Assembly: GCF_000024845.1 (NCBI RefSeq)
Contig: NC_013501.1
Span: 2,026,874-2,090,873, forward strand
Origin: Rhodothermus marinus DSM 4252
GTDB taxonomy: Bacteria > Bacteroidota > Rhodothermia > Rhodothermales > Rhodothermaceae
Direction: 5' to 3'
Length of the DNA stretch: 64,000 bases
Shown here: positions 1-64,000 of the stretch, piece after piece
Layout of the letters: every line of letters starts with the position of its first letter
How positions within the stretch are numbered: the first letter of the stretch is position 1
Notes under the pieces: generated by a model
Seen by the model: only the letters and a program-made list of their open reading frames with translations
The model's database searches: none
What the model was told of the DNA's origin: nothing
Translations under genes and position numbers: made by a program

Positions 1-157
1 CAAAATCGTACCGCTGGAGCGCCTGTTCGGCCTGCAACAGCAACGCCCGAACGCGAGGATCGACCAGCCGCCGCTCGGTCTGGCGGCTGCTGCAGGCACC
101 GCCCATCAGCATTACGCCGCTCAGCAGGACGTAAAAAATTGTGTGTTGGTAGTTCAT
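1..157 (-). CDS. Lipoprotein, N-terminal part only (cut by left edge)
   Basis: The reading frame starts at the ATG at 155-157 and stays open to the window edge, giving 52 residues. The start is a signal peptide with a lipobox ending in Gly-Gly-Ala-Cys (Cys22), so an exported lipoprotein is expected. The stretch after it (ARG/LEU/GLN/ALA-rich, helical) resembles the start of the neighbouring TPR lipoproteins, but too little is present to call TPR. The ATG overlaps the stop of the upstream TPR gene in an ATGA arrangement, which supports the start and indicates translational coupling in one operon. Confidence 0.7.
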   Translation of the reverse strand, partial: MNYQHTIFYVLLSGVMLMGGACSSRQTERRLVDPRVRALLLQAEQALQRYDF

Positions 158-1368
158 TGCAATCGGCTGAGATAGGCACGGGCTGCTTCATGCTCCGGAT
201 TCAGTCGCAGGGTACGCTGCCAGGCCTCACGGGCAGCCCCGGTATCGCCGAGCATTGCATAGACGACGCCCAGGTTGAACCAGCCCTCGGCAAAGCTCGA
301 GTCGGCCCGGACCAGCAGCTGCAATCCCTTCAGGGCACCGGTGGTATCCCCCATGGCCAGTTGCAGCGTGGCCAGATTGCTGAGCAGCGCCAGGTTGCCC
401 GGGGCAAGCGTCAGGGCGGTCTGCAGGGCCGTATAGGCCTGGTCCAGATAGCCGGCCTCCATCAGCAGGCGGGCATATGCCGACCAGGCGTCCGGGTCGT
501 CAGGTTGCAGTTCCGTGCGTCGGCGGGCGTGCAACAACCGCTCGGTCAACTGCTGCAGCGAGTCGGCCCGCGCCAGGTAGCGCTGCCCGGCTTCCGTACG
601 GCCGGTGGCGATCAACGCGCGTCCCAGGTTGTAGGCGGCGCCGTCGTGTCCGGGCCAGTGTTGCACCACAGTCTGCAGCAGTGGGATTGCCTCTGCAAAG
701 CGCCCCAACTGCACCAGCAGCGCACCTACCCGATAGCGGTAGTCCAGTCGTGCGGGCGCCAGTGTCATTGCCTGTTCTGCGTGGCGGAGCGCCTCTTCAT
801 ACCGGCCGGCACGTTCCAGCAGTCGACTCAACCCTGCATGGGCTTCGGCATAGGTCGAATCCAGTCGGAGCGCCTGCGCATAGGCCGCGCGGGCGCTGTC
901 GTCCCGGGCCAGTTGCTCATAGGCGCTGCCCATCTGCGCCCATACGGCGGCCAGCGTCTGCGGCGACGTCGGTACCTCTTCGGCCAGCTTCAGTTCATTC
1001 CGGTAGTAGCCGATGGCCTCGCGGTAGCGACGCGCCAGCGCCGCATTCTGCCCCAGGTTGAACCAGGCACCCGGATAGTGGGGCTGCCGTTCGAGCACCT
1101 GCCGAAAGGCAGCGGCGGCTGCTTCGTGACGCCGCTGCTGCATGTAAACCAGGCCGCGGACGAACAGCGCGTCCGGCCAGCCCGGGGCGTAGCGCTCCAC
1201 ACTGTCGGCCAGCGCCAGCGCGGGCGCCAGCCGCTGCGCTGCCAGCGCCTGCTGCATCTGGCGGAGAAAGAGCTCGGCCTGCGGAGGTAGTTGCGCCGAG
1301 TCCGGCGGATTCTGCCGGCAAGCTGTAAGCAGCAACAGGCCGAAAACCAGCCTCATACAACACTTCAT
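154..1368 (-). CDS. TPR-repeat lipoprotein
   Basis: The 404-residue product begins with a signal peptide and lipobox Leu-Thr-Ala-Cys (Cys17), so it should be lipid-anchored in the envelope. The rest is an almost continuous run of 34-residue helical TPR units, with recurring W/Y-N-L-G and A-x-x-x-Y patterns such as PGAWFNLGQNAALARRYREA near residues 98-117 and a last unit near 360-400. TPR arrays are protein-binding scaffolds. The gene overlaps the upstream UnbV gene and the downstream lipoprotein gene by ATGA junctions, so the three are likely co-translated. The specific partner is unknown; the UnbV propeller encoded next to it is the obvious candidate. Confidence 0.85.
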   Translation of the reverse strand: MKCCMRLVFGLLLLTACRQNPPDSAQLPPQAELFLRQMQQALAAQRLAPALALADSVERYAPGWPDALFVRGLVYMQQRRHEAAAAAFRQVLERQPHYPGAWFNLGQNAALARRYREAIGYYRNELKLAEEVPTSPQTLAAVWAQMGSAYEQLARDDSARAAYAQALRLDSTYAEAHAGLSRLLERAGRYEEALRHAEQAMTLAPARLDYRYRVGALLVQLGRFAEAIPLLQTVVQHWPGHDGAAYNLGRALIATGRTEAGQRYLARADSLQQLTERLLHARRRTELQPDDPDAWSAYARLLMEAGYLDQAYTALQTALTLAPGNLALLSNLATLQLAMGDTTGALKGLQLLVRADSSFAEGWFNLGVVYAMLGDTGAAREAWQRTLRLNPEHEAARAYLSRLQ

Positions 1369-3089
1369 GGCACAGCCGGTCGATCAGGTTGAGGAGATTG
1401 CCCTTCGATCAGCAGCCAGCGGCGATCGGCAGCCAGTCGTTCGAAGCGCTGCTGCAGACCGCTCGGCCACCATACCACCAGGGAATCGACCTGCGTATGC
1501 GGCCCCAGCCCCACCGTTACGATGTACTCCAGTTGCGAAAGGTAGCTGCTGCCGCCGTGCACACGCCGCTCCAGGCGACGACCACCTGCATAGAGAATCA
1601 GTTGTGTGCCCAGGGCGTCCCGATTGCTCTGCACGCCCCGGAGTGCCAGTTGGACAAAGTGCGGGGCGCCCGGCCGCCCCGGATCGGTCCGGTTGCGCCA
1701 GAGATGCACAGGCCCGCCGTTTTCGATGAGCAGCACATCCACATCGCCGTCCCGGTCATAGTCCGCATAGGCAGCTCCCCGTCCCAGCAGCGGCTTTGCC
1801 CAGACACCGACCGGCGGGTACTCCCGAAAGCGCTCTGCCCCTTCGTTCAGGAAAAGCTGCGGACGCTGCCGGAAGGTGACGCCATCCTGTACGCTGGCGA
1901 TGTCTTCCATGATGTGCCCGTTGCAGAGCAGCAGGTCCAGATCGCCGTCCAGGTCTGGATCGAAGAAAAACAACCCGAACGTCAGTGTCAGCAGCGTGGG
2001 CGAACCCATCCCTACCTGCGGGGCGCGATCGACGAACACACCGTTTCCCACGTACTGGTAGAATCCGGCCATTTCGCTGGAAAAGTTACCGATGGCGATC
2101 ACCGGAGTGGCATCAGGTCCGAAAAAGCCCACGTCGATCCCCATACCCGCCCGGGCGCGGCCGTTCGCGTCGAAGGCAATCCCGGCCACCATCCCGCGTT
2201 CGGTGAACGTACCGTCTCCGTTATTCACGAAGAGCAGGTCGCGCTGCGTGTCGTTGGCCACGACCAGATCGGGCCAGCCGTCGCGGTTGAAGTCCAGCTC
2301 GGCAACGCCCAGCGTCTTGCCGGGCATTCCGGCAAAGCCGGTCGCCTCGGTCATATCGCTGAAGGTGCCGTCGCCGTTGTTGTGAAAAAAGCGTCCGGAT
2401 AGGCCGTTGTACTGACGGGGTGTGCAGTAGTCTTTGTGGACGCCGTCGGAAGTGCAGAAAAGATCGGTTTCAGGCGTCCAGTCCACGTAATTGCCATAGA
2501 ACAGATCCAGCCAGCCATCGCGGTCGGCGTCAAAAAAGATGGCCGCCGTGCTCCAGCTGGTATCACCACGCAGACCGGCTTCACGACCGACTTCCCTGAA
2601 TCGTCCCCGTCCGTCATTCTGGAAAAGCAGGTTGGGCCCCAGCGCTGTCAGGAAAAGATCCGTATCGCCGTCGTTGTCGTAGTCGGCCGCGGCGATGCCC
2701 ATGCCGTAGGCGGTATAACGATCCAGACCGGCCTGCGTCGTCCAGGGCTCAAAGGTGCCATCGCCCCGGTTGCGATAGACGGTCAGTGCCGGAAGCGCGG
2801 GCCCGTGTCCGGGCCAGTGTGCACCGGTGACCAGAATGATATCGGTCCAGCCGTCACCGTCGAGATCGGCAAATCCCCCACCGCCCCCCAGACTTTCCGG
2901 CATCCATTTCTGCCCGAAGGCTCCGGTCTCGTGCCTGAAATCACCCAGACCGACCTCTGCCGTCACGTCTTCAAATACGAGCACTCCCGCTTCGGCCGGT
3001 TGTTCCGGGGTCTCTGGAGGTTGTGCCCCACAACCTGCAAGCAATCCGCCGATCAGCAGCCACCTGAGAGCCGTCCCCCTGCCCGTCAT
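1365..3089 (-). CDS. FG-GAP/VCBS beta-propeller lipoprotein with ASPIC/UnbV domain
   Basis: The 574-residue product has a signal peptide with lipobox Leu-Ala-Gly-Cys (Cys20). Six Ca-binding loops of the DxDxDGxxD type follow (DLDGDGWTD, DYDNDGDTD, DADRDGWLD, DFNRDGWPD, DPDLDGDLD, DYDRDGDVD), as in integrin-like FG-GAP propellers. The last ~100 residues fit the ASPIC/UnbV domain (GGSSYLSQLEYIVTVGLG and VDSLVVWWPSG). This is the CRTAC1/UnbV-like architecture; its biochemical role in bacteria is not established. It is the first gene after the terminator that ends the PorV-like gene, and is coupled by ATGA overlap to the TPR gene. Confidence 0.88.
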   Translation of the reverse strand: MTGRGTALRWLLIGGLLAGCGAQPPETPEQPAEAGVLVFEDVTAEVGLGDFRHETGAFGQKWMPESLGGGGGFADLDGDGWTDIILVTGAHWPGHGPALPALTVYRNRGDGTFEPWTTQAGLDRYTAYGMGIAAADYDNDGDTDLFLTALGPNLLFQNDGRGRFREVGREAGLRGDTSWSTAAIFFDADRDGWLDLFYGNYVDWTPETDLFCTSDGVHKDYCTPRQYNGLSGRFFHNNGDGTFSDMTEATGFAGMPGKTLGVAELDFNRDGWPDLVVANDTQRDLLFVNNGDGTFTERGMVAGIAFDANGRARAGMGIDVGFFGPDATPVIAIGNFSSEMAGFYQYVGNGVFVDRAPQVGMGSPTLLTLTFGLFFFDPDLDGDLDLLLCNGHIMEDIASVQDGVTFRQRPQLFLNEGAERFREYPPVGVWAKPLLGRGAAYADYDRDGDVDVLLIENGGPVHLWRNRTDPGRPGAPHFVQLALRGVQSNRDALGTQLILYAGGRRLERRVHGGSSYLSQLEYIVTVGLGPHTQVDSLVVWWPSGLQQRFERLAADRRWLLIEGQSPQPDRPAVP

Positions 3090-3108
3090 CGATCCACGAC
3101 GTCTTTGG

Positions 3109-3145
3109 AAAAAAGCGGTCTGCCCACCTGGAGTGGACAGACCGC
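3109..3145 (-). terminator. Rho-independent terminator after the copy A PorV-like gene
   Basis: Arms at 3115-3126 and 3134-3145 pair over 12 bp with one G-U wobble and a 7-nt loop. On the minus strand the stem is followed by a run of six T (3109-3114 on the plus strand reads as A). It separates the receptor/FnIII/PorV unit from the UnbV/TPR unit. Confidence 0.85.
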
Positions 3146-3179
3146 GCCATGTGACCGTTACAATTTAAATTGTTCTGCT

Positions 3180-4232
3180 TCAGAACGAAAGTTGAATGCC
3201 CAGACGATTTACGTTGTCGAAGGTGTCGAACGCCGTGTAGGCATAGTTAAACATGAAGCCCACCGAGCCGAAGCGCTGCTGGATCCCCACGCCCAGGCTG
3301 GCTCCTTCCACGTCGGACGGATAGATGTAACCGGCCCGGAGCGCCAGCGTGTTCATCAACACATATTCGGCGCCGATGTGCAGCCGTTCGTCGAAGTCAC
3401 GCGGTCGCTCGGCATCGATGGCCACCAGGAGCTTGTGCATGTTGGGATCCTGGTTGGTCAGATCGAGCAGGTTCATGGCCACCCCGATCCGGAAGGTCAG
3501 CGGGGGTTCGAAGTTCTCCTGCTCGTACTTCAACTCCCGCGAAAAATTGCGGGCGCTGGCGGCAAACGTCAGACTCCGGAACCCCGTGTGATAGATCACG
3601 CCGAAATCAAACGCGATCGTGCTTTTGTTGTAATCTTTGCTGATCAGGTCGCCGCCATCGCCGAAGGCGACCGGGAAGGTGCCCAGATCCTGGCGGACGT
3701 ATTTAACCTGTCCGCCCACGGCGAAGCGGTCGCTCAATGCCCGGGCGTATCCGAAGCCCACGGCCAGCGCGGTAGGACTATAGGTACCGATGTCCTCGTA
3801 ACCGCTCTCGTTGTCGGCCCGGATCGTGCCAAGGAATTCGCCATAGTCGACGGCTACCACCGACACGCCGAAGACCCCATAGATCCCACCGCTCGGACTG
3901 AAGGCCAGCGTTCCGCCGTTGTAGCGAATGTCGGCGATCCACTGGGCCTGCATCAGTGCCAGATGGAAGCGGTCGGTCATCTGGGCCATCGTAGCCGGAT
4001 TGTAGAGCAGGGCCAGCGACGTGTTCAGGGTCTGCGCCGTCGCCGCCGATCCCATGGCCGCCAGGCGGGGATCGAGCGACATGCTCAGAAACTTCAGCCC
4101 TGTCTGGGCGCGCTTTTCAAGCTTTACCTGCTGAAATCCGCTTTCTCCGATCTGCTGGGCATCGGCACGGGGCGCCAGCCAGAGCAACATCAGCAGCAGG
4201 CCCCATTGCCAGCGTGGTAGACGCATCTTCAT
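3180..4232 (-). CDS. PorV/PorQ-family outer-membrane beta-barrel protein (copy A)
   Basis: The 350-residue product starts with a basic n-region and hydrophobic core ending in ADAQ, a typical signal peptide. It then shows the family features: LDPRLAAMGSAATA near residue 55, a LLYNPATMA motif, alternating barrel-like strands and a C-terminal Phe (LGIQLSF). PorV in Porphyromonas is the outer-membrane shuttle of the type IX secretion system; homologues elsewhere are of uncertain role. I chose the ATG at 4232 since earlier ones at 4241 and 4265 add residues that do not fit a signal peptide, and none has a clear ribosome site. It follows the CTD-bearing protein gene, whose product may be its cargo. 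A close paralogue lies at 19573-20607. Confidence 0.8.
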   Translation of the reverse strand: MKMRLPRWQWGLLLMLLWLAPRADAQQIGESGFQQVKLEKRAQTGLKFLSMSLDPRLAAMGSAATAQTLNTSLALLYNPATMAQMTDRFHLALMQAQWIADIRYNGGTLAFSPSGGIYGVFGVSVVAVDYGEFLGTIRADNESGYEDIGTYSPTALAVGFGYARALSDRFAVGGQVKYVRQDLGTFPVAFGDGGDLISKDYNKSTIAFDFGVIYHTGFRSLTFAASARNFSRELKYEQENFEPPLTFRIGVAMNLLDLTNQDPNMHKLLVAIDAERPRDFDERLHIGAEYVLMNTLALRAGYIYPSDVEGASLGVGIQQRFGSVGFMFNYAYTAFDTFDNVNRLGIQLSF

Positions 4233-4283
4233 AGGAATCATCGGTTTGAATTCGTTCCAGAACATCCCTTGGCGAATCTGTAA

Positions 4284-4314
4284 GCGGGGAGGCGGGCGCG
4301 ATCCGCCTCCCCGC
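4284..4314 (-). other. GC-rich stem-loop between FnIII-CTD and PorV-like genes
   Basis: Perfect 12-bp arms (4284-4295 and 4303-4314) with a 7-nt loop. There is no T-tract on the minus-strand side, so it is not a standard terminator. An attenuating or mRNA-stabilising hairpin that sets the ratio of the two products is possible. I see no equivalent at the same junction in copy B. Confidence 0.6.
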
Positions 4315-4320
4315 CACGGT

Positions 4321-6591
4321 TCATCGAATGACGACGAACTTGCGGATCAACTGCTGTCCGGTCGTGTGGTCTTTGATCACGGCGATGTAAATACCGCTGG
4401 AGACCACCTGCCGGGCGTCCGTGGTCAGGTCCCAGTATTCGTCACCGCTGCCGTCGGTGTGCTCGATTCGTTTCACCAGTTCGCCCAGTTCCGTGTAGAT
4501 CTCAATCGTGCACTGACCGGGGATGTCCAGGAAGCCCAGCTTATCCTGCTGGTCCGGCCAGCGCAGGTTCTGGTCGGCCGCGATGATGTAGGGATTCGGG
4601 ACGACCCGGGCTTTGAAGATGGTCTCACCCGGCGGCCGCTTGAGGATGGCCGGGTCGTAGGTCTGGGCATAGTACCGACTGCTGCGCAGCGGTCGCCCAT
4701 CGGGCGTACCGTTGATCGCCAGCGGGTCGATCGGCGTGGGCTCGCCGACGGCCTGGAGGTAGTAGTAGTAGGCTACGCCACGCGACACGTCGGTATCTTC
4801 ATAGCGGGTCGCGTTGGGCGGGAGTTTGGCGATCAGCTTGTAAGCCGTCGTCGAATCCGGAGCAGGAATCCCGTCATAGCGGTTCTGCGCCCGGTAGAGC
4901 TCCCAGCCGCCCGGCGGCTCCTCGCCGGGATAGGGTTCCCATTCAATTGTGATCTTATCAACTCCGGAGGTTACCTCGAAGCGACGTGGCGGCATGGGCG
5001 GCCGGATGACATTGAAACCGTTGGCGTAGACGGCCCGGGCCCGTTCTATCATCTGGAAGAGCGAGTCGCGGGCGGTCATGACCCATTCGTTCTTGGTCAT
5101 GCCGATGCAGCCTTCCTCGCCTTCGTTGCAGCGCTGATTCGTTTCGGGATTCCACCAGAAGATGGCCTGATCGGCTGCATCGACGCCGTTGGCCAGCACC
5201 TGCCGTTTGTACCACTTACCCAGTTCCAGGCTGAGTTCATCGCTCAGACCGGCGACCCCCTCGACCAGCACCACCCGCACTTCCTGGCCGGGCGCCATAT
5301 CAAAGGGGCCGAAGCTGTAGGCATAGCTCCAGCTGTTATAGCCAATACGCGGATCGCTCTTCTGTGCGGCAAAGTGCTTGACGAAGTCGACCTGCACATT
5401 GGGATCCGGCGGTGGCCAGGCGCAGAAGGCCTGCGAGGGAATGGTGCGGAGGCCCGTCCAGGTGCAGCCCGTGGTGCTGTACTGCCGCACCGGTGCGCCC
5501 TGCTCGATCCACTGCCGCTCCAGCTGCATGGCCTGGACGTTGTTGTGGTTGTTGCTTCCGGTCAGGTCGCCATCGTCCGAGTCGAGGTAGGTCATCACCC
5601 GGGGCTGGGTCGGATCATCCGGAAGCACGGTACCGGGGTCGTGCGGCTGGCCGTCGGCATGGAGCACAAAGGTGCCCACCATCGCCGCACCGCCCAGTCG
5701 GCCTACGGTATCCACATCAAGCGTGTACCACCAGCCGACCGTGTTTTCCCACATGGGGTTGCCGATCGTGTTGAAGCGCGTCTGTTCGGGGATGTAGCCC
5801 AGCCAGGAGAAATGGCCCCGCCAGGTTTCATCCAGACCGTAGTCCTGGTAGCCGTCGCCGACGGCGTCCGTCATCACGTAGCCGCCCCAGGCTGTGGCAT
5901 TGGCACTACCGCCCCAGGAGCCTGCCGGCGCGTTGATCTTCGGACGACGAATGATCGTGATGTACACGTCTTCCAGCGACTGGTCTGGCAACTCGATCTC
6001 GTCGTCGCCATCTACGTTACCGGTGTTGATAAAAGAGTACTCCACGATGTGATAGTCGTCATGGAACTCATTGCTGAGCTGATAGGCTTTCTGGATCATT
6101 GTAATGCCGACCGACGTGTTCACCTCGTTATAGACCATGCGGTCGGCCTTCAGCTCAGGATCCACCTCGTCCAGCGGCGCCGGGCGGCGGAATGATTCGA
6201 GTCCGTCCACCAGCACCAGCGGAGCCTCGAAACGTCCGATCAGACTTATGTTGCGTTCAAAGAACTCACCAATGCCCTCGGTACGGGGACCAATGTGCGA
6301 AACCCGCACCGGAAAATGGGTCCCTTCTTCGCTGGTGAAGTTCTTGACGCTGATCCACAGCGCCTGGCCGTGCATGTAGGACACCTGCGGGCGGATGCCC
6401 GGCCACTGGAACATCACCTCGTCATAGGTTTCGGGCTGGGCACCCCCGCCCACATAGCGGTGCTGGAAGTCGCCTACCGACAGCCAGCGCATGTTCCACT
6501 GCGCTCGGCCGTCGCGGGCCAGCCCGGCGCCCAGCAGCAGCGCCAGGACCAGACCGGTCGTCTGTACCGTTAACCGACGAACCACTTTCAT
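4321..6591 (-). CDS. Exported protein with FnIII and FlgD/type-IX-like C-terminal domain (copy A)
   Basis: The 756-residue product has a signal peptide (start taken at MKVVRRL; the longer frame to 6615 adds eight residues). The middle is a large unrecognised region rich in aromatic residues and Gly. A fibronectin-type-III-like module lies near residues 550-640 (PRRFEVTSGVDKITIEWEPY). The last ~85 residues (VVPNPYI, IEIYTELGELV, DEYWDLTTDARQVVSSGIYI, ending FVVIR) match the FlgD Ig-like / T9SS type A sorting fold. Surface exposure or secretion is therefore inferred. It sits between a TonB receptor and a PorV-like barrel in one transcription unit. Its homologue is at 20648-22852. The ligand or enzymatic role is unknown. 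Confidence 0.75.
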   Translation of the reverse strand: MKVVRRLTVQTTGLVLALLLGAGLARDGRAQWNMRWLSVGDFQHRYVGGGAQPETYDEVMFQWPGIRPQVSYMHGQALWISVKNFTSEEGTHFPVRVSHIGPRTEGIGEFFERNISLIGRFEAPLVLVDGLESFRRPAPLDEVDPELKADRMVYNEVNTSVGITMIQKAYQLSNEFHDDYHIVEYSFINTGNVDGDDEIELPDQSLEDVYITIIRRPKINAPAGSWGGSANATAWGGYVMTDAVGDGYQDYGLDETWRGHFSWLGYIPEQTRFNTIGNPMWENTVGWWYTLDVDTVGRLGGAAMVGTFVLHADGQPHDPGTVLPDDPTQPRVMTYLDSDDGDLTGSNNHNNVQAMQLERQWIEQGAPVRQYSTTGCTWTGLRTIPSQAFCAWPPPDPNVQVDFVKHFAAQKSDPRIGYNSWSYAYSFGPFDMAPGQEVRVVLVEGVAGLSDELSLELGKWYKRQVLANGVDAADQAIFWWNPETNQRCNEGEEGCIGMTKNEWVMTARDSLFQMIERARAVYANGFNVIRPPMPPRRFEVTSGVDKITIEWEPYPGEEPPGGWELYRAQNRYDGIPAPDSTTAYKLIAKLPPNATRYEDTDVSRGVAYYYYLQAVGEPTPIDPLAINGTPDGRPLRSSRYYAQTYDPAILKRPPGETIFKARVVPNPYIIAADQNLRWPDQQDKLGFLDIPGQCTIEIYTELGELVKRIEHTDGSGDEYWDLTTDARQVVSSGIYIAVIKDHTTGQQLIRKFVVIR

Positions 6592-6653
6592 ATGCCAATC
6601 TCCCTGACTTGCCATGGTTGAAAATCTTCTGCAGTGCCTGGTTGTGACGTCTG

Positions 6654-9600
6654 TCAGAATGTGAGCCGCACGCCGAAGTAGACATCGCGTGGATTCAGGA
6701 AGGCCAGGTACGTCTCATCGGGGTTGTCGATGTAGGCCTTGTTCTTGAGCACGTAGTCCACGCGTTTCGGGTCGGCGGGCTGCCACTGGCCGTTCGTATA
6801 GGTCATATACTGGCCGGTTGCCTTATCCCAGTAGAGGACATCGGGTATCGGCTCCGTCACCTGGTTGATGTCTACCACCGCATAGATCGGGTCGTAGGGT
6901 ATGCCCGGCTTCCGGAAATCACCCGGCTTGTCGTTGCCCGGCACCCAGACGTAGCCCGGATCGAACTCCTCGCCGAAGATGTCGCCTGGCAGGTGCAACG
7001 AGCGGAAGTAGTTCAGCATGTCGTTGGGTCCCTCAAACGGCGACGCGTTGCTCCAGTACATGCGCTTCAAATTGAGCACGTTGGTTACGTCCACGAAGAA
7101 CTGGAGCCGTCCTGCCGACGTCTCGAAGTTTTTGCTGAGGCGAAGGTCCAGGTTGTAGTAGTCCTTCCAGCTTGTATTGAAGGCAATCTCCGGATCGTTG
7201 CCCGGGCCGAAGGTGAAAGATTGCCCGTTCCAGGTGCCTTTGGCGCCGGCGCGCCACTCGCCCAGCAGGTTGAGGCGCCAGTCGCCCAGCAGTAGCCCGT
7301 AATCTCTGGGTACGATGATTTCCAGGTTGAACCGGGCGAACGGCTCCGGTACCGGCGCCCAGGGATAGTGGTCCGTCGTGGTCGTCAGGTATTGCCGGAA
7401 TTCGGCCCGGTTTTCGTTGATCTGTCCGAAGCCGAAGTTGCCGAACTTCCGCGCCAGGTACGTGTAGTTCACGAAGCCGCGAATCCAGCGCCCCCGGTTC
7501 TTTTCGAGCGTCAGCTCGAAGCCACGCACGTCGCCATAATTGAGCGGCTCTACGCGGAAGTAATCCACGGCATCGTCCACACTGATGTATTCGACCTCAC
7601 GCGCCTGGTAATGCATGTCGCGGTAGAAGCCCGCCAGCCGCAGCAGGAACTGGTTACCGATGTTCTGTTCGAAGCCCAGCTCGTAGGCAATCGTGCGCGG
7701 CAGCGGCACGTTCGGGTTACCGATGCTGAAAATCGCTCCGTTCGAGATGTACTCGACACGGAACAGGTCCTGCGGCGTGAGCATCTGGCGGAAGTGACCG
7801 TAGTTGAAGTACAGCTTGCTGTTGTCGGTGATCGGGAACGAAACGCCCAGGCGCGGGCTCACCGTGAGCTGTTTCTTCACCGGCTTGCGCGAAAGGGCCT
7901 GGTCGATGCCCCGAATGCCCACGCTTGCCGAGAGCGCCCGGTCGAAAGCCGTATAGTCGTACCACTTACCGCTGGGGTTGAAGTAATCGAAGCGCACGCC
8001 CAGGTTGGCGATCATGCCCTTGAACTCCAGCTTAGCCTGCGCATAGTAGGCCGCCTGCACGGGCGTGCGGTCCCAGCGGAACTTCTCGTTTTCGTGGTGC
8101 GGGTTGGCCGGGTCGTAGACGCCGTGCCGGATGTGGTAGTCACTGAAGATGTATTCCAGCCCCGTCTTGACCTGCAGCACGCGGTTAACCTGACTGGTCA
8201 GGTCCACACGAGCGGCATAGCGTACGATGTTCGAACTGTCGCGCGCCGAACCGGCCTGCGACCCGAGCAACCCGAAGGGTGTCGGGGTTGGCGCGTTTTC
8301 ATAGGATTGCTTGTAGCCCATGGGCGCTTCCGACATGCCCAGCTCCCCTTCGGCACACTGGCCGTTCACCGGGTCGGTGTAGGTGCCATCCCGACGGATA
8401 CACACGACAATCTCGCTCGGCCCGGTGATGCCGCCCTTACGCGGACGCGGCATGAAGGTGAAGTAGTCCGACTCGATGCGCTGCAGTTGCACTTCGTAGA
8501 ACGTGGCCGGACTCAGCGCATGCGTCAGCTTGGCCCCGATCATCGACTGGGTGATGTTCGTGGGACTGAAGCCCCAGTCGCCAAACAGCGCCATGTTGAT
8601 GTTGAAACCAATGTTCATCTGGACCGGCAGGAGATCTTCCCGGTTGTCCCAGGGATACCGGGGCATCTCACCGGTCAGGATGGTACCGCGCCCGTCGCGA
8701 TGCGCTGCATGCCCCTTCTGCTTCCGGTAAAGCCCGTCGATGGTCAACTTCACGCCACTGGCCACGTCCGAGACCAGCTTCCCCTGGAAAATGCGATCCT
8801 GATAGGCCGGCCGCTGCTCCGGAAACATCAGCGCCGTCTGCACCTGACGATAGGACGCCGTAAAGCGCAGATTGCCCAGATAGCGGCTGACCAGCGGCAC
8901 CGGTCCGCCGATGGTGCCGTCCAGTTCATAATTCGGTTCGCGAATGGTGAAATCCTTCCGAACCAGCCACTTGTAGGCCGAATACAGCTGCTCGGGCGTC
9001 CAGGGCGTTCCCTGCGCCAGGTTATCCCAGCCCTGATGATCCGGGTACTGCTCTTGCATCCACCTCGGCCAGACACTCGTGCCACAATAGGCTACGCCGC
9101 GAGCGCACCCCTCCAGCGGCGTGGTATCAAGGAAGGGCTTGATATAATAGGCCTCCATGTCGTTGGGCAGGGGGCCGAAGTAGGGCCGTGACGGGGTGGA
9201 ATACCGCATCAGGATGTCGCCGAAGTAGCGCTCGGTCGACGGCTCTTTCGTCACCACGTTGATCAGACCGCTCCGCACGTTGCCATACTCCGCATTGAAG
9301 CCGCCGGTCTGAACCTGCACCGCCTCGATGGCCGTAAAGCTGACCCCCAGAATCGGCGTGTTGCCACGGGGGTCGGCCAGCGTCAGCCCGTCCACGGCAA
9401 AGGCCACCTGATCGCCGCCAGCGCCACGGATCGTCAGCCCCGGCTCAAACCCCGCCTGCAGGCTGATCACGTCGGCCACGCTGACCACCGGCAGGTTCTC
9501 CACCTGCTCGGCCCGGATGTTGGCGATCGAGGCCGACACGTCCGGCTTCACCACCGGCTCCTCGGCCACCACGACCACCTCCTCCAGACCGACCGCCTGC

Positions 9601-9917
9601 GGCTGCAACTGGAAGTTGAGTTCGGTCGTCAGCCCGATGTTGACCACCACGTTCTCGGCTACCACCGGAGCGTAACCGACGAACGAGGCCCGCACCCGGT
9701 ATTCGCCGGGCGGCACGTTCAGAATGACGTAGTAGCCCTCGACGTCGGTCGTGGCACCCATCGTGGTCCCTTCGATGACCACGTTCACACCGGGCAAGGG
9801 CTCACCCGTCTCCGCATCGGTCACCACGCCCGCAATCTTGCCTGTCTGGGCCCATGCAGTCGCAACACCGACTACAAGCAGGGCCACCCAGGTGCAGCAT
9901 ACCCGTACCAGTCTCAT
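6654..9917 (-). CDS. TonB-dependent receptor with carboxypeptidase-D-like N-terminal domain (copy A)
   Basis: The 1087-residue product has a signal peptide ending in AWAQ, a carboxypeptidase-regulatory-like domain (about 25-105; DAETGEPLPGVNVVIEGT), a plug domain (about 115-230; LTIRGAGGDQVAFAVDGLTL, GGFNAEYGNVRSGLINVVTK) and a long beta-barrel ending in Phe (YFGVRLTF). It should import a bulky substrate through the outer membrane using TonB energy. It is not a SusC type: the plug lacks the DIESITVLKDA signature and there is no SusD next to it. A good GGAGGA ribosome site lies 10 nt before the ATG. First gene of a three-gene unit with the FnIII-CTD and PorV-like genes. Confidence 0.9.
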   Translation of the reverse strand: MRLVRVCCTWVALLVVGVATAWAQTGKIAGVVTDAETGEPLPGVNVVIEGTTMGATTDVEGYYVILNVPPGEYRVRASFVGYAPVVAENVVVNIGLTTELNFQLQPQAVGLEEVVVVAEEPVVKPDVSASIANIRAEQVENLPVVSVADVISLQAGFEPGLTIRGAGGDQVAFAVDGLTLADPRGNTPILGVSFTAIEAVQVQTGGFNAEYGNVRSGLINVVTKEPSTERYFGDILMRYSTPSRPYFGPLPNDMEAYYIKPFLDTTPLEGCARGVAYCGTSVWPRWMQEQYPDHQGWDNLAQGTPWTPEQLYSAYKWLVRKDFTIREPNYELDGTIGGPVPLVSRYLGNLRFTASYRQVQTALMFPEQRPAYQDRIFQGKLVSDVASGVKLTIDGLYRKQKGHAAHRDGRGTILTGEMPRYPWDNREDLLPVQMNIGFNINMALFGDWGFSPTNITQSMIGAKLTHALSPATFYEVQLQRIESDYFTFMPRPRKGGITGPSEIVVCIRRDGTYTDPVNGQCAEGELGMSEAPMGYKQSYENAPTPTPFGLLGSQAGSARDSSNIVRYAARVDLTSQVNRVLQVKTGLEYIFSDYHIRHGVYDPANPHHENEKFRWDRTPVQAAYYAQAKLEFKGMIANLGVRFDYFNPSGKWYDYTAFDRALSASVGIRGIDQALSRKPVKKQLTVSPRLGVSFPITDNSKLYFNYGHFRQMLTPQDLFRVEYISNGAIFSIGNPNVPLPRTIAYELGFEQNIGNQFLLRLAGFYRDMHYQAREVEYISVDDAVDYFRVEPLNYGDVRGFELTLEKNRGRWIRGFVNYTYLARKFGNFGFGQINENRAEFRQYLTTTTDHYPWAPVPEPFARFNLEIIVPRDYGLLLGDWRLNLLGEWRAGAKGTWNGQSFTFGPGNDPEIAFNTSWKDYYNLDLRLSKNFETSAGRLQFFVDVTNVLNLKRMYWSNASPFEGPNDMLNYFRSLHLPGDIFGEEFDPGYVWVPGNDKPGDFRKPGIPYDPIYAVVDINQVTEPIPDVLYWDKATGQYMTYTNGQWQPADPKRVDYVLKNKAYIDNPDETYLAFLNPRDVYFGVRLTF

Positions 9918-10255
9918 TGCAAGTGCTCCTCCGGCTGGTTTTGGATTTCAGAAACCTTTCGAGATCGCTGCAAAAACTTTTCATTATGTAGAGATGCAGA
10001 ACCCCTGCAAGCTTCCTATCTCCTATCCTCCCCTAACAATTTCTTCACACTTTTCAGATTCACTGAGATGGAGAATGCGCCTCAGGGAAAGGCTTTGCTT
10101 GCGCAGGATACGCACCTGATCCGATTTCCCGGGCGTCTGGCGCATGTACGCGAAATCCTATACCCCGCCTCATTCCTCGGACTACAAGCACGTCCGCATG
10201 CGCACTTCCGAACAACTCGACGTGGAAGCCTTCAGAAGCGTGCCAGAACAGCAGT
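9918..10255. other. 338-bp intergenic region upstream of copy A receptor
   Basis: No convincing gene. It holds the leader of the receptor gene (next entry) and the region downstream of the UnbV gene that ends at 10256. A short open frame on the plus strand (10068-10283) has no ribosome site, no recognisable domain and runs into the neighbouring gene, so I do not call it. No strong terminator is visible here. Confidence 0.6.
9983..10010 (-). promoter_or_regulatory. Possible promoter of the copy A receptor unit
   Basis: On the minus strand TTGCAG (10005-10010) and CATAAT (9983-9988) are separated by 16 bp, about 65 nt before the ATG at 9917. The match is moderate, and no experimental signal is implied. 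Confidence 0.35.
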
Positions 10256-12469
10256 TCAGCGCTGCCCTTCCTCCAGCACGTAGGTGCGGTTCACCTCCAG
10301 ATTGAAATGCAAGTCGCGCCGGCCGTCCGGTGTGGGCCAGCGGATTTCCAACGTGTCGATATGCATGGCGTCGCCCAGACCGATCCAGGGCATCAGCGGC
10401 GAGGCGCCGAAACTCCCGCCGGAAGACACCGTGGCGTAGTGCACGCGGCGGCGACCGTCAGACGTCCGGACAACCAGACGGATCCGGGCTCCAATGGCCG
10501 CACGGTTGGCCCGTCGACCTACCAGACGGAGTTGTATCCGGTTGCCGGTCGATTGCACGTTTTCAAACAGCGCGTTGGGAAACACGTCGCTTTCAAAGGC
10601 ACCGCCCAGCACGACGTACATATCCAGATCGCCATCTCGGTCGAAATCGGCCATCGCCACGCCGTGCCCTTTCTGAAGGTGTCCGGTGCCGGAGACGAGC
10701 GTTACGTCCTCGAACGTTTCGCCCCGTCCCATGAACAGGCGATTGGGCACCAGCGCCCGGAAGTCGGGCGTGCCCGTGCCCCAGTACATATCGGGCCAGC
10801 CGTCGCTGTTCAGGTCGCCGTAGTTGCCGCTCATGGTGAAGCAGGCCCGGTCCAGTCCGGCCTCCCGGGTCACGTCGGTGAAGGTGCCGTCGCCGTTGTT
10901 GCGGTAAAGCGCGGGTGGCTCGCTCCGGCGCCGGATGCCCAGCCATTCCAGAGCGTATTCTGCAGGCGTTTCGGCCAGATAACGCAGATCGAAGCTGGCC
11001 ACAAACAGGTCTTCCAGGCCATCCTGGTTGTAGTCGAAGAACCAGACGGGAAAACTGAACAGCGGCCCGGTAACACCGGCCTGCTCGGCCGCCTCTTCGA
11101 AGTGCCAGTTTCGGGGATCTGTCCCACCCCGGTTCACAAACAGATGATTGGGACCGCCCAGCACGGAAACGTACAGATCGGGCAGCCCATCGTTGTTCAC
11201 GTCGCCCCAGGCTGCGCCTTTGACCATGGCCTTCAGGTCCAGCCCGACGTCCGGAGCGACGTCGGTAAACGTCCCGTCGCCGTTGTTGACGTAGAGCGCG
11301 CAGGGAAACTCGACAAATTGGTCTTCGGGCAAGCCGCCCAGACCGACCGCCCAGGCCGAGACCCAGTTCGATTCACACCCGACGAACAGATCGATCCAGC
11401 CGTCCAGGTTAAAATCCGCAAAAGCGGCCGTCTGCGACGGACAGGCATAGCCCAGTCCGGCCTCGTAGGTTACGTCGGTAAAGGTGCCGTCTCCGTTGTT
11501 GCGGAGCAGCGAATTGGGCATGCGGCCGGCCGGTCCCAGCCAGGCTCCGCGGAGAATCAGCACGTCCACATCGCCGTCGTTGTCATAGTCGGCGTGCACC
11601 GTATTGAGCCCGCCGATAATCCCTTTCAGGCCCGCCGCCTCCGTATGATCCACGAAGCCGCCCTGTCCGTCCGCCAGGAAAAGGCGCACCTGGTCGTTCA
11701 GCCCGTAGGACGTGACCAGCAGATCGACCCAGCCGTCGCCGTTGAAATCCTCGGCCGAAACGCCTCCGGCCAGCCCTACCACGTCCACGCCGAGCGCCAT
11801 TGCCACGTTTCGAAAAGATGGCGCGACCGGTTGGGCCGGCGCCAGCCCATTGATGCGCCAGCGCGCGGGCACGCCGTCGGGGTACCGGCCCATGGCCATA
11901 TAGGCCAGGTTCAACAGCCAGCGCGACTGAAAGTCGAACGGCCGGCTTTCGAGCAGCCGCTCCCAGAGTGCGGCTGCCTGCTGCACGGCTTCCCGGCGCC
12001 GGTGGATGCCCCCGCCCTGAAGGGGCAGGATGCAGGCTTCCGGATGGGGCAACGCCAGACAGTTCTGCTGCTCGCCCAGTCGGAAATAGGCCGTGGCCAG
12101 CGCCTCCAGCAGCTGACGCGTCTCCGGCGCTCCCTCGTAGGTGCCAAAGCGGGCCAGTAGCGCCTGCAGTTCTCGAATAGCGGCTTCGGTCTGACCGGCC
12201 GCCAGCAACTCCCGGGCATAGTTGAATCGAAGAGAAAGCGAGCTGCTCCCCGTCTGCTCCAGCTGCCTGTGCCACCACTCGGCGCGCTGGCTGTTCAGCA
12301 GATAATAGGCCATGGGATCGGCCAGCGCCCGCCGGTAGATGGCTGCCAGCGTGTCGACCATCCGGGCCGTGCCGCTCAGGGTGGCGGGTGGTTCAGGCGC
12401 CCGACAGGCGGCCAGCCCTGCGACGAAGGCCATCCCCAGAATTTTCCAGCGCAACGCTTCGCGCTTCAT
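10256..12469 (-). CDS. Lipoprotein with helical N-terminal region, FG-GAP propeller and ASPIC/UnbV domain
   Basis: The 737-residue product has a lipobox Leu-Ala-Ala-Cys (Cys22). Residues ~30-200 are helical and TPR-like (RFNYARELLAAGQTEAAIRE). Seven Ca-binding loops follow (DFNGDGWVD, DYDNDGDVD, DFNLDGWID, DVNNDGLPD, DYNQDGLED, DLNSDGWPD, DFDRDGDLD), as expected for a seven-bladed propeller, and an ASPIC/UnbV domain at the C-terminus (SSGGSFGASPLMPWIGLG). It thus fuses the two modules, TPR and UnbV, that are separate genes nearby. Last gene of a five-gene operon, joined to the preceding TPR gene by an ATGA overlap. Confidence 0.85.
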   Translation of the reverse strand: MKREALRWKILGMAFVAGLAACRAPEPPATLSGTARMVDTLAAIYRRALADPMAYYLLNSQRAEWWHRQLEQTGSSSLSLRFNYARELLAAGQTEAAIRELQALLARFGTYEGAPETRQLLEALATAYFRLGEQQNCLALPHPEACILPLQGGGIHRRREAVQQAAALWERLLESRPFDFQSRWLLNLAYMAMGRYPDGVPARWRINGLAPAQPVAPSFRNVAMALGVDVVGLAGGVSAEDFNGDGWVDLLVTSYGLNDQVRLFLADGQGGFVDHTEAAGLKGIIGGLNTVHADYDNDGDVDVLILRGAWLGPAGRMPNSLLRNNGDGTFTDVTYEAGLGYACPSQTAAFADFNLDGWIDLFVGCESNWVSAWAVGLGGLPEDQFVEFPCALYVNNGDGTFTDVAPDVGLDLKAMVKGAAWGDVNNDGLPDLYVSVLGGPNHLFVNRGGTDPRNWHFEEAAEQAGVTGPLFSFPVWFFDYNQDGLEDLFVASFDLRYLAETPAEYALEWLGIRRRSEPPALYRNNGDGTFTDVTREAGLDRACFTMSGNYGDLNSDGWPDMYWGTGTPDFRALVPNRLFMGRGETFEDVTLVSGTGHLQKGHGVAMADFDRDGDLDMYVVLGGAFESDVFPNALFENVQSTGNRIQLRLVGRRANRAAIGARIRLVVRTSDGRRRVHYATVSSGGSFGASPLMPWIGLGDAMHIDTLEIRWPTPDGRRDLHFNLEVNRTYVLEEGQR

Positions 12470-13695
12470 CGGAGCGTATCCGGTGCGATAGTGGTCAGCC
12501 CGGCCAGATAGCGGCGGGGTTCGGGCCGCTCGGGGGCCAGCCGAAGGGCCTGCTCCCAGGCACGCCGGGCCGCCTCGCGGCGTCCCTGACGGGCGTACAG
12601 GATGCCCAGGTTGATCCAGCCGTCGACAAATGTCGTGTCGCGCTGCACGGCGGCTTCCAGCAACGCGATGGCCCGGTCTTCTTCGCCCAGCAGCAGGTGC
12701 AACACGGCCATGTTGTTCTGAAACTCCAGATGATCCGGTGCCAGAAAGTGCGCCACCTGATAGGCGTAGAGCGCTTCCCGGTACTGTCCCAGCCGCCGGA
12801 GGAGCGATCCCAGCGTGGCGTAAGCATAGGGATCGCGGGGCGTGTTGGCCACCAGGAGTTCGGCCTGCTCCACCTTCGCCTGGAGCGCCCGCAGGGCCTC
12901 GGCCCGCTCCAGCATGCGACGGGCTGCCTCGGTCTCGCCCAGTTGCTGCAAAACGCGCCCCAGACTGTAATGAGCCGCCTGATGCCAGGGCGCTTCCTGC
13001 ACGACAGACTCCAGCAGCGGTCGCGCCTGCGCCGGCTGTCCGGTCAGCAGCAGCAGGTTGCCCAGCCGGTAACGGGCCACCAGACTTTTCGGGGCCAGCT
13101 CCCAGGCGCGCCTGGCTGCCCGCAGGGCTTCGTCGTAGCGGCCTTCGTTTTCATTCAATTCGGCCAGATCGAGCCAGGCTTCGGCGTAGGTGCTGTCGTA
13201 GCGCAGGGCGGTCTCAAGGGCAAGGCGCGCACTGTCGGGCCGTCCCAGCTCCGCATAGGCCCGCCCGATGCCTCGCCAGGAAAGTGCGTTCGGCCGGAGT
13301 GCCAGTTCTCTGCGAAACAACGCGATCGCCTCCCGGAATTGCCCGCGCCGGGCGGCATTGTTGGCCAGGTTGTGCCAGACGCCGGCATAGTCCGGCACGC
13401 GACGGGCCACCAGCCAGTACAGGCTGTCGGCCTCGTCGAGCAGCCGCATGTGCGTGTAAACGCGCCCTTTGAAAAAGAGAATGTCTGGATGTTCGGGCTG
13501 AAGTGCCTCCGCGCTGTCGGCCAGTGCAACAGCCCGGCTGAACTGCTGCTGCGCAAATGCCGCTTCGGCCTGAGCTATCAGCGCCTGCACTTCGGGAAGC
13601 AGCGGCGGATAGGCCGGTTGCTTCTCCCGGCACGCGCCCAGGAACGTCAGCAGCAACCCGAGGCCGAGTGCCGTTCGGCCGATCAAACGCTGCAT
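12466..13695 (-). CDS. TPR-repeat lipoprotein
   Basis: The 409-residue product starts at the ATG at 13693-13695. The longer in-frame extension to 13920 lies inside the upstream UnbV gene and reads as low-complexity Arg/Gly, so it is rejected. The signal peptide ends in lipobox Leu-Gly-Ala-Cys (Cys22). The remainder is a TPR solenoid (for instance PDYAGVWHNLANNAARRGQF, WHQAAHYSLGRVLQQLGETE). It is closely similar in plan to the proteins at 154-1368 and 18172-19452. It lies 5 bp after the UnbV stop and overlaps the next UnbV gene by ATGA. Confidence 0.87.
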   Translation of the reverse strand: MQRLIGRTALGLGLLLTFLGACREKQPAYPPLLPEVQALIAQAEAAFAQQQFSRAVALADSAEALQPEHPDILFFKGRVYTHMRLLDEADSLYWLVARRVPDYAGVWHNLANNAARRGQFREAIALFRRELALRPNALSWRGIGRAYAELGRPDSARLALETALRYDSTYAEAWLDLAELNENEGRYDEALRAARRAWELAPKSLVARYRLGNLLLLTGQPAQARPLLESVVQEAPWHQAAHYSLGRVLQQLGETEAARRMLERAEALRALQAKVEQAELLVANTPRDPYAYATLGSLLRRLGQYREALYAYQVAHFLAPDHLEFQNNMAVLHLLLGEEDRAIALLEAAVQRDTTFVDGWINLGILYARQGRREAARRAWEQALRLAPERPEPRRYLAGLTTIAPDTLR

Positions 13696-13700
13696 GGTGC

Positions 13701-15434
<1,734 letters not shown>

Positions 15435-15436
15435 GG

Positions 15437-18157
15437 TTATCGATCAATGTTTTGCCAGGCCAGCATCGGCGCTATGCGCAGCCGTCCGTTTTCATCCACG
15501 GGATGCAGCTCGTGCTCGTGGATGGGCTGCGCCTCACGGTTGGCCATCGGATGACGATGTTTATACGGCGTGCTCCAGGCCGAAGCCTCCTCGTCCACCT
15601 TGTGATATTCGTAGCGGGCTTTCGCCGCCCGGAACTCCTCGGTGCGGCCCAGCGCCCCCAGGGCCAGCATGCGGTTGTAGAGGCCGCCCAGGTCCTCCGG
15701 ATCGATGGCCAGGATGCGGTCGAACCACCGGAGCGCTTCTTCATAGCGGCCCGAAAGGTAATGGATACGCCCGATCTCCTGCAGCAGCACGCGATCGCGC
15801 GGGTAGCGGGCCACTACCTTCATCCACTCGTCGAGCGCCCGATCGTATTCGCCCTGTCGCTGGTAGATCTTGCCCCGGAAGTAGGCGGTCTTCAGATAGC
15901 CGGGCCGACGCCGTTCGGCTTCGGCGAGCGCCTCCATCGCCCGATCCAGTTGCCCTTCGGCGATCAGCACACGGGCCAAGTTGATGGGGCCTTCGGGATT
16001 GTCCGGGGCCAGACGGCTCACCTGTTCGAAGGCGTCCAGCGCCCGACGCGTGTTGCCCTCCAGGAAAAGACCGATGCCGTAGTCGTTCCAGCGCTCCCAG
16101 AGTGGCACATTGCTTTCGGGTGGTTGCCCGGCCACGCGGCGCGCCGTGGCAATGGTGGTGATCGGAAGCTCGGGCGCCGTGCGGTCTTCATCCAGGATCC
16201 AGCGGCGATAGTCCACCTCGGGCGTGGCGAGCGAATCGGGCTGGCCGGGTGCCACACGTCCCCGGAACGTCCAGTTATTGAAGTACCACTTGAATTTACG
16301 GTACTTGAAGGCCACCGAAAGTTCGGTGATCGGACGGCCGGGCGGCACGGTGAAGCGGTAATGGACCGTTCGCGCCGTGCCCGGATTGATCACGTTCACG
16401 TAAACCGGGGTGCGGAAGTCGTGCGGGTTGCGCTTGTTGGCCTCCTGGCCGGCCCGGTCCACAAACACGGCCCCGAAAAAGTGCGCGGTGGAATCGACCC
16501 GCCCTTCGTCATCCAGCAGGCCCGAGGCCACCACGGTCTGCCCTTCGGGGTCGCGTCCGATCACCTCCAGCCAGAGTTCGTTCGAGTCGTTCGTACCGCC
16601 GGGCAGCGCATGACCCACCTTGCGGTTGCGCACGACCACGGTCAGCTCCACCCGATCGCCGGGACGGAGGACGGGCATGGGTTCGTCGGGGCCGTAGGTG
16701 CGGCCGTTGACGCGCACCAAAAACAGATCGACCGTGGCGATGGAGTCCTGCAGAAACGCCTGCGTAGCCCGGAGCTGCTCGTCGTGGCCTTTGAGGAAGG
16801 GCAGCGCCGTGTTGGCGGCCAGGAAGCGGTGGCTGCGCACGAAGCCCCCGTCGTTGCCCTGATCGTCGGAGGGCACCAGGGGCATGTGGCAGTCGATGCA
16901 GGTGCGCGGTTGGGCCGGCAGGTAAAACGACCGCACCGTGTTGCCCGATACGCCACTCATCTGCCAGGCGTCGTATTCGTTCTGGCCCCGGAGCCAGCGG
17001 TAGTAGTTGACGGCGGGCGGCAGCCCCACTTTATGACAGGTGCTGCAGAACTGCTCGGTACGGTGCACGGGGCGAAGCATGGCCTCCCGATGCGGCTCCG
17101 GCTTGGCCCGGATGAGCTGGCGGTGCAGCCACTGCCCAATTGGATTCGTGCTTCGGGCAAAGGGATATTCATCGGGTTCGGCGATCACGTAACGGCCGTT
17201 GCCCCGGAGGTCGCGTAGCCCCGTAACGGCATGACAGGAAAGACAGGTGATGCCCTCGTGGGCCGTCCAGTGTGTGGTGTCGAGCGGCATGCGGTGGCCG
17301 AAGCGTCCCGAAAAGAGCATGACCGGGTCGTGGCAGGAGGCACACCAGCGGGCGGCCTCGACCGGCCGGCGCTCCAGCATGTATTCGATGGAGCGGCGGT
17401 AGTACGGGTTGTTGAACGAAGAGAAATGATGGGCCGAAGCCTCCCACTGCGCGTAGATGTCGGGGTGGCAGCCGGCCTGGCCGCAGGTTTTCGAGCCGGA
17501 AAGCGTGGCCTCCTTGAAAAAGCCCTCGTGTGCCAGCAGGGCCTCGGAGGCAGCCAGCGGATTTTCGTTGCCGGTGTCGAGGTAGACCGGATCGGGCTGT
17601 TTGAGCCAGGGCACCAGGAAGAAGGCAACCGAGACCACCACGCCCGCGCAGAACGTCAGCGTCAGCGGATGGCGCAGGACCTGTCCCCGGCGCAAGGCGG
17701 CAATGCCCTCGGGCAGCAGAAAGCGAAAGCGCACCCCTCGCTTGAGCGACACATGGACGAGAAAGCCCAGCAGTGAGGTAAACATGCTCACGACGTGAAG
17801 CGTCAGCAGCACGCGTCGGTTCAGCGTCGGCGTGCCCCAGAAAAGCAGGATGCCGCTCACGAGCAGCACCCCCATGGAGAGCGCCGTGAACACGCCGGCG
17901 GCCGTCGCCCGAAGATTCCAGCGCAGCGGCATCGTGCGGATATGCGCCAGCAGGAACAGCAGGAGCGGCACGACCAGCAGCAGGCCGAGTCCGACGTGCA
18001 GCAGCACGTTGCTCATGTAGACGAGCGCCGTCGAGCGGTCGAACAGCACGAGCACCAGGCTGTTGAGCAGCATCACAAGGAAGCCGCCCAACAAGATGCT
18101 CACCCATCGGCGCTGCTTGGCCGGCAGATGAAACAACCGTTTAGATGAGCGAGCCAT
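15437..18157 (-). CDS. Membrane-anchored multiheme cytochrome c with C-terminal TPR domain
   Basis: The 906-residue product has about five hydrophobic helices in residues 19-184, containing His54, His121 and His135, which could bind heme b (inference). A c-type heme region follows: CGQAGCH (225-231, a CX4CH site), CASCH (272), CLSCH (305), CSTCH (371) and CIDCH (420), so up to five hemes. The region resembles cytochrome c554-like proteins. A beta-rich domain and a TPR region (about 690-880) close the protein. Quinol oxidation or electron transfer across the inner membrane is plausible but not shown. It lies 14 bp after a TPR gene and 2 bp before a UnbV gene, in the same operon. Confidence 0.82.
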   Translation of the reverse strand: MARSSKRLFHLPAKQRRWVSILLGGFLVMLLNSLVLVLFDRSTALVYMSNVLLHVGLGLLLVVPLLLFLLAHIRTMPLRWNLRATAAGVFTALSMGVLLVSGILLFWGTPTLNRRVLLTLHVVSMFTSLLGFLVHVSLKRGVRFRFLLPEGIAALRRGQVLRHPLTLTFCAGVVVSVAFFLVPWLKQPDPVYLDTGNENPLAASEALLAHEGFFKEATLSGSKTCGQAGCHPDIYAQWEASAHHFSSFNNPYYRRSIEYMLERRPVEAARWCASCHDPVMLFSGRFGHRMPLDTTHWTAHEGITCLSCHAVTGLRDLRGNGRYVIAEPDEYPFARSTNPIGQWLHRQLIRAKPEPHREAMLRPVHRTEQFCSTCHKVGLPPAVNYYRWLRGQNEYDAWQMSGVSGNTVRSFYLPAQPRTCIDCHMPLVPSDDQGNDGGFVRSHRFLAANTALPFLKGHDEQLRATQAFLQDSIATVDLFLVRVNGRTYGPDEPMPVLRPGDRVELTVVVRNRKVGHALPGGTNDSNELWLEVIGRDPEGQTVVASGLLDDEGRVDSTAHFFGAVFVDRAGQEANKRNPHDFRTPVYVNVINPGTARTVHYRFTVPPGRPITELSVAFKYRKFKWYFNNWTFRGRVAPGQPDSLATPEVDYRRWILDEDRTAPELPITTIATARRVAGQPPESNVPLWERWNDYGIGLFLEGNTRRALDAFEQVSRLAPDNPEGPINLARVLIAEGQLDRAMEALAEAERRRPGYLKTAYFRGKIYQRQGEYDRALDEWMKVVARYPRDRVLLQEIGRIHYLSGRYEEALRWFDRILAIDPEDLGGLYNRMLALGALGRTEEFRAAKARYEYHKVDEEASAWSTPYKHRHPMANREAQPIHEHELHPVDENGRLRIAPMLAWQNIDR

Positions 18158-18171
18158 GCGTTATTACACGA

Positions 18172-19452
18172 TCAGGAGCCACGTCGTCGTTCCAGTTCAG
18201 CTAAGTAACGCCGTAAGGTATCATCATGCGGGCGGTAGCGCAAGGCCTGCAGCCAGGCCCGCCGAGCTGCTTCGTACTGTTTCTGCTCGGCCAGCACCAC
18301 CCCCAGGTTTAGCCACACATCGGCCAGGGTCGAGTCCCGTTGCAATAGCTGATAGTAGCGCTGCACAGCCTCAAGCGTATCGCCCAGAAGCAAGGCCAGG
18401 TTAGCCCGATCGTTCTGCAGGGCCAGGTTATCGGGTGCCCAAAAAATTGCCACATCCAGTGCTTTGCGGGCCTCTTCGTATTGTCCTGCCTGAATGAATA
18501 GGGCCGCCAGTTCTTGCCAGGGACGAGCACGCTGACTCTGGTAGGCATTCAGGCGAGCCTGAGCGATCTTTCCGGAAAGCTGCTGAATCTGCCGCGCTCG
18601 TTCCAAAAAGAACTGCCCCGCTTCTCGCTGTCCCAGTTGCATCAAGGCCCGCCCCAGGTTATAGTTAGCCCCTCGGTGCGTAGGCTGCCGCTCCACCACC
18701 AGCTGCAGAAAGTGTACGGCATCCTCTAGATACCCATTCTGCATCAAGAGACGGCCGAACGTGTAGATATTTTCCAGGTCACCCGGAGCCTTTTGCAGGG
18801 CTTTTTCAGCCAGTTCTAGGGCCTTTTGCAGATGCCCTTCTTGGGCCTCCAGTTCAGCCAGCCAGCGATAGGTTTCACTGGCCAATGAGTCGAGTGCCAG
18901 CGACTTCATATAAAATCGACGCGCCGCCTCCAAGCTATCGAGCAGGAAAAAGGCCCGGCCTGCCTGGCGATAAATGACTGGAAGCGCGGCCTGGTCCGCT
19001 TCTCGGTAAAACTGCTGAACGTCCGGTGGAGAGGACTGGATCAGCGCCAGTTCTTCAAGATAGAGGTCAAGCGCCTTTTTGTAAGCACCCTGCAGAAAAG
19101 CGGAGTGCCCCTGTTGAAAATAGATGCCTCTCAGATAAGGATCCAACTGTCGTGCTTTCTGAAAGGCTGCATTTGCCAGCTCAAAAGCATTGGCATCCAG
19201 GTAAATACGCCCTTTGAGTAGATAGGCCTCAGCCACTTCTACTGCAGCCAGCAAGCTATCTACGCGCTGCATGGCCAGGCTGTAATTGCCGGCCGCATAG
19301 GCCTGCCAGGCCCGTTCCAGTTGCGCGCGCTGTGCGGGCGCAAGCAGTTGCTGGGAAGAAGGACGATAAGCTTCAGAGTCGACATGCTGGCATCCTGCCA
19401 GCATAAAAAGGGCCAGCACCCCTACCAACCAAGCACGAATCGCACGCCTCAT
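18172..19452 (-). CDS. TPR-repeat lipoprotein, first gene of the cytochrome/UnbV operon
   Basis: The 426-residue product is taken from the ATG at 19450-19452, which gives a signal peptide with lipobox Leu-Ala-Gly-Cys (Cys21). A longer frame to 19557 would start inside the upstream terminator hairpin and is rejected. TPR units run to the C-terminus (THRGANYNLGRALMQLGQRE; STLADVWLNLGVVLAEQKQY). Base composition and codon use are visibly less GC-rich than in the operon genes that follow, resembling the block 20.65-27 kb. Together with the downstream cytochrome, UnbV, TPR and UnbV genes it forms a five-gene unit after a strong terminator. Confidence 0.85.
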   Translation of the reverse strand: MRRAIRAWLVGVLALFMLAGCQHVDSEAYRPSSQQLLAPAQRAQLERAWQAYAAGNYSLAMQRVDSLLAAVEVAEAYLLKGRIYLDANAFELANAAFQKARQLDPYLRGIYFQQGHSAFLQGAYKKALDLYLEELALIQSSPPDVQQFYREADQAALPVIYRQAGRAFFLLDSLEAARRFYMKSLALDSLASETYRWLAELEAQEGHLQKALELAEKALQKAPGDLENIYTFGRLLMQNGYLEDAVHFLQLVVERQPTHRGANYNLGRALMQLGQREAGQFFLERARQIQQLSGKIAQARLNAYQSQRARPWQELAALFIQAGQYEEARKALDVAIFWAPDNLALQNDRANLALLLGDTLEAVQRYYQLLQRDSTLADVWLNLGVVLAEQKQYEAARRAWLQALRYRPHDDTLRRYLAELERRRGS

Positions 19453-19511
19453 AGCTAACTTATGGGTTACACTGAAAACAGCCCGAGCACAAACTAAACA
19501 GCCAAACAAAG

Positions 19512-19549
19512 AAAGCAACCCCGGGATCCACTCTTCCCGGGGTTGCTTT
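19512..19549 (-). terminator. Strong terminator after copy B PorV-like gene
   Basis: A perfect 15-bp inverted repeat (19512-19526 with 19535-19549), 8-nt loop. On the minus strand the stem ends in TTT and continues TTTCTTTG-like. It lies 24 bp past the stop of the PorV-like gene and 60 bp before the start of the TPR gene, so that operon probably needs its own promoter or readthrough. Confidence 0.88.
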
Positions 19550-19572
19550 GTGCTCATGGTTGGCTTTATGGC

Positions 19573-20607
19573 TTAAAAAGCCAGCTGAAGCCCAATGCGA
19601 TGTACATTATCAAAGATGCCAAATGAAGTGTAGGCATAATCTACACCGATCTTAAAGCTGCGGGAGCCTACCCGCAAGCCGCCTCCCAGATTAATTCCTT
19701 GTTCATCGGTAGGATTCACATAGCCTGCCCGAAGGTAGAGCAGCTGCATAAAGGAGTACTCCAGCCCTACCTTTATCTGCTCTGGGTAGTCGCGCGGGCG
19801 CACCGCCTCCACGTTGAGCCAGAGGGCATGGTCGTTACTGGCCGGCGCCATCAGATCCATCAGGTTATAGGTAACGCCTATCTGAAAAGAAAGGGGAAGT
19901 TCAAAGCTCTCTTCCACATAGGTCAGCTCCCGCGAGAAATTGCGGACGCTCATGGCAAAGGTCAGGCTCTGGAGTGCCGTCCGGTAGAGCACGCCGAAGT
20001 CCACGGCGATGGTCGACTTGGCGTAGCTTTCCGTGCGGCCGTTCAGCCCGACCTGCGCCGAGCCCAGATCCTGGCGGGCAAGGCGCGCGTGACCGCCCAC
20101 CGCGAAGCGGTCGGTGATGGCCCGCGCATAGCCAATGCCGATGGCCAGCGCACTGGGACTGTAGGTCCCCTGCTCTTCGTAGCCCTGTTCGTTGTTGGCA
20201 AAGATGGTCTTGATGACCTCGGGATAGCTGACGGCCACCACGCTCAAGCCGATTACTCCATACTGGCCATCGGCCGGCCGATAGGCCAGGCTGGCGTAGC
20301 TGTAGTCCGTGTTGTTAATCCACTGCGTCTGTCCGAACGCAACGTGGAAGGCTCGGTCGAAGTAGGCCATACCGGCCGGGTTGTAAAAGAGCGAAAGTGA
20401 AGCGTTGTCGTCGCGGGCCGTGAGCGCATCGCCCATGGCGGCCGCCCGCGGATCGAGCGACACACTGAGGAACTTGAAGCCGGTCTGGGCCAGCTTTTTG
20501 GTCTCGATCTCCGTTACGGGACCGATATCCTGGGCGTAGAGCCGTCCGACCAGGAGCAAGCATCCGGCCAGCAGTACGCCCATCTTTGTATATAGCAGTC
20601 GTTTCAT
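19573..20607 (-). CDS. PorV/PorQ-family outer-membrane beta-barrel protein (copy B)
   Basis: The 344-residue product has a signal peptide (ending LYAQ), the LDPRAAAMGDALTA and LFYNPAGMAYF family motifs and a terminal Phe (IGLQLAF). It is collinear with the protein at 3180-4232; both share TYSPTALAVGFGYARA/TYSPSALAIGIGYARA-type segments. The 5' two-thirds of the gene is GC-rich like copy A, while the 3' third is less so, a possible mosaic. It is the last gene of the copy B receptor unit and is closed by the strong terminator. Confidence 0.82.
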   Translation of the reverse strand: MKRLLYTKMGVLLAGCLLLVGRLYAQDIGPVTEIETKKLAQTGFKFLSVSLDPRAAAMGDALTARDDNASLSLFYNPAGMAYFDRAFHVAFGQTQWINNTDYSYASLAYRPADGQYGVIGLSVVAVSYPEVIKTIFANNEQGYEEQGTYSPSALAIGIGYARAITDRFAVGGHARLARQDLGSAQVGLNGRTESYAKSTIAVDFGVLYRTALQSLTFAMSVRNFSRELTYVEESFELPLSFQIGVTYNLMDLMAPASNDHALWLNVEAVRPRDYPEQIKVGLEYSFMQLLYLRAGYVNPTDEQGINLGGGLRVGSRSFKIGVDYAYTSFGIFDNVHRIGLQLAF

Positions 20608-20647
20608 CGTCTCTCTCCGGGTTGTTACCTGTTCGCGAATTTCCTGG

Positions 20648-22852
20648 TCAGCGAATGATCACGATCGTCCGAGTAGTCTGCTTGCCCGTTTCCTTGTCCG
20701 TGATCACAGCGTAGTAGATCCCACTGGCCACCACCTGACGGGACGAAGTGGTCAGATTCCAGAATTCGTCACCACTTCCGTCCGTGTGCTCAATCACCGT
20801 CACAAGTTCACCCAGCTCTGTGTAAATCCGAATCGTGGCCTGTGGTGGCAGCCCGTAGAAGGCAATTTTATCCTGAACATCCGGGAAGCGCACGCCCAGA
20901 TCGGCCTCCAACACATAGGGGTTGGGGACAACCCGTACGTCATCCAACGAAGCTCCGGGCGGCCGCCGGAGTACGGCCGGCAGATAGGTCTGTGTCCAGT
21001 ACCGATTGCTCTTCAAGCCATTGCTGCCGACCGCCTGAATGTAGTAGAAGTAGTTGACTCCACGGGTCACTTCGGTATCAATATAGGAACGGGCATTCCC
21101 TGGCAGTTCGGCAATCTTCTTATAGACAGTGGAGCTATCTGGCAGGGGGATGCCAAAGTAATAGTTCTGCGCCCGCCAGATTTCCCACCCTGCCGGATCC
21201 GGCTCACCTGCATAGGTTTCCCACTCCAGGGTAATCTGATCCGTGCCGGAGCTTACCACAAATCGCCGCGGCGGCTTCGGAGCCTGCGGGACCTGCATCC
21301 CATTATTCCAGACCTCGAGGATCTGGTCAAAGCGTTTGAAGAGCGAGTCGCGGGCGGTCATGACCCAGTCGTTCTTGGTCCTGCCAATACAGCCCGGATC
21401 GCCCTGATTGCAGGAGGTGTTGGTTGTGGGATTCCAGTAGAATAGCAGGTTATTCGCCACTTCTTGTCCCTGCAGACGAACCTGCTGCTTATACCAGCGC
21501 CCCAGGGCATAGGCCAGCTTATCATTCAGCCCGGCAATCGCTTCAGCAACCACAATCCGCACATCCTCACCTGGCCCTAGCGTATAGGGTCCAAAGCTCT
21601 GCACGTATCCATACCCTCCTTCACTGGGTTGCGGTGGGGCTGTCTGCCGCGCAAAATCACCATCTGGCTGAATACGCCAGGCATGCGGCGGCTTCTCATC
21701 GCTATAGCGAGCCGACCCTGTCCCATTCTTGAACCCATCTTCTAGCCAGTCCCGCTCGAACTGCATCTGATTAATATCATTGTGATCATTCCGGCTGGTC
21801 AGGTCGGCATCGTCTGAGTCCAGGATGTCCATCATGCTCGGCTGCGCTCTATCGTGCGATTCGTCACTTGCCGAGCGGTCGGCATGAACCGTCAGCGTGC
21901 CGAACATAGCGGCTGCTCCTAGGCGTCCTGTCGTATCGCCGCCGATGTGCGCGATCCAGGGCTGGAGCTCAAACCACATGGGATTACCAATGGTATTAAA
22001 GTTGGTCTGATCCGGCACATGCCCCAGCCAGGAGAACTGCGCGGCATGATCTTGCCAGAAGTCGTAGCCTTGCGCAAACTGCTCGCTAAACTGCTCACCT
22101 GGCATATCAGCCCAGTCCGGCACCAGGGCGTCATTCATGGTGTACTTCCCCCACGCAGCACCTCCCGCTGAGTTATCCCAGGCCCCAGCCGGCGCATTGG
22201 CTTTGTTGCGGTAGAAGAAGGTGAAATAAACGTCCTCCAGCGTCTGATTAGGCAGTTCTATGTCCTCATCTTCATCCACATTGCCTGTATTCGTGAACAC
22301 ATACTCAATAATGTGATAATCCTGATGCTGCTCATTGCTAAACTGATAAACCCGCCGACGCACTTCTATTCCCATTGCCGTATGGGCTATGTTCTCCACC
22401 ATCGCATCGGCAGGAATATCCGGGTTAATTTCATCCGGAACAGCAGGCTTGTCAAAAGAGGTTAGCCCGTCGACGATAATCTCTGGCGCATCAAACTTAT
22501 ATACCAGCTTGATCACATCCTGAAAATATTCCCCTAACCCATTAAACCGAGGGCCAATATGCTCAATGCGCACCGGGAAGGTCTGGCCATCTGGAGACTG
22601 CCAGTTTTTTGCACTGATCCACAGGCCCCGCCAGTGTCCCCAGTATGCTCCAATCATATGGCCAGGCCATATATAGGTCCCCTCTCCTGTCATCGCTTCT
22701 GGTTCAGCGCCGCCGCCCAGATAAGGCGATTGTAACCGTCCTATAGCCAGCCATCGCGTGCTCCACTGAGCCTTGGCAGGCGCGCTCATCAGTAACATTA
22801 GCAGGAGGCTAATGCCAACGCTCCACCTGCTGACCGCTTTTTGCTTATACAT
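20648..22852 (-). CDS. Exported protein with FnIII and FlgD/type-IX-like C-terminal domain (copy B)
   Basis: The 734-residue product begins with a signal peptide (start MYKQKAV; an ATG four codons upstream at 22864 is the alternative). It aligns throughout with the 4321-6591 protein: WSTRWLAIGRLQ near the N-terminus, NTGNVDEDEDIELPNQTLED, the FnIII-like stretch FVVSSGTDQITLEWETY, and a C-terminal domain containing VVPNPYV, IRIYTELGELV, DEFWNLTTSSRQVVASGIYY and ending TIVIIR. The FlgD/T9SS-like C-terminus predicts transport to or across the outer membrane. Codon use is much less GC-rich than in copy A. Confidence 0.76.
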   Translation of the reverse strand: MYKQKAVSRWSVGISLLLMLLMSAPAKAQWSTRWLAIGRLQSPYLGGGAEPEAMTGEGTYIWPGHMIGAYWGHWRGLWISAKNWQSPDGQTFPVRIEHIGPRFNGLGEYFQDVIKLVYKFDAPEIIVDGLTSFDKPAVPDEINPDIPADAMVENIAHTAMGIEVRRRVYQFSNEQHQDYHIIEYVFTNTGNVDEDEDIELPNQTLEDVYFTFFYRNKANAPAGAWDNSAGGAAWGKYTMNDALVPDWADMPGEQFSEQFAQGYDFWQDHAAQFSWLGHVPDQTNFNTIGNPMWFELQPWIAHIGGDTTGRLGAAAMFGTLTVHADRSASDESHDRAQPSMMDILDSDDADLTSRNDHNDINQMQFERDWLEDGFKNGTGSARYSDEKPPHAWRIQPDGDFARQTAPPQPSEGGYGYVQSFGPYTLGPGEDVRIVVAEAIAGLNDKLAYALGRWYKQQVRLQGQEVANNLLFYWNPTTNTSCNQGDPGCIGRTKNDWVMTARDSLFKRFDQILEVWNNGMQVPQAPKPPRRFVVSSGTDQITLEWETYAGEPDPAGWEIWRAQNYYFGIPLPDSSTVYKKIAELPGNARSYIDTEVTRGVNYFYYIQAVGSNGLKSNRYWTQTYLPAVLRRPPGASLDDVRVVPNPYVLEADLGVRFPDVQDKIAFYGLPPQATIRIYTELGELVTVIEHTDGSGDEFWNLTTSSRQVVASGIYYAVITDKETGKQTTRTIVIIR

Positions 22853-22890
22853 GAAGGTACCCATATGCCTATGATCGTTTTTATTTTCAA

Positions 22891-25800
22891 TTAGAAGGAA
22901 ATTCGCAGCCCAAAGTATACACGGCGCGGATTGAAGAAGGTCAGATAATCCGCATTAGGCATGTCAATATAGGCCTTATTATCCAACACCTTCTTCACGA
23001 AGTCTGGGTCCGCTTCGACAAACTCACTTCCCGTGTAGCTGTAGTAGGTGCCATCCTGGTAGTATAGCGGGCGTGTGGGCTCATCCCCAACCGGTTGGCA
23101 CCCGGCAGGCGGACAGACTTCAATGGGCACAAATTCAACCCCAGGCTTCCGATAATCTCCCGGCTGATCGTTGCCAGGTATAAACTGATACGGAGGATTC
23201 TCCAGCCCTTCAAAGGTGTTAGCCGGAAGATGCAGGGACTTCATGTAATCCAGCAGATCATCTGCCCCGGTAAAGCCACTCATCCGATCCATGTATCGGA
23301 GATTAAGCACATTGGAGACATCCATGAAAAACTGCACTTCTCCGAACTTCATGTTAAAGGTCTTACTCAGACGGAGATCAAGATTGTAGTAGTCTTTCCA
23401 CTGCACATTCTGTTCGATACCTCGGATCGGACTCCCCCCGGCAACCAGCTGTTGTCCCGTCCAGGTAAGCACCTGCCCCGCACGCCAGGTCCCCAGCAGG
23501 CTCAGGCGCCACCCGGCCAGTGGCCGCATTCCGTTGTAGTTAGGACCATAGTCTTCGGGGGTGACCAGATCAATATTAACCCGTGCATACGGCTCAGGTA
23601 CAGGTTTGCTCTGATAATGGTCGGTGCTGGTCAACAGATAGTTCTGCTGTGCCACAAGGTTTTCGTAATTGTACTCAAAACCAAAATTCCCCCCTTTCCA
23701 GGCCATATAGGTGTAGTTAATAAAGCCCTGAATCCACCGCCCGCGATCTTTCGCCAGCGAGAGCTCAAACCCCCGCACATCTCCGTAATTCCAAGGGCGC
23801 GCTACCCAATAGTTTACTTCTCCATCAATGCTCTGGAAGTTGATGAAGCGCACCTGGTTGGATACGTCCCGGTAGTAACCGGCTAGGCGAAGCAGAAACA
23901 TGTCGAACAAGTTCTGCTCAAAGCCCAGCTCGTAGGCCACCGTTTTTTGCAGGGGTAGATTCGGGTTACCAATGCGCGCCACCGCTCCCGTATTAATCCG
24001 CTCTATCTCAAAGAGCGGTACCGGGTCGGGCATCTGCCGGAAATGCCCATAGTTGAAGTACAACTTACTATTGGCCGACACCGGGAAGGAGATGCCCAGC
24101 CGCGGGCTTAGCGTAAGCTGCTTGTCTACCGGCTCTTTAGACAGCACCTCATCGAGCTTATCGACTCCAAATACTGCCGTAAAGGCACGATCATAGGGCT
24201 CATACACATACCACTTGCCGCTTGGATTGAAGTAATCCAGCCGCACCCCCAGATTGGCGATCAACCCCTTAAATTCCAGCTTGCTCTGCAGGAAGGCCGC
24301 CCCCTGCTGCGGCTTACGATGCCAGCGATACGTGGGGTTGGCATGGTGTACAAAGAAGGGATCATACTCCCCGTAGTTCATCTGGTAGTCGCTCAGATGA
24401 AACTCGAAGCCTCCCTTTATTTGCAGATAGCGGTTCACCTGACTGGTCAACGAAGCATTGATCACCCACCGTGACACAGAAGAGGTGTCAAAAGCAGCCC
24501 CTCCGTGCCCGCCGATCCGAAGCCCGTTAGCACTCAGACCATCCTGCGCCCCCTTAGACTCATAGCCAAAGGGCGCCTCATTCAGACGAATGACGTTGGG
24601 GGCCTGGCAGGCCGGATCATCAATGGGAAGAATGGCAGGCTCCGGCGTCACACATACCACAGGATCCGGGTTGCGAGGCGGAATATGTCCGGTCAGATAA
24701 TCCGTCTGCACCCGCTGCAGCTGCACTTCATAAAAGGTGTTCGGCGTCAGCGCATGCGTAAACTTGGCGCCATAGAGCGCATAGTCAATATCCATTGGAT
24801 TAATGACCCAGTCGCCGTAGAGTGCGGCACGCGCTACGTGGCCTTCCACCCCATCATCGCCCAGAATTCTGTTCTCCAAATCATAGCGCCAATCCCAGGG
24901 ATAGGCTGGGGGATCCCCACTCAGCATGGTACTCGTTGCCCCCTGGTCAATTGCGATTGGCCGCACCAGCCCCTTCCGCTTGGACCAGAGTCCCACCAGC
25001 TCTAGCTTGGCACCAGCCGCAATATCAGAAACTAGCTTGGCCTGGGTGGTGTAGTCCCGATAAGTGCGGCGACGCTGGGGGATGATGTAAGCCGACTGCG
25101 TGCGGCGATGTGAAACCAGAAAGCGCAAATTCCCCAGTGAAGCCCCAATGGCCGGCACTGGCCCCGTAATTGTAGCGTCAATCTGATACTCTGGATCATC
25201 AATGCCGGTATTCTTCCGCGTCATCCACTCATAAGCCTTCTGCAACTGCGCTGCAGTCACATCATTAGAAGGATCGCTATCATTATTGGCTGGATAATCA
25301 TTGGCCGCCTCCTCCCATCCTTCAAATTTCGGATACTGGCGCTCCGTCCAATCGTCCCAGGCCGCTTCCGTGCCAATCATAGCTACTTCGGGATCAAAGT
25401 ACGGCCGCATCCAGAAGAAATCCCTGTCATTGGCATCGCCATTAAACGTCTTGGGTTGCGCCGGCGCATAGCGCAAAATGGCATCCACCGTATAGCGATT
25501 CGTCCGCGGTTCCTTCATCACTACGTTGATCAACCCTGACCGCACGTTGCCGTACTCGGCCGTAAAGCCACCCGTCTGCGCCTGCACCTCTTCAACAGCC
25601 GTGAAGCTCACACCGGTGAAAGGCGCGTTCGTACGCGGATCAGCCAGATTCATTCCATCAAGCAGAAAAGCCACCTGATTTCCTCCAAAACCACGCACGA
25701 CCAACCCCGGCTCAAAGCCTGGCTGCAAGCCAATCACCTGCACTACATCGGTAGCTACCGGGAGCGCTTCAATGACTGCCGCATCGATATTAGCAATACT

Positions 25801-26187
25801 GGCTGAAATATCCGGTTGCACGATCGGGCGCTCCGCCTGCACCACCACTTCCTCCAGCCCGATAGCCGTCGGACGCAACGCGAAGTTCACCTCTGTCGTC
25901 AGGCCAATATCTACCTGCACGTTCTCTACAACCTGGGGCACATAGCCCACAAAAGAGGCGCGAAGTGTGTAGGTGCCCGGACGGACGTTGATGATCGTAT
26001 AGTACCCGTCAATGTCCGTCGTAGCCCCAACCGTAGTTCCTTCAATCACGACATTCACCCCGGGCAATGGCTCCCCTGTCTCTGCATCCACCACCCGACC
26101 GGCAATCTTACCGGTCTGAGCCCATGCCCCGGTTGTCCCAAGAGCAGCCAGTAGCAGCATGCTCAGTATCCGTAGCGTGCGCTTCAT
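22891..26187 (-). CDS. TonB-dependent receptor with carboxypeptidase-D-like N-terminal domain (copy B)
   Basis: The 1098-residue product has a signal peptide ending AWAQ, the same CarboxypepD-like domain (DAETGEPLPGVNVVIEGT), a plug (LVVRGFGGNQVAFLLDGMNL, GGFTAEYGNVRSGLINVVMK) and a barrel ending YFGLRISF. It is a full-length paralogue of the 6654-9917 receptor. The start at 26187 gives a normal signal peptide; the frame is open to an ATG at 26244, which would add 19 polar residues. A consensus-like promoter lies upstream. The shared N-terminal and plug regions with more divergent barrels fit import of related but different ligands (inference). Confidence 0.9.
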   Translation of the reverse strand: MKRTLRILSMLLLAALGTTGAWAQTGKIAGRVVDAETGEPLPGVNVVIEGTTVGATTDIDGYYTIINVRPGTYTLRASFVGYVPQVVENVQVDIGLTTEVNFALRPTAIGLEEVVVQAERPIVQPDISASIANIDAAVIEALPVATDVVQVIGLQPGFEPGLVVRGFGGNQVAFLLDGMNLADPRTNAPFTGVSFTAVEEVQAQTGGFTAEYGNVRSGLINVVMKEPRTNRYTVDAILRYAPAQPKTFNGDANDRDFFWMRPYFDPEVAMIGTEAAWDDWTERQYPKFEGWEEAANDYPANNDSDPSNDVTAAQLQKAYEWMTRKNTGIDDPEYQIDATITGPVPAIGASLGNLRFLVSHRRTQSAYIIPQRRRTYRDYTTQAKLVSDIAAGAKLELVGLWSKRKGLVRPIAIDQGATSTMLSGDPPAYPWDWRYDLENRILGDDGVEGHVARAALYGDWVINPMDIDYALYGAKFTHALTPNTFYEVQLQRVQTDYLTGHIPPRNPDPVVCVTPEPAILPIDDPACQAPNVIRLNEAPFGYESKGAQDGLSANGLRIGGHGGAAFDTSSVSRWVINASLTSQVNRYLQIKGGFEFHLSDYQMNYGEYDPFFVHHANPTYRWHRKPQQGAAFLQSKLEFKGLIANLGVRLDYFNPSGKWYVYEPYDRAFTAVFGVDKLDEVLSKEPVDKQLTLSPRLGISFPVSANSKLYFNYGHFRQMPDPVPLFEIERINTGAVARIGNPNLPLQKTVAYELGFEQNLFDMFLLRLAGYYRDVSNQVRFINFQSIDGEVNYWVARPWNYGDVRGFELSLAKDRGRWIQGFINYTYMAWKGGNFGFEYNYENLVAQQNYLLTSTDHYQSKPVPEPYARVNIDLVTPEDYGPNYNGMRPLAGWRLSLLGTWRAGQVLTWTGQQLVAGGSPIRGIEQNVQWKDYYNLDLRLSKTFNMKFGEVQFFMDVSNVLNLRYMDRMSGFTGADDLLDYMKSLHLPANTFEGLENPPYQFIPGNDQPGDYRKPGVEFVPIEVCPPAGCQPVGDEPTRPLYYQDGTYYSYTGSEFVEADPDFVKKVLDNKAYIDMPNADYLTFFNPRRVYFGLRISF

Positions 26188-26266
26188 AGATGTTTTGGTG
26201 TTGGTTTTAGGATTAGTTTTAAGGCGAATAGACGGATTCATCATTCATCTTTAAATAAATCCGTCT

Positions 26267-26295
26267 TATTATAGCACACATCCACGCCTTCTTCA
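26267..26295 (-). promoter_or_regulatory. Promoter of the copy B receptor unit
   Basis: On the minus strand TTGAAG (26290-26295) and TATAAT (26267-26272) are separated by exactly 17 bp. The expected start of transcription near 26260 gives a 5' leader of about 70 nt to the ATG at 26187. This is a sigma70-type arrangement rather than the TTTG/TAnnTTTG type of Bacteroides. Confidence 0.65.
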
Positions 26296-26371
26296 AGGTA
26301 TTTTTTCATCCCTTTAACGGTAAAGTTTCATGAAACCGGTTCCAAGACAAAGGCTTGGGCACCTAAGAAGC

Positions 26372-29300
26372 TTAGTAGCGCAGCGCCAGCACTTGTACGG
26401 AGGTGTCGTTTCGAGCGGCCAACAACCATCGCTGCCCATCGGGGCGCTGTAGCCAGCTGAGGTGACGAACCTGGCCGCGTAGGATCAAGCCAGAAGCATC
26501 GGGACGTAAAGGCATGAACGTTCCCGTTTTCGTCTGTACCAGCACCGCGCCCGGCCCATGGCCGTAGTGCCCAAGCGCCGGATTGGCCTCGTCGAAGTTA
26601 CCGGCTGCAATGATATCAGGCCGCCCCTCTCCTGTCACATCGCTGATCTGCAACGCCCGCACCGGAAACCACTGCGCCGGTTCGGGCAGTGAGTGCAAAG
26701 TGAAATGTCCTTGTCCGTCGTTTTCAGCCCATACCGAAGCAAAGGTATAGGCCTGCCGAACTGTTGCCTGGCGCAGTGCTTCTTGGCCAAATAGCTCGTC
26801 CAGCGTCCGTGCTCCCCAGGACCGATAGCTCTCGAATTGCTGTCCCAACTCCGGAAAACGCCGCACCAGCAGGTCGATCGTTGCGACCGGATAAGCCTGT
26901 CGGTCCCAGTAGGCTACCAGCACAGGATCGGTCTGTCCATCTCGATCAAAATCATGTAGGTAGAGCATCACTGGCCGATCAGGAGTCGCCTGCAGCGACG
27001 CATTCAGCCCTAGGTTGCCGGCTACAAAGTCCAGATCGCCATCTTGGTCGAGATCGGCTGCCTGGACGCTGAACCACCAGCCCTCGGTGTTTTCCAGCGC
27101 GACAGGCATCAGACGACCGTCTGCGTCCTGGGAAAGCAGCGTTAGCGGCATCCATTCGCCTACCACAAGCAAATCCAGCCGCCCATCCCCATTAAAATCC
27201 TCCCACACCGCATCGGTCACCATGCCCACGCGGGCCAGTGCCGGCGCACGCGCCTCGGTAACGTCCGCAAACGTTCCGTCCCCCCGGTTTTCCAGCAGAA
27301 AACTGCGCGGCGCTTCGCCGTAGCGACGGGCCTCGACCCGCCCGCCCACAAACAGATCCGGGTCACCATCCCCGTCGTAATCGGCCACCCGCACGCAACA
27401 GCCGTTCACAAACAGATCCGGCAGCGCCTGCTCGTCACGGCGGAACTGCCCGCGGCCGTCGTTGCGGTAGAGCCGATCGCGCAGCGCCTCGGCCTGGCCC
27501 CACCACTCGTTGCCCGCGCTGACCACGTACAGGTCCAGATCGCCGTCGCCGTCCGCGTCGAAAAACGCCGCATCCACATCCTCGTAACGGCTTTCGGCCT
27601 CCCAGAGTGCTTCGTTGGTCGGCCGAAACGTCCCGTCCGGCTGCTGCACGAGCAACCGGGCCGACTGCCACTTGGCCCCGCCCAGAAACACGTCGTCCAG
27701 CCCGTCGCCGTTCACGTCGCCCACGGCCAGTGCTGGTCCCTCACGCGAGAGCCGGTGCGGTTGGAGCGGCTCGCGGGTAAAATCCACAAAGGCGTTCTCT
27801 TCGTGGCGATACGGCAATGCCTCGTACACTTCTTGGAAAAGCGGACGTGGCAGCGCCGGCGGATGATAACGCACCTGCGCCTCGGCCTGGCGGAACGTCA
27901 GCGTCTGATCGGCCGCCACGCTGCGGCGCACTTCATAACGACCGTCGGGCCATACCACCGTCACCGAATCCACCTGCGTGCGGGCCCCCAGCCCGAAGTG
28001 CAGCACGGGCTCGACCGACGAGAGCCAGCCACGTACGGGTTGCAGCTCTCGAAGCTGCAGGCTGTCGCCGTAGTGCACAGTCACCCGGGCGCCGATACCC
28101 CACCGGTTCATCCCCTCGCCTTCCAGCACGACGCGCAGGTAATGGGTCCTGTGGCGTTCACGCGTGTGGTTGCGATACACGGCCGCGGGGGCGTTGATCT
28201 CGCTGGTGACCAGATCCAGATCGCCGTCGCGGTCCAGGTCCACATACACGGCCCCGGTCGAAAAGCCCGGCCGCCCCAGCCCCCACGCCTGCGTTCGGTT
28301 CGTGAAGGTGCCGTCGCCGTTGTTGTGAAAAGCAAAGTTGGGCTGTGGCACCTGCGGCATATGGCGCAACAGGTCCTCCAGCAGCTCCGGCGTGATGCCG
28401 CGCGCCAGGGCCTCCTGGATTTCGGGCTGTCCGACGTAGCGGATGTAGTCCAGATCGTTCGGGCGGTGATAGATGCCGTTCGTAACGAAGAGGTCCTGGT
28501 AGCCGTCGTTGTCCAGGTCGGCCAGCAGCGCGGCCCAGCTCCAGTCGGTAGCGGCCACGCCGGCCCGAAAGGCCACGTCCACGAACTGCCAGGCGCCCAG
28601 ATTGCGCAGCAGCACGTTGTGGGGATACTGGGGATGATAGCCGAACTGCCGCTTGCGCTGAAATAGCTCGAACGACTCCGGTCCGTCGGCCGTTTTGAAA
28701 ACGATCGGATCGAAGGGCATCATGTCGAGCACGATCAGATCGGGCAGGCCGTCGTTGTCGACGTCGCCCGCATCCACCCCCATCGACGCCTTCGAAATGT
28801 AGGCCGTGGCCGTACGTAGCACGTCGGTGAAGGTGCCGTCGCCGTTGTTGCGGTAGATCCGATCGTCTTCATGGAAGTCGTTGGCCACGTACAGATCGGG
28901 CCAGCCGTCCTGATCCAGGTCGCTCACCACCACACCGAGTCCGTAGCCGATGAGGCCGTCCACGATCCCGGCCTCGGCCGTCACGTCCACAAAGCGCCCG
29001 TCGTCGTTGCGCAGCAGCCGGTCGCTGGCGTTGGGATCGAAACGATGGCGCAGCGGCTCGGCCGGGCCGAAACTCTCGTCGGTGTGCAGTGCCCGGTTCA
29101 GCAAATACAGGTCCAGATCGCCATCCCGATCATAGTCGAAAAACACGGCCTGCGTGCCGTAGGCGGCCATGTCCAGTCCGAATTCAGCCGCCGCTTCCCG
29201 AAAACGTGGGATGCCCGTCTCATCCGGCCCCTGGTTCAGAAAGAGCTGGTTGCGGCCGGTGCGATCCAGGTAGTTGCTGAAGGTGACCAGGTAGAGATCG

Positions 29301-29668
29301 AGCCAGCCGTTGCCGTCCACGTCGGCCACGGCCACGCCGGTGTTCCAGTTGCCCGAGCCGGCCACGCCAGCCGCGTCGGTGACGTCCTCAAAACGCCAGT
29401 CGCTCCGGTTCAGGAACAGGCGGTTCGGTCCCCGATTGGCGACAAAGTACAGGTCCGGCCACCCGTCGCCATTGAAGTCGCCCGCCGCCACGCCGGCCCC
29501 ATCATAGTAGTACATATAATTAATAATGTTAAAAGCCGTATCGACGGGCACCTCGTTGACGAAGGTGATGCCGGTCCTGTCAGGATCCATCCGCTCGAAC
29601 AGCGGCGGTTCGGCGGGCCGACAGGCGGACAGGCCGGCAAGGCCGAGCACCAACAGGAGTTTTCGCAT
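26372..29668 (-). CDS. Giant lipoprotein: FG-GAP propeller - ASPIC/UnbV - FG-GAP propeller
   Basis: The 1098-residue product has lipobox Leu-Ser-Ala-Cys (Cys16). Seven DxDxDG-type loops precede the ASPIC/UnbV domain at about 515-590 (VRGWLSSVEPVLHFGLG, VDSVTVVWPDG), and six more follow (DVNGDGLDD, DADGDGDLD, DYDGDGDPD, DFNGDGRLD, DLDQDGDLD, DFDRDGQTD). Two propellers flanking the UnbV domain are inferred. It follows its paralogue by 5 bp and lies downstream of susD. In the Sus context a surface glycan- or protein-binding role is possible, but no catalytic motif is seen. The 3' end of the gene (below about 27.1 kb) is less GC-rich than the rest. Confidence 0.85.
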   Translation of the reverse strand: MRKLLLVLGLAGLSACRPAEPPLFERMDPDRTGITFVNEVPVDTAFNIINYMYYYDGAGVAAGDFNGDGWPDLYFVANRGPNRLFLNRSDWRFEDVTDAAGVAGSGNWNTGVAVADVDGNGWLDLYLVTFSNYLDRTGRNQLFLNQGPDETGIPRFREAAAEFGLDMAAYGTQAVFFDYDRDGDLDLYLLNRALHTDESFGPAEPLRHRFDPNASDRLLRNDDGRFVDVTAEAGIVDGLIGYGLGVVVSDLDQDGWPDLYVANDFHEDDRIYRNNGDGTFTDVLRTATAYISKASMGVDAGDVDNDGLPDLIVLDMMPFDPIVFKTADGPESFELFQRKRQFGYHPQYPHNVLLRNLGAWQFVDVAFRAGVAATDWSWAALLADLDNDGYQDLFVTNGIYHRPNDLDYIRYVGQPEIQEALARGITPELLEDLLRHMPQVPQPNFAFHNNGDGTFTNRTQAWGLGRPGFSTGAVYVDLDRDGDLDLVTSEINAPAAVYRNHTRERHRTHYLRVVLEGEGMNRWGIGARVTVHYGDSLQLRELQPVRGWLSSVEPVLHFGLGARTQVDSVTVVWPDGRYEVRRSVAADQTLTFRQAEAQVRYHPPALPRPLFQEVYEALPYRHEENAFVDFTREPLQPHRLSREGPALAVGDVNGDGLDDVFLGGAKWQSARLLVQQPDGTFRPTNEALWEAESRYEDVDAAFFDADGDGDLDLYVVSAGNEWWGQAEALRDRLYRNDGRGQFRRDEQALPDLFVNGCCVRVADYDGDGDPDLFVGGRVEARRYGEAPRSFLLENRGDGTFADVTEARAPALARVGMVTDAVWEDFNGDGRLDLLVVGEWMPLTLLSQDADGRLMPVALENTEGWWFSVQAADLDQDGDLDFVAGNLGLNASLQATPDRPVMLYLHDFDRDGQTDPVLVAYWDRQAYPVATIDLLVRRFPELGQQFESYRSWGARTLDELFGQEALRQATVRQAYTFASVWAENDGQGHFTLHSLPEPAQWFPVRALQISDVTGEGRPDIIAAGNFDEANPALGHYGHGPGAVLVQTKTGTFMPLRPDASGLILRGQVRHLSWLQRPDGQRWLLAARNDTSVQVLALRY

Positions 29669-29673
29669 GGCGT

Positions 29674-32600
29674 TTACCGTCGTACGACAAAAAACCGGGG
29701 CGTGTCGTCGTTGCGGGCCACCAGGATCAGCGGAGGCCGGCCCGGGCGGGTCAGTTTCTGAACGTCCCGCACCTCACCCCGCACGAAAAAGCCGCTGTCC
29801 CGAGGCATGGCCGCCGTGAAATGCCCGGCCCCATCGCCCCGGAGCCAGAGGCCGTAAGTCGCTTCCATCAGGCCCAGACTGGTCTGCGCCCAACGGAAGT
29901 TGCCTCCGGCCAGCACGTCCAGGTGGCCGTCGCCGTCGAAATCATCCACCAGCAGCCCGTAGAGCGGCGCCCACTGCGCCTCGGGCGGGAGCGGATGCAG
30001 CCGAAAGCGTCCGCCGCCGAGATTTTCCACGTACAGGCTGCGCAATTCGCGGACTTCCAGCACGGCGGCTCCCTCCAGTTCCTCCGGCTTCAGGATGTCT
30101 TCCAGCATCATGCGCGCATAGGCGGCATGAGAAGGAATGCGGCCGCTCAGGAAGGGAAGCTGACCGAGCAGTTCGCGACGCAGGTTCAGGGGACGGTGAC
30201 GAAGCCCGGCCGCCGTACTCTCGGGGCGGGTCAGCAGATGATCGGCAAAGCCGTTCCGGTCGAAGTCTTTCACAAAAAGACGGAGTGGGCTTTCCAGAGA
30301 TGCCTTCAGCGGCGTGTTCAAGCCCAGATTGGTGGCGATGAAGTCCGGATCGCCGTCGGCGTCGAAGTCGGCCACGGCCACGCGATGCCAGATGCCCGAG
30401 GTTTCGGCCAGATCGGGCAACTCCCAGCGTTCCAGCCGCCCCCCACCGACATTTCGGAAAATCGTAAGCGGCATCCACTCGCCCACGACGAGCAGATCGA
30501 GCCGGCCATCGCCGTCGAAGTCGGTCCAGGCCGCATCGGTGACCATGCCGATGCGGGACAGACCGGGCGCCAGCGTTTCGGTAACGTTTGTAAAATGCCC
30601 GCGGCCGTCGTTCTGCAACAGCAGGCTCTCGGGCGCCATGCCGTAAAACCAGGGCTCGATCCGGCCGCCGACGAACAGATCGACGTCGCCGTCGCCATCG
30701 TAGTCCGCAGCCACGACGGGTCCGCCGCTGCTACGAATCCGGGGTAGCCGATCCACGGCCTTCCGGAAGCGGCCCCGGCCGTCGTTCAGATACAGCCGAT
30801 CCTGAAGCGCCGGAGCGCGGGGCGCATAGGCGTTGCCGCCGCTGACCACGTACAGGTCCAGGTCGCCGTCGCCGTCCGCGTCGAAAAACGTGGCGCCCAG
30901 GTCTTCCGAGAGCGCATCGGCGGCAAACAGCGCCTCGTTGGCGCGCACAAAGCGCCCGTCGGGCTGCTGCACGAAGAGCACGCCAGGGAAACCCTTGGCC
31001 CCGCCGATGTAGAAATCGTCGCGGCCGTCGCCGTTCACGTCGCCCACGGCCATCCGGGGTCCTTCGCGCGAGCGCATCCAGGGCATGAGCCCCTCGCGCA
31101 GAAAGTCCACGAAGTTATCCTCCTGATGCCGATAATCGAGCGCCACCTGCGCCGTCACGTCGGCAAAACGTGGCGTTGCCCGCTCCGGCAACAACGGCAG
31201 TTCAGGTCGGCCCACTGTGGCCTCATCCTGGCGAAAAACCAGTCGCCGGTCGGCGGCCACATTTCGGCGCACCTCGTGGCGGCCGTCGGGCCAGACCACG
31301 ACCACGGCATCGCCTGTGTCGTGCGGGCCCAGTCCGAACGTCAGCACCGGATCCACCGACGACTGGAAGCCCCGGTTGGGCATCTGCTCCTGATAGAAGC
31401 GCTGCGTCCCGGCCAGCACGGTCACCTGCGCACCGATCCCCTGCGTGTTGGGCGGCGTGCCGATCAGCTGTACCTGCAGGAAATGTCCGCCGGATCGCTC
31501 GCGCGCCCGGTTGCGATAGACGCGCACCGGACTGTTCACGTCGTTGACGATCAGGTCCAGGTCGCCGTCACCGTCCAGATCCCCGTAGGCGGCCCCGCTG
31601 GAGAAGCCCGGCCGTCCTAGGCCCCATTCCTGCGCCCGGTTCGTGAAGGTGCGGTCGCCGTTGTTGTGAAAGGCATAGTTCGGGAGCGGGTGCGAGGGCA
31701 TTTTTCGAATCAACGCCAGGTAGTCGACGCCTTCCTCACGGATCACCGCCCGCATCGTCTCTTCGGCCGAGAGGTATTCGAGATAATCCTGATCGATCAC
31801 ATCCCAGAAGATGCCGTTGGCCACAAAGATGTCTTTGTAGCCGTCCAGGTCGGCATCGAAGATCAGCGCGGCCCAGCTCCAGTCGGTAGCGGCCACACCG
31901 GCCCACATGCCGATCTCGCTGAAGGTGCCGTCGCCGTTGTTGTACTGGAGCGTGTTGCGGGTAAACTGATGGTAAAAACCGTTTTCCACCTTGGTCTGGT
32001 AGAGCTGCCAGCCCTCGAAGGTGGTCGTGGTCTTCAGGCGGGCGTCGTCCTCGGGCAACATGTCCGTCACGAAAAGCTCCGGGAAGCCGTCGTTGTCGAT
32101 GTCGGCCGCATCGGCGCCCATGGACGAGAGGCTGATCGACGCCATGGCCTCTTCCAGCACTTCCCGGAAGGTGCCGTCGCTCTGGTTTATATAGAGGTAA
32201 TCGCGCTCGAAAAAGTCGTTGGAGATGTAGAGGTCGGGCCAGCCGTCGCGGTTGAGATCGGCCACGGTCACGCCCAGCCCGAAGGCAATCTCCGGCCCGA
32301 AAATGCCGGCCTCGGCACTGACGTCCACAAAGCGGCCGCCGTCGTTGCGGTAGAGGCGGTCGCCTCCTTCGTGATTGCGTTCGTGACGCGTGTTGCGGAA
32401 GTCCAGGCTGATGATGGGCCGCATGGAGTTGTTCAGGACGTAGACGTCCAGGTCGCCGTCCCGGTCGTAGTCGAAGAAGACGGCATGGACCGAAAAGCCC
32501 GTGTCGGCCAGGCCCAGCTCGGCGGCCGCCTCCCGGAAGCGCGGGATGCCGTTCGCGTCGGGCCCCAGGTTCAGATAGAGCTCGTTGGCGCGGAGGCTGT

Positions 32601-33036
32601 CGGCAAACGGTCCGGCATGGCACACGTACAGATCGGGCCAGCCGTTGCCATCGACGTCGGCCACGGCCACGCCGGTGGTCCAGGGCTTCGTTCCGGCCAC
32701 GCCGGCCGCATCGGTGACGTCCTCGAAGCGCCAGTCGCCCCGGTTCAGGTAAAGCCGGTTGGGACCCTGGTTGGCCGTCAGAAAGACGTCCAGTTGTCCG
32801 TCGCCGTTGAAGTCGGCCAGCCCGACGCCTCCGCCGTTGTAAAAGTTGCGGTAGATAAAGACGTTGAACTCCTGCGTTTCGCGCAGGCGGTTTTCGAAGC
32901 GAATGCCCGTCTGGCGTGGGGATAATTCCTCAAACAGGGCGTCGGCGGGCACGCCGGGCTTGCGACACCCTCCCAGCACGAGCAATCCCACCAGACCGAG
33001 GCTCCGGAAACCACGCAGCAAGAAGCGATGCATCAT
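29674..33036 (-). CDS. Giant lipoprotein: FG-GAP propeller - ASPIC/UnbV - FG-GAP propeller (paralogue)
   Basis: The 1120-residue product has lipobox Leu-Gly-Gly-Cys (Cys24). Seven Ca-binding loops come before the UnbV domain (about 525-600; NRGFQSSVDPVLTFGLG, VVVVWPDG) and seven after it, fitting two seven-bladed propellers. The domain order matches the 26372-29668 protein and the two share many stretches (ALYEALPYRHEEN-like / DYRHQEDNFVDFLREGL). Two ATG codons in tandem at 33031-33036 leave the exact start open. A terminator separates it from susD, so expression may be partly uncoupled from SusCD. Confidence 0.86.
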   Translation of the reverse strand: MMHRFLLRGFRSLGLVGLLVLGGCRKPGVPADALFEELSPRQTGIRFENRLRETQEFNVFIYRNFYNGGGVGLADFNGDGQLDVFLTANQGPNRLYLNRGDWRFEDVTDAAGVAGTKPWTTGVAVADVDGNGWPDLYVCHAGPFADSLRANELYLNLGPDANGIPRFREAAAELGLADTGFSVHAVFFDYDRDGDLDVYVLNNSMRPIISLDFRNTRHERNHEGGDRLYRNDGGRFVDVSAEAGIFGPEIAFGLGVTVADLNRDGWPDLYISNDFFERDYLYINQSDGTFREVLEEAMASISLSSMGADAADIDNDGFPELFVTDMLPEDDARLKTTTTFEGWQLYQTKVENGFYHQFTRNTLQYNNGDGTFSEIGMWAGVAATDWSWAALIFDADLDGYKDIFVANGIFWDVIDQDYLEYLSAEETMRAVIREEGVDYLALIRKMPSHPLPNYAFHNNGDRTFTNRAQEWGLGRPGFSSGAAYGDLDGDGDLDLIVNDVNSPVRVYRNRARERSGGHFLQVQLIGTPPNTQGIGAQVTVLAGTQRFYQEQMPNRGFQSSVDPVLTFGLGPHDTGDAVVVVWPDGRHEVRRNVAADRRLVFRQDEATVGRPELPLLPERATPRFADVTAQVALDYRHQEDNFVDFLREGLMPWMRSREGPRMAVGDVNGDGRDDFYIGGAKGFPGVLFVQQPDGRFVRANEALFAADALSEDLGATFFDADGDGDLDLYVVSGGNAYAPRAPALQDRLYLNDGRGRFRKAVDRLPRIRSSGGPVVAADYDGDGDVDLFVGGRIEPWFYGMAPESLLLQNDGRGHFTNVTETLAPGLSRIGMVTDAAWTDFDGDGRLDLLVVGEWMPLTIFRNVGGGRLERWELPDLAETSGIWHRVAVADFDADGDPDFIATNLGLNTPLKASLESPLRLFVKDFDRNGFADHLLTRPESTAAGLRHRPLNLRRELLGQLPFLSGRIPSHAAYARMMLEDILKPEELEGAAVLEVRELRSLYVENLGGGRFRLHPLPPEAQWAPLYGLLVDDFDGDGHLDVLAGGNFRWAQTSLGLMEATYGLWLRGDGAGHFTAAMPRDSGFFVRGEVRDVQKLTRPGRPPLILVARNDDTPRFFVVRR

Positions 33037-33062
33037 GCCTGAATCCCGAACACATCTGCCTC

Positions 33063-33110
33063 AAAGAAAACACCGCCGGAGCGCTGCCGCAAGGCAACGC
33101 CCCGGCGGTG
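33063..33110 (-). terminator. Rho-independent terminator after susD
   Basis: Arms 33071-33088 and 33093-33110 pair over 18 bp with two G-U wobbles around a 4-nt loop. On the minus strand the stem is followed by TTTTCTTT. It lies 26 bp past the susD stop and 35 bp before the start of the giant UnbV lipoprotein gene. Confidence 0.88.
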
Positions 33111-33135
33111 CGTTGTCGCGCCTCCTACCGGACCA

Positions 33136-34764
33136 TCAGTAGCCCGGATTTTGCTGCAGATTCGGGTTGGCGTCGAGCTGCGCCTGGGGAATCGGGAAAA
33201 GCAGTACTCGCGGATTGCTGGGATCCTTGAACTCCCAGGCGCGCGTAAACTGGCCATGACGAATCAGATCCTGGCGCCGTTTGGCCTCCCAGGTCAGCTC
33301 GAAGAGGCGCTCATCCAGGATCGCCTGCCGCAACGCTTCGCGGCTGGAATAGTCGGCCAGGTTAAGCGGCTTGGGCGGATCGAAGACACGCGCGCGCACT
33401 TCGTTGATCAGGTCGATGACCTGCTGAGAAGGCCCGTTCAATTCATTCAGGGCTTCCGCCTTGATCAGGTAGATCTCGGCCAGGCGGAACCAGGCGTAGT
33501 CGTTCCCGTGGTTTCCGTTCACGTTGTTCGGATCGGGCCCGTACTTGAGCACGCGCACGCCTTCACGCTCGTTTGCATTTGTTACGTTCTGAATCTCCGG
33601 CGTATAGACCAGCGGTGCGCCCGTGCGGTCCGTCAGCGGATCACCCTGCGAATAGCACTGGCTGCCCACGCAGTTACCCCGCGGCTCGGCATACTGCTGC
33701 CCGACCAGGAAGATCGTGCGTCGGGCATCATCCTGGTCGAACTTGTTGTACGTCTCGGCCAGAATGGCATGGCCATTCCAGGGCGAAGGCGACAGCTGGT
33801 TATAATGCAACGTTCGCATCTGGAAGGTCATGCCCAGACCGTTTTCGGGCAGGTGCTGGATGGCGAAAATCACTTCCGGGGCGTTCTCGTTGTTGGGTAG
33901 AAACATGGCCAGCCATTCACTGGCATCCTGGGCCAGCCGGAAGTAGCCGGAGTTGATGATGTTATCGGCCCGCTGGATGGCCGCCTGGCAGGCATTCTGC
34001 CCACCGCTGACCTGCACATCCACGCAGGAGTTGTACCCGGTAGGATTCAGCTGATCGCTGTTGCGGGTGAAAACGCCCGCATTCAGGTACATGCTGGCCA
34101 GGATCGCGTCGGCAACCCATTTGGTAACCCGACCCGCAAGCGGCGGCTGCTCCGGAAGGTTATCGTAAATTTCCAGCAGTTCGCTTTCGATGAAATTGAA
34201 AACTTCGGCCCGCGTAGCGTTCGCCGGCGGGTTGTTGGGATCGACGACAAATTCGTCGTCGCCCACGATGGGCACGTTGCCGAAAAAGTCCAGCAACGTA
34301 TAGTAGAAGAAGGCCCGAAGCAGCCGCACTTCGGCTTCGAGCTGCGCTTCGTTTGGTGCCTCGATTTCCGCCAGGGTCTGCAACAGACCGTTCGCACGCG
34401 CAATGCCCGTATAGGAATCGACCCAGGCGCCGTTGATATCGACCAGCGAAGGATCCCACTGGTGACGATGGATTGCCAGCCAGCGGCCGCCGTCGAACCA
34501 GTCCTGCCCACGGGTGGGCACGACGGTTTCGTCGGAGGAGACCTGACTCAGGTTCCAGTAATTCCATTCCAGCGCCCGAAGTTGTGCATAAATGGGCGCC
34601 AGGGCGGCGGTGATTTCTTTCTCGGTTTTGTAAAAGTTTTCGGGCGTTACCACCGAAAAGGTCTCTTCGGTCAGATCCGTACAGCTGCTGAGGATCAGTA
34701 CGACCGGTGTCAGCAGCACCGCCAGCAGGATACCGGCCGTCTTATTTCTCTGCATGCCTCTCAT
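33136..34764 (-). CDS. susD: SusD/RagB-family outer-membrane lipoprotein
   Basis: The 542-residue product has a signal peptide with lipobox Leu-Ser-Ser-Cys (Cys28 counted from MRGMQRN). Family features include an N-terminal helical part (EKEITAALAPIYAQLRALEW), YTLLDFFGNVPIV near residues 160-175, the TPR-like helical region, and the C-terminal ERLFELTWEAKRRQDLIRHG and FPIPQAQLDANPNLQQNPGY signatures. SusD proteins form a lid on the SusC transporter and bind the incoming oligosaccharide or peptide. The gene follows susC directly. A longer frame to 34815 adds residues upstream of the signal peptide and is less likely. Confidence 0.95.
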   Translation of the reverse strand: MRGMQRNKTAGILLAVLLTPVVLILSSCTDLTEETFSVVTPENFYKTEKEITAALAPIYAQLRALEWNYWNLSQVSSDETVVPTRGQDWFDGGRWLAIHRHQWDPSLVDINGAWVDSYTGIARANGLLQTLAEIEAPNEAQLEAEVRLLRAFFYYTLLDFFGNVPIVGDDEFVVDPNNPPANATRAEVFNFIESELLEIYDNLPEQPPLAGRVTKWVADAILASMYLNAGVFTRNSDQLNPTGYNSCVDVQVSGGQNACQAAIQRADNIINSGYFRLAQDASEWLAMFLPNNENAPEVIFAIQHLPENGLGMTFQMRTLHYNQLSPSPWNGHAILAETYNKFDQDDARRTIFLVGQQYAEPRGNCVGSQCYSQGDPLTDRTGAPLVYTPEIQNVTNANEREGVRVLKYGPDPNNVNGNHGNDYAWFRLAEIYLIKAEALNELNGPSQQVIDLINEVRARVFDPPKPLNLADYSSREALRQAILDERLFELTWEAKRRQDLIRHGQFTRAWEFKDPSNPRVLLFPIPQAQLDANPNLQQNPGY

Positions 34765-34820
34765 GGTCAACGTTCTGTTTGAATGCGGATGAAACTGGTG
34801 CGTCATTCCTTTCAAGACCG

Positions 34821-37800
34821 TTAGAAGCCCAGGCTGATGCCGACCGTAAAGGTGCGCGCCCGGGGATAGTTCGTGTAGTCGATCCCCAGCGTCGCCAGCC
34901 CGGCATTCGTGTTAACCTCCGGATCGTATCCGCTGTAAGGGGTAATCACCAGCAGGTTCTGTCCGGACACATAGATACGTGCCCGCCGGAGATAACGGCT
35001 CCATGGCCCCAGATTGTTGAAGGTATAGCCGACCGTCACGTTGTCCAGCCGGATAAACGAGCCATCTTCGATCCAGCGCGAGGAGTAGATGGCCGGTTCG
35101 TCCAGGGCGTCCGGATCGTCCAGGGCCGCTTTCAGGAAGTTCTGGTTCTGGAGCACGGCGCTCTTCGTCTGATAGACCAGGGCCGTGTTGTTGAAGACGT
35201 CGCGGCCCTGTTCGCCCCGGATGAACACGTAGAAGTCGAAGTTGCCCCAGTAGATATTGGTACGGAAGCCGTAGGTGAAGTCCGGCTGGGCATTGCCGAT
35301 GATGGTCCGGTCATCACCGGTGATCTCGACCTGACCGTCGCCGTCCAGGTCGGCAAACTGCTGGCGGCCGTTGGCATCGACACCCAGGAAGACCGGTCCG
35401 TAGAAGGTGCCGATCGGCTCGCCCGGCAGCAGAATCTGCGCGTAGGTGTCCGACTGACCACGGCCACTGACCGTCCCGGTAATAATCTGATCGCGACCAC
35501 CCAGGCTGACCACTTCGTTACGGTTGGTGCTGAAGACCAACCCGAAGAGCACGTTCAGTCCGGGCCGATCGACAGCCAGCGCATCGAGCGAAAACTCAAG
35601 GCCCCGGTTGCGCGTCTTGCCGACGTTTTCGATCCGGGTCGGGACCGGCGCCGGCTGCGGCACAGGGATCTCCAGCAACAGGTTGCTGGTGTTCTTCTCG
35701 TAGTATTCGATCGTTCCCGAGAATTTGCCGTTCAGCAGGCTGTAATCCAACCCGATGTTGAAGGTGGCCGTCTCTTCCCACTTCAGGTCCGGATTCGCAT
35801 AGTTGACCGGGGCAAAGCCGGTGTACGGCTGCTGATCGAAAACCGCCTGCAGGCTTTCGTTGGCGCCAAGCTGCGCCAGCGACAGGTAGTTACCGATCTC
35901 CTGACTACCCGTGATGCCATAGCCCACCTTCAAGCGCAGGTCGGTGAGCCAGTCCAGCCCCTGCATGAACGGTTCGCCACTGATACGCCAGGCCGCCGAG
36001 ATGGCCGGGAAGAGCCCCCACTTGTTCCCTTCGCCAAAGCGCGAGGAACCGTCGTACCGAAGCACGCCGGTCAGGTAGTACCGGCTCTGGTAGTTGTAGT
36101 TCAGGCGCGTGAAGAACGAAATGAGTCGGCTTTTTTCCTTGTAGGAAAACGTCCCGGCTTTGACCAGCTGGCTGGCCGACTGCATAGCGTTGTAGGTGGT
36201 GACGTCCGTGACGAATCCCTGCCCTTCCACGCCGAATTCTTCGGTCATGTACTCGTTGAACTCGTAGCCGCCCAGCAACTCCACATTGTGCGCCTGGGCA
36301 AGTGTGTTACGGTAGGTCAGGTAGCTCTGGAACGTCAGCGACGAGTGTTCCCGGCTGCGCTGCAGCGCCCGCCCTTCGTACTGGGCACCGGTCGGATTCT
36401 GCTGCGGGAAGTACTGGCGGCGACTCGACTGCGCCCGGTCGGCGCCGAAGTTCACCCGGGCCGTCAGGCCGGGCAGCAGATCCAGCTCGGCCCCGATGTT
36501 TCCCAGCGAGCGCGTCGTCTTTACGAAGTCCAGCACCTGCTCGGCCATGGCCACCGGATTGCGCACCGAGGTCCGGCCGTCCGCAATTTCGAAATAGCCA
36601 TCCAGTGCCGGGGTCCCATCCAGGTTTTGATCGGCGTAGATGGGATAGGTGGGATTCATCTGATAGACGTTCGTAAACACCCCGCCTTCGAAGCCGGCCG
36701 TCTGGTTGTAGGGCAGCAGGTCGTCGTGCTGGAACGACGAAGTCAGGTTGAGCTGAAGCCGCAGCCGCCCGTCGAAGGCCTGATGGTCGGCGTTCAGGCG
36801 TCCGGTCAGACGTTCCAGCCCGGAGCTGATGACATGGCCCTGCTGATTCAGGTAGCTGACCGAGGCCCGGTAGCGGGTCTGGCTCGTACCGCCCGAAAAG
36901 GCCAGATTATGGAAGTGCGTGATCCCCGTCCGCGTAACCGCTTCTTCCCAGTCCGTATTGGCATCACCCAGTACGTTCAGCGCATCCTGCGAAAGATTTC
37001 CGGCCTGTACCTGCTCCTGAACGAACCGCCGATATTCCTCACCATTCAGCAATTCCAGCTTCTTATAAGGAGAGGCCGCCGAAATATACCCTTCATAGTC
37101 CACCTGAAGCTGGCCCTGACGGCCCTTCTTCGTCTCGATCAGGATCACGCCGTTCGCACCTCGCGATCCGTAGATGGCGGTGGCCGCGGCGTCTTTCAGC
37201 ACTGTGATCGATTCGATGTCGTTGGGATTGATCAGGCTCAGGGGGTTGCGCGGCGGCGGCGGCGCACCGTCAATCCCGGCCCCTTCCGGCATCAGGCGCA
37301 CGTTGTCGATCGGCACGCCATCGATGACGATCAGCGGATCATTGCTGGCGCTGATGGAGGTGCCACCACGCAGGCGGATGTTCAATCCGGCGCCCGGTTC
37401 GCCATTGTTCGAGATGATCGTCAGACCGGCCACCTGGCCCTGCAACAGCTGGTCGGGCGAGGTATAAACGCCCTGATTGATCTCCGTCGCATCGATCGTC
37501 GCCACCGAGCCGGTCACATCTTCGCGCCGCTGCACGCCGTAGCCGACCACGACGATCTCTTCCAGCACCTCGACGGTGGGTTGCATGCGCACGTTGATGA
37601 CCGTTCGGTCGCCTACCACCTCCTGCACCTGTTCGTAGCCCACGAACGAGAAAACCAGCACGGCTTCGGGTCCGGGCACTTCGATCTGATAGCGTCCTTC
37701 GACGTCGGTGGTCGTACCGGTCATCGTGCCCAGCACCACGATGTTGACGCCGGGCAACGGCTCCCCCGTCGTAGCATCACTGACGGTACCCGTCACCGTG

Positions 37801-37892
37801 CGTGGTTGCGCAATGACAACGCTTACATTCCAGCATGCAAGCAGCAGGCTCAGCCCCAGCATGCGCGAAAGCAATGTTCTCATGGTACCCAT
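34821..37892 (-). CDS. susC: SusC/RagA-family TonB-linked outer-membrane transporter
   Basis: The ~1023-residue product has a signal peptide (ending VIAQ), a CarboxypepD-like domain (about 28-105; DATTGEPLPGVNIVVLGT), the SusC plug (GYGVQRREDVTGSVATID; NPNDIESITVLKDAAATAIY; SRGANGVILIETKKG) and a barrel ending FTVGISLGF. With SusD it forms an outer-membrane import pair. The ATG at 37890-37892 has GAGCG just upstream; the next at 37883 is an alternative. The frame continues to 37997 but that start precedes a poor signal peptide. An operator-like palindrome and a -10 element lie upstream. Confidence 0.95.
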   Translation of the reverse strand: MGTMRTLLSRMLGLSLLLACWNVSVVIAQPRTVTGTVSDATTGEPLPGVNIVVLGTMTGTTTDVEGRYQIEVPGPEAVLVFSFVGYEQVQEVVGDRTVINVRMQPTVEVLEEIVVVGYGVQRREDVTGSVATIDATEINQGVYTSPDQLLQGQVAGLTIISNNGEPGAGLNIRLRGGTSISASNDPLIVIDGVPIDNVRLMPEGAGIDGAPPPPRNPLSLINPNDIESITVLKDAAATAIYGSRGANGVILIETKKGRQGQLQVDYEGYISAASPYKKLELLNGEEYRRFVQEQVQAGNLSQDALNVLGDANTDWEEAVTRTGITHFHNLAFSGGTSQTRYRASVSYLNQQGHVISSGLERLTGRLNADHQAFDGRLRLQLNLTSSFQHDDLLPYNQTAGFEGGVFTNVYQMNPTYPIYADQNLDGTPALDGYFEIADGRTSVRNPVAMAEQVLDFVKTTRSLGNIGAELDLLPGLTARVNFGADRAQSSRRQYFPQQNPTGAQYEGRALQRSREHSSLTFQSYLTYRNTLAQAHNVELLGGYEFNEYMTEEFGVEGQGFVTDVTTYNAMQSASQLVKAGTFSYKEKSRLISFFTRLNYNYQSRYYLTGVLRYDGSSRFGEGNKWGLFPAISAAWRISGEPFMQGLDWLTDLRLKVGYGITGSQEIGNYLSLAQLGANESLQAVFDQQPYTGFAPVNYANPDLKWEETATFNIGLDYSLLNGKFSGTIEYYEKNTSNLLLEIPVPQPAPVPTRIENVGKTRNRGLEFSLDALAVDRPGLNVLFGLVFSTNRNEVVSLGGRDQIITGTVSGRGQSDTYAQILLPGEPIGTFYGPVFLGVDANGRQQFADLDGDGQVEITGDDRTIIGNAQPDFTYGFRTNIYWGNFDFYVFIRGEQGRDVFNNTALVYQTKSAVLQNQNFLKAALDDPDALDEPAIYSSRWIEDGSFIRLDNVTVGYTFNNLGPWSRYLRRARIYVSGQNLLVITPYSGYDPEVNTNAGLATLGIDYTNYPRARTFTVGISLGF

Positions 37893-37895
37893 TCG

Positions 37896-37910
37896 CTCAA
37901 ATTGTTTGAG
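37896..37910 (-). promoter_or_regulatory. Small inverted repeat over the susC ribosome site
   Basis: CTCAAA-TTG-TTTGAG lies 4-18 nt before the ATG at 37892 and covers the only purine-rich ribosome-site candidate. It could hide the site in a small hairpin or bind a regulator. Short enough to be chance. Confidence 0.3.
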
Positions 37911-38001
37911 TAAATGTAAGAGTTTCCACTTGCTATGGGATCGCTTCCAAATCTCAACGATGGGGACGGGAAATGCAATCCCTTTTTTAAGGGACACCCT
38001 T

Positions 38002-38044
38002 CAACTAAACCGCTTTAGTTGTAACGAGCTCGCAACCTTTTATA
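38002..38044 (-). promoter_or_regulatory. susC promoter region with LacI-like palindromic operator
   Basis: At 38002-38021 the 20-nt sequence CAACTAAACCGCTTTAGTTG is a palindrome with one mismatched pair and a central CpG, the layout of LacI-family operators. It lies 17 bp downstream, on the minus strand, of a TATAAA element (38039-38044), where a bound repressor would block transcription. The assignment to the LacI family is inference from symmetry. No regulator gene lies next to it in the window. Confidence 0.55.
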
Positions 38045-38092
38045 CAAACTTCACAAAACTTTACCCGCCCTTTCTGATCCGGTGCTTAAAAC

Positions 38093-38129
38093 AAAGCCCG
38101 CCTCCCCTGGCCCTTCAGGGAAGACGGGC
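38093..38129 (-). terminator. Terminator after the plug-only lipoprotein gene
   Basis: Arms 38096-38109 and 38116-38129 pair over 14 bp with two G-U wobbles, 6-nt loop. TTTGTTTT follows on the minus strand. It insulates the plug-only gene from susC. Confidence 0.82.
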
Positions 38130-38151
38130 GATCAGCAGTTCAGAGGTGGAC

Positions 38152-38664
38152 TTATTGATTTCTGCCGGCACGCTTCGTGGTGATCAGAATCACCCCGTTG
38201 GCGCCCCGGGAGCCGTAAATCGCCGTGGCCGCGGCGTCCTTCAGGACCGTGATCGACTCGATGTCGTGAGGGTTCAGAAAAGAGATGGTTCCGCCCGGTA
38301 TCGGTGTGATGGGCATGCCATCGACCACATAAAGGGGTTCTGGATTGCCCAGGAGCGTGTTCTGCCCCCGGATGCGCACGATCAGTCCGCCGCCGGGCGC
38401 TTCGGTCACGTACACCCCGGCCACCCGCCCTCTGAGCAACTCTTCCACGCGCGTCACCGGCCGCTCTTTGACTTCGTCCGGATCCAGCTCACTGACCGAG
38501 GCCGTCACTTCCTCCCGTGCGATCGTGCCGTAGCCGACGTTGACCTGCTCCTTTGCTTCCGCAGCCGACGCGTCGGTTTCGGCCACCGGCCGACTCCCCG
38601 CGCAGCCGGCCAGCCACAATGCCACCACCAGTGCCAGCCCGCCCACCATGTGCCGCCGTTCCAT
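38152..38664 (-). CDS. Lipoprotein consisting of a SusC-type TonB plug domain alone
   Basis: The 170-residue product has a signal peptide with lipobox Leu-Ala-Gly-Cys (Cys21) and then only a plug domain: GYGTIAREEVTASVSELD, EELLRGRVAGVYV, PEPLYVVDGMPI, NPHDIESITVLKDAAATAIY and SRGANGVILITTK. It stops right where a receptor's barrel would begin. The stop is followed by a proper terminator and there is no barrel remnant downstream, so it appears to be a complete gene and not a broken receptor. Small lipidated plug proteins are seen in Bacteroidota but I know of no assigned function. Its plug is very close to that of the SusC encoded next to it. Confidence 0.85.
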   Translation of the reverse strand: MERRHMVGGLALVVALWLAGCAGSRPVAETDASAAEAKEQVNVGYGTIAREEVTASVSELDPDEVKERPVTRVEELLRGRVAGVYVTEAPGGGLIVRIRGQNTLLGNPEPLYVVDGMPITPIPGGTISFLNPHDIESITVLKDAAATAIYGSRGANGVILITTKRAGRNQ

Positions 38665-38962
38665 GATGCCTGCTCCGGGTTGGGTTCACGAATACCGCTC
38701 TCTTTCGGATACCTCTAAAAAATCTAAACGTTTCCCACCACGAATAATACGATTTCCGGAAAGAAAGCACACGGCGGTGCGCCCCGACCAGATCCCTGAC
38801 GTTTCCCTGTCCCGTAGGGGCGGACCCCTGTGTCCGCCCGGTCATACCCGCCGGATCACGTCCCCCACACGGGGTGTGCCCCCTCATGCACCGGTAAATC
38901 AGCGAGCCCATATCACATACGAGACACGCGCCGCCCTTCACGACGATCGACGCCCGGGTTGT
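38665..38962. other. 298-bp intergenic region between glycosidase and plug-only gene
   Basis: No gene seen. Contains the leader of the plug-only gene, including an AAACGTTT palindrome with central CpG at 38726-38733 and a TATTAT element at about 38746-38751 (minus strand), and the inverted repeat listed next. No clear terminator for the glycosidase gene, which ends at 38963. Confidence 0.5.
38814..38842. repeat. Short GC-rich inverted repeat, possible dispersed element
   Basis: GGGCGGAC (38818-38825) and GTCCGCCC (38832-38839) are perfect 8-bp arms with a 6-nt loop, set in a GTAGGGGCGGAC...GTCCGCCCGGTC context. Very similar motifs occur as dispersed intergenic elements in many bacteria (recalled, not searched). 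Only one copy is visible in the window. Confidence 0.35.
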
Positions 38963-41569
38963 TTATTCCAGCGGCAGCCGGAGCTGACGGCGCACGTAGC
39001 CGACGCTTTCGCCTTCGAAGCGCACCTGCAGGCGGTAGCCGCCGGGCTCGGGGCTCAGCATGACACCTTCGACGGCCTGCACCCGGCGTGGCGTGCGCAC
39101 CTGCAGCGTATAGCTCCGGCCCGCACGTCCCTCCAGCACCAGCAGCAGGCTGTCGGACGCGGCCCGCACGCGCAGCACCCGGAGTCCGCGGTTGTCCATC
39201 CCGGGCACCAGCGGCTCGGGGGCCACATAGACGTCGGTGCCCGGCCGCATGCGGTAGCGGATCGTGGTCGGACCGGCCACCGGCACGCGGATGCGCACGC
39301 GCTGCAGATCGCCTTCCTCCCGCACTTCGAAGACGGCCGGCCGGTCGTTTACGGTCACGGACTCCACGCGGGCATCCAGCGGAAAGGCCGGCGCCAGATC
39401 CAGCGAGACGGGCGCCGCCTCGCCTTCAGGGATGATCTCCACCAGAAAGGCTTCGTCCGTGCGCCGAATGGCCAGCGCATACCGATCGCGTCCCACCGGC
39501 ACGTGCCGCAACCGCAGCGAATCCCACACGGCCGGAAGCTGGGGCGCCACGCGCAACACCCGGCCGCCCTCCCGCACGTCCAGTCCCAGCAGTCCCCGCA
39601 CCAGCGGGGTCACCACCATGGCCTCGGACCAGATCTGGTGGTGCGACGAGCGGCCGAAATCCCGATTGAAAGCACCCGAGAGCAATTCGGTCACGTAGCC
39701 CAGCGCCCCCTGGTAGGTCAACAGCGCGTTCGCCATCAGCGCCTGATAGCCGATGTGTGGTTTTTCGTAGCGATAGGCCGCCATCGACGCCCAGCCGGTA
39801 AACAGCGGCCAGACCGATCCGTGATGGTAGGAAAGCGGATCGTAGCGGCTGCTGGCGTTCGACAGAATCCGCGTGCCCCAGTCGGTGGCCATCTGCGCGC
39901 TGCCCACGTGCTCCAGCGCCCGACGGGCACGCTCCGGGCTGAGCAACCGCCACCAGAGCGGTACCGCCTGCAGCACCGTGTTTTCCGGAAACAGTTCGGG
40001 CGCCGCGGCCCCGTCCGGCTTCCAGGTGGCAAACGCATAGAACCCTTCGTCTTCCAGCCAATAAGTGCGCTCGATGGCCGCCCGCACCCGCACCGCCCGC
40101 TGCCGCACTTCGGCCGCCAGTTCGGTTTCGCCCAGGGCCGTCGCCATGGCCTCCATCCCCTCCAGCGCGGCCAGCCAGACGCCCTGCTGGTACAGCTCTT
40201 CGTGCGGCGGGTACAGCAGCCCCCCTTCCACCCAGCCGTGTCCCACGCCGGTGTTTTCCACCAGGTCGTTGCCGTCCGTGTCGGTGCCGGCCGTGAAGCG
40301 GTAAGCCCTTACAAGCGCGTCCCAGTGCTCTCGGATGTAGTCCAGATCCCCGCTCGCCTGCCAGTAATCGGCGTGTGCGATGATAAAGAGCGGCGTGGCA
40401 TCGGCCGAGGCCCAGGGATACGGATAGTCCTCGAACCAGTCGATCAGCGCAGCACTCTGGGAAATTTCGTGCGGGATCTTACCGTCTTCCCGCTGAAACT
40501 TTCGCAGGAAGTCCAGCGCCGTGCGGGTCGTCTCGAAGTGTCCGACGGCCGTCGTGGCCAGCACGGTCCAGAGCGCATCGCGTCCGAAGAACCAGGCAAA
40601 GCCGGGCCGCTCACTGTTGCCCGCCGTGCGGAAGCCGGCCACCAGTCCGGTGCCCAGATACGGGTTGGTTGCCAGTCCTTTATCAATGCCCACCAGCGCC
40701 CAGGCGTAGGCCGTGTTCAGCGTCGGATCTGGCGTTTCGACCTGCAAGGCCTCGTCCAGCAGTCGCTCGTAGTGCGCCACGTTCTGGCGGTAATAGCTTT
40801 CGGCCTGCTCGAGCAGCCGCCGGTAGGTCGCGATCGCGCCGTCGATGCCCTCGACGCTGCCGGTGATCACCACCGGGATGTAGTAGCGGGCGGCCAGCTC
40901 GGGCGTTACCTCCAGCTCGAACCGGTTCGGCAAGTCTTTTGGCTCTTCCTGATAGGGCTGCACCGACACGTCCCGGGCCAGCGGCGAGCCTATCACCCCG
41001 GCAAACCGGCGGGTTTCCTCGGTGATCGTATAAAACCGCCCCTCCTCGTTCCAGCCGAGGTAGCCCGTCATCAGACCGGCCGGCCACATGAGGCGCAGGT
41101 CGGGCCGAAACGCCACGCGGATCGTCAGCGGCCGCACGGCCTGCACGTCCAGCAGCATCACGATACCCGGCTCGTGCACCGGCGCGTACAGAATCTGCCG
41201 CACGGTAAAGGCTGCATGGCTGTAGGTGAGCACGGTCGCCTCGGGCCGCGCTTCGATGTAGGCCAGCGTCTCCTCGCCACTCAGCGGCACCGGATAGTCG
41301 GCAATCTGGAATTCCAGCCGCAGGTCGCGCAGGATCTTGAGCGGATAGACCCAGACCTCAAAGGCGCGGTGTTCGTAGCCGAGCAGCGCTGCCCGCCGTC
41401 CCACCACGTCCAGAAACGCCCCGGCCTGCGTGGGCCGCGCCAGCACCAGTCGGCCGGTGGGACGCTCAAAGCGCGGCACCAGTCCTTCGATCTGTTGCGC
41501 CTGCACCGCCATCATGCCGGACAGCAAACAGCCAAGCCATACCGTAATCCATCCTTTTCCTCGCAGCAT
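38963..41569 (-). CDS. Secreted (alpha/alpha)6 glycosidase, glycogen-debranching (amylo-alpha-1,6-glucosidase)-like
   Basis: The 868-residue product has a signal peptide (ending VQAQ). An N-terminal beta-rich domain (~25-270) precedes an (alpha/alpha)6 barrel with GFAWFFGRDALW (about 322-333), HEISQSAALIDWFEDYPYPW, GWVEGGLLYPPHEELYQQGV and DWGTRILSN, followed by a C-terminal beta domain. The layout fits six-hairpin glycosidases related to glycogen debranching enzymes. An extracytoplasmic alpha-glucan-type substrate is suggested but not proven. It is on the same strand as, and upstream of, the plug-only and susCD genes, so the locus could act as a small polysaccharide utilisation locus. Confidence 0.7.
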   Translation of the reverse strand: MLRGKGWITVWLGCLLSGMMAVQAQQIEGLVPRFERPTGRLVLARPTQAGAFLDVVGRRAALLGYEHRAFEVWVYPLKILRDLRLEFQIADYPVPLSGEETLAYIEARPEATVLTYSHAAFTVRQILYAPVHEPGIVMLLDVQAVRPLTIRVAFRPDLRLMWPAGLMTGYLGWNEEGRFYTITEETRRFAGVIGSPLARDVSVQPYQEEPKDLPNRFELEVTPELAARYYIPVVITGSVEGIDGAIATYRRLLEQAESYYRQNVAHYERLLDEALQVETPDPTLNTAYAWALVGIDKGLATNPYLGTGLVAGFRTAGNSERPGFAWFFGRDALWTVLATTAVGHFETTRTALDFLRKFQREDGKIPHEISQSAALIDWFEDYPYPWASADATPLFIIAHADYWQASGDLDYIREHWDALVRAYRFTAGTDTDGNDLVENTGVGHGWVEGGLLYPPHEELYQQGVWLAALEGMEAMATALGETELAAEVRQRAVRVRAAIERTYWLEDEGFYAFATWKPDGAAAPELFPENTVLQAVPLWWRLLSPERARRALEHVGSAQMATDWGTRILSNASSRYDPLSYHHGSVWPLFTGWASMAAYRYEKPHIGYQALMANALLTYQGALGYVTELLSGAFNRDFGRSSHHQIWSEAMVVTPLVRGLLGLDVREGGRVLRVAPQLPAVWDSLRLRHVPVGRDRYALAIRRTDEAFLVEIIPEGEAAPVSLDLAPAFPLDARVESVTVNDRPAVFEVREEGDLQRVRIRVPVAGPTTIRYRMRPGTDVYVAPEPLVPGMDNRGLRVLRVRAASDSLLLVLEGRAGRSYTLQVRTPRRVQAVEGVMLSPEPGGYRLQVRFEGESVGYVRRQLRLPLE

Positions 41570-41591
41570 CGTCGCTCAGAGGTTATGTACA

Positions 41592-41640
41592 AAAAAGCCC
41601 GCTCGGCAATAAAACGCCGAACGGGCCGCAAGGTCAAGCC
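41592..41640 (-). terminator. Terminator after hepT; left copy of a 49-bp repeat
   Basis: A hairpin (arms GCCCGCTCGGC and GCCGAACGGGC, one wobble, loop of 8) begins 10 bp after the hepT stop and is followed on the minus strand by six T. The whole 49-nt stretch recurs at 42467-42515 with four differences, including the non-pairing flank GGCCGCAAGGTCAAG. Confidence 0.85.
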
Positions 41641-41650
41641 CCTGCGCATT

Positions 41651-41992
41651 TCACGGTGCTTCCAATTCTTTCAGCATAGCTGTTATCTGCGCTTTGAGCA
41701 GAGGAAGATCTCGCTCCACCGTTGCCCAGACTTCTTCGAGATCAATACCGAAGTACTCGTGTACCAGAATATTTCGCATCGCTACAATCTGCGCCCAGGG
41801 GATCTGTGGATAGGCGGCATGAAACGCCTGCCCCAGGCGCGCCGCAGCCTCACCGATCAGTTGCAGATGATGGATGATCCACACCTGAATCAGTTCGTTC
41901 TGAAGGAACGCCCTTTTGCCCTGACTGGCATATCGTTCGATCCGGGCAATCGCCTCCAGCATGTCCCTGAGTCTTTCGACAGGCGTTCTCAT
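41651..41992 (-). CDS. hepT: HepT-like (DUF86) toxin RNase
   Basis: The 113-residue product is taken from the ATG at 41990-41992. It is all-helical and HEPN-like, with the motif RNILVHEYFGI near residue 80, which contains the RX4HXY signature. In this family the motif is the RNase active site and its Tyr is the residue AMPylated by the partner MntA. It overlaps mntA by ATGA, the usual order of the module. An ORF reaching 42070 in the same frame would overlap most of the mntA 3' end and is not needed. Confidence 0.92.
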   Translation of the reverse strand: MRTPVERLRDMLEAIARIERYASQGKRAFLQNELIQVWIIHHLQLIGEAAARLGQAFHAAYPQIPWAQIVAMRNILVHEYFGIDLEEVWATVERDLPLLKAQITAMLKELEAP

Positions 41993-42291
41993 AGAGGAAT
42001 GGCCTCCTTCAGCACTTTTTCGCGAATCCGGGGCTTGAGACCGGATTCGCTGAGCACATCGACACGGCACCCCAGCAGCGCCTCCAGCTCAAGCCAGAGC
42101 GCGGCGTGGTCCAGCAGGCTGCGTCCCGGCTCGAAGCGCACGATCAGATCCACGTCGCTTGCCGCGTCGGCCTCTCCCCGCGCTACCGAGCCGAACACCC
42201 GCACGTCCGTGGCTCCGTAGCGGGCGCAGAGCCGAAGGATCTCCTCGCGTTTCTCTCTGAGCCGCTGCAGAAGTCGCTGCTCTGTTTTCAT
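41989..42291 (-). CDS. mntA: MntA-like minimal nucleotidyltransferase antitoxin
   Basis: The 100-residue product shows the minimal nucleotidyltransferase motif GSVARGEADAASDVDLIV (residues ~34-51), i.e. GSX10DXD, and the usual C-terminal helix. The family modifies and silences HepT by AMP transfer to Tyr. The gene lies between near-identical terminator repeats together with hepT, suggesting acquisition as a cassette. Confidence 0.92.
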   Translation of the reverse strand: MKTEQRLLQRLREKREEILRLCARYGATDVRVFGSVARGEADAASDVDLIVRFEPGRSLLDHAALWLELEALLGCRVDVLSESGLKPRIREKVLKEAIPL

Positions 42292-42466
42292 CCTGAGGTT
42301 TTATTCGGAAAACAAGTGGCATCACCCGAGACGGCACTTCGCTTCGCTCCGTGCCTGACTACAAGCGCGCTGGTTGTGCTTCAAACGGCCGGCTACAAAC
42401 CTAACCGACAGCGCTATAAAGGGTTACAGGTCAAAATCGTGACCTTCTTTTCGGATGACTTCTACC

Positions 42467-42515
42467 AAAAAGCCCGTCCGGCAAGAAAACGCCGAACGGG
42501 CCGCAAGGTCAAGTC
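42467..42515 (-). terminator. Terminator after the DUF4340 gene; right copy of the 49-bp repeat
   Basis: Hairpin GCCCGTCCGGC / GCCGAACGGGC with one wobble and an 8-nt loop, 7 bp after the DUF4340 stop; on the minus strand followed by TTTTT. It matches 41592-41640 at 45 of 49 positions. The ~175 bp between it and mntA (42292-42466) hold no gene I can support. Confidence 0.85.
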
Positions 42516-42522
42516 CTGGCGC

Positions 42523-43443
42523 TCACTCCTCGCTTTTTGCCCGGAGCGAGGAGGCTTCGGGCAGGAGTTGGTTGCGGCGGTAGGCATAGATGCGGAAGAC
42601 CGTCTCGTCGTCACCGCGCACCAGCGCCCAGCCGTTGCTCCGCTCATCAAAATAGAGCACCTGCTGGACGCCACCGGGCAACCGGAGCGTCAGCACATAG
42701 TCGGGCGCCCGGCGGATCGAGTCGGCCGGCAGGTCATCGAAGAAGCCGTCGGCGCGGAGCGGATCGAACTGACCGGCCCAGCGCGCAGCCGCCGCCGAGT
42801 CGGCCGGCGCGGTCTGGTCGTCTTCCACCAGTTCCCAGCCGCTTTCGCCCCGGCGCACGCCGTATCGCTTACCTTCATGCTGCACTTCCAGCGCCTCGAG
42901 CTGGCCCGCCGGCACGTTCAGGATCGTCTTGTCGCGCCAGCGGCTCAGATCCTCCGGGAAGGTCAGGTCGGTTCGGGCCAGAAACACCCGCTCATCCGTG
43001 GCCAGGCGCACGTACCGGGCGTTGAAATCCGGCCCCGTATTGCCCCAGAACAACTGGAGCGAGTCGCCCGCCTTCCGATAGGCCACCAGGCGGATGGCGT
43101 TCGAGTCGGCCACGCCGTAATTGCCGTAGCGGGCCGGGTTGGTGGAAACGACGCTTTCCAGTTCCGTTTCGGCCAGATTCTCGACGAAACGTCGGGCAAA
43201 GGACGAGTCGGCCGGATAGCGAATCGGGGCCGTCAGTTGCCAGCCCGAACCGCTCCGCTCCAGCACCAGCGGGTCCTTGCCCGGCCGCTCCAGTTGGATG
43301 CGCGTGATCTCGTCCGCCCGGAGCGTCCATTCTGGCACGTCGATCGTCGAGGGGTTTCGCTTGAAGGCGCCGGTGGCCCAGGCCAGCACGAGCAGGACCA
43401 CCAGCACGATCGACAGAATGACAACCGGATTTTTTCGCGACAT
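42523..43443 (-). CDS. DUF4340-domain membrane-anchored protein
   Basis: The 306-residue product has one N-terminal membrane helix (about 7-26) and an exported domain with two similar halves, typical of DUF4340 (RADEITRIQLERPGKDPLVL, LTAPIRYPADSSFARRFVEN; second half from YPADSAAAARWAG-like around 225). Proteins of this family regularly accompany GldA/F/G-type ABC systems; the role is not known. Last gene of a four-gene unit, 20 bp after the GldG-like gene, and closed by the repeat terminator. Confidence 0.8.
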   Translation of the reverse strand: MSRKNPVVILSIVLVVLLVLAWATGAFKRNPSTIDVPEWTLRADEITRIQLERPGKDPLVLERSGSGWQLTAPIRYPADSSFARRFVENLAETELESVVSTNPARYGNYGVADSNAIRLVAYRKAGDSLQLFWGNTGPDFNARYVRLATDERVFLARTDLTFPEDLSRWRDKTILNVPAGQLEALEVQHEGKRYGVRRGESGWELVEDDQTAPADSAAAARWAGQFDPLRADGFFDDLPADSIRRAPDYVLTLRLPGGVQQVLYFDERSNGWALVRGDDETVFRIYAYRRNQLLPEASSLRAKSEE

Positions 43444-43463
43444 GGCTCACGTCCGGGATGGTT

Positions 43464-44990
43464 TCAGGTGGTCAGCACGATCTGACGCTGACGCCGGATG
43501 CGCCAGCGGATCAGCCCGAAGAGCACCACCAGCACCACCGGTCCCAGGATGTTCGCGTACTTGATGAAGGGCCGCAGGCTTTCGCTCACCGGTTCGAGCG
43601 CCCGCGGCGTGATCGACTTGGTGCGGATCGCCAGCAGCGCCTCGTCCTGACCGAGCCAGTCGGCGATGTTCAGCACGAAGGCCAGGTTGCCCGGCGGAAG
43701 CTGGCCGCCGTAGCGCTGCTCGTTGACCAGATCGCCGTCGCCCACCACCACCAGCCGGGCCGGCTGCCCGACGCGCGTGCTGTCGTAGGCGCTCGGGAAC
43801 GTCCCGTGCAGCGCCACGGCCAGCACGTAGGGACCGTCCTGGAAGTTTTCGGGGTCCGGCAGCATGGCGGGCTGCACCGTGAAGAAGCCCTGTTGCGTGG
43901 CACTTTGCGGCGTCGAGTACACCAGCGGAATGCGCTCGACCCCTTCGGGAAGCGCCGCGCTCGTGTCGATCGAGCTGACGTAGTAGAAGAAGACCTCCCG
44001 GAGCCGGCTGACCATGGGATGCTCCGGATTGAAGCGCGTGGCGATGGGGAAGAACGGGTACTCCACCATCTGGGCCACGCGGAAGAAGCCCACGGTCCGC
44101 TGCAGCGTCACCACCGAGCTCTGGCGGTCCATCACCAGGTCGGGCCGCACCACGGCGCCGTAGTGGGCCAGCAGGTCTTCCAGCCCGGTCTTCTGCTCGC
44201 TGGCAAAGCCGAACTGCAGGTTCGCGTTGATCCGGTTGAGCAGCACGGCCACGCGGCCGCCTTCCATCAGGTAACGGTCGATCGCCTTCAGGTGCGCCTC
44301 GGGAAACGTGTCGGTCGGCGCGATGATGAAAAGCACGTCCGGCCGCGGGTCCAGCGTGCTGTCTTTCACCGACACGGTGCGCACCTCGTAGTTACGCTCC
44401 AGCGCCCGCCAGAACGTTTCGATGGCGGTGCGGCCCGGCTCACCATGGCCCGTCAGGATGCCCGCCACCGGCAGCCGATCCCGGGTGAGCTTGCGAATGG
44501 CGCTGGTCAAATCGTGCTCCAGCGTCGAGAGGTCTTCGATCACCGGGATCGTCTCCCGCTTGCCCGCATACTCGACCACCAGCCCCATGTAGGCATTTTT
44601 GATCTGCAGGTTGTCGTTTTCGATCACCTGCACCTGCACGGGCGGAATGTTGTAGCGGGCCGCCTCCTGCTGGAGCGATTCATCCGATCCCGGATCCAGA
44701 AATTCATACTGAAATTTGTTGCCGCCGTAGGCGCGATATTCATCCAGCTTGTCCCGCAGGAAGCGCCGGTAGCTGCTGTAGGGGGCCGGGAGATCGGCCG
44801 TAAAGAACACGCGCACGGTGACCGGGTCCTCCAGGGAACGCACCGTCTCGATCGACGCATCCGAGAGCGAGTAGACCCGGTCGTCGGTCAGGTCGATCCG
44901 GAAGAAAACGTTCAGGCCGATCAGGTTCAGCACCACCAGAATCAGTCCGACCAGCAGCAGCGTGGTGCGTGTGGTCCAGTTCCGTTGCAT
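43464..44990 (-). CDS. GldG-like ABC transporter auxiliary protein
   Basis: The 508-residue product has an N-terminal membrane helix (about 10-30), then RIDLTDDRVYSLSDASIETV and a large exported region (DPVTVRVFFTADLPAPYSSY; GHGEPG), and a C-terminal helix near 480-500 followed by basic residues. This is the GldG / ABC_transp_aux pattern. In Flavobacterium GldA, GldF and GldG are required for gliding; in other lineages the role is open. It starts 3 bp after the permease stop. Confidence 0.85.
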   Translation of the reverse strand: MQRNWTTRTTLLLVGLILVVLNLIGLNVFFRIDLTDDRVYSLSDASIETVRSLEDPVTVRVFFTADLPAPYSSYRRFLRDKLDEYRAYGGNKFQYEFLDPGSDESLQQEAARYNIPPVQVQVIENDNLQIKNAYMGLVVEYAGKRETIPVIEDLSTLEHDLTSAIRKLTRDRLPVAGILTGHGEPGRTAIETFWRALERNYEVRTVSVKDSTLDPRPDVLFIIAPTDTFPEAHLKAIDRYLMEGGRVAVLLNRINANLQFGFASEQKTGLEDLLAHYGAVVRPDLVMDRQSSVVTLQRTVGFFRVAQMVEYPFFPIATRFNPEHPMVSRLREVFFYYVSSIDTSAALPEGVERIPLVYSTPQSATQQGFFTVQPAMLPDPENFQDGPYVLAVALHGTFPSAYDSTRVGQPARLVVVGDGDLVNEQRYGGQLPPGNLAFVLNIADWLGQDEALLAIRTKSITPRALEPVSESLRPFIKYANILGPVVLVVLFGLIRWRIRRQRQIVLTT

Positions 44991-44993
44991 GGC

Positions 44994-45701
44994 TCACTCC
45001 GGACGTCGTGCCAGGTGATACGCGGTCAGCAAACCGGCAAACGCCGTCAGCGACAGGTAGTAGAGCACGTCGCGCGAGTCGATCACGCCGCGCATCAGGT
45101 TCCGGTAGTGGAAGTCGATGCTCAGGTACTCCAGGATGGGGGCCAGCCAGCCCGGCACGAAGATCGTGACCTTGTCGAGCAGGTACAGTCCGAAAATCAT
45201 GGCAAAGCCCAGAATGAAGGCCACGATCTGGTTGCGCGTCAGACTGGAGGCCAGCAGCCCCAGCGCGCTGCAGGACAGGCCCAGCAGCGCCAGTCCCAGA
45301 TAGCCGCCGAGCGTGGCGCCGTTGTCCGGATCGCCCAGCACGGCCAGCGTCAGCACATAGACGCCGGTCAGGGCCAGCGCCACCAGCAGCACGATCACCA
45401 CCGACAGCAGCTTGGCGGCGATGACCTGTCCGTCACGCACCGGAAGCGTCAGCAGCAGTTCGATCGTACCGGCGCGGCGCTCTTCGGCGAACGTGCCCAT
45501 CGTAAGCGCCGGAATGAAGAACATGAACAGCACCGGCGCCAGGTCGAAGACCGATCGCAGCGACGCGACGTTCTCGACGAACAGGCTGTTGCCGAAGAAC
45601 CAGCCTGTGATCAGCAGAAACACGCTCAGCACAATGTAGGCCGACGGGCTGTCGAAGAAGGCCCGCAGTTCGCGTCGCGTGAGGATCCAGACTTCCCGCA
45701 T
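44994..45701 (-). CDS. GldF-like ABC transporter permease
   Basis: The 235-residue product has six hydrophobic segments of the ABC-2 permease type, with the characteristic start REVWILTRRELRAFFDSPSA and EERRAGTIELLLTLPVRDGQ near residues 72-92. It lies 13 bp after the ATPase gene and 3 bp before the GldG-like gene. Confidence 0.87.
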   Translation of the reverse strand: MREVWILTRRELRAFFDSPSAYIVLSVFLLITGWFFGNSLFVENVASLRSVFDLAPVLFMFFIPALTMGTFAEERRAGTIELLLTLPVRDGQVIAAKLLSVVIVLLVALALTGVYVLTLAVLGDPDNGATLGGYLGLALLGLSCSALGLLASSLTRNQIVAFILGFAMIFGLYLLDKVTIFVPGWLAPILEYLSIDFHYRNLMRGVIDSRDVLYYLSLTAFAGLLTAYHLARRPE

Positions 45702-45714
45702 CGCTCCAGCGCGT

Positions 45715-46641
45715 TTAGTTCATCGTGAGCTGGCGGAAGACCTCCTCCAGATCGACACGCTCCCGATGGAGCTCGGTGAGCGTCCAGCCGCGCTCGACGA
45801 CCAGGCGGAACAGCTCCGGCCGCAGGTCTTTCTGGCCGTCGGCACTCAGGCGCAGCAGCAGCGTGCCGTCGCTTTCCGTCCGCGCCTCCTCCACGCGCAC
45901 GCCGTCCACCCGCTCCAGGGCCGATCGCACTTCGGGCTCCGGCGCCTGCACGCCGAACAGAATGCGCTGGCCGCCGTGCGCCGACTGCAACTCGTCGGGC
46001 GTGCCGTCGGCCACGATCCGCCCGCGGTGGATGATCAGCACGCGGTCGCACGAAGCCTGTACCTCGGGGAGGATGTGCGTCGAGAGGATGACGGTCTTTT
46101 CGCGCCCGAGCGTCTTGATCAGGCTTCGGATCTCCACGATCTGGTTGGGGTCGAGCCCCGAGGTCGGCTCGTCCAGGATCAGGATGGGCGGGTCGTGCAC
46201 CATGGCCTGCGCCAGCCCGACGCGCTGGCGGTATCCCTTCGAGAGCGCATCAATGCGCTTGGTGAGCACGTCGCCCAGCCCGCACACCTCGATCACCTCG
46301 GCCAGACGACGCCGCCGCGCCGCGCCATCGAGCCCCCGCATGGCCGCCATGAACTCCAGATAGTCGTAGGTGACCATGTCGGGATAGAGCGGCGTGTTTT
46401 CGGGCAGGTAGCCGATCTTCTGGCGGATGGCCAGGCTGTCGTGCCGCACGTCCAGCCCGTCCACCAGGACGGTGCCCTCGGTCGGAGGCAAATAGCAGGT
46501 GATCACCTTCATCGTGGTGGTCTTCCCGGCCCCGTTGGGACCGAGAAAGCCCAGCACCTCGCCCGACCGCACGGTGAACGAGATGCGGTCGACGGCCACC
46601 TCCGACCCGTAACGCTTCGTCAGCTCGCGTACCTCGATCAT
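45715..46641 (-). CDS. GldA-like ABC transporter ATPase
   Basis: The 308-residue product is taken from MIEVRELTKRYG at 46641 (the frame is open to 46680). It has Walker A GPNGAGKTTT, signature LSKGYRQRVGLAQAM and Walker B ILILDEPTSGLDP, followed by a C-terminal extension. The best match is the GldA type that drives the GldF/GldG complex. First gene of the four-gene unit. Confidence 0.9.
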   Translation of the reverse strand: MIEVRELTKRYGSEVAVDRISFTVRSGEVLGFLGPNGAGKTTTMKVITCYLPPTEGTVLVDGLDVRHDSLAIRQKIGYLPENTPLYPDMVTYDYLEFMAAMRGLDGAARRRRLAEVIEVCGLGDVLTKRIDALSKGYRQRVGLAQAMVHDPPILILDEPTSGLDPNQIVEIRSLIKTLGREKTVILSTHILPEVQASCDRVLIIHRGRIVADGTPDELQSAHGGQRILFGVQAPEPEVRSALERVDGVRVEEARTESDGTLLLRLSADGQKDLRPELFRLVVERGWTLTELHRERVDLEEVFRQLTMN

Positions 46642-47125
46642 GACACGCGTGCCGGTATTGCTTCGGTCGTGGTGGGACACTATTCAAGCAGAAAAGCGAA
46701 CCGGGCCGCACCATTCCGCGGCGCCGTCAGAAAAATACAAACGAAATGGCCGGCTTTTTAGTGTGTCGCTCCGCCTGTCTCATCAATTCTTCGCAATTGC
46801 CGCCGCCTGACTGAACCAGAAGTCTTAAGCGCAGAGCATCAGGCTTCATCCTGAAAAACAGTTAGCGACCCGTGCGCCATCGCCGCAAATCACGGATCGT
46901 GCTTCCGAGCCCGGAGCGGGATCGCGTCAGGGCCCGGCTGATGACCTCCACAGACAGCGCCGTCCCCCTATGCCTGAGCATATCCCTGCAAATCATGCAT
47001 CATGATGTCCGTTTTGCAAGGATATGAATGCCCGTCTTTCCGCCAGATGTCCTCTTGTGCCATTGGTTGCCGTTCCGTATCTTCCCCTTCGTTTTTAGCC
47101 ACGCCTAAAAACTTAGTCGGTTCGG
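46642..47125. other. 484-bp intergenic region between divergent ABC and porin genes
   Basis: No gene supported. A frame at 47002-47730 (+) mostly overlaps the porin gene in another phase and has no domain. Contains an inverted repeat ATCATG-CAT-CATGAT at 46992-47006 and a second at 47091-47112 (next entry). The promoters of both divergent units should lie here; I see no clear consensus pair. Confidence 0.5.
47091..47112 (+). promoter_or_regulatory. Perfect inverted repeat just upstream of the OprB-like gene
   Basis: GTTTTTAG (47091-47098) and CTAAAAAC (47105-47112) with a 6-nt spacer, ending 13 bp before the ATG. It could be an operator or an mRNA hairpin controlling initiation; no Shine-Dalgarno sequence is seen in the 13 bp that remain. 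Confidence 0.45.
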
Positions 47126-48313
47126 ATGCTGCTGCTGGCGCTGTGGCTGGGCGGCTGGCTCCTGGCGGCCGATACCAGCCGGTTCACCTCCGAGCTGGCC
47201 GTCGCCTACACAGCCGACGTCATGAGCCCGCTGGCCGGCGCGTCGGTGCGGCCGGTGTGGATGGACAACGTGGACGTCACGCTGACGCTGCACCTGACGC
47301 CGCGCACCACGCTGTTCCTTTACGGACTGGGCAACCAGGGCGGCTCGATCAGCGCGCGGGTCGGCGATGCACAGGGCGTCAGCAACATCGAGGCGCCCAC
47401 CTCCTGGCGACTCTACGAAGCGTTTGTCGAGCACGTGACGGCCACCGGCCGCCTTTCCGTGCTGGCGGGGCTGTACGACCTGAACAGCGAGTTCGACGTG
47501 CTCCCGGCCGCCGGGCTTTTCATCAACAGCTCGTTCGGCATCGGCGCCGAACTGGCCGCCAGTCGCCCGCAGGGACCGTCAATTTTCCCCGTGACGTCGC
47601 CCGGACTCCGGCTTCGCCTGGGTTTTCAGCGAAGCGCCCGGTATGCCGGTTACCTGCAGGCCGTGGCGCTCGACGGGGTGCCGGGGCACCCGGACCGCCC
47701 CGCCGGCACGCACATCGTCTTCGGGCGTAACGACGGCCTGCTGCTGGTGGCCGAAGCCGGTGCGCTGGTGCATCCGGAAGCACCGCTGCCCGACGGCTCG
47801 CCGATCCGGCTCGTCAGCCGCCTGCACGAACATCCCCACCATCACAAACTGGCACTGGGCGTCTGGTACTACACCGCCCGCTTCCGGTGGCTCGACGCAG
47901 ACCGCACGCAACGGGGCAATGCCGGCGTCTATCTACTGGGTGAATCGCGGCTCTACCGGGAAGACCCCCGCACGCTCTGGGCCTTTCTGCGGGTGGGCGT
48001 GGCGCATCCGCGCGTGAACCGCTTCGGCGCCTACACGGGCGGGGGCTTCAGCGGAAGGGGCTGGGTGCCGGGACGCCCGGCCGATCGCATGGGACTGGCC
48101 GTCGCCGCCGCCCACAACAGCAGCGCCTACCGCCGCCTGCAGCGACGGCAGGGCACGCCCGTGCACCGTACCGAATGGGTCTTCGAAGGCACCTATCTGC
48201 TTGCCCTCGGCGCAGCGCTCCACCTGCAGTTCGATCTGCAATGGGTGCTCCACCCCGACACCCGCGCCGGCAGCGTGCTGGTCGGCGGCCTTCGCCTGCT
48301 GTGGAGTCCTTAA
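47126..48313 (+). CDS. OprB-like carbohydrate-selective porin
   Basis: The 395-residue product begins with a hydrophobic segment (LLLALWLGGWLLAA) without the usual basic n-region. The body has OprB-like features: TSRFTSELAVAYTADV, NIEAPTSWRLYEAFVEHVTA, VLAGLYDLNSEFDVLPAAGL, FINSSFGIGAELA, an HEHPHHHKLALGVWYYTARF loop and a barrel-like C-terminus. An in-frame stop 9 bp before the ATG forces this start. The family forms sugar-permeable porins in the outer membrane. Its stop overlaps the stop of the convergent DUF5615 gene. Confidence 0.65.
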   Translation: MLLLALWLGGWLLAADTSRFTSELAVAYTADVMSPLAGASVRPVWMDNVDVTLTLHLTPRTTLFLYGLGNQGGSISARVGDAQGVSNIEAPTSWRLYEAFVEHVTATGRLSVLAGLYDLNSEFDVLPAAGLFINSSFGIGAELAASRPQGPSIFPVTSPGLRLRLGFQRSARYAGYLQAVALDGVPGHPDRPAGTHIVFGRNDGLLLVAEAGALVHPEAPLPDGSPIRLVSRLHEHPHHHKLALGVWYYTARFRWLDADRTQRGNAGVYLLGESRLYREDPRTLWAFLRVGVAHPRVNRFGAYTGGGFSGRGWVPGRPADRMGLAVAAAHNSSAYRRLQRRQGTPVHRTEWVFEGTYLLALGAALHLQFDLQWVLHPDTRAGSVLVGGLRLLWSP

Positions 48314-48678
48314 GACGACAGCGGAAGCGAACGTATGCGCACCTGTGCCTCGGTCACGCTCACCATGGCTCCGGCACGCAACTGATCACCGAATCTGTCA
48401 ATTATTCCCATCAGATATCTATTCACATTTTCAGGGCGCATATTTCGAAGACGAAACACGATCACAGTGGGTAACCGGGCGCCGCTCGCAGCCATCAGTT
48501 CACCAAAATCAAGATCATGCGTCAATAAGATTCTGCGTTCTGTTCGCGCCAGTTCCAGAATAGACGCATCCGTAAGTAACTGGCCCTTAAGTTCGCGAAG
48601 ATGAACGGCGTCATATCCTTGTTCTCTCAGAAACCTGACCGTATAGGGAGAAATCCCCATGTCTGCAAGGAACCTCAT
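48310..48678 (-). CDS. DUF5615 PIN-like toxin
   Basis: The 122-residue product, from the ATG at 48676-48678, has MRFLADMGISPYTVRFLREQ at the start, DAVHLRELKGQLLTDASILE in the middle and the acidic LLTHDLDFGELM motif near residues 50-61, all typical of the PIN-like DUF5615 family. These are predicted RNase toxins paired with DUF433 proteins, as here: it overlaps the DUF433 gene by ATGA. Confidence 0.85.
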   Translation of the reverse strand: MRFLADMGISPYTVRFLREQGYDAVHLRELKGQLLTDASILELARTERRILLTHDLDFGELMAASGARLPTVIVFRLRNMRPENVNRYLMGIIDRFGDQLRAGAMVSVTEAQVRIRSLPLSS

Positions 48679-48929
48679 GGGGTTTCTGGACTCAGTGGCA
48701 CGACCCATTCCTCGGAGAGCCAGGCCGCATACTTGAGCGCCTGATGAATATCTTCAGGTTCCAGATAAGGATAGGCTTCAAGAATTTCGTGGACTTGCAT
48801 TCCATTTGCCAGCAAATTCAAGATCAGCGAAACCGTGACCCGTGTGTCCCGAATGCAGGCACGTCCCCCCATCACTTCAGGATCGAACGTAATACGTTCC
48901 AGGCCAGGCACAGGAAAACGTGCTTTCAT
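48675..48929 (-). CDS. DUF433 antitoxin
   Basis: The 84-residue product carries the DUF433 pattern: ITFDPEVMGGRACIRDTRVT, VSLILNLLANGMQVHEILEA and YPYLEPEDIHQALKYAAWL, a winged-helix type fold. It is coded just before, and overlapping, the DUF5615 toxin, the standard order of this toxin-antitoxin type. Confidence 0.88.
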   Translation of the reverse strand: MKARFPVPGLERITFDPEVMGGRACIRDTRVTVSLILNLLANGMQVHEILEAYPYLEPEDIHQALKYAAWLSEEWVVPLSPETP

Positions 48930-48954
48930 GGACGTCTTGCTTTTTTGATCAGGT

Positions 48955-50289
48955 TCATGCCGGTACGGGTTGACCGGCCAGCATTTCGATCGTCAGCGCG
49001 GCCGTCCAGGAAAAGCCCGTCGCCCCGCAGCCGGTCCCGTCCCGTGGGTCGTAGTACTCCATGAAACCAGACTTCTGCACCAACTCCAGGCTGTGCTGCC
49101 GGATCGTCTCGGCCAGCTCGTGATAGCCGTAGCGGCGCAGCCCCTCCATGACCATCCAGTTGATGATGATCCACACCGGGCCGCGCCAGTAGCGCCGCGG
49201 CTCAAAAAACAGGTTGTTCTTGGCCTGCGAGGGCACATAGTAGCGCGTCCCGTCCGGCGCGTACTCTTCGGGATTGCGCAGGTGCTCTTCGACAAGCCGA
49301 CGCGCCTGCCGCTCGCTGGCCAGACCGGCAAACAGCGGGATGAACGTGGCGCAGCCGTTTTCTTCGAGCACGCGTCGGGCGCGCAGGTCGTAGGCGAAGT
49401 ACAGACCGTGCTCTTCGCTCCAGAGCCGGGCGTTGAAGGCGTAGCGCGTGGTGGCCAGCCACTCGTCGAACTCCTCGGTGGGCTCGCCCAGTTCGGCGGC
49501 CAGCGCCCGCAGATCGCGCTGCGCCCGGTACATGAGCGCGTTGAAGAGCGTGTCCTGCACCAGAAACGGCGAGCGGGCGTAGATCGTCTCCTGATCGTAG
49601 CCCCACTGTCGGAACAGGTCGATCAAATAGATGAAGCGCTGGTATTCGGCCTGAATGGGCCGCTCGTCTTCGCGCACGTGCAGAAAGTCCTTACGCTGGT
49701 AGGCCGGCACGCGCGTGGGGATGACCCGGATCATGGGCTCCACAAAACGCGCGGCGTTGTCGGTGCCCGACTCCCAGGGATGCACGATCGCCACCAGGCC
49801 GGTGTTTTCGGGGTCCCGTGCCGTACGCAGCCAGCGATGCCAGCGGTAGAGCGCCGGGTAGATCTCCCGCACAAAGGCCAGCGAGGCCTCACGGTCCGGC
49901 GCCCGCTCGTGCATCAGCCGCACGCAGGTGGCCAGCAGCGGCGGCTGCACGATCCCGGAGGTCAGCACGCCCTCCGGCGCGTTCGGGCTCCGCTCGATCT
50001 GCCAGAAATCGGGCGTCGGGAAGTAGTCGGAAGCGCCGTTGTGGTAGACCACGTGCGGCAACATGCCGTCCTTCCACTGCCCTTTCAGCAGCGAGCGGAT
50101 CTCCTGCTCGGCCCGCGGTCGATCGAAGTGGCTGAGTCCCAGCGCCACCAGCGCCGCGTCCCAGTTCCACTGATGGGGATACTGGTAGGTCCCCGGCTTG
50201 ATGAAAATCCCGTTTACGTCGTTCGCCTGGAGGATCGCTCTGGCCTGCTCGATCAGCGCGTCCGGGTCAATGACAATCGGTTCAGACAT
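48955..50289 (-). CDS. GH63-family glycosidase, mannosylglycerate hydrolase-like
   Basis: The 444-residue product has no signal peptide, so it should be cytoplasmic. It contains the (alpha/alpha)6 signature QWNWDAALVALGLSHFDRPR (~40-59), PWESGTDNAARF (~170-181, with the acidic pair expected at the active site), GPVWIIINWMVMEGLRRYGY, and EYYDPRDGTGCGATGFSWTA (~410-429) with the second acidic residue. This short GH63 form includes bacterial mannosylglycerate/glucosylglycerate hydrolases, such as those of Thermus. Other alpha-glycosidases of GH63 are possible. It lies 25 bp before the DUF433 gene and diverges from the M49-like gene. Confidence 0.75.
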   Translation of the reverse strand: MSEPIVIDPDALIEQARAILQANDVNGIFIKPGTYQYPHQWNWDAALVALGLSHFDRPRAEQEIRSLLKGQWKDGMLPHVVYHNGASDYFPTPDFWQIERSPNAPEGVLTSGIVQPPLLATCVRLMHERAPDREASLAFVREIYPALYRWHRWLRTARDPENTGLVAIVHPWESGTDNAARFVEPMIRVIPTRVPAYQRKDFLHVREDERPIQAEYQRFIYLIDLFRQWGYDQETIYARSPFLVQDTLFNALMYRAQRDLRALAAELGEPTEEFDEWLATTRYAFNARLWSEEHGLYFAYDLRARRVLEENGCATFIPLFAGLASERQARRLVEEHLRNPEEYAPDGTRYYVPSQAKNNLFFEPRRYWRGPVWIIINWMVMEGLRRYGYHELAETIRQHSLELVQKSGFMEYYDPRDGTGCGATGFSWTAALTIEMLAGQPVPA

Positions 50290-50423
50290 CGGTGCAGGTC
50301 GTACAATGCTTTTGCGCTTCTTCTACAGAAAGACGACGCGCACGTTTCACCGCGCCCTTGCAAATGAATCCGACGTGCCGCATCTTGAACCGGCATCCGC
50401 TGCAACTTTCTTTCGGAAATATT

Positions 50424-52091
50424 ATGCGCTGCTATCTCCTTCTGTTCGCACTCCTGCTGTTACCAGCCTGTGAAACGCCGGAAACCATGCCCGAAGCAAG
50501 CCTCGACACCGTGCTGACCGTGCCGGGCGCCTCGCCCGAAGCGCAGGCGCTCCTGCGCAAGTATGCGCCGTTCCGGCTCGAAGCCGACCTGAGCGGCCTT
50601 TCGGACAACCAGCGTCGAATGCTCGGCCTGCTTATCGAGGCGGCCCGTGAAATGGACGCCATCTTCAAGGTGCAGGCCTACGGCAACCTGGATTCGCTGC
50701 TGGCCACGATCGAAGATCCGGGCCTTCGCCGCTTTGTGGAAATCAACTACGGTCCCTGGGATCGCCTCGACGGCAACCGCCCCTTCCTCGAAGGCGTGGG
50801 CCCCAAACCGCCGGGCGCCAACTTCTATCCGCCCGACATGACGCGCGAGGAATTCGAGGCGGCCGCCGCCGAAAACGAAGCGCTCCGCAGCCTCTACACC
50901 ATGGTACGGCGCGACGCGCAGGGCCGGCTCGTCGCCATCCCCTACCACGAGTTTTTTGCGCCGCACGTCCGCCGTGCTGCCGAACTGCTTCGCCAGGCGG
51001 CCGAACTGGCCGAGGACGAAGGGCTTCGCCGCTACCTCACGCTCCGCGCCGAGGCGCTCCTGACCGACGACTACTACGAAAGCGATCGGGCCTGGCTCGA
51101 CATGAAGACGAACACGATCGACGTCGTGATCGGCCCGATCGAAACCTACGAGGACCAGCTCTTCGGCTACAAGGCGGCCGCCGAGGCCTTTGTGTTGCTC
51201 AAAGACCGCGCCTGGAGCGAACGCCTCGGCCGCTACGCCACGCTGCTGCCCGAACTGCAGGCCGCACTGCCCGTTCCGGACGCCTACAAACGCGAGCAGC
51301 CCGGCACCGACTCGGACCTCGGCGCCTACGACGCGCTCTACTACGCGGGCGACGCCAACGCCGGCGCCAAGACGATCGCCATCAACCTGCCCAATGACGA
51401 GCGCGTCCAGCTCGAAAAAGGCACGCGCCGCCTGCAACTCAAAAACGTCATGCGGGCCAAGTTCGAAAAAATCCTGCTGCCGATTGCCGACGTGCTGATC
51501 GCTGAAGACCAGCGCCCGCACATCACCTTCGACGCTTTCTTCGGCAACACGATGTTTCACGAGGTGGCGCACGGGCTGGGCATCAAACACACGATCACCG
51601 GCCGCGGCACCGTGCGCGAAGCGCTGCGCGATCTGTACACGACCATGGAGGAAGGTAAGGCGGACGTGCTGGGCCTCTACATGGTCACCTGGTTGATCGA
51701 CCGCGGCGAGTGGGAGGCCGATCCGATGGATCACTACGTGACCTTCCTGGCCGGGATCTTTCGTTCGATCCGCTTCGGGGCAGCCAGTGCCCACGGCCGC
51801 GCCAACCTCATCCGGTTCAACTTCTTCAAGGAGCAGGGCGCCTTCACGCGCGACGCGGCTACCGGCACCTACCGGGTCGTGCCCGAGCGCATGCAGGCGG
51901 CCGTCGCGGCGCTCTCGGAACAGATTCTTCGCCTGCAGGGCGACGGCGACTATGCGGCCACGGCCGCCTTCATCGAGCGCTACGGACAGATGGACGACAC
52001 GCTGCGCGCCGACCTGGCCCGCATCCAGCAGGCCGGCATCCCCGTGGACATCGTCTTCGTACAGGGACCGGAAGTGCTGGGACTGGAGTAG
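50424..52091 (+). CDS. M49-like (dipeptidyl-peptidase III family) zinc metallopeptidase lipoprotein
   Basis: The 555-residue product starts at 50424, preceded by CGGAAA, and has lipobox Leu-Leu-Pro-Ala-Cys (Cys16). A longer frame to 50292 overlaps the promoter region of the divergent glycosidase gene and lacks a signal peptide. The zinc site is HEVAHGLG (His379, His383) and EEGKAD (Glu409/Glu410), comparable to the HELLGH/EECRAE pair of dipeptidyl peptidase III, but with a normal HExxH spacing. Other conserved stretches are NFYPPDMTREEFE and YDALYYAGDANAGAKTIAIN. It probably acts on peptides in the envelope. A strong terminator follows. Confidence 0.8.
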   Translation: MRCYLLLFALLLLPACETPETMPEASLDTVLTVPGASPEAQALLRKYAPFRLEADLSGLSDNQRRMLGLLIEAAREMDAIFKVQAYGNLDSLLATIEDPGLRRFVEINYGPWDRLDGNRPFLEGVGPKPPGANFYPPDMTREEFEAAAAENEALRSLYTMVRRDAQGRLVAIPYHEFFAPHVRRAAELLRQAAELAEDEGLRRYLTLRAEALLTDDYYESDRAWLDMKTNTIDVVIGPIETYEDQLFGYKAAAEAFVLLKDRAWSERLGRYATLLPELQAALPVPDAYKREQPGTDSDLGAYDALYYAGDANAGAKTIAINLPNDERVQLEKGTRRLQLKNVMRAKFEKILLPIADVLIAEDQRPHITFDAFFGNTMFHEVAHGLGIKHTITGRGTVREALRDLYTTMEEGKADVLGLYMVTWLIDRGEWEADPMDHYVTFLAGIFRSIRFGAASAHGRANLIRFNFFKEQGAFTRDAATGTYRVVPERMQAAVAALSEQILRLQGDGDYAATAAFIERYGQMDDTLRADLARIQQAGIPVDIVFVQGPEVLGLE

Positions 52092-52130
52092 CTGCCCGCG
52101 TCTACAGCGAACGTCCCGAAGACCTGACCG

Positions 52131-52170
52131 AAAAGCCCCGGAGCCTTAAGCTCACGGGGCTTTTGTTTTG
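52131..52170. terminator. Bidirectional terminator shared by the M49-like gene and the CRISPR array
   Basis: Perfect 10-bp arms AAAAGCCCCG (52131-52140) and CGGGGCTTTT (52155-52164), with GAGC/GCTC able to pair inside the loop. The plus strand continues TTTTGTTTTG, suiting the peptidase gene. On the minus strand the stem ends in CTTTT, suiting the CRISPR transcript coming from the right. It is 10 bp from the first array repeat. Confidence 0.85.
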
Positions 52171-52173
52171 CCT

Positions 52174-54735
52174 CTCTCAATACCAAAAAGGTGCGATTAA
52201 AACTTACCTTCAGGCACGAGCTCGGCAAAGGAATCGCCGCATTTCAATACCAAAAAGGTGCGATTAAAACCAAGCACACGCAGCGTGCGCGTTGCCGTAT
52301 CGCGCATTTCAATACCAAAAAGGTGCGATTAAAACAAGTCGGCCCGCACTTCCAGGCGCTACCTGTTCCCATTTCAATACCAAAAAGGTGCGATTAAAAC
52401 AAAAATGAGGACGTTCACAATTGAAGTCTCTCGTCGATTTCAATACCAAAAAGGTGCGATTAAAACGAGGGCGCTGCGCGATTGCGACCCATGTCCCCCT
52501 CTCATTTCAATACCAAAAAGGTGCGATTAAAACTCAACATCGCTCCCAACAAGCCCTCCCTGGACGACATTTCAATACCAAAAAGGTGCGATTAAAACGA
52601 GCATTGATCACAGTTCTCCGAAACACTCTCTATGAGAATTTCAATACCAAAAAGGTGCGATTAAAACTGCCCATAGACAGCACCTCTGTTGAGTAGATGC
52701 TGTATTTCAATACCAAAAAGGTGCGATTAAAACAAGATACGCAGAAAACCACAAATAAAAATAACCGTCATTTCAATACCAAAAAGGTGCGATTAAAACC
52801 GTCAAAGCCGATCGCCAGCACGCGACTGTCGCGCAATTTCAATACCAAAAAGGTGCGATTAAAACCATCCTCACGCGAAAGACGGCCGTCTCGGCTTTCG
52901 GCATTTCAATACCAAAAAGGTGCGATTAAAACCGGCGGCCCCACGTATTTAAAGCGCTGTACGCCAGCCATTTCAATACCAAAAAGGTGCGATTAAAACG
53001 CTCGATGCACATGGCGCCAAAGAGCGGCACGTCCAGATTTCAATACCAAAAAGGTGCGATTAAAACGCTGGACAACGGCCAGGGCCTGCCCGTCGATTTG
53101 TAATTTCAATACCAAAAAGGTGCGATTAAAACCTGGAGGATCTGCAGCGGCGGATTCCGATCCTGGAGATTTCAATACCAAAAAGGTGCGATTAAAACTT
53201 AACATCTGCCCGCGCTGCGCAGCGCGAGTGGTCCATTTCAATACCAAAAAGGTGCGATTAAAACCGTGCATCAACTGCGCCAACTGCCGCGCGCTTTCTG
53301 ATTTCAATACCAAAAAGGTGCGATTAAAACCCAGCCAGCGCGGTGTTGGCGATAGTGAACATGTAGATTTCAATACCAAAAAGGTGCGATTAAAACGGCC
53401 CGCGAGCATGCTGCAGAGGCGGCGCGGAAGACTAATTTCAATACCAAAAAGGTGCGATTAAAACATCAGAAGAGTTATTTGCAACAAAGTTCGTATAAGC
53501 ATTTCAATACCAAAAAGGTGCGATTAAAACTCGCCAATCTGGCCGAAACGCCTATCTGTATTTCCTTATTTCAATACCAAAAAGGTGCGATTAAAACTCT
53601 GCAATCCGGCCGGCGTGTCAATGCGGATAAATGTGCATTTCAATACCAAAAAGGTGCGATTAAAACGCGATTCGTGCGAACGTGCGCCGGCGTCAGCAAG
53701 AGATTTCAATACCAAAAAGGTGCGATTAAAACCCGCTCCAGTGTGCTGCGCGAGGATGCGACGAGCATATTTCAATACCAAAAAGGTGCGATTAAAACCC
53801 GCTTCGCCGAGGGTGGGGCTGTGGAGCCCGAGCCTATTTCAATACCAAAAAGGTGCGATTAAAACCCTTTGTGTTTTAGTGATCCTTCTGGCGACAATAT
53901 AATTTCAATACCAAAAAGGTGCGATTAAAACGTTCCCGAGTTCGACTGTAAATCTGTAAGTGAAATAATTTCAATACCAAAAAGGTGCGATTAAAACAGC
54001 CTCTGCCAATCCGTTTTCCCAGCTTAAATTTTGCATTTCAATACCAAAAAGGTGCGATTAAAACGCGCCATTCCCATTGACAGACACATGACGCTGCCGG
54101 ATATTTCAATACCAAAAAGGTGCGATTAAAACGTACAAGTGTTGGCCGAAGAAAACGGGCTTGCGCCAATTTCAATACCAAAAAGGTGCGATTAAAACAC
54201 GGAGGTTTGCCATGCGTATCAATGAATTTCTCTATTTCAATACCAAAAAGGTGCGATTAAAACTTTTGCATAGTTAAACAATTGTTCTTTGTTCTTAGCC
54301 ATTTCAATACCAAAAAGGTGCGATTAAAACGTTATATCCGTTAACAATAAAACCGTTGGAGGTAGCTAATTTCAATACCAAAAAGGTGCGATTAAAACCG
54401 CTCGCTACGGCGGAAGACTGGCGGCTCGGCCGGCGTAATTTCAATACCAAAAAGGTGCGATTAAAACCGTACGTTTGGGAATAAGACAATTCCTCATCAA
54501 AACATTTCAATACCAAAAAGGTGCGATTAAAACGGCTGAGGTATGAAGCCGGTGTCATCTACTTCAAGATTTCAATACCAAAAAGGTGCGATTAAAACGA
54601 GTACCTTCCTCAGAGCCAGCACAATCGGCCTTTCGGCATTTCAATACCAAAAAGGTGCGATTAAAACTCGCCATGTAGCGTAAACCTCAACAATAGACGA
54701 CTCCCATTTCAATACCAAAAAGGTGCGATTAAAAC
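52174..54735 (-). CRISPR. CRISPR array, 39 repeats and 38 spacers, transcribed on the minus strand
   Basis: Thirty-nine 30-nt repeats (for example 52241-52270 and 54706-54735) are separated by 38 unique-looking spacers of 35-39 nt. The 38 repeats from 52241 on look identical to me. The first (52174-52203) differs at two positions in its outer end, as expected for the leader-distal terminal repeat. Read on the minus strand, the repeat begins GTTTTAATCG and ends ATTGAAAT, the 8-nt crRNA handle type of subtypes I-A/I-B/III. So the leader is on the right, and a consensus promoter is found there. Some spacers are AT-rich (54264-54300, 54331-54368, 52734-52769), others as GC-rich as the host. No cas gene lies in the window, so type cannot be settled. 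Confidence 0.98.
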
Positions 54736-54765
54736 CCGGCCTTTCAAAGAGCAGAACCGGCTTCT

Positions 54766-54801
54766 GGAGGTCATTATAAGCGATTGAAACCGGAATGTCA
54801 A
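54766..54801 (-). promoter_or_regulatory. CRISPR leader promoter with full sigma70 consensus
   Basis: On the minus strand TTGACA (54796-54801) and TATAAT (54773-54778) are separated by exactly 17 bp. Transcription would start near 54766, about 30 nt before the first repeat (ending 54735). The spacer between the boxes contains GTTTCAATCGC, which resembles the beginning of the CRISPR repeat (GTTTTAATCGC), perhaps a decayed repeat or a leader motif. Confidence 0.85.
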
Positions 54802-54808
54802 GTCCCCG

Positions 54809-54856
54809 AAGTCGTCGACCTCCGATTACCTCTGAAACCCCGGGGGCCGACGACTT
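54809..54856. repeat. Inverted repeat in the CRISPR leader region
   Basis: Arms 54809-54824 and 54841-54856 match at 14 of 16 positions around a 16-nt loop, starting 8 bp upstream of the -35 box. It may be a binding site for a leader protein, a fold in leader DNA or a terminator for upstream transcription. Confidence 0.5.
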
Positions 54857-55176
54857 TTCACAAACAAAATAAACACAACATCTTAAAACAACGGGATCGA
54901 AAATTCCTTGCCCGATCTTTGCTGAATACTTCTCGTTATCACGAAGGACGACGACCGGACGACGAACCTTTCCCTTCAGGAAAACAGCGTTTACACCCGC
55001 ATGAGTCCTTCTTTTCACCGGTCTCAGAATCAAGCCCCGGGTCTTGTTTTCAGTTGCCCACGATCGAGGCTTTCCAGATGAGCGCATGAGAAGCAAATCA
55101 TCCCGGACCGACAACTGACCCCTGCGCCGGCCGGTGCCACCGATGCGACTTTTTCGTTTCTTCACCAAAACCCTGC
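54857..55176. other. CRISPR leader / intergenic region before the tetR promoter
   Basis: About 320 bp with no supportable gene. The left part (54857-54900) is AT-rich and fits a leader. Open frames through here have no ribosome site or domain. The tetR promoter begins at 55177. Confidence 0.55.
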
Positions 55177-55210
55177 TTGACACCTCTACCGTCAGTCATT
55201 TTTATTGTAG
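55177..55210 (+). promoter_or_regulatory. Probable promoter of the tetR-exporter operon
   Basis: TTGACA at 55177-55182 is followed after 18 bp by TTTATT and after 20 bp by TATTGT. The -35 is perfect and the -10 weak, which fits a regulated promoter. The palindromic operator starts directly after it. Confidence 0.55.
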
Positions 55211-55212
55211 AG

Positions 55213-55242
55213 TGGAAACTAAAAATACAATCTTAGTTTCCA
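55213..55242 (+). promoter_or_regulatory. TetR-type operator touching the tetR start codon
   Basis: TGGAAACTAA (55213-55222) and TTAGTTTCCA (55233-55242) are perfect 10-bp arms with a 10-bp centre. The right arm ends on the A of the ATG. The size and place suit autorepression by the TetR protein and control of the whole exporter operon. Confidence 0.75.
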
Positions 55243-55898
55243 TGGTTTCATCCGAAACAACCCCGGCGGCCGTGCGCGCGCGCATCCTGGAAACGGCACG
55301 ACGACGCTTCTTCCGGGAAGGCTATGCGCGGGTGACCATGGATGAACTCGCCCGCGCGCTGGGCATGAGCAAAAAAACGCTCTACCAGCACTTCCCCACC
55401 AAAGCCGCACTCGCCGCGGCCGTCATGGAAACCTTCCGATCGCAGGTGGCCGAAGGCCTCGGCCGCATTTTCTCGGACCACACGCTGTCGCTCCCCGAAC
55501 GCCTGGCCCGCGCCTTCGCCGAAGCGGCCCGCCACCTGCGCCAGATCGAAAAGCCGTTTCTGGAAGACCTGGCCCGCTTCCTCCCCGACGTCTGGGCCGA
55601 AACCGAACGCTTCCGCTCCGAGACGATCGCGCGCCTGCTGGGCAACGCGCTCCGGGAAGGTCAGGCGGCCGGGTTCATCCGGACCGACGTGCCCGTGGAA
55701 ATCATGCTCCGGAGCTTTCAGGCCGTGGCCGAGCGTCTGGTGACGCCTTCGGCACTCATGGAACTGCCCTACACGCTCCCGGAGATGATTCGTCTCGTGA
55801 TCCGGCTGCTGTTCGAGGGGGTGCTGACCGACGCCGCCCGCGCCGACTTCCGAAAAGCCCTCGATGCGATTGCTTCCGGGGAAAATCTGACCACCTGA
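55242..55898 (+). CDS. TetR/AcrR-family transcriptional regulator
   Basis: The 218-residue product starts at the ATG at 55242; the frame is open to 55134 but that extension lies over the promoter and operator. The N-terminal helix-turn-helix is clear (RARILETARRRFFREGYARV, TMDELARALGMSKKTLYQHF, residues ~10-55). The rest is a helical ligand-binding domain. It should sense a compound exported by the operon and repress it from the palindrome at its start. The membrane-fusion gene follows 13 bp later. Confidence 0.9.
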   Translation: MVSSETTPAAVRARILETARRRFFREGYARVTMDELARALGMSKKTLYQHFPTKAALAAAVMETFRSQVAEGLGRIFSDHTLSLPERLARAFAEAARHLRQIEKPFLEDLARFLPDVWAETERFRSETIARLLGNALREGQAAGFIRTDVPVEIMLRSFQAVAERLVTPSALMELPYTLPEMIRLVIRLLFEGVLTDAARADFRKALDAIASGENLTT

Positions 55899-55911
55899 CC
55901 TGAATCGCGCC

Positions 55912-56874
55912 ATGCGTACGCTCCTGCTTCCCGTACTACTGGGTGGCCTGCTGGCCGGATGCCGGGCCGCCCGCACCGACGTGCTCGAAGTCTCCGGCAC
56001 CATCGAGGCCACCGAAATCCAGCTGGCCGCCCGCACGACCGGTGAAATCGTGTGGTTCGCTGTGGACGAAGGCGATCGCGTCGCGCGCGGCCAGCCGCTG
56101 GTGTGCCAGGACACCACGCAGCTTGTGCTGCAGCTACGCCAGGCCGAGGCCGACGTGGCGGCCGCCCGCGCCAATCTGGCGCTGCTGGAGGCCGGCGCCC
56201 GCGCTGAAGACCTCGAGCAGGCCGAAGCCCGACGCCAGCAGGCGGAAACGCGTCTGGAACAGGCCCGCCGCGATGCGGCCCGCCTCGAAACGCTCCACGC
56301 GCAGGGCAGCGCCACCGACCGCCAGCTCGAAGACGCCCGGCTCCAGCTCCGGCTCGCCGAAGCCGAATACCGGGCCGCACAGGCCCAGCTCGAAAAGCTC
56401 CGGCACCTGGCCCGTCCCGAAGAGCTGGCCGTGGCCCGCGCCCGCGTCGCGCAGGCCGAAGCCCGGCGCGACCTGCTCCGCCGCCAGCTCGACGATGCCT
56501 GCCTGGAAGCCCCCACCGACGGCGTCGTCAGCCGTCGCGTGGCCGATCCGGGCGAACTGGCCGCCCCCGGCTCGGTGCTGCTGACGCTCGTCCGGCTCGA
56601 CACCGTCTACGTGCAGCTGTACATCCCCGAGCCGCTGATCGGCGCCATCCGCTACGGCCAGCCCGTCACGGTGCGCGTCGATACCTGGCCCGACCGCAGC
56701 TTCGAGGGCCATGTCACCTACATCGCGCCCGAGGCCGAATTCACCCCCCGCAACGTGCAGACGAAGGAAGACCGCACGCGGCTGGTCTTTCGCATCAAGG
56801 TGACGCTGCCCAATCCGGAAGGGCTGCTCAAACCCGGCATGCCCGCCGACGCCACGCTGCAACCCGCCGCCTGA
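55912..56874 (+). CDS. HlyD/YbhG-type membrane-fusion lipoprotein
   Basis: The 320-residue product has lipobox Leu-Ala-Gly-Cys (Cys17), a biotinyl-lipoyl-like first half (SGTIEATEIQLAARTTGEIV), a long coiled-coil hairpin (about 70-185; many Ala, Gln, Glu and Arg), the second lipoyl half (APTDGVVSRRVADPGELAAP) and a beta-barrel domain. It is the periplasmic adaptor between the ABC permeases and TolC. The lipid anchor replaces the usual N-terminal membrane helix. Confidence 0.9.
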   Translation: MRTLLLPVLLGGLLAGCRAARTDVLEVSGTIEATEIQLAARTTGEIVWFAVDEGDRVARGQPLVCQDTTQLVLQLRQAEADVAAARANLALLEAGARAEDLEQAEARRQQAETRLEQARRDAARLETLHAQGSATDRQLEDARLQLRLAEAEYRAAQAQLEKLRHLARPEELAVARARVAQAEARRDLLRRQLDDACLEAPTDGVVSRRVADPGELAAPGSVLLTLVRLDTVYVQLYIPEPLIGAIRYGQPVTVRVDTWPDRSFEGHVTYIAPEAEFTPRNVQTKEDRTRLVFRIKVTLPNPEGLLKPGMPADATLQPAA

Positions 56875-56877
56875 GCC

Positions 56878-57831
56878 ATGACGCCCCCGATCGAGCTGCG
56901 CGCCGTCACGAAACGCTTCGGGCCGATCACGGCCCTGGCCGGCGTGTCGCTGTCGGTCAGCGAAGGCGAGATGTTCGGGCTTGTCGGACCCGACGGCGCC
57001 GGCAAGACCACGCTGCTGCGCCTGGTGGCCGGCATCGCCCGGGCCGACGAGGGCGTCGTGCGCGTGCTCGGCCATGACCTGACCACCGAAGCCCGGCGCA
57101 TTCGCCCGTTCATCGGCTACATGGCCCAGCGGTTTTCGCTTTACGGCGACCTGACCGTCGAGGAAAACCTTCGTTTTTTCGCACGCCTGCACAGCACCGG
57201 CACCGACCGGGCCTGGCAGGAACGCCTGCTGGAGATGACCGGCCTGGCGCCGTTCCGCAACCGGCTGGCCGACTACCTTTCGGGCGGCATGAAGCAGAAG
57301 CTGGCGCTCATCTGCACGCTCGTCTATCGTCCACGGCTGCTGCTGCTCGACGAACCCACTACGGGCGTCGATCCCGTCGCCCGGCGTCAGTTCTGGGAGC
57401 TGCTCGTGGAGTTTCAGCAGGAAGGGCTGACGATCGTGCTGGCCACACCGTACCTGGACGAGGCCGAACGCTGCCACCGTGTGGCCCTGCTCCATCAGGG
57501 GCGCATCCTGGCGCTCGATACGCCCGAGGCGCTCCGGGCGTCGCTGCCCGGCCGCCTGTTCGAGCTGACGGCCACGCCCGTGCGCGAGGCGGCCCGCCGG
57601 CTTCGCACCTGGCTCGCGGCGCACCGCGTGCAGCTCATCGGCAACCGCATCCACCTGCTACTCGACCGCGACGACGAGCTGACGCCGTTGCTCGACCGCC
57701 TCGAAGCCGACGGCTCCGTGCAGGTGCACGACTGCCAGCCCATCGCGCCCACGCTGGAAAACGTCTTCCTCGCCTACCTGACCGAGCAGTCCACCCATCA
57801 AAGTAAATCGACGATGTACGATGAAACATAA
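56878..57831 (+). CDS. ABC exporter ATPase (first YbhF-half equivalent)
   Basis: The 317-residue product has Walker A GPDGAGKTT, signature LSGGMKQKLALICTL and Walker B LLLLDEPTTGVDP, with a His-free ATP switch at VLATPYLDEAERC (ATP where most ABC ATPases have TTH). The C-terminus ends in an unconserved tail. In E. coli YbhF two ATPase domains are fused; here they are two genes with tolC between them. It overlaps the tolC-like gene by 11 bp. Confidence 0.9.
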   Translation: MTPPIELRAVTKRFGPITALAGVSLSVSEGEMFGLVGPDGAGKTTLLRLVAGIARADEGVVRVLGHDLTTEARRIRPFIGYMAQRFSLYGDLTVEENLRFFARLHSTGTDRAWQERLLEMTGLAPFRNRLADYLSGGMKQKLALICTLVYRPRLLLLDEPTTGVDPVARRQFWELLVEFQQEGLTIVLATPYLDEAERCHRVALLHQGRILALDTPEALRASLPGRLFELTATPVREAARRLRTWLAAHRVQLIGNRIHLLLDRDDELTPLLDRLEADGSVQVHDCQPIAPTLENVFLAYLTEQSTHQSKSTMYDET

Positions 57832-59179
57832 GTATCCATCCCGGATGTTGCGCTGGTTACCGGGCCTGCTGCTGGGCTTCGGACTGGCGCTCGCGCTTCA
57901 GGCGCAACCCGTGCAGCTGACGCTGTCCGAAGCCGTCAGACAGGGGCTTCGGACGCATCCCGATCTGGCCGCCGCCGAAGCGGCCGTCGCGGCCGCACAG
58001 GCCCGCATCGGTCAGGCCCGCGCGGCCTTTCAGCCCCGGCTGCAGTTTTCGGCCGGCTATCAGCGGCTGAGCGAGATCACGCCGTTTGCCATCACGATGC
58101 CGCTGCCGGGTGCCGAACCCATCGAGATCACGCCCAACATTCCGAATCAGTATCAATTGCAGCTTTCGCTGCAGCAGCCGCTGTTTCAGGGCGGACGGCT
58201 ACGGGCTCAGCTCGAGGCGGCGCGGCAGGAAGCGGCGGCGGCCGCTGCCGGGCAGCACGCCCGGCGCGAGGCGCTCGCCTATCGCATCGCCGCGGCCTAC
58301 TGGCAGCACGTGGAAGCCGAAGCGCTGGCCCGTGCCGCCGAGGAGAACGTCCGACGTCTGGAAGCGCACCTGCAGGACGCCCGCAACCGGCAGGCGCAGG
58401 GGCTCCTGCTCGAAAGCGAGGTGCTCGATGTGGAAGTCGCACTGGAGCAGGCCCGGCTCGAAGCGCTCCGGCAGCGGCAGGTGGCCCGACTCACCGCCGT
58501 CACCCTGAGCAGCCTGGTGGGCCTGCCGCCGGACACGCCGCTCGTGCTATCGGACCGGCCCGACACCGCCGCGCAGCCGGTGCCGTCGCTCGACAGCCTG
58601 CGCGCGCTGGCCCTGCACCGGCGGCCCGACCTGGCCGCGCTCCGGCACACCATCGCCCGGGCCGACGCACTGCGCTCCATGGCCCGGGCCGGCTGGTGGC
58701 CGCAGGTGACGCTCGTCGGGCGCTACCTCTACGCCCGACCCAACCCGCGCATCATCCCGCTACAGGATCGCTTCGAGGAGACATGGGAAGTCGGACTTTC
58801 GCTCACGCTTGACCTGTGGAACGGCCTGCGCACGCACCATCAGGTGGCCGAGGCCACGGCGCTGCGCCGCCAGGCCGAAGCGCAGGAGGCCGCCACGCTG
58901 CGCACGCTGGACGTAACGCTGGCGCAGGCGCGGCTCGGCGTCGAACAGGCCTACGAGCGGTTGCGCCTGGCCCGGCTGGTGGTCCGGCAGGCCGAAGCCC
59001 GGTATGCGCTCGTGCGCGATCAGTTCGCCCAGGGGCTGCGCACCAGCCGCGACCGGCTCGATGCCGAAACGGCGCTGGCGCAGGCCCGCGCCCGGGAGAT
59101 TCAGGCACAGACGGCCTGCGCGCTCGCCTGGCTGGCACTGTATCAGGCCACCGGTACGCTGACCGAACACCTGCCATGA
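57821..59179 (+). CDS. TolC-family outer-membrane efflux protein
   Basis: The 452-residue product has a signal peptide (ending ALQAQ) and the duplicated TolC pattern of long helices and short strands: LTLSEAVRQGLRTHPDLAAA at the start of the mature protein, NQYQLQLSLQQPLFQGGRLR, and in the second half HRRPDLAALRHTIARADALR and EVGLSLTLDLWNGLRTHHQV. It would form the outer-membrane exit duct for the ABC system. The start overlaps the upstream ATPase gene; MLRWLPG eight codons on is an alternative start. Its stop overlaps the next ATG. Confidence 0.92.
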   Translation: MKHKYPSRMLRWLPGLLLGFGLALALQAQPVQLTLSEAVRQGLRTHPDLAAAEAAVAAAQARIGQARAAFQPRLQFSAGYQRLSEITPFAITMPLPGAEPIEITPNIPNQYQLQLSLQQPLFQGGRLRAQLEAARQEAAAAAAGQHARREALAYRIAAAYWQHVEAEALARAAEENVRRLEAHLQDARNRQAQGLLLESEVLDVEVALEQARLEALRQRQVARLTAVTLSSLVGLPPDTPLVLSDRPDTAAQPVPSLDSLRALALHRRPDLAALRHTIARADALRSMARAGWWPQVTLVGRYLYARPNPRIIPLQDRFEETWEVGLSLTLDLWNGLRTHHQVAEATALRRQAEAQEAATLRTLDVTLAQARLGVEQAYERLRLARLVVRQAEARYALVRDQFAQGLRTSRDRLDAETALAQARAREIQAQTACALAWLALYQATGTLTEHLP

Positions 59180-60114
59180 GCACGCCCGCCATCGACGTAC
59201 GCGACCTGACGCGTCGCTTCGGCAGCTTCACAGCCGTCGATCACGTGACGTTTCAGGTGGAGGCCGGCGAGATCTTCGGCTTTCTGGGCGCCAACGGTGC
59301 CGGCAAATCGACCACCATCCGCATGCTCTGCGGCCTGTTGCCGCCGTCGGAGGGCACGGCCCGCGTGGCCGGGTTCGACGTGGCCCGCGAGCCCTACCGC
59401 GTGCGCCAGGCCATCGGCTACATGGCCCAGAAGTTCTCGCTCTACGAAGACCTGACCGGGCTGGAGAACCTGTACTTCTTCGGGACGGCCTACGGACTGA
59501 CGGGCCGCCGGCTCGAAACGCGCATCCGCGAGGTTACGGCCCGCGTGGGCCTGAGCGGACAGGAACGTCGTCTGGTGCGCGAGCTGCCCACCGGCTGGCG
59601 GCAGCGGCTGGCGCTGGCCAGTGCGCTGTTGCACGAACCGTCCGTGGTGTTTCTGGACGAGCCCACCAGCGGCGTCGATCCACTGGCCCGGCGTCGCTTC
59701 TGGGACCTGATCGCTGAGCTGGCCGCTGAGGGCACCACCGTGTTCGTCACCACACACTACCTGGACGAAGCCGAGTACTGCAACCGGCTGGGCCTCATCC
59801 AGAGCGGCCGGCTCATCGCGCTGGGTGCGCCCGAGGCGCTGAAGGCCCGCTACCTGACCCGCCCGCTGTACGAACTGGAGGCCATCCCATTGCGCGCCGC
59901 CCTGGAAGCGCTGCGCCGGATGCCCGAAGTGTTCGAGGCGGATCCCTTCGGGAGCCGCATTCACGTGACGCTGCAGGATCGCGCTCTCGATCCCGAGCTG
60001 CTCGTGCGCCGCCTGCGCGAAGCAGGGCTGACGGTCGCCGGCATTCGCCCCATCGTGCCCACGCTCGAAGACGTGTTTCTGCATCTGATCGAACATCCCC
60101 CCGCCGAAACCTGA
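59176..60114 (+). CDS. ABC exporter ATPase (second YbhF-half equivalent)
   Basis: The 312-residue product starts at 59176 in an ATGA overlap with tolC; the longer in-frame region upstream is Arg/Pro-rich shadow of tolC. It has Walker A GANGAGKST, Walker B VVFLDEPTSGVDP and TTHYLDEAEYC. The signature is LPTGWRQRLALASAL, not LSGGQ, a variant that also occurs in the C-terminal half of YbhF, so this is probably the non-canonical half of a heterodimer with the 56878-57831 protein. Confidence 0.92.
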   Translation: MSTPAIDVRDLTRRFGSFTAVDHVTFQVEAGEIFGFLGANGAGKSTTIRMLCGLLPPSEGTARVAGFDVAREPYRVRQAIGYMAQKFSLYEDLTGLENLYFFGTAYGLTGRRLETRIREVTARVGLSGQERRLVRELPTGWRQRLALASALLHEPSVVFLDEPTSGVDPLARRRFWDLIAELAAEGTTVFVTTHYLDEAEYCNRLGLIQSGRLIALGAPEALKARYLTRPLYELEAIPLRAALEALRRMPEVFEADPFGSRIHVTLQDRALDPELLVRRLREAGLTVAGIRPIVPTLEDVFLHLIEHPPAET

Positions 60115-60121
60115 CCCGGCC

Positions 60122-61267
60122 ATGGCTGCGCTGCGCATGATCGCGACGCTGTTCGTCAAAGAATTCACCCAGATCCGGCGCGATCCGCTCTCGCTGGGGA
60201 TGCTCATCGCGCTGCCGGCCTTTCTGCTGATTCTGTTCGGCTACGCGCTCACGTTCGACGTGCGCAACCTGGCGCTGGGCGTGTGCGACCAGGACGGGTC
60301 GGCGGCCAGCCGCGAGCTCATCCGACGCTTTGCGATCACCGAATACTTCGACCTGAAACGTCAGGTGGACGATCCGCGGGCGCTCACGCGGCTCATCGAT
60401 CACGAGGTGATCCAGGTGGGTCTGGTCATTCCGCCGGACTTCGAGGAGCGGCTCGAGGCGGGACGTCCGGCGCCGGTTCAGTTTCTGGTGGACGGCACGA
60501 ACGCCACGATCGCCTCGGCCGTCACGGGCTACGCCGATGCCATCGTCCGGGCATTCAGCGGCCAGGTGGTGCTGGAACAGATGCTGCGCGCCGGGCACCG
60601 TCCGCCGCCGGCGGCCGTCTCCGTCGAGGCCCGCATCTGGTACAACCCCGAGCTGGAAAGCGCCCGCTTCCTGCTGCCCGGTCTGATCGCCTTTCTGCTC
60701 ATGGTAGCCACGGTGGTGGCCACATCGCTTTCGGTTACGCGCGAGCGGGAACGTGGCACCATGGAGCAGCTCGTGCTGGCCCCGCTGGAGCCCTACCAGC
60801 TCGTGCTGGGCAAGACGCTGCCCTATCTGCTGGTGGCGATCGGCTCGACCATCTTGATCCTGCTCGTCGGACGCCTGCTGTTCGACGTGGAAGTGCGCGG
60901 CGAGTTGCTCGTGCTGGCCTTCGTGGTGCTGGCCTACCTGCTGGCCGGTCTCGGCCAGGGCCTGTTGATTTCGACCGTCGCGCCCAGCCAGCAGGTAGCC
61001 TTTCAGATTGCCATCATCAGCACGCTATTGCCCACGTTCATCCTCTCGGGCTTCGTTTTTCCCATTTACAACATGCCGCCGGTCATCCAGGCCCTCACCT
61101 ATCTGGTGCCGGCCCGCTACTTCCTGGTGGCGCTGCGGGGAGTGATGCTGAAAGGAACCGGGCTGGCCGTTTTCTGGCCCGATGTGCTGCTGCTGTTGCT
61201 TTTTGCAGGGCTCATGCTCACGCTGAGCAGCATTCGCCTGCGCCGTCTGTTTCAACACCTGATGTGA
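60122..61267 (+). CDS. ABC-2 exporter permease (YbhS-like)
   Basis: The 381-residue product has an N-terminal membrane helix after VKEFTQIRRDPLSLGMLIAL, a large extracytoplasmic domain (about 45-175), then five membrane helices with the marker RERERGTMEQLVLAPLEPYQ near 205-225 and FVFPIYNMPPVIQALTYLVP near 310-330. It is 7 bp after the ATPase gene and pairs with the next permease. Confidence 0.93.
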   Translation: MAALRMIATLFVKEFTQIRRDPLSLGMLIALPAFLLILFGYALTFDVRNLALGVCDQDGSAASRELIRRFAITEYFDLKRQVDDPRALTRLIDHEVIQVGLVIPPDFEERLEAGRPAPVQFLVDGTNATIASAVTGYADAIVRAFSGQVVLEQMLRAGHRPPPAAVSVEARIWYNPELESARFLLPGLIAFLLMVATVVATSLSVTRERERGTMEQLVLAPLEPYQLVLGKTLPYLLVAIGSTILILLVGRLLFDVEVRGELLVLAFVVLAYLLAGLGQGLLISTVAPSQQVAFQIAIISTLLPTFILSGFVFPIYNMPPVIQALTYLVPARYFLVALRGVMLKGTGLAVFWPDVLLLLLFAGLMLTLSSIRLRRLFQHLM

Positions 61268-61273
61268 GCCGCC

Positions 61274-62368
61274 ATGGAACAGGTGCTCGCTTTTCTGCGG
61301 AAAGAGTTTCGCCAGTTGCGGCGCGATCCGCGCATGCTGTTTCTGCTGATCGTGCCGCCGATCGTGCAGCTCGTGCTGCTGGGCTATGCGGCCAACCTGG
61401 ACGTGCGACACGTGCCGCTCGTCGTGTGCGATCCGGTGCCCTCGGCCACCAGCCGCGACCTCGTCCAGCGGCTGGTAGCCAGCACCTACTTCGACCTTGT
61501 CGGCTACGAGCCCGACGCGCGGCGCGTCGGCGAATGGCTCGACCGCGGGGAGGCCACCGTGGCGCTGGTCTTCCCGCCCGACTTCGGGAAAGCCGTGGCG
61601 CAGGGCGCCACGGCCTCGGTCCAGCTGCTGGTGGACGGCAGCGAGACGAACACGGCCACCGTCGCCCTGAGCTATGCGTCGCAGATCATCCAGCACGCCC
61701 TCGGTGTCGGTGCCGTTTCGGCCGGAGTCGTGCCCGAGCTGCGCGTGTGGTTCAACCCGGCGCTCTCCAGCCGCTGGTTCATCATCCCCGGGCTGGTGGG
61801 TCTGTTGCTGACCGTGATGACCACCGTGCTGACGGCGCTGGCGCTGGTGAAGGAAAAAGAGACGGGCACGCTGGAACAACTGCTGGTGACGCCGCTGCGT
61901 CCGGCCACCGTGCTGCTGGGCAAGCTCGTACCGTTTCTGCTGATCGGGCTACTGGACGTGCTGCTGGTAGTGCTGGTGGCGACGCTGTGGTTTCAGGTGC
62001 CGCTGCGCGGTAGCGTTCCCCTGCTGTTCGGTAGCGCGTTGCTTTTTCTGCTCAACACACTGGGGCTCGGGCTGCTCATCTCCACGCTGAGCCGCACGCA
62101 GCAGCAGGCGCTCATCGGTGCCGCCTTTTTCGCGCTCATGCCCATGATCATCCTTTCCGGCTTCGTCTTCCCCATCGAGAGCATGCCGCCCGTGATCCGG
62201 GCTGTCACCTACATCGTACCCCTGCGCTACTTTCTGACCATCGTGCGGGGCATTTTCCTGAAAGGCGTGGGCATGCCGGCGCTCTGGGAGGAGATGCTGG
62301 CGCTGCTCGTGCTGGGGTTGCTCCTGTTTGGCCTGAGCACCTGGCGCTTCCGCCGCCAGCTGCATTGA
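61274..62368 (+). CDS. ABC-2 exporter permease (YbhR-like)
   Basis: The 364-residue product shows the same topology as its neighbour: one helix after RKEFRQLRRDPRMLFLLIVP, an exported domain, and five more helices with KEKETGTLEQLLVTPLRPAT and FVFPIESMPPVIRAVTYIVP. With the preceding gene it forms the heterodimeric membrane part. It ends 14 bp from the convergent TerB gene; I see no separate terminator in that gap. Confidence 0.93.
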   Translation: MEQVLAFLRKEFRQLRRDPRMLFLLIVPPIVQLVLLGYAANLDVRHVPLVVCDPVPSATSRDLVQRLVASTYFDLVGYEPDARRVGEWLDRGEATVALVFPPDFGKAVAQGATASVQLLVDGSETNTATVALSYASQIIQHALGVGAVSAGVVPELRVWFNPALSSRWFIIPGLVGLLLTVMTTVLTALALVKEKETGTLEQLLVTPLRPATVLLGKLVPFLLIGLLDVLLVVLVATLWFQVPLRGSVPLLFGSALLFLLNTLGLGLLISTLSRTQQQALIGAAFFALMPMIILSGFVFPIESMPPVIRAVTYIVPLRYFLTIVRGIFLKGVGMPALWEEMLALLVLGLLLFGLSTWRFRRQLH

Positions 62369-62382
62369 TGCTGCGCCTGCGT

Positions 62383-63192
62383 TCAGGCGGGGCTCAGTTC
62401 AGGGGCATCCACGTGCGGGCCCAGCTCCCAGAGATCGACCAGTTCGTTGAGCAGGTCCTCTTCGGTGTCCAGGAAGGTGCCGTCGGCGTTGGCGATCTGC
62501 ACCAGGTCGTGGAAGGCCGTCAGTCGCTGCGCGGGCGTAAGCGCCATCTTGATCGCCTCGGCCGAAGCGCGCAGTTCGGCGTCGGTCAGTCCTTCGGCGT
62601 AGCGGTCGATCGCCTCCTGCAGCACAGCCGCCAGTTGCTGGTCGGTCAGGTCCGGACACCAGGCGCGAAGCTTGCGCACGATGATCTGCCGCTCCTGACG
62701 CGTGAGTTCGTGATCGACGCCGTGCGCCAGCACCAGATAGAGCAGCGCCAGATGGATGAGCACTTCGGGAATGCCTTCCTGGCCCGGATCGAGCACGCGC
62801 ACCCGCTCGTAGGGCGGCTCGAGGCCCCAGCGCCGGGCTACCATCTCCAGCAACTGGCGCTCGCTTTCCATGACGATCCCGTCGGCCTCCACGATGCGCA
62901 ACAGATCGTGCAGCACGACCTGACGCTGCGCCTGTGAGAGATGGGGTTCGACAGCCTCCAGTGTGGCCTGCAGCAGCGCCTCCGGGTCTTCGGCGGCCAG
63001 CAGCACATCGAACGCCTCCAGGACCAGCGCCCGCAGCTGGTCGGGCGGGATGGTCGGACAACGGGCCTGTAGCTGGTCGATGACCGCCTCCAGTCTACCG
63101 TCGCCGACCGGCAAGCCCTCGCGGGAAGCCGCAATCAGATACAGGAGTGCCAGTTCCTGCAGCCGGCCGGCCATGCAGCGCGTCTCGGACAT
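62383..63192 (-). CDS. Tandem TerB-like protein
   Basis: The 269-residue product is entirely helical and made of two similar halves, each ending in the TerB-type motif: LLRIVEADGIVMESERQLLE (~98-117) and LVQIANADGTFLDTEEDLLN (~230-249). Each half has the aDG acidic motif that in TerB binds metal. No membrane segment or signal peptide is seen, so it should be cytoplasmic. TerB-like domains occur in stress-response and membrane-linked systems; the function here is unknown. An ATG at 63174 is an alternative start. Confidence 0.75.
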   Translation of the reverse strand: MSETRCMAGRLQELALLYLIAASREGLPVGDGRLEAVIDQLQARCPTIPPDQLRALVLEAFDVLLAAEDPEALLQATLEAVEPHLSQAQRQVVLHDLLRIVEADGIVMESERQLLEMVARRWGLEPPYERVRVLDPGQEGIPEVLIHLALLYLVLAHGVDHELTRQERQIIVRKLRAWCPDLTDQQLAAVLQEAIDRYAEGLTDAELRASAEAIKMALTPAQRLTAFHDLVQIANADGTFLDTEEDLLNELVDLWELGPHVDAPELSPA

Positions 63193-63333
63193 GCGATATC
63201 CCTCTGTTTTTATGGAGGTTCTCTATCGTCAGCCCGTGCGGGCGGAATCCTCAACCCGGCCTGTATCGGCCAGCCGGCTGTGTTTCTTTAACAAATTTCT
63301 GAAAGTAAGGTGCTTGGTTGCAAGGCCAGTTTG
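63193..63333. other. Intergenic region between Pat-like and TerB genes
   Basis: 141 bp between two minus-strand genes. It must carry the leader of the TerB-like gene. No strong promoter or terminator stands out. Confidence 0.4.
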
Positions 63334-64000
63334 TTACGCTTTTGCAAGGGATTCACGTTCGGCGGGGACGCGAAGTACCTTGACAGCCTTGACCATCGGG
63401 TCGGCGGGGTCATCGCTCCGGATGATCCGAAAGCCCAGCTTCCGGCACACGTGCTGCATGGCGTGGTTCTGCACGAGGATGTCGGCTACGATGCGCTCAA
63501 GCCCTTCGGCCTCGCCGATCTGGATCAGCCGCCGCAACAACTCGGTACCCAGCCCTTTGCCCTGCACGTCGTCGCGCACGAGCATGGCAAATTCGCCGTC
63601 GTTCGTGCCGTAGATCTTTGTCAGTCGTGCGACGGCCAGGATCTCGGGGCGACCGGTTTCGGGGCTGCGCCGCTCGGCCACCAGCGCCATTTCTCGATCG
63701 TAGTCGATGAAGCAGAGCCGGGCCAGCCGCTCATGCGCCACGCGCTGGCTGAGCTTGAGCAGGCTGGCATAGCGCAGATAGACGCTGCGCTCGGAGAGTT
63801 TGTGGTGGAATTCCACCAGCAGGGGTTCATCTTCGGGACGGATGGGCCGGATGAGCACCGGGGTGCCGTCCTTGAGGCGCCAGGTACCCATGTACTGACG
63901 CGGATAGGGCCGAATGGCCGGACGCGGCAGTTCCTCCTCACGCAGGTCCGGCGGATGCAGTACGATCCGGGCGTCCAGCGCCACGATCTGATCGGGGGCG
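63334..64000 (-). CDS. Pat-like protein, C-terminal GNAT acetyltransferase domain (cut by right edge)
   Basis: The frame is open from the stop at 63334 to the window edge, 221 codons. The first residues (PDQIVALDARIVLHPPD) look like the end of an ATP-grasp domain of ADP-forming acyl-CoA synthetases. A GNAT domain follows (GTPVLIRPIRPEDEPLLVEF; LVRDDVQGKGLGTELLRRLI with the acetyl-CoA loop Q-x-x-G-x-G). This fits the C-terminus of the Pat type of lysine acetyltransferase, which fuses the two. The GTG at 63984 is a Val codon inside the frame, so I do not take it as a start. Confidence 0.75.
   Translation of the reverse strand, partial: APDQIVALDARIVLHPPDLREEELPRPAIRPYPRQYMGTWRLKDGTPVLIRPIRPEDEPLLVEFHHKLSERSVYLRYASLLKLSQRVAHERLARLCFIDYDREMALVAERRSPETGRPEILAVARLTKIYGTNDGEFAMLVRDDVQGKGLGTELLRRLIQIGEAEGLERIVADILVQNHAMQHVCRKLGFRIIRSDDPADPMVKAVKVLRVPAERESLAKA

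Follow-up and report, generated by a model that had tools for sequence, protein, structure and literature searches.

The export channel of the type IX secretion system (T9SS) is SprA, and PorV-type barrels collect and hold its cargo, with PorV acting as the shuttle for type A cargo (PMC10994853), all of which has been described as using a single PorV (PMC12618676). Cleaved CTDs have a poorly conserved translocon-facing surface (PMC10994853), and PorZ and PorU keep their CTDs uncleaved (PMC11285876). In the type B class, a CTD protein is accompanied by an adjacent cognate PorP/SprF-like barrel that anchors and secretes it (PMC9143113, PMC12618676). An alginate utilisation locus of Rhodothermus marinus (Alg-PUL) has been published with the gene order tonB, hypA (with a T9SS sorting domain), hypB (PorV/PorQ family), hypC and alginate lyases; it was presented as a gene list in which hypA and hypB were given no role, and according to its authors strain DSM 4252 has the same locus (PMC9530828).

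We analyzed a 64,000-nucleotide stretch of the R. marinus DSM 4252 genome (hereafter the window), which contains two units of three genes, all on the minus strand and each composed of a TonB-dependent receptor, a middle protein with a CTD, and a PorV/PorQ-family barrel. Unit 1 consists of the receptor at 6654..9917 (1087 aa; CarboxypepD_reg, Plug and barrel, with Plug at 37.3 bits and CarboxypepD_reg at 77-81 bits), the middle protein P0002 at 4321..6591 (beta-sandwich, FnIII and PorZ-like CTD by homology with its counterpart P0005, preceded by a signal peptide I) and the barrel at 3180..4232. Unit 2 consists of the receptor at 22891..26187 (Plug 33.4 bits, CarboxypepD_reg_2 87.2 bits), the middle protein P0005 at 20648..22852 (residues below are counted from 22864) and the barrel at 19573..20607. 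For four of these genes, the starts at 4232, 6591, 22852 and 26187, downstream options already chosen in an earlier sequence-only reading of this DNA, are favored by signal peptides. The two units are collinear and paralogous throughout, with BLASTP identities of 51% for the receptors (1117 columns), 50% for the middle proteins (744 columns) and 53% for the barrels (350 columns). Each is closed by a strong terminator 3' of its barrel gene, a 14-pair stem with a T run at 3145-3115 after unit 1 and a 15-pair stem at 19549-19512 after unit 2, both on the minus strand. The sequence-only reading had recognized the six genes, their collinearity, their terminators and the two membrane protein families, all of which we confirm. 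It had also called the units tandem copies; they are collinear copies, but they are not adjacent, being separated by 9.7 kb and five genes.

The duplication extends beyond the three genes. Unit 1 is followed on the same strand by an FG-GAP/UnbV_ASPIC lipoprotein gene (1365..3089, with a lipobox) and a TPR lipoprotein gene (154..1368), which are paralogues (54% and 43% identity, respectively) of minus-strand genes lying between the units, at 13701..15434 and 12466..13920, the latter with its true start downstream of the GTG shown. Because paralogous FG-GAP/UnbV and TPR lipoproteins come after each unit, the duplication comprises at least five genes. The remaining genes between the units, also on the minus strand, encode a TPR, FG-GAP and UnbV_ASPIC lipoprotein (10256..12469), a cytochrome c554-like multihaem protein with TPR repeats (15437..18157; PF13435, 30.6 bits) and, directly after unit 2, a TPR lipoprotein (18172..19557) that is 35% identical to P0013 and whose true start is probably inside the frame, past the terminator. 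The unit also has a cytochrome c554-like gene with TPR repeats as its neighbor in G036, in G037 and in one Marinimicrobia locus (L097).

Directly upstream of unit 2, the window holds a SusC/SusD pair (34821-37997 and 33136-34815) followed by two 1,100-aa FG-GAP/UnbV proteins that are 51% identical (the whole region spanning 26372-37997), with a strong terminator at 33111-33070. In this region, FG-GAP/UnbV proteins thus accompany both kinds of receptor. We recognized no polysaccharide enzymes around the window units, where FG-GAP/UnbV, TPR and cytochrome c554 genes and the operon of SusC/SusD and two FG-GAP proteins are found instead. A sugar ligand for these two units is thus unsupported by their setting, as no carbohydrate enzymes lie beside either.

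The two barrels clearly belong to the PorV/PorQ family (NF033709, 196.4 bits in unit 1 and 201.8 bits in unit 2, cut-off 90), but fall well below the cut-off of the T9SS PorV equivalog (NF033710, 66.5 and 79.7 bits, cut-off 250). The genome encodes a true PorV, whose gene comes after porU at C1:1086819, and a true PorQ, both outside the window, which rules out either window barrel as the PorV of the secretion system. A match to PorP/SprF was likewise far below threshold (TIGR03519, 19.8 bits against 90.55). The predicted structure of the unit 2 barrel (pLDDT 89.8) shows the FadL fold, its N-terminal helices occupying the place of the hatch, and its best solved match is PorV (Z 33.1), followed by TodX/FadL (Z about 28).

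The middle protein P0005 was modeled with a pLDDT of 88.6 and is predicted to have three parts, for which we computed fold matches with VIA-align. Residues 33-525 resemble the N-terminal super-beta-sandwich of GH94 phosphorylases and dextran dextrinase (Z 16.8-18.5, rmsd 3.2-4.1) over about 250-275 residues at 6-11% identity, with the catalytic domain of those enzymes left unaligned, and this predicted likeness is by itself no proof of sugar binding. Residues 526-636 form an FnIII domain in the model, and residues 637-738 form a CTD whose closest solved match is PorZ (5m11, residues 687-776; Z 11.6, rmsd 2.3, 88 residues aligned, 26% identity). The FnIII domain and CTD read earlier from sequence are thus borne out by the predicted fold. 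The PorZ family model itself reaches 42.2 bits against a cut-off of 260 (NF052228), matching the last 100 residues of the middle protein only. Against the type A CTD model (TIGR04183, cut-off 23), P0002 and P0005 score 15.5 and 21.5 bits and fall below the cut-off, while their homologue in the alginate locus scores 29.4 bits and exceeds it.

We considered that the units might be disguised SusC/SusD pairs, and this is ruled out by the family cut-offs, the fold and the missing lipobox. The window receptors match SusC/RagA (TIGR04056) at 82.9 and 81.9 bits through the N-terminal domain only, against a cut-off of 368.25, and receptors of triads in general score 50-86 bits. The window middle proteins match no SusD family, and the middle protein has no lipobox in 112 of 119 triads.

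A search of both replicons of the genome (C1, 3,261,604 bp, and C2, 125,133 bp), with the needed stretches read, located seven triads, each with its genes in the order TonB receptor, CTD protein and PorV-family barrel, one of them on the smaller replicon. The sequence-only reading had counted two copies of the module; both are real, but they belong to a set of seven, and we could discard the idea that they are a local curiosity. The receptor of the triad at C1:2777585 was missed by the Plug model and detected with our own receptor profile. The triad on C2 (L032, L208, L209) has an FG-GAP CTD protein and an N-acetylmuramoyl-L-alanine amidase as neighbors, and putative CRISPR-cas genes lie on either side.

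Four of the seven triads sit in polysaccharide loci, for alginate, pectin, mannan and starch, and none of these has a SusD; all six SusD matches in the genome lie away from the triads, one being the window gene at 33136-34815. The triad at C1:1349-1355 kb lies within the published alginate utilisation locus (PMC9530828), as hypB (1,056 nt) and hypC (1,398 nt) have identical lengths in both, and its next genes are of the PL6 (Chondroitinase B) and Hepar_II_III/Alginate_lyase types. Downstream of the pectin triad at 2777 kb lie genes for a pair of T9SS cargo proteins, a Pel9A-type pectate lyase, a GH28, an SDR and a sodium symporter. The mannan triad at 391-398 kb precedes an ABC sugar importer and a pair of GH130 mannoside phosphorylases, and the starch triad at 300-307 kb precedes a cargo protein of starch-binding CBM20/CBM53 type and two alpha-amylases. 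Behind the alginate triad (hypC; L035 9849-11246) and the pectin triad (L031 81-1577) there is one more barrel, of about 465-498 aa and distantly FadL/PorV-like. For twelve triads taken from five other genomes, the 12 kb that follow contained at least four amylases, at least two PL6 and at least two GH130 proteins, plus GH88, GH3 and sugar importers. This comparison used the best 25 families per set, with counts that are lower bounds on the triad and control sides, and twelve control stretches gave no such carbohydrate families among the matches listed.

The middle proteins of the window are full-length homologues of those in the alginate and pectin loci (HHalign 100%, E 2.2e-44, 603 columns), while those in the mannan and starch loci have the CTD alone in common with them. 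Because the homology is full-length in one group and confined to the CTD in the other, the receptor, CTD and barrel are constant, with the N-terminal part exchanged.

Within the order, 51 of 114 genomes encode a homologue of the middle protein, and within the phylum 78 of 394 do. Among the loci that we read within the order, 18 of 20 hold the complete triad, one has a shortened barrel frame and one lacks the receptor and barrel; outside the order, all 20 loci read hold the triad, in one case ordered barrel, receptor, CTD protein. A scan of 84,980 species produced 80 loci from seven phylum-level groups (Rhodothermota, Balneolota, Ignavibacteria, Calditrichota, KSB1, Latescibacterota and Marinimicrobia), which share some genomes with the previous loci, so that the sets are not additive. 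The three families are neighbors well beyond R. marinus, as the sequence-only reading had required of a genuine module: of the 73 loci with enough flank on both sides, 71 have the receptor before and the barrel after the middle gene, all three on one strand. The same arrangement was found in 20 of 20 loci in which a CTD of the same class is attached to an unrelated or distant N-terminal part.

Additional genes accompany the unit in some lineages. Outside Rhodothermales, the genes behind it often encode an IPT/TIG beta-propeller lipoprotein and then another propeller whose CTD is of the free-cargo (YPNP) type (L073, L081, L089, L116, L105 and L142). In Ignavibacteria and Calditrichota, a lipoprotein of about 300 aa that reaches no Pfam cut-off interrupts the triad, ahead of either the barrel or the CTD protein (L114 11073-11990, L158 10625-11533, L119 7916-8893, L132 7947-8909 and L145 626-1567).

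To score all CTDs in the fetched loci, we used a profile built from the seven triad CTDs. The scores fall into two groups separated by an empty interval at 40-60 bits. In the high-scoring group (n=133), Val precedes PNP in 127 CTDs and a barrel gene lies directly downstream of 126, whereas in the low-scoring group (n=124) most have Tyr or Phe before PNP and only 2 have a barrel downstream. The triad CTDs are a class of their own ('VPNP'). Since the fetched loci had been chosen for one middle-protein family, the linkage test was redone in ten complete genomes, where 86 of 97 CTDs of the class (scoring at least 45 bits) directly precede a PorV-family barrel, against 0.4 expected, and where 86 of 145 PorV-family barrels are paired with such a CTD. 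Five of the exceptions, among those read, belong to a second layout conserved in five genomes (L192-L196), in which a CTD protein of the same class is followed by one or more other genes, then by a TonB receptor and directly by a PorV-family barrel. The ten complete genomes have 11-18 PorV-family barrels each, and about 40% of the barrels are without a triad-type CTD partner.

The three genes also share their history. Within genomes, between-triad distances correlate across the three genes at 0.83-0.89, compared with 0.11-0.14 when reshuffled inside genomes (0 of 2000). The barrel tree groups by middle-protein class and locus type across genomes rather than by species, although its deep branches are unsure. 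Within the middle protein, the CTD is the best conserved part, with 26.5% of columns conserved at 90% or more versus 12.6% in the N-terminal domain. Collinearity and co-evolution are evidence of inheritance as a unit, not proof of contact.

R. marinus encodes SprA (2630.7 bits) as well as PorU, PorV and PorQ, each above its cut-off. SprA was found in 49 of 50 triad genomes, including 26 of 26 near-complete ones. In a sample of the phylum it was found in 117 of 148 genomes and in all 30 that hold the middle-protein family. This agrees with a dependence of the triad on the T9SS, but as SprA is common in the phylum anyway we regard it as weak evidence.

Compared with the systems described previously, the triads are like SusC/SusD in that a TonB receptor gene adjoins the gene for a putative surface partner, in having many paralogues per genome, and in occupying polysaccharide utilisation loci, the last of which holds for the four sister triads and not for the two window copies. 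They differ in lacking SusD, in receptors that score far below the SusC cut-off, and in a partner of beta-sandwich, FnIII and CTD build that is mostly without a lipobox and has its own barrel. The earlier proposal of a dedicated unit parallel to SusC/SusD with a different partner is therefore supported, given four sister triads in polysaccharide loci without SusD. With PorZ-PorQ and PorU-PorV, the triads share the combination of a CTD protein and a FadL-type barrel of the PorV/PorQ family, the best fold matches and, by analogy, possibly the retention of the CTD. Unlike those pairs, the triads have a different N-terminal part and an added TonB receptor, are not part of the secretion machine, and do not come near the equivalog cut-offs of PorZ, PorQ and PorV. 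As in type B CTD/PorP pairs, the gene for the CTD protein adjoins that of a dedicated FadL-family barrel, but the triad CTD is PorZ/type A-like, the barrel is of the PorV/PorQ family and a TonB receptor gene is constantly present. The closest parallel in gene content is Alg-PUL (PMC9530828), which has the same order of tonB, hypA and hypB and whose hypA is a full-length homologue of the window middle proteins; the window copies differ in lacking alginate enzymes. Its publication qualifies the earlier statement that no system of this composition has been described, which holds for the mechanism but not for the gene order. In the open-access literature we found no description of the three-gene system, and the alginate locus paper alone has the composition.

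We propose that the unit is a SusCD-like TonB importer whose surface partner is exported by the T9SS and held by a dedicated PorV/PorQ-like barrel, to which we assign a probability of roughly 0.68. Sec would take the middle protein across the inner membrane, and its CTD would take it through SprA across the outer one. By analogy with PorZ, the CTD would remain uncut and bound to the PorV/PorQ-family barrel encoded beside it. The barrel would be the membrane anchor of the middle protein and perhaps its own shuttle, a role that PorQ has for PorZ and that PorP-like barrels have for type B CTDs. The N-terminal part would project over the neighboring TonB receptor, bind a large ligand, which in the sister loci with clear annotation would be an oligo- or polysaccharide, and pass it to the receptor. 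Permanent anchoring by the CTD, docking on the receptor and ligand transfer are the inferred steps of this proposal. The sequence-only reading had suggested that the barrel might export its CTD protein, which is probably wrong because cargo is exported through SprA, with PorV-type barrels collecting and holding it (PMC10994853); the barrel more likely holds the protein than exports it.

In one alternative, the barrel is only a cargo-specific shuttle from SprA to PorU, the CTD is cut, the protein is released or lipid-anchored, and the TonB receptor is merely co-regulated. PorV does shuttle type A cargo (PMC10994853), and the genome has both PorU and a true PorV. However, the triad CTD is closest to that of PorZ, which is not cleaved, is unlike the free-cargo CTDs of the same genomes, and is the best conserved part of its protein, whereas cleaved CTDs show little conservation on the surface that faces the translocon (PMC10994853). 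We consider this alternative unlikely.

The barrel itself could also be read in other ways. FadL-like proteins import hydrophobic compounds, and the barrel keeps the FadL fold with its N-terminal helices in the hatch position, so it could be a channel for a hydrophobic ligand in an uptake operon without a joint complex, the CTD protein being an ordinary secreted adhesin. Such a role seems improbable to us, as PorV is the better structural match and the barrel goes with one class of CTD and not with any set of metabolic genes. Taken together, a PorZ-like CTD and a PorQ/PorV-like barrel could instead indicate paralogues of the T9SS attachment complex that build or modify the surface, for instance by delivering LPS to other cargo, with no import involved. 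Against this, each unit is tied to its own TonB receptor, and four sister units are found in loci for polysaccharide catabolism, in some cases together with sugar transporters of the inner membrane; we think this reading similarly improbable.

Returning to a TonB importer with a barrel-held surface partner, a broader form of the proposal, in which we place only slightly more belief than doubt, is that the triads represent a second TonB import architecture found across the FCB group. Its capture subunit would be a T9SS cargo protein with an uncleaved CTD locked in a private PorV/PorQ-family barrel, and its capture domain would be swapped by substrate on a fixed chassis of receptor, CTD and barrel. 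PorV-family barrels are known as parts of secretion, and in ten genomes most of them instead have one CTD protein and one TonB receptor of their own as partners; if the second-architecture reading is true, the expansion of the family to 11-18 barrels per genome would reflect import, not secretion. R. marinus, whose alginate locus has already been studied, is a direct test organism. If true, the proposal would link type IX secretion to nutrient import, explain how the alginate, pectin, mannan and starch loci of R. marinus work without SusD, and provide a function for many 'hypothetical' proteins in at least seven phylum-level groups.

Follow-up and report, generated by a model that had tools for sequence, protein, structure and literature searches.

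The minus-strand sequence TTGACATTCCGGTTTCAATCGCTTATAAT, read directly at 54801–54773 of the window (the whole analysed stretch of 64,000 nucleotides of Rhodothermus marinus DSM 4252), is very probably the promoter of the CRISPR array that follows it. The sigma-70-type consensus of TTGACA, 17 bp and TATAAT is matched at 12 of 12 bases. Judged by its sequence, the element is an ordinary, well-supported and exceptionally clean pre-crRNA leader promoter.

The −35 element TTGACA lies at 54796–54801 and the −10 element TATAAT at 54773–54778, both on the minus strand. TTGACA is present in 11 of the 12 leaders compared (TTGACT in the orthologous leader L010), TATAAT in nine (TATACT in two, TAAAAT in one). 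The spacer between them, TTCCGGTTTCAATCGCT (54779–54795, minus strand), ends in seven bases, AATCGCT, that are conserved across the leaders; the preceding GTTTC is not. Both boxes are perfect and the spacer is exactly 17 bp, as the first-pass annotation had it; the gap from the −10 element to the first repeat (54706–54735) is 37 bp rather than the 38 bp given there.

The array (52174–54735, minus strand) consists of 39 repeats, GTTTTAATCGCACCTTTTTGGTATTGAAAT, and 38 spacers of 35–39 nt. The promoter stands at the leader end and is oriented into the array. The repeat farthest from it is degenerate (TTGAGAG for TTGAAAT), as expected of the old end, and this fits a leader at the promoter end. The window's spacers recur neither in the two arrays of the sister genome G002 nor among the 39 spacers read from the second array of the window's own genome; turnover of the arrays since the split is therefore probable.

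A housekeeping-type sigma factor would direct RNA polymerase to TTGACA/TATAAT. Transcription is predicted to start at 54765–54766, about 7 nt after the −10 element, near 54766, and to run leftwards on the minus strand. About 30 nt of the putatively transcribed leader end (54736–54772, minus strand; it includes AGCCGGTTCTGCTCTTTGAAAGG, which the closer leaders conserve) would be copied, followed by the array. The resulting precursor would be cut by Cas6 into crRNAs.

Conservation among leaders and rarity in the genome

The 504-bp leader was searched in 40 genomes (the own genome and 39 relatives). Each of the six other genomes of the genus has a match, as does the second array of the own genome; the sole match outside the genus among the 40 (L016) is not CRISPR. 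The set compared consists of 12 leaders, namely 11 with a first repeat from this search (the window's included) and L030, which came from a pattern requiring the perfect promoter. That pattern gave 26 matches: L030 was added, L034, L045 and L050 are the same contigs as L012, L011 and L019, and the other 22 (Paenibacillus, one Lachnospiraceae) stand outside the set. The contig of L030 bears the title Rhodobacteraceae; its leader and repeat are of the Rhodothermus type, and it is probably misbinned.

All 12 leaders, some of them close relatives and not independent, carry TTGAC[A/T], 17 bp and TA[T/A]A[A/C]T at 37–39 bp from the repeat. The regular expression itself required TTGAC-17-TA; every locus with leader and first repeat passed it. 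Free alignment of the 12 places no gap within the promoter. Column identity is 0.99 in CTTGACA and 0.96 in the −10 element, 0.58 farther upstream and 0.75 between the −10 element and the repeat; within the promoter spacer it is 0.94 in AATCGCT and 0.68 in the first ten bases. A comparison with leaders of other arrays with the same repeat had been proposed as a check, and it shows the promoter kept in 12 of 12, in the same place. Rfam has no match in the window, L018, L021, L024 or L026.

The genome comprises 3,386,737 bases in two contigs (3,261,604 and 125,133). Across it, perfect TTGACA-16..18-TATAAT occurs at three sites, against none for the reversed control. Two of these belong to the leaders of the genome's two arrays with the window's repeat; the third is near a transporter-like gene. 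With at most one mismatch and 17-bp spacing there are eight sites, against one in the control. The match is more than chance. A chance agreement with the consensus, devoid of promoter function, is extremely improbable given that all 12 leaders conserve the promoter and that the genome has so few such sites, and nothing was found in its favour.

Housekeeping promoters of Bacteroidota are of the type TTG/TAnnTTTG. The phylum of Rhodothermus is close to Bacteroidota, and the sigma-70 consensus may not be the main type of the host. Genome-wide, TTGAC-N18-TATNNT occurs 31 times against 4 in the control and the Bacteroidota-type TTTG-N18..20-TANNTTTG 6 times against 8, counts that do not settle the preferred type of the host. 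A 264-kb sample of gene starts distinguished no promoter type. The cas2 start regions carry TTGC...GTTATCTTG, which is more like the Bacteroidota type.

The repeat-like stretch and the second leader family

Within the spacer, GTTTCAATCGC (54780–54790, minus strand) agrees at 10 of 11 positions with the repeat start, GTTTTAATCGC, and the near-identity reported in the first-pass annotation stands. It was suggested there that this could be a decayed repeat incorporated into the promoter; on this reading the promoter would have formed over the 5' end of the repeat. The stretch begins 55 bp upstream of the first repeat, a distance fairly close to the array period of 65–69 bp. In dinucleotide shuffles of the 160-bp leader, the first 11 nt of the repeat were matched equally well in only 5 of 1000, and some 11-mer from either strand of the repeat in 10 of 200; the resemblance to the repeat barely exceeds what chance gives. 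It ends after 11 nt.

Alignment of the leaders, their tree and a second leader family lead to rejection of the decayed repeat, which is left very improbable. At the aligned place, the 12 leaders agree with the initial 11 bases of their own repeats at 10, 9, 8, 8, 8, 8, 7, 7, 6, 6, 5 and 5 positions. Ten of 11 is reached in the window only and nine in its orthologue; the four leaders at 8 of 11 all have GATCAAATCGC. A fuller repeat copy at this place is absent from all 11 other leaders, each of which shows less. When the tree is built with the spacer left out, the pair formed by the window (GTTTC) and its orthologue (GTTCC) is sister to the second-array pair (GATCA), with L030 (GATCA) next; supports are 0.94, 0.96 and 0.81, and deeper nodes are weak. 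The second-array pair and L030, beside the GTTTC/GTTCC pair in this tree, carry GATCAAATCGC. Most simply, the resemblance would have grown in the window's own lineage. The likeness is thus peculiar to the window leader and weaker in all its relatives, and leaders with an unrelated repeat carry a very similar spacer. The tempting reading of a repeat turned promoter is settled as wrong by this comparative evidence; the embedded likeness is most likely coincidence.

The unrelated repeat is GTCCGAARACTTGACCCGATGAAAAGGGGATTACGAC, found in arrays of the 125-kb contig (C2), with relatives in G002, G004 and G006. Twelve leaders of this second family were aligned. Seven have TTGACATT...TATGmT, and TTCCGCTGAAAATCACT and TTCTGATCAAAAACACG are examples of their spacers; in L081 and L082 the 17-bp promoter is a different one and ends in TATAAT, and L071, L072 and L075 differ more. 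The spacer of the family, TTCCG...AAAnCnCT, is very similar to that of the window family. Applied to the 12 leaders of the window family, a position weight matrix (PWM) of the spacer from eight of the 12 second-family leaders gives scores from 4.9 to 14.2; among the genome's 25 other TTGAC-N18-TATNNT sites none exceeds 1.3. In the reverse model, seven of eight second-family spacers score above all 25 other sites (1.5 to 16.9 against at most −1.3); L082 fails it, at −11.0. The genome has three copies of the motif CTTGACATTCCGG-n8..14-TTATNAT, each of them in a leader. Since a similar spacer precedes an unrelated repeat, AATCGCT is probably promoter sequence and not repeat. The conserved bases of the spacer appear to be tied mainly to the promoter, irrespective of the repeat behind it; GTTTC before them would have arisen in the lineage of the window array and be repeat-like by chance.

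The same seven bases could instead be a leader motif that Cas1-Cas2 recognises as a copy of the repeat start, the other suggestion of the first-pass annotation. Their columns are 0.94 identical, AATCGC is found in the repeats of 12 of 12, and CAC replaces CGC in most leaders with the other repeat, a difference that goes with the repeat. Against this, the same positions are kept as AAAnCAC where the repeat lacks AATCGC, as expected of a promoter role, and four leaders whose repeat keeps AATCGC have AATTGC (two), AATCCT or AACCGC. The motif lies about 50 bp from the junction, beyond the known leader-anchoring sites of type II, which are closer to it. Recognition by the adaptation machinery is unlikely, and nothing in the leaders would favour it over promoter function. 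A shared adaptation motif, GGCCGGTT near −19 in both families, was rejected as weak (only five of 12 second-family leaders beat most shuffles). The 125-kb contig, which is of plasmid size, has cas1 genes of its own, so a shared integrase is not required for the two families.

The two families have unrelated repeats and largely unrelated leaders, and the 25 other comparable promoter-like sites of the genome lack the module. Tentatively, and with rather low probability, TTGACATTCCG-n5-AAAnCnCTTATrmT may constitute a CRISPR-dedicated promoter class in Rhodothermus that serves at least two array families and is perhaps co-regulated or read by a dedicated factor. If so, arrays of both families would be switched together. 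The sharing of this module by array families that are unrelated, and the inverted repeat described below, which is conserved beside the promoter, are of more interest than the promoter itself.

Several second-family arrays are present in C2 (L069, L073, L077, L081, L085; each with its own leader) and in G002 (L070, L074, L078, L082), and their promoters for the most part resemble that of the window. A GTGACA-N6-TGTCAC palindrome is located downstream of the promoter in second-family leaders.

The upstream inverted repeat and the cas loci

An inverted repeat, GTCGTCGG...GTCGACGAC (54811–54854, minus strand), lies 9 bp upstream of the −35 element and is a candidate operator or accessory-factor site. 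It is present as GTCGTCGR...TCGACGAC in 12 of 12 leaders, with an invariant right arm, TCGACGAC, and one or two changes in the left arm in L014, L018 and L020. It measures 44–46 bp end to end and stands 9 bp from the −35 element in 11 of the 12 (10 bp in L020). A related CGACGAC is found at the cas2 start in all four loci with cas2 beside the leader. In the genome, the 9-mer GTCGTCGAC occurs 59 times (29 and 30), not above the reversed control (72 and 54), and the arm pair GTCGTCG-N20..45-CGACGAC at three places, one of them the window leader, against 19 in the control. As a specific genome-wide operator, GTCGTCGAC was discarded; the 9-mer alone is not informative.

The inverted repeat looks like the site of a regulator or an adaptation factor. 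A protein bound there would probably regulate the array or help new spacers find the leader. It is about an even chance that a regulator at this site sets the output of the array, as repressor or activator, the promoter then not being constitutive; this is compatible with the promoter reading. The invariant right arm, the 9-bp distance in 11 of 12 leaders and the CGACGAC at the cas2 start of four loci speak for such a regulator, and Csa3a of Sulfolobus is a precedent in the available part of PMC9456107. Against it, the motif could equally serve adaptation, and the candidate binder, a WYL protein of the cas operon, has an orthologue in six of the seven genomes of the genus, the exception being G001, where the leader retains the inverted repeat. 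The WYL regulator as the binder is thereby weakened (G001 has only a distant WYL protein, 35%). A strong promoter is plausible and fits the consensus. Constitutive activity is doubtful, and the promoter is not called constitutive because of the conserved operator-like inverted repeat beside its −35 element.

The cas operon beside the second array combines type III-A genes (Csm1-5, Csm6-like CARF protein) with type I genes (Cas3, Cas5b-like, DevR/Cas7 protein) and also encodes Cas6, Cas4, Cas1, Cas2 and the WYL regulator. In the window, a stretch at 54917–54957 (plus strand; GTTATC..., GGACGACGAC) resembles the cas2 start region of the second array and is without cas2; the likeness was seen by eye and was not reported by blastn.

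At locus L024, cas2 (333–599) and cas1 (601–1866) are arranged tail to tail, with cas2 directed away from the array leader. The same locus holds a PolB-like 3'-5' exonuclease gene (1680–2369) between cas1 and the csm6-like gene, and a Csm5 (3646–5127) with a C-terminal stretch that matches the cold-shock domain below the cut-off. A single isolated repeat (one mismatch) is located at about 1483–1512 of L026 (C1:1420882–1420911), and neither a leader nor an array was seen next to it. A weak, split Cas1 match in one frame of 380 aa lies at C1:538419–539090, at neither chromosomal array seen; a similar weak match occurs in three other genomes of the genus.

Comparison with known systems

A literature search found no title on Rhodothermus leaders, which is not proof of absence. 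The idea of a conserved leader-repeat RNA hairpin, taken from the available part of PMC13187072, was rejected; single-sequence folds gave no common structure.

The CRISPR leader promoter in general, as described in the part of PMC8616872 available, is single, adjoins the first repeat and transcribes the whole array. The present one is likewise a single leader promoter next to the first repeat. It differs from that description in its exact sigma-70 consensus and in the very similar module that also precedes arrays with unrelated repeats in the genus.

Leaders of type I-F carry inverted-repeat motifs contacted by Cas2, with IHF (PMC12259127, in its accessible part). Conserved inverted repeats in the leader are a shared trait; unlike the motifs described there, the present one abuts the promoter.

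In Sulfolobus, Csa3a binds a leader-distal motif and activates both arrays and adaptation genes; in the type I-A system of Sulfolobus islandicus the motif spans −143 to −94 (both from the portion of PMC9456107 at hand). The element described here is similarly conserved and distal in the leader, at −122 to −75 from the repeat, in arrays accompanied by type I genes. It differs from the Csa3a system of that portion in that the promoter beside it is bacterial.
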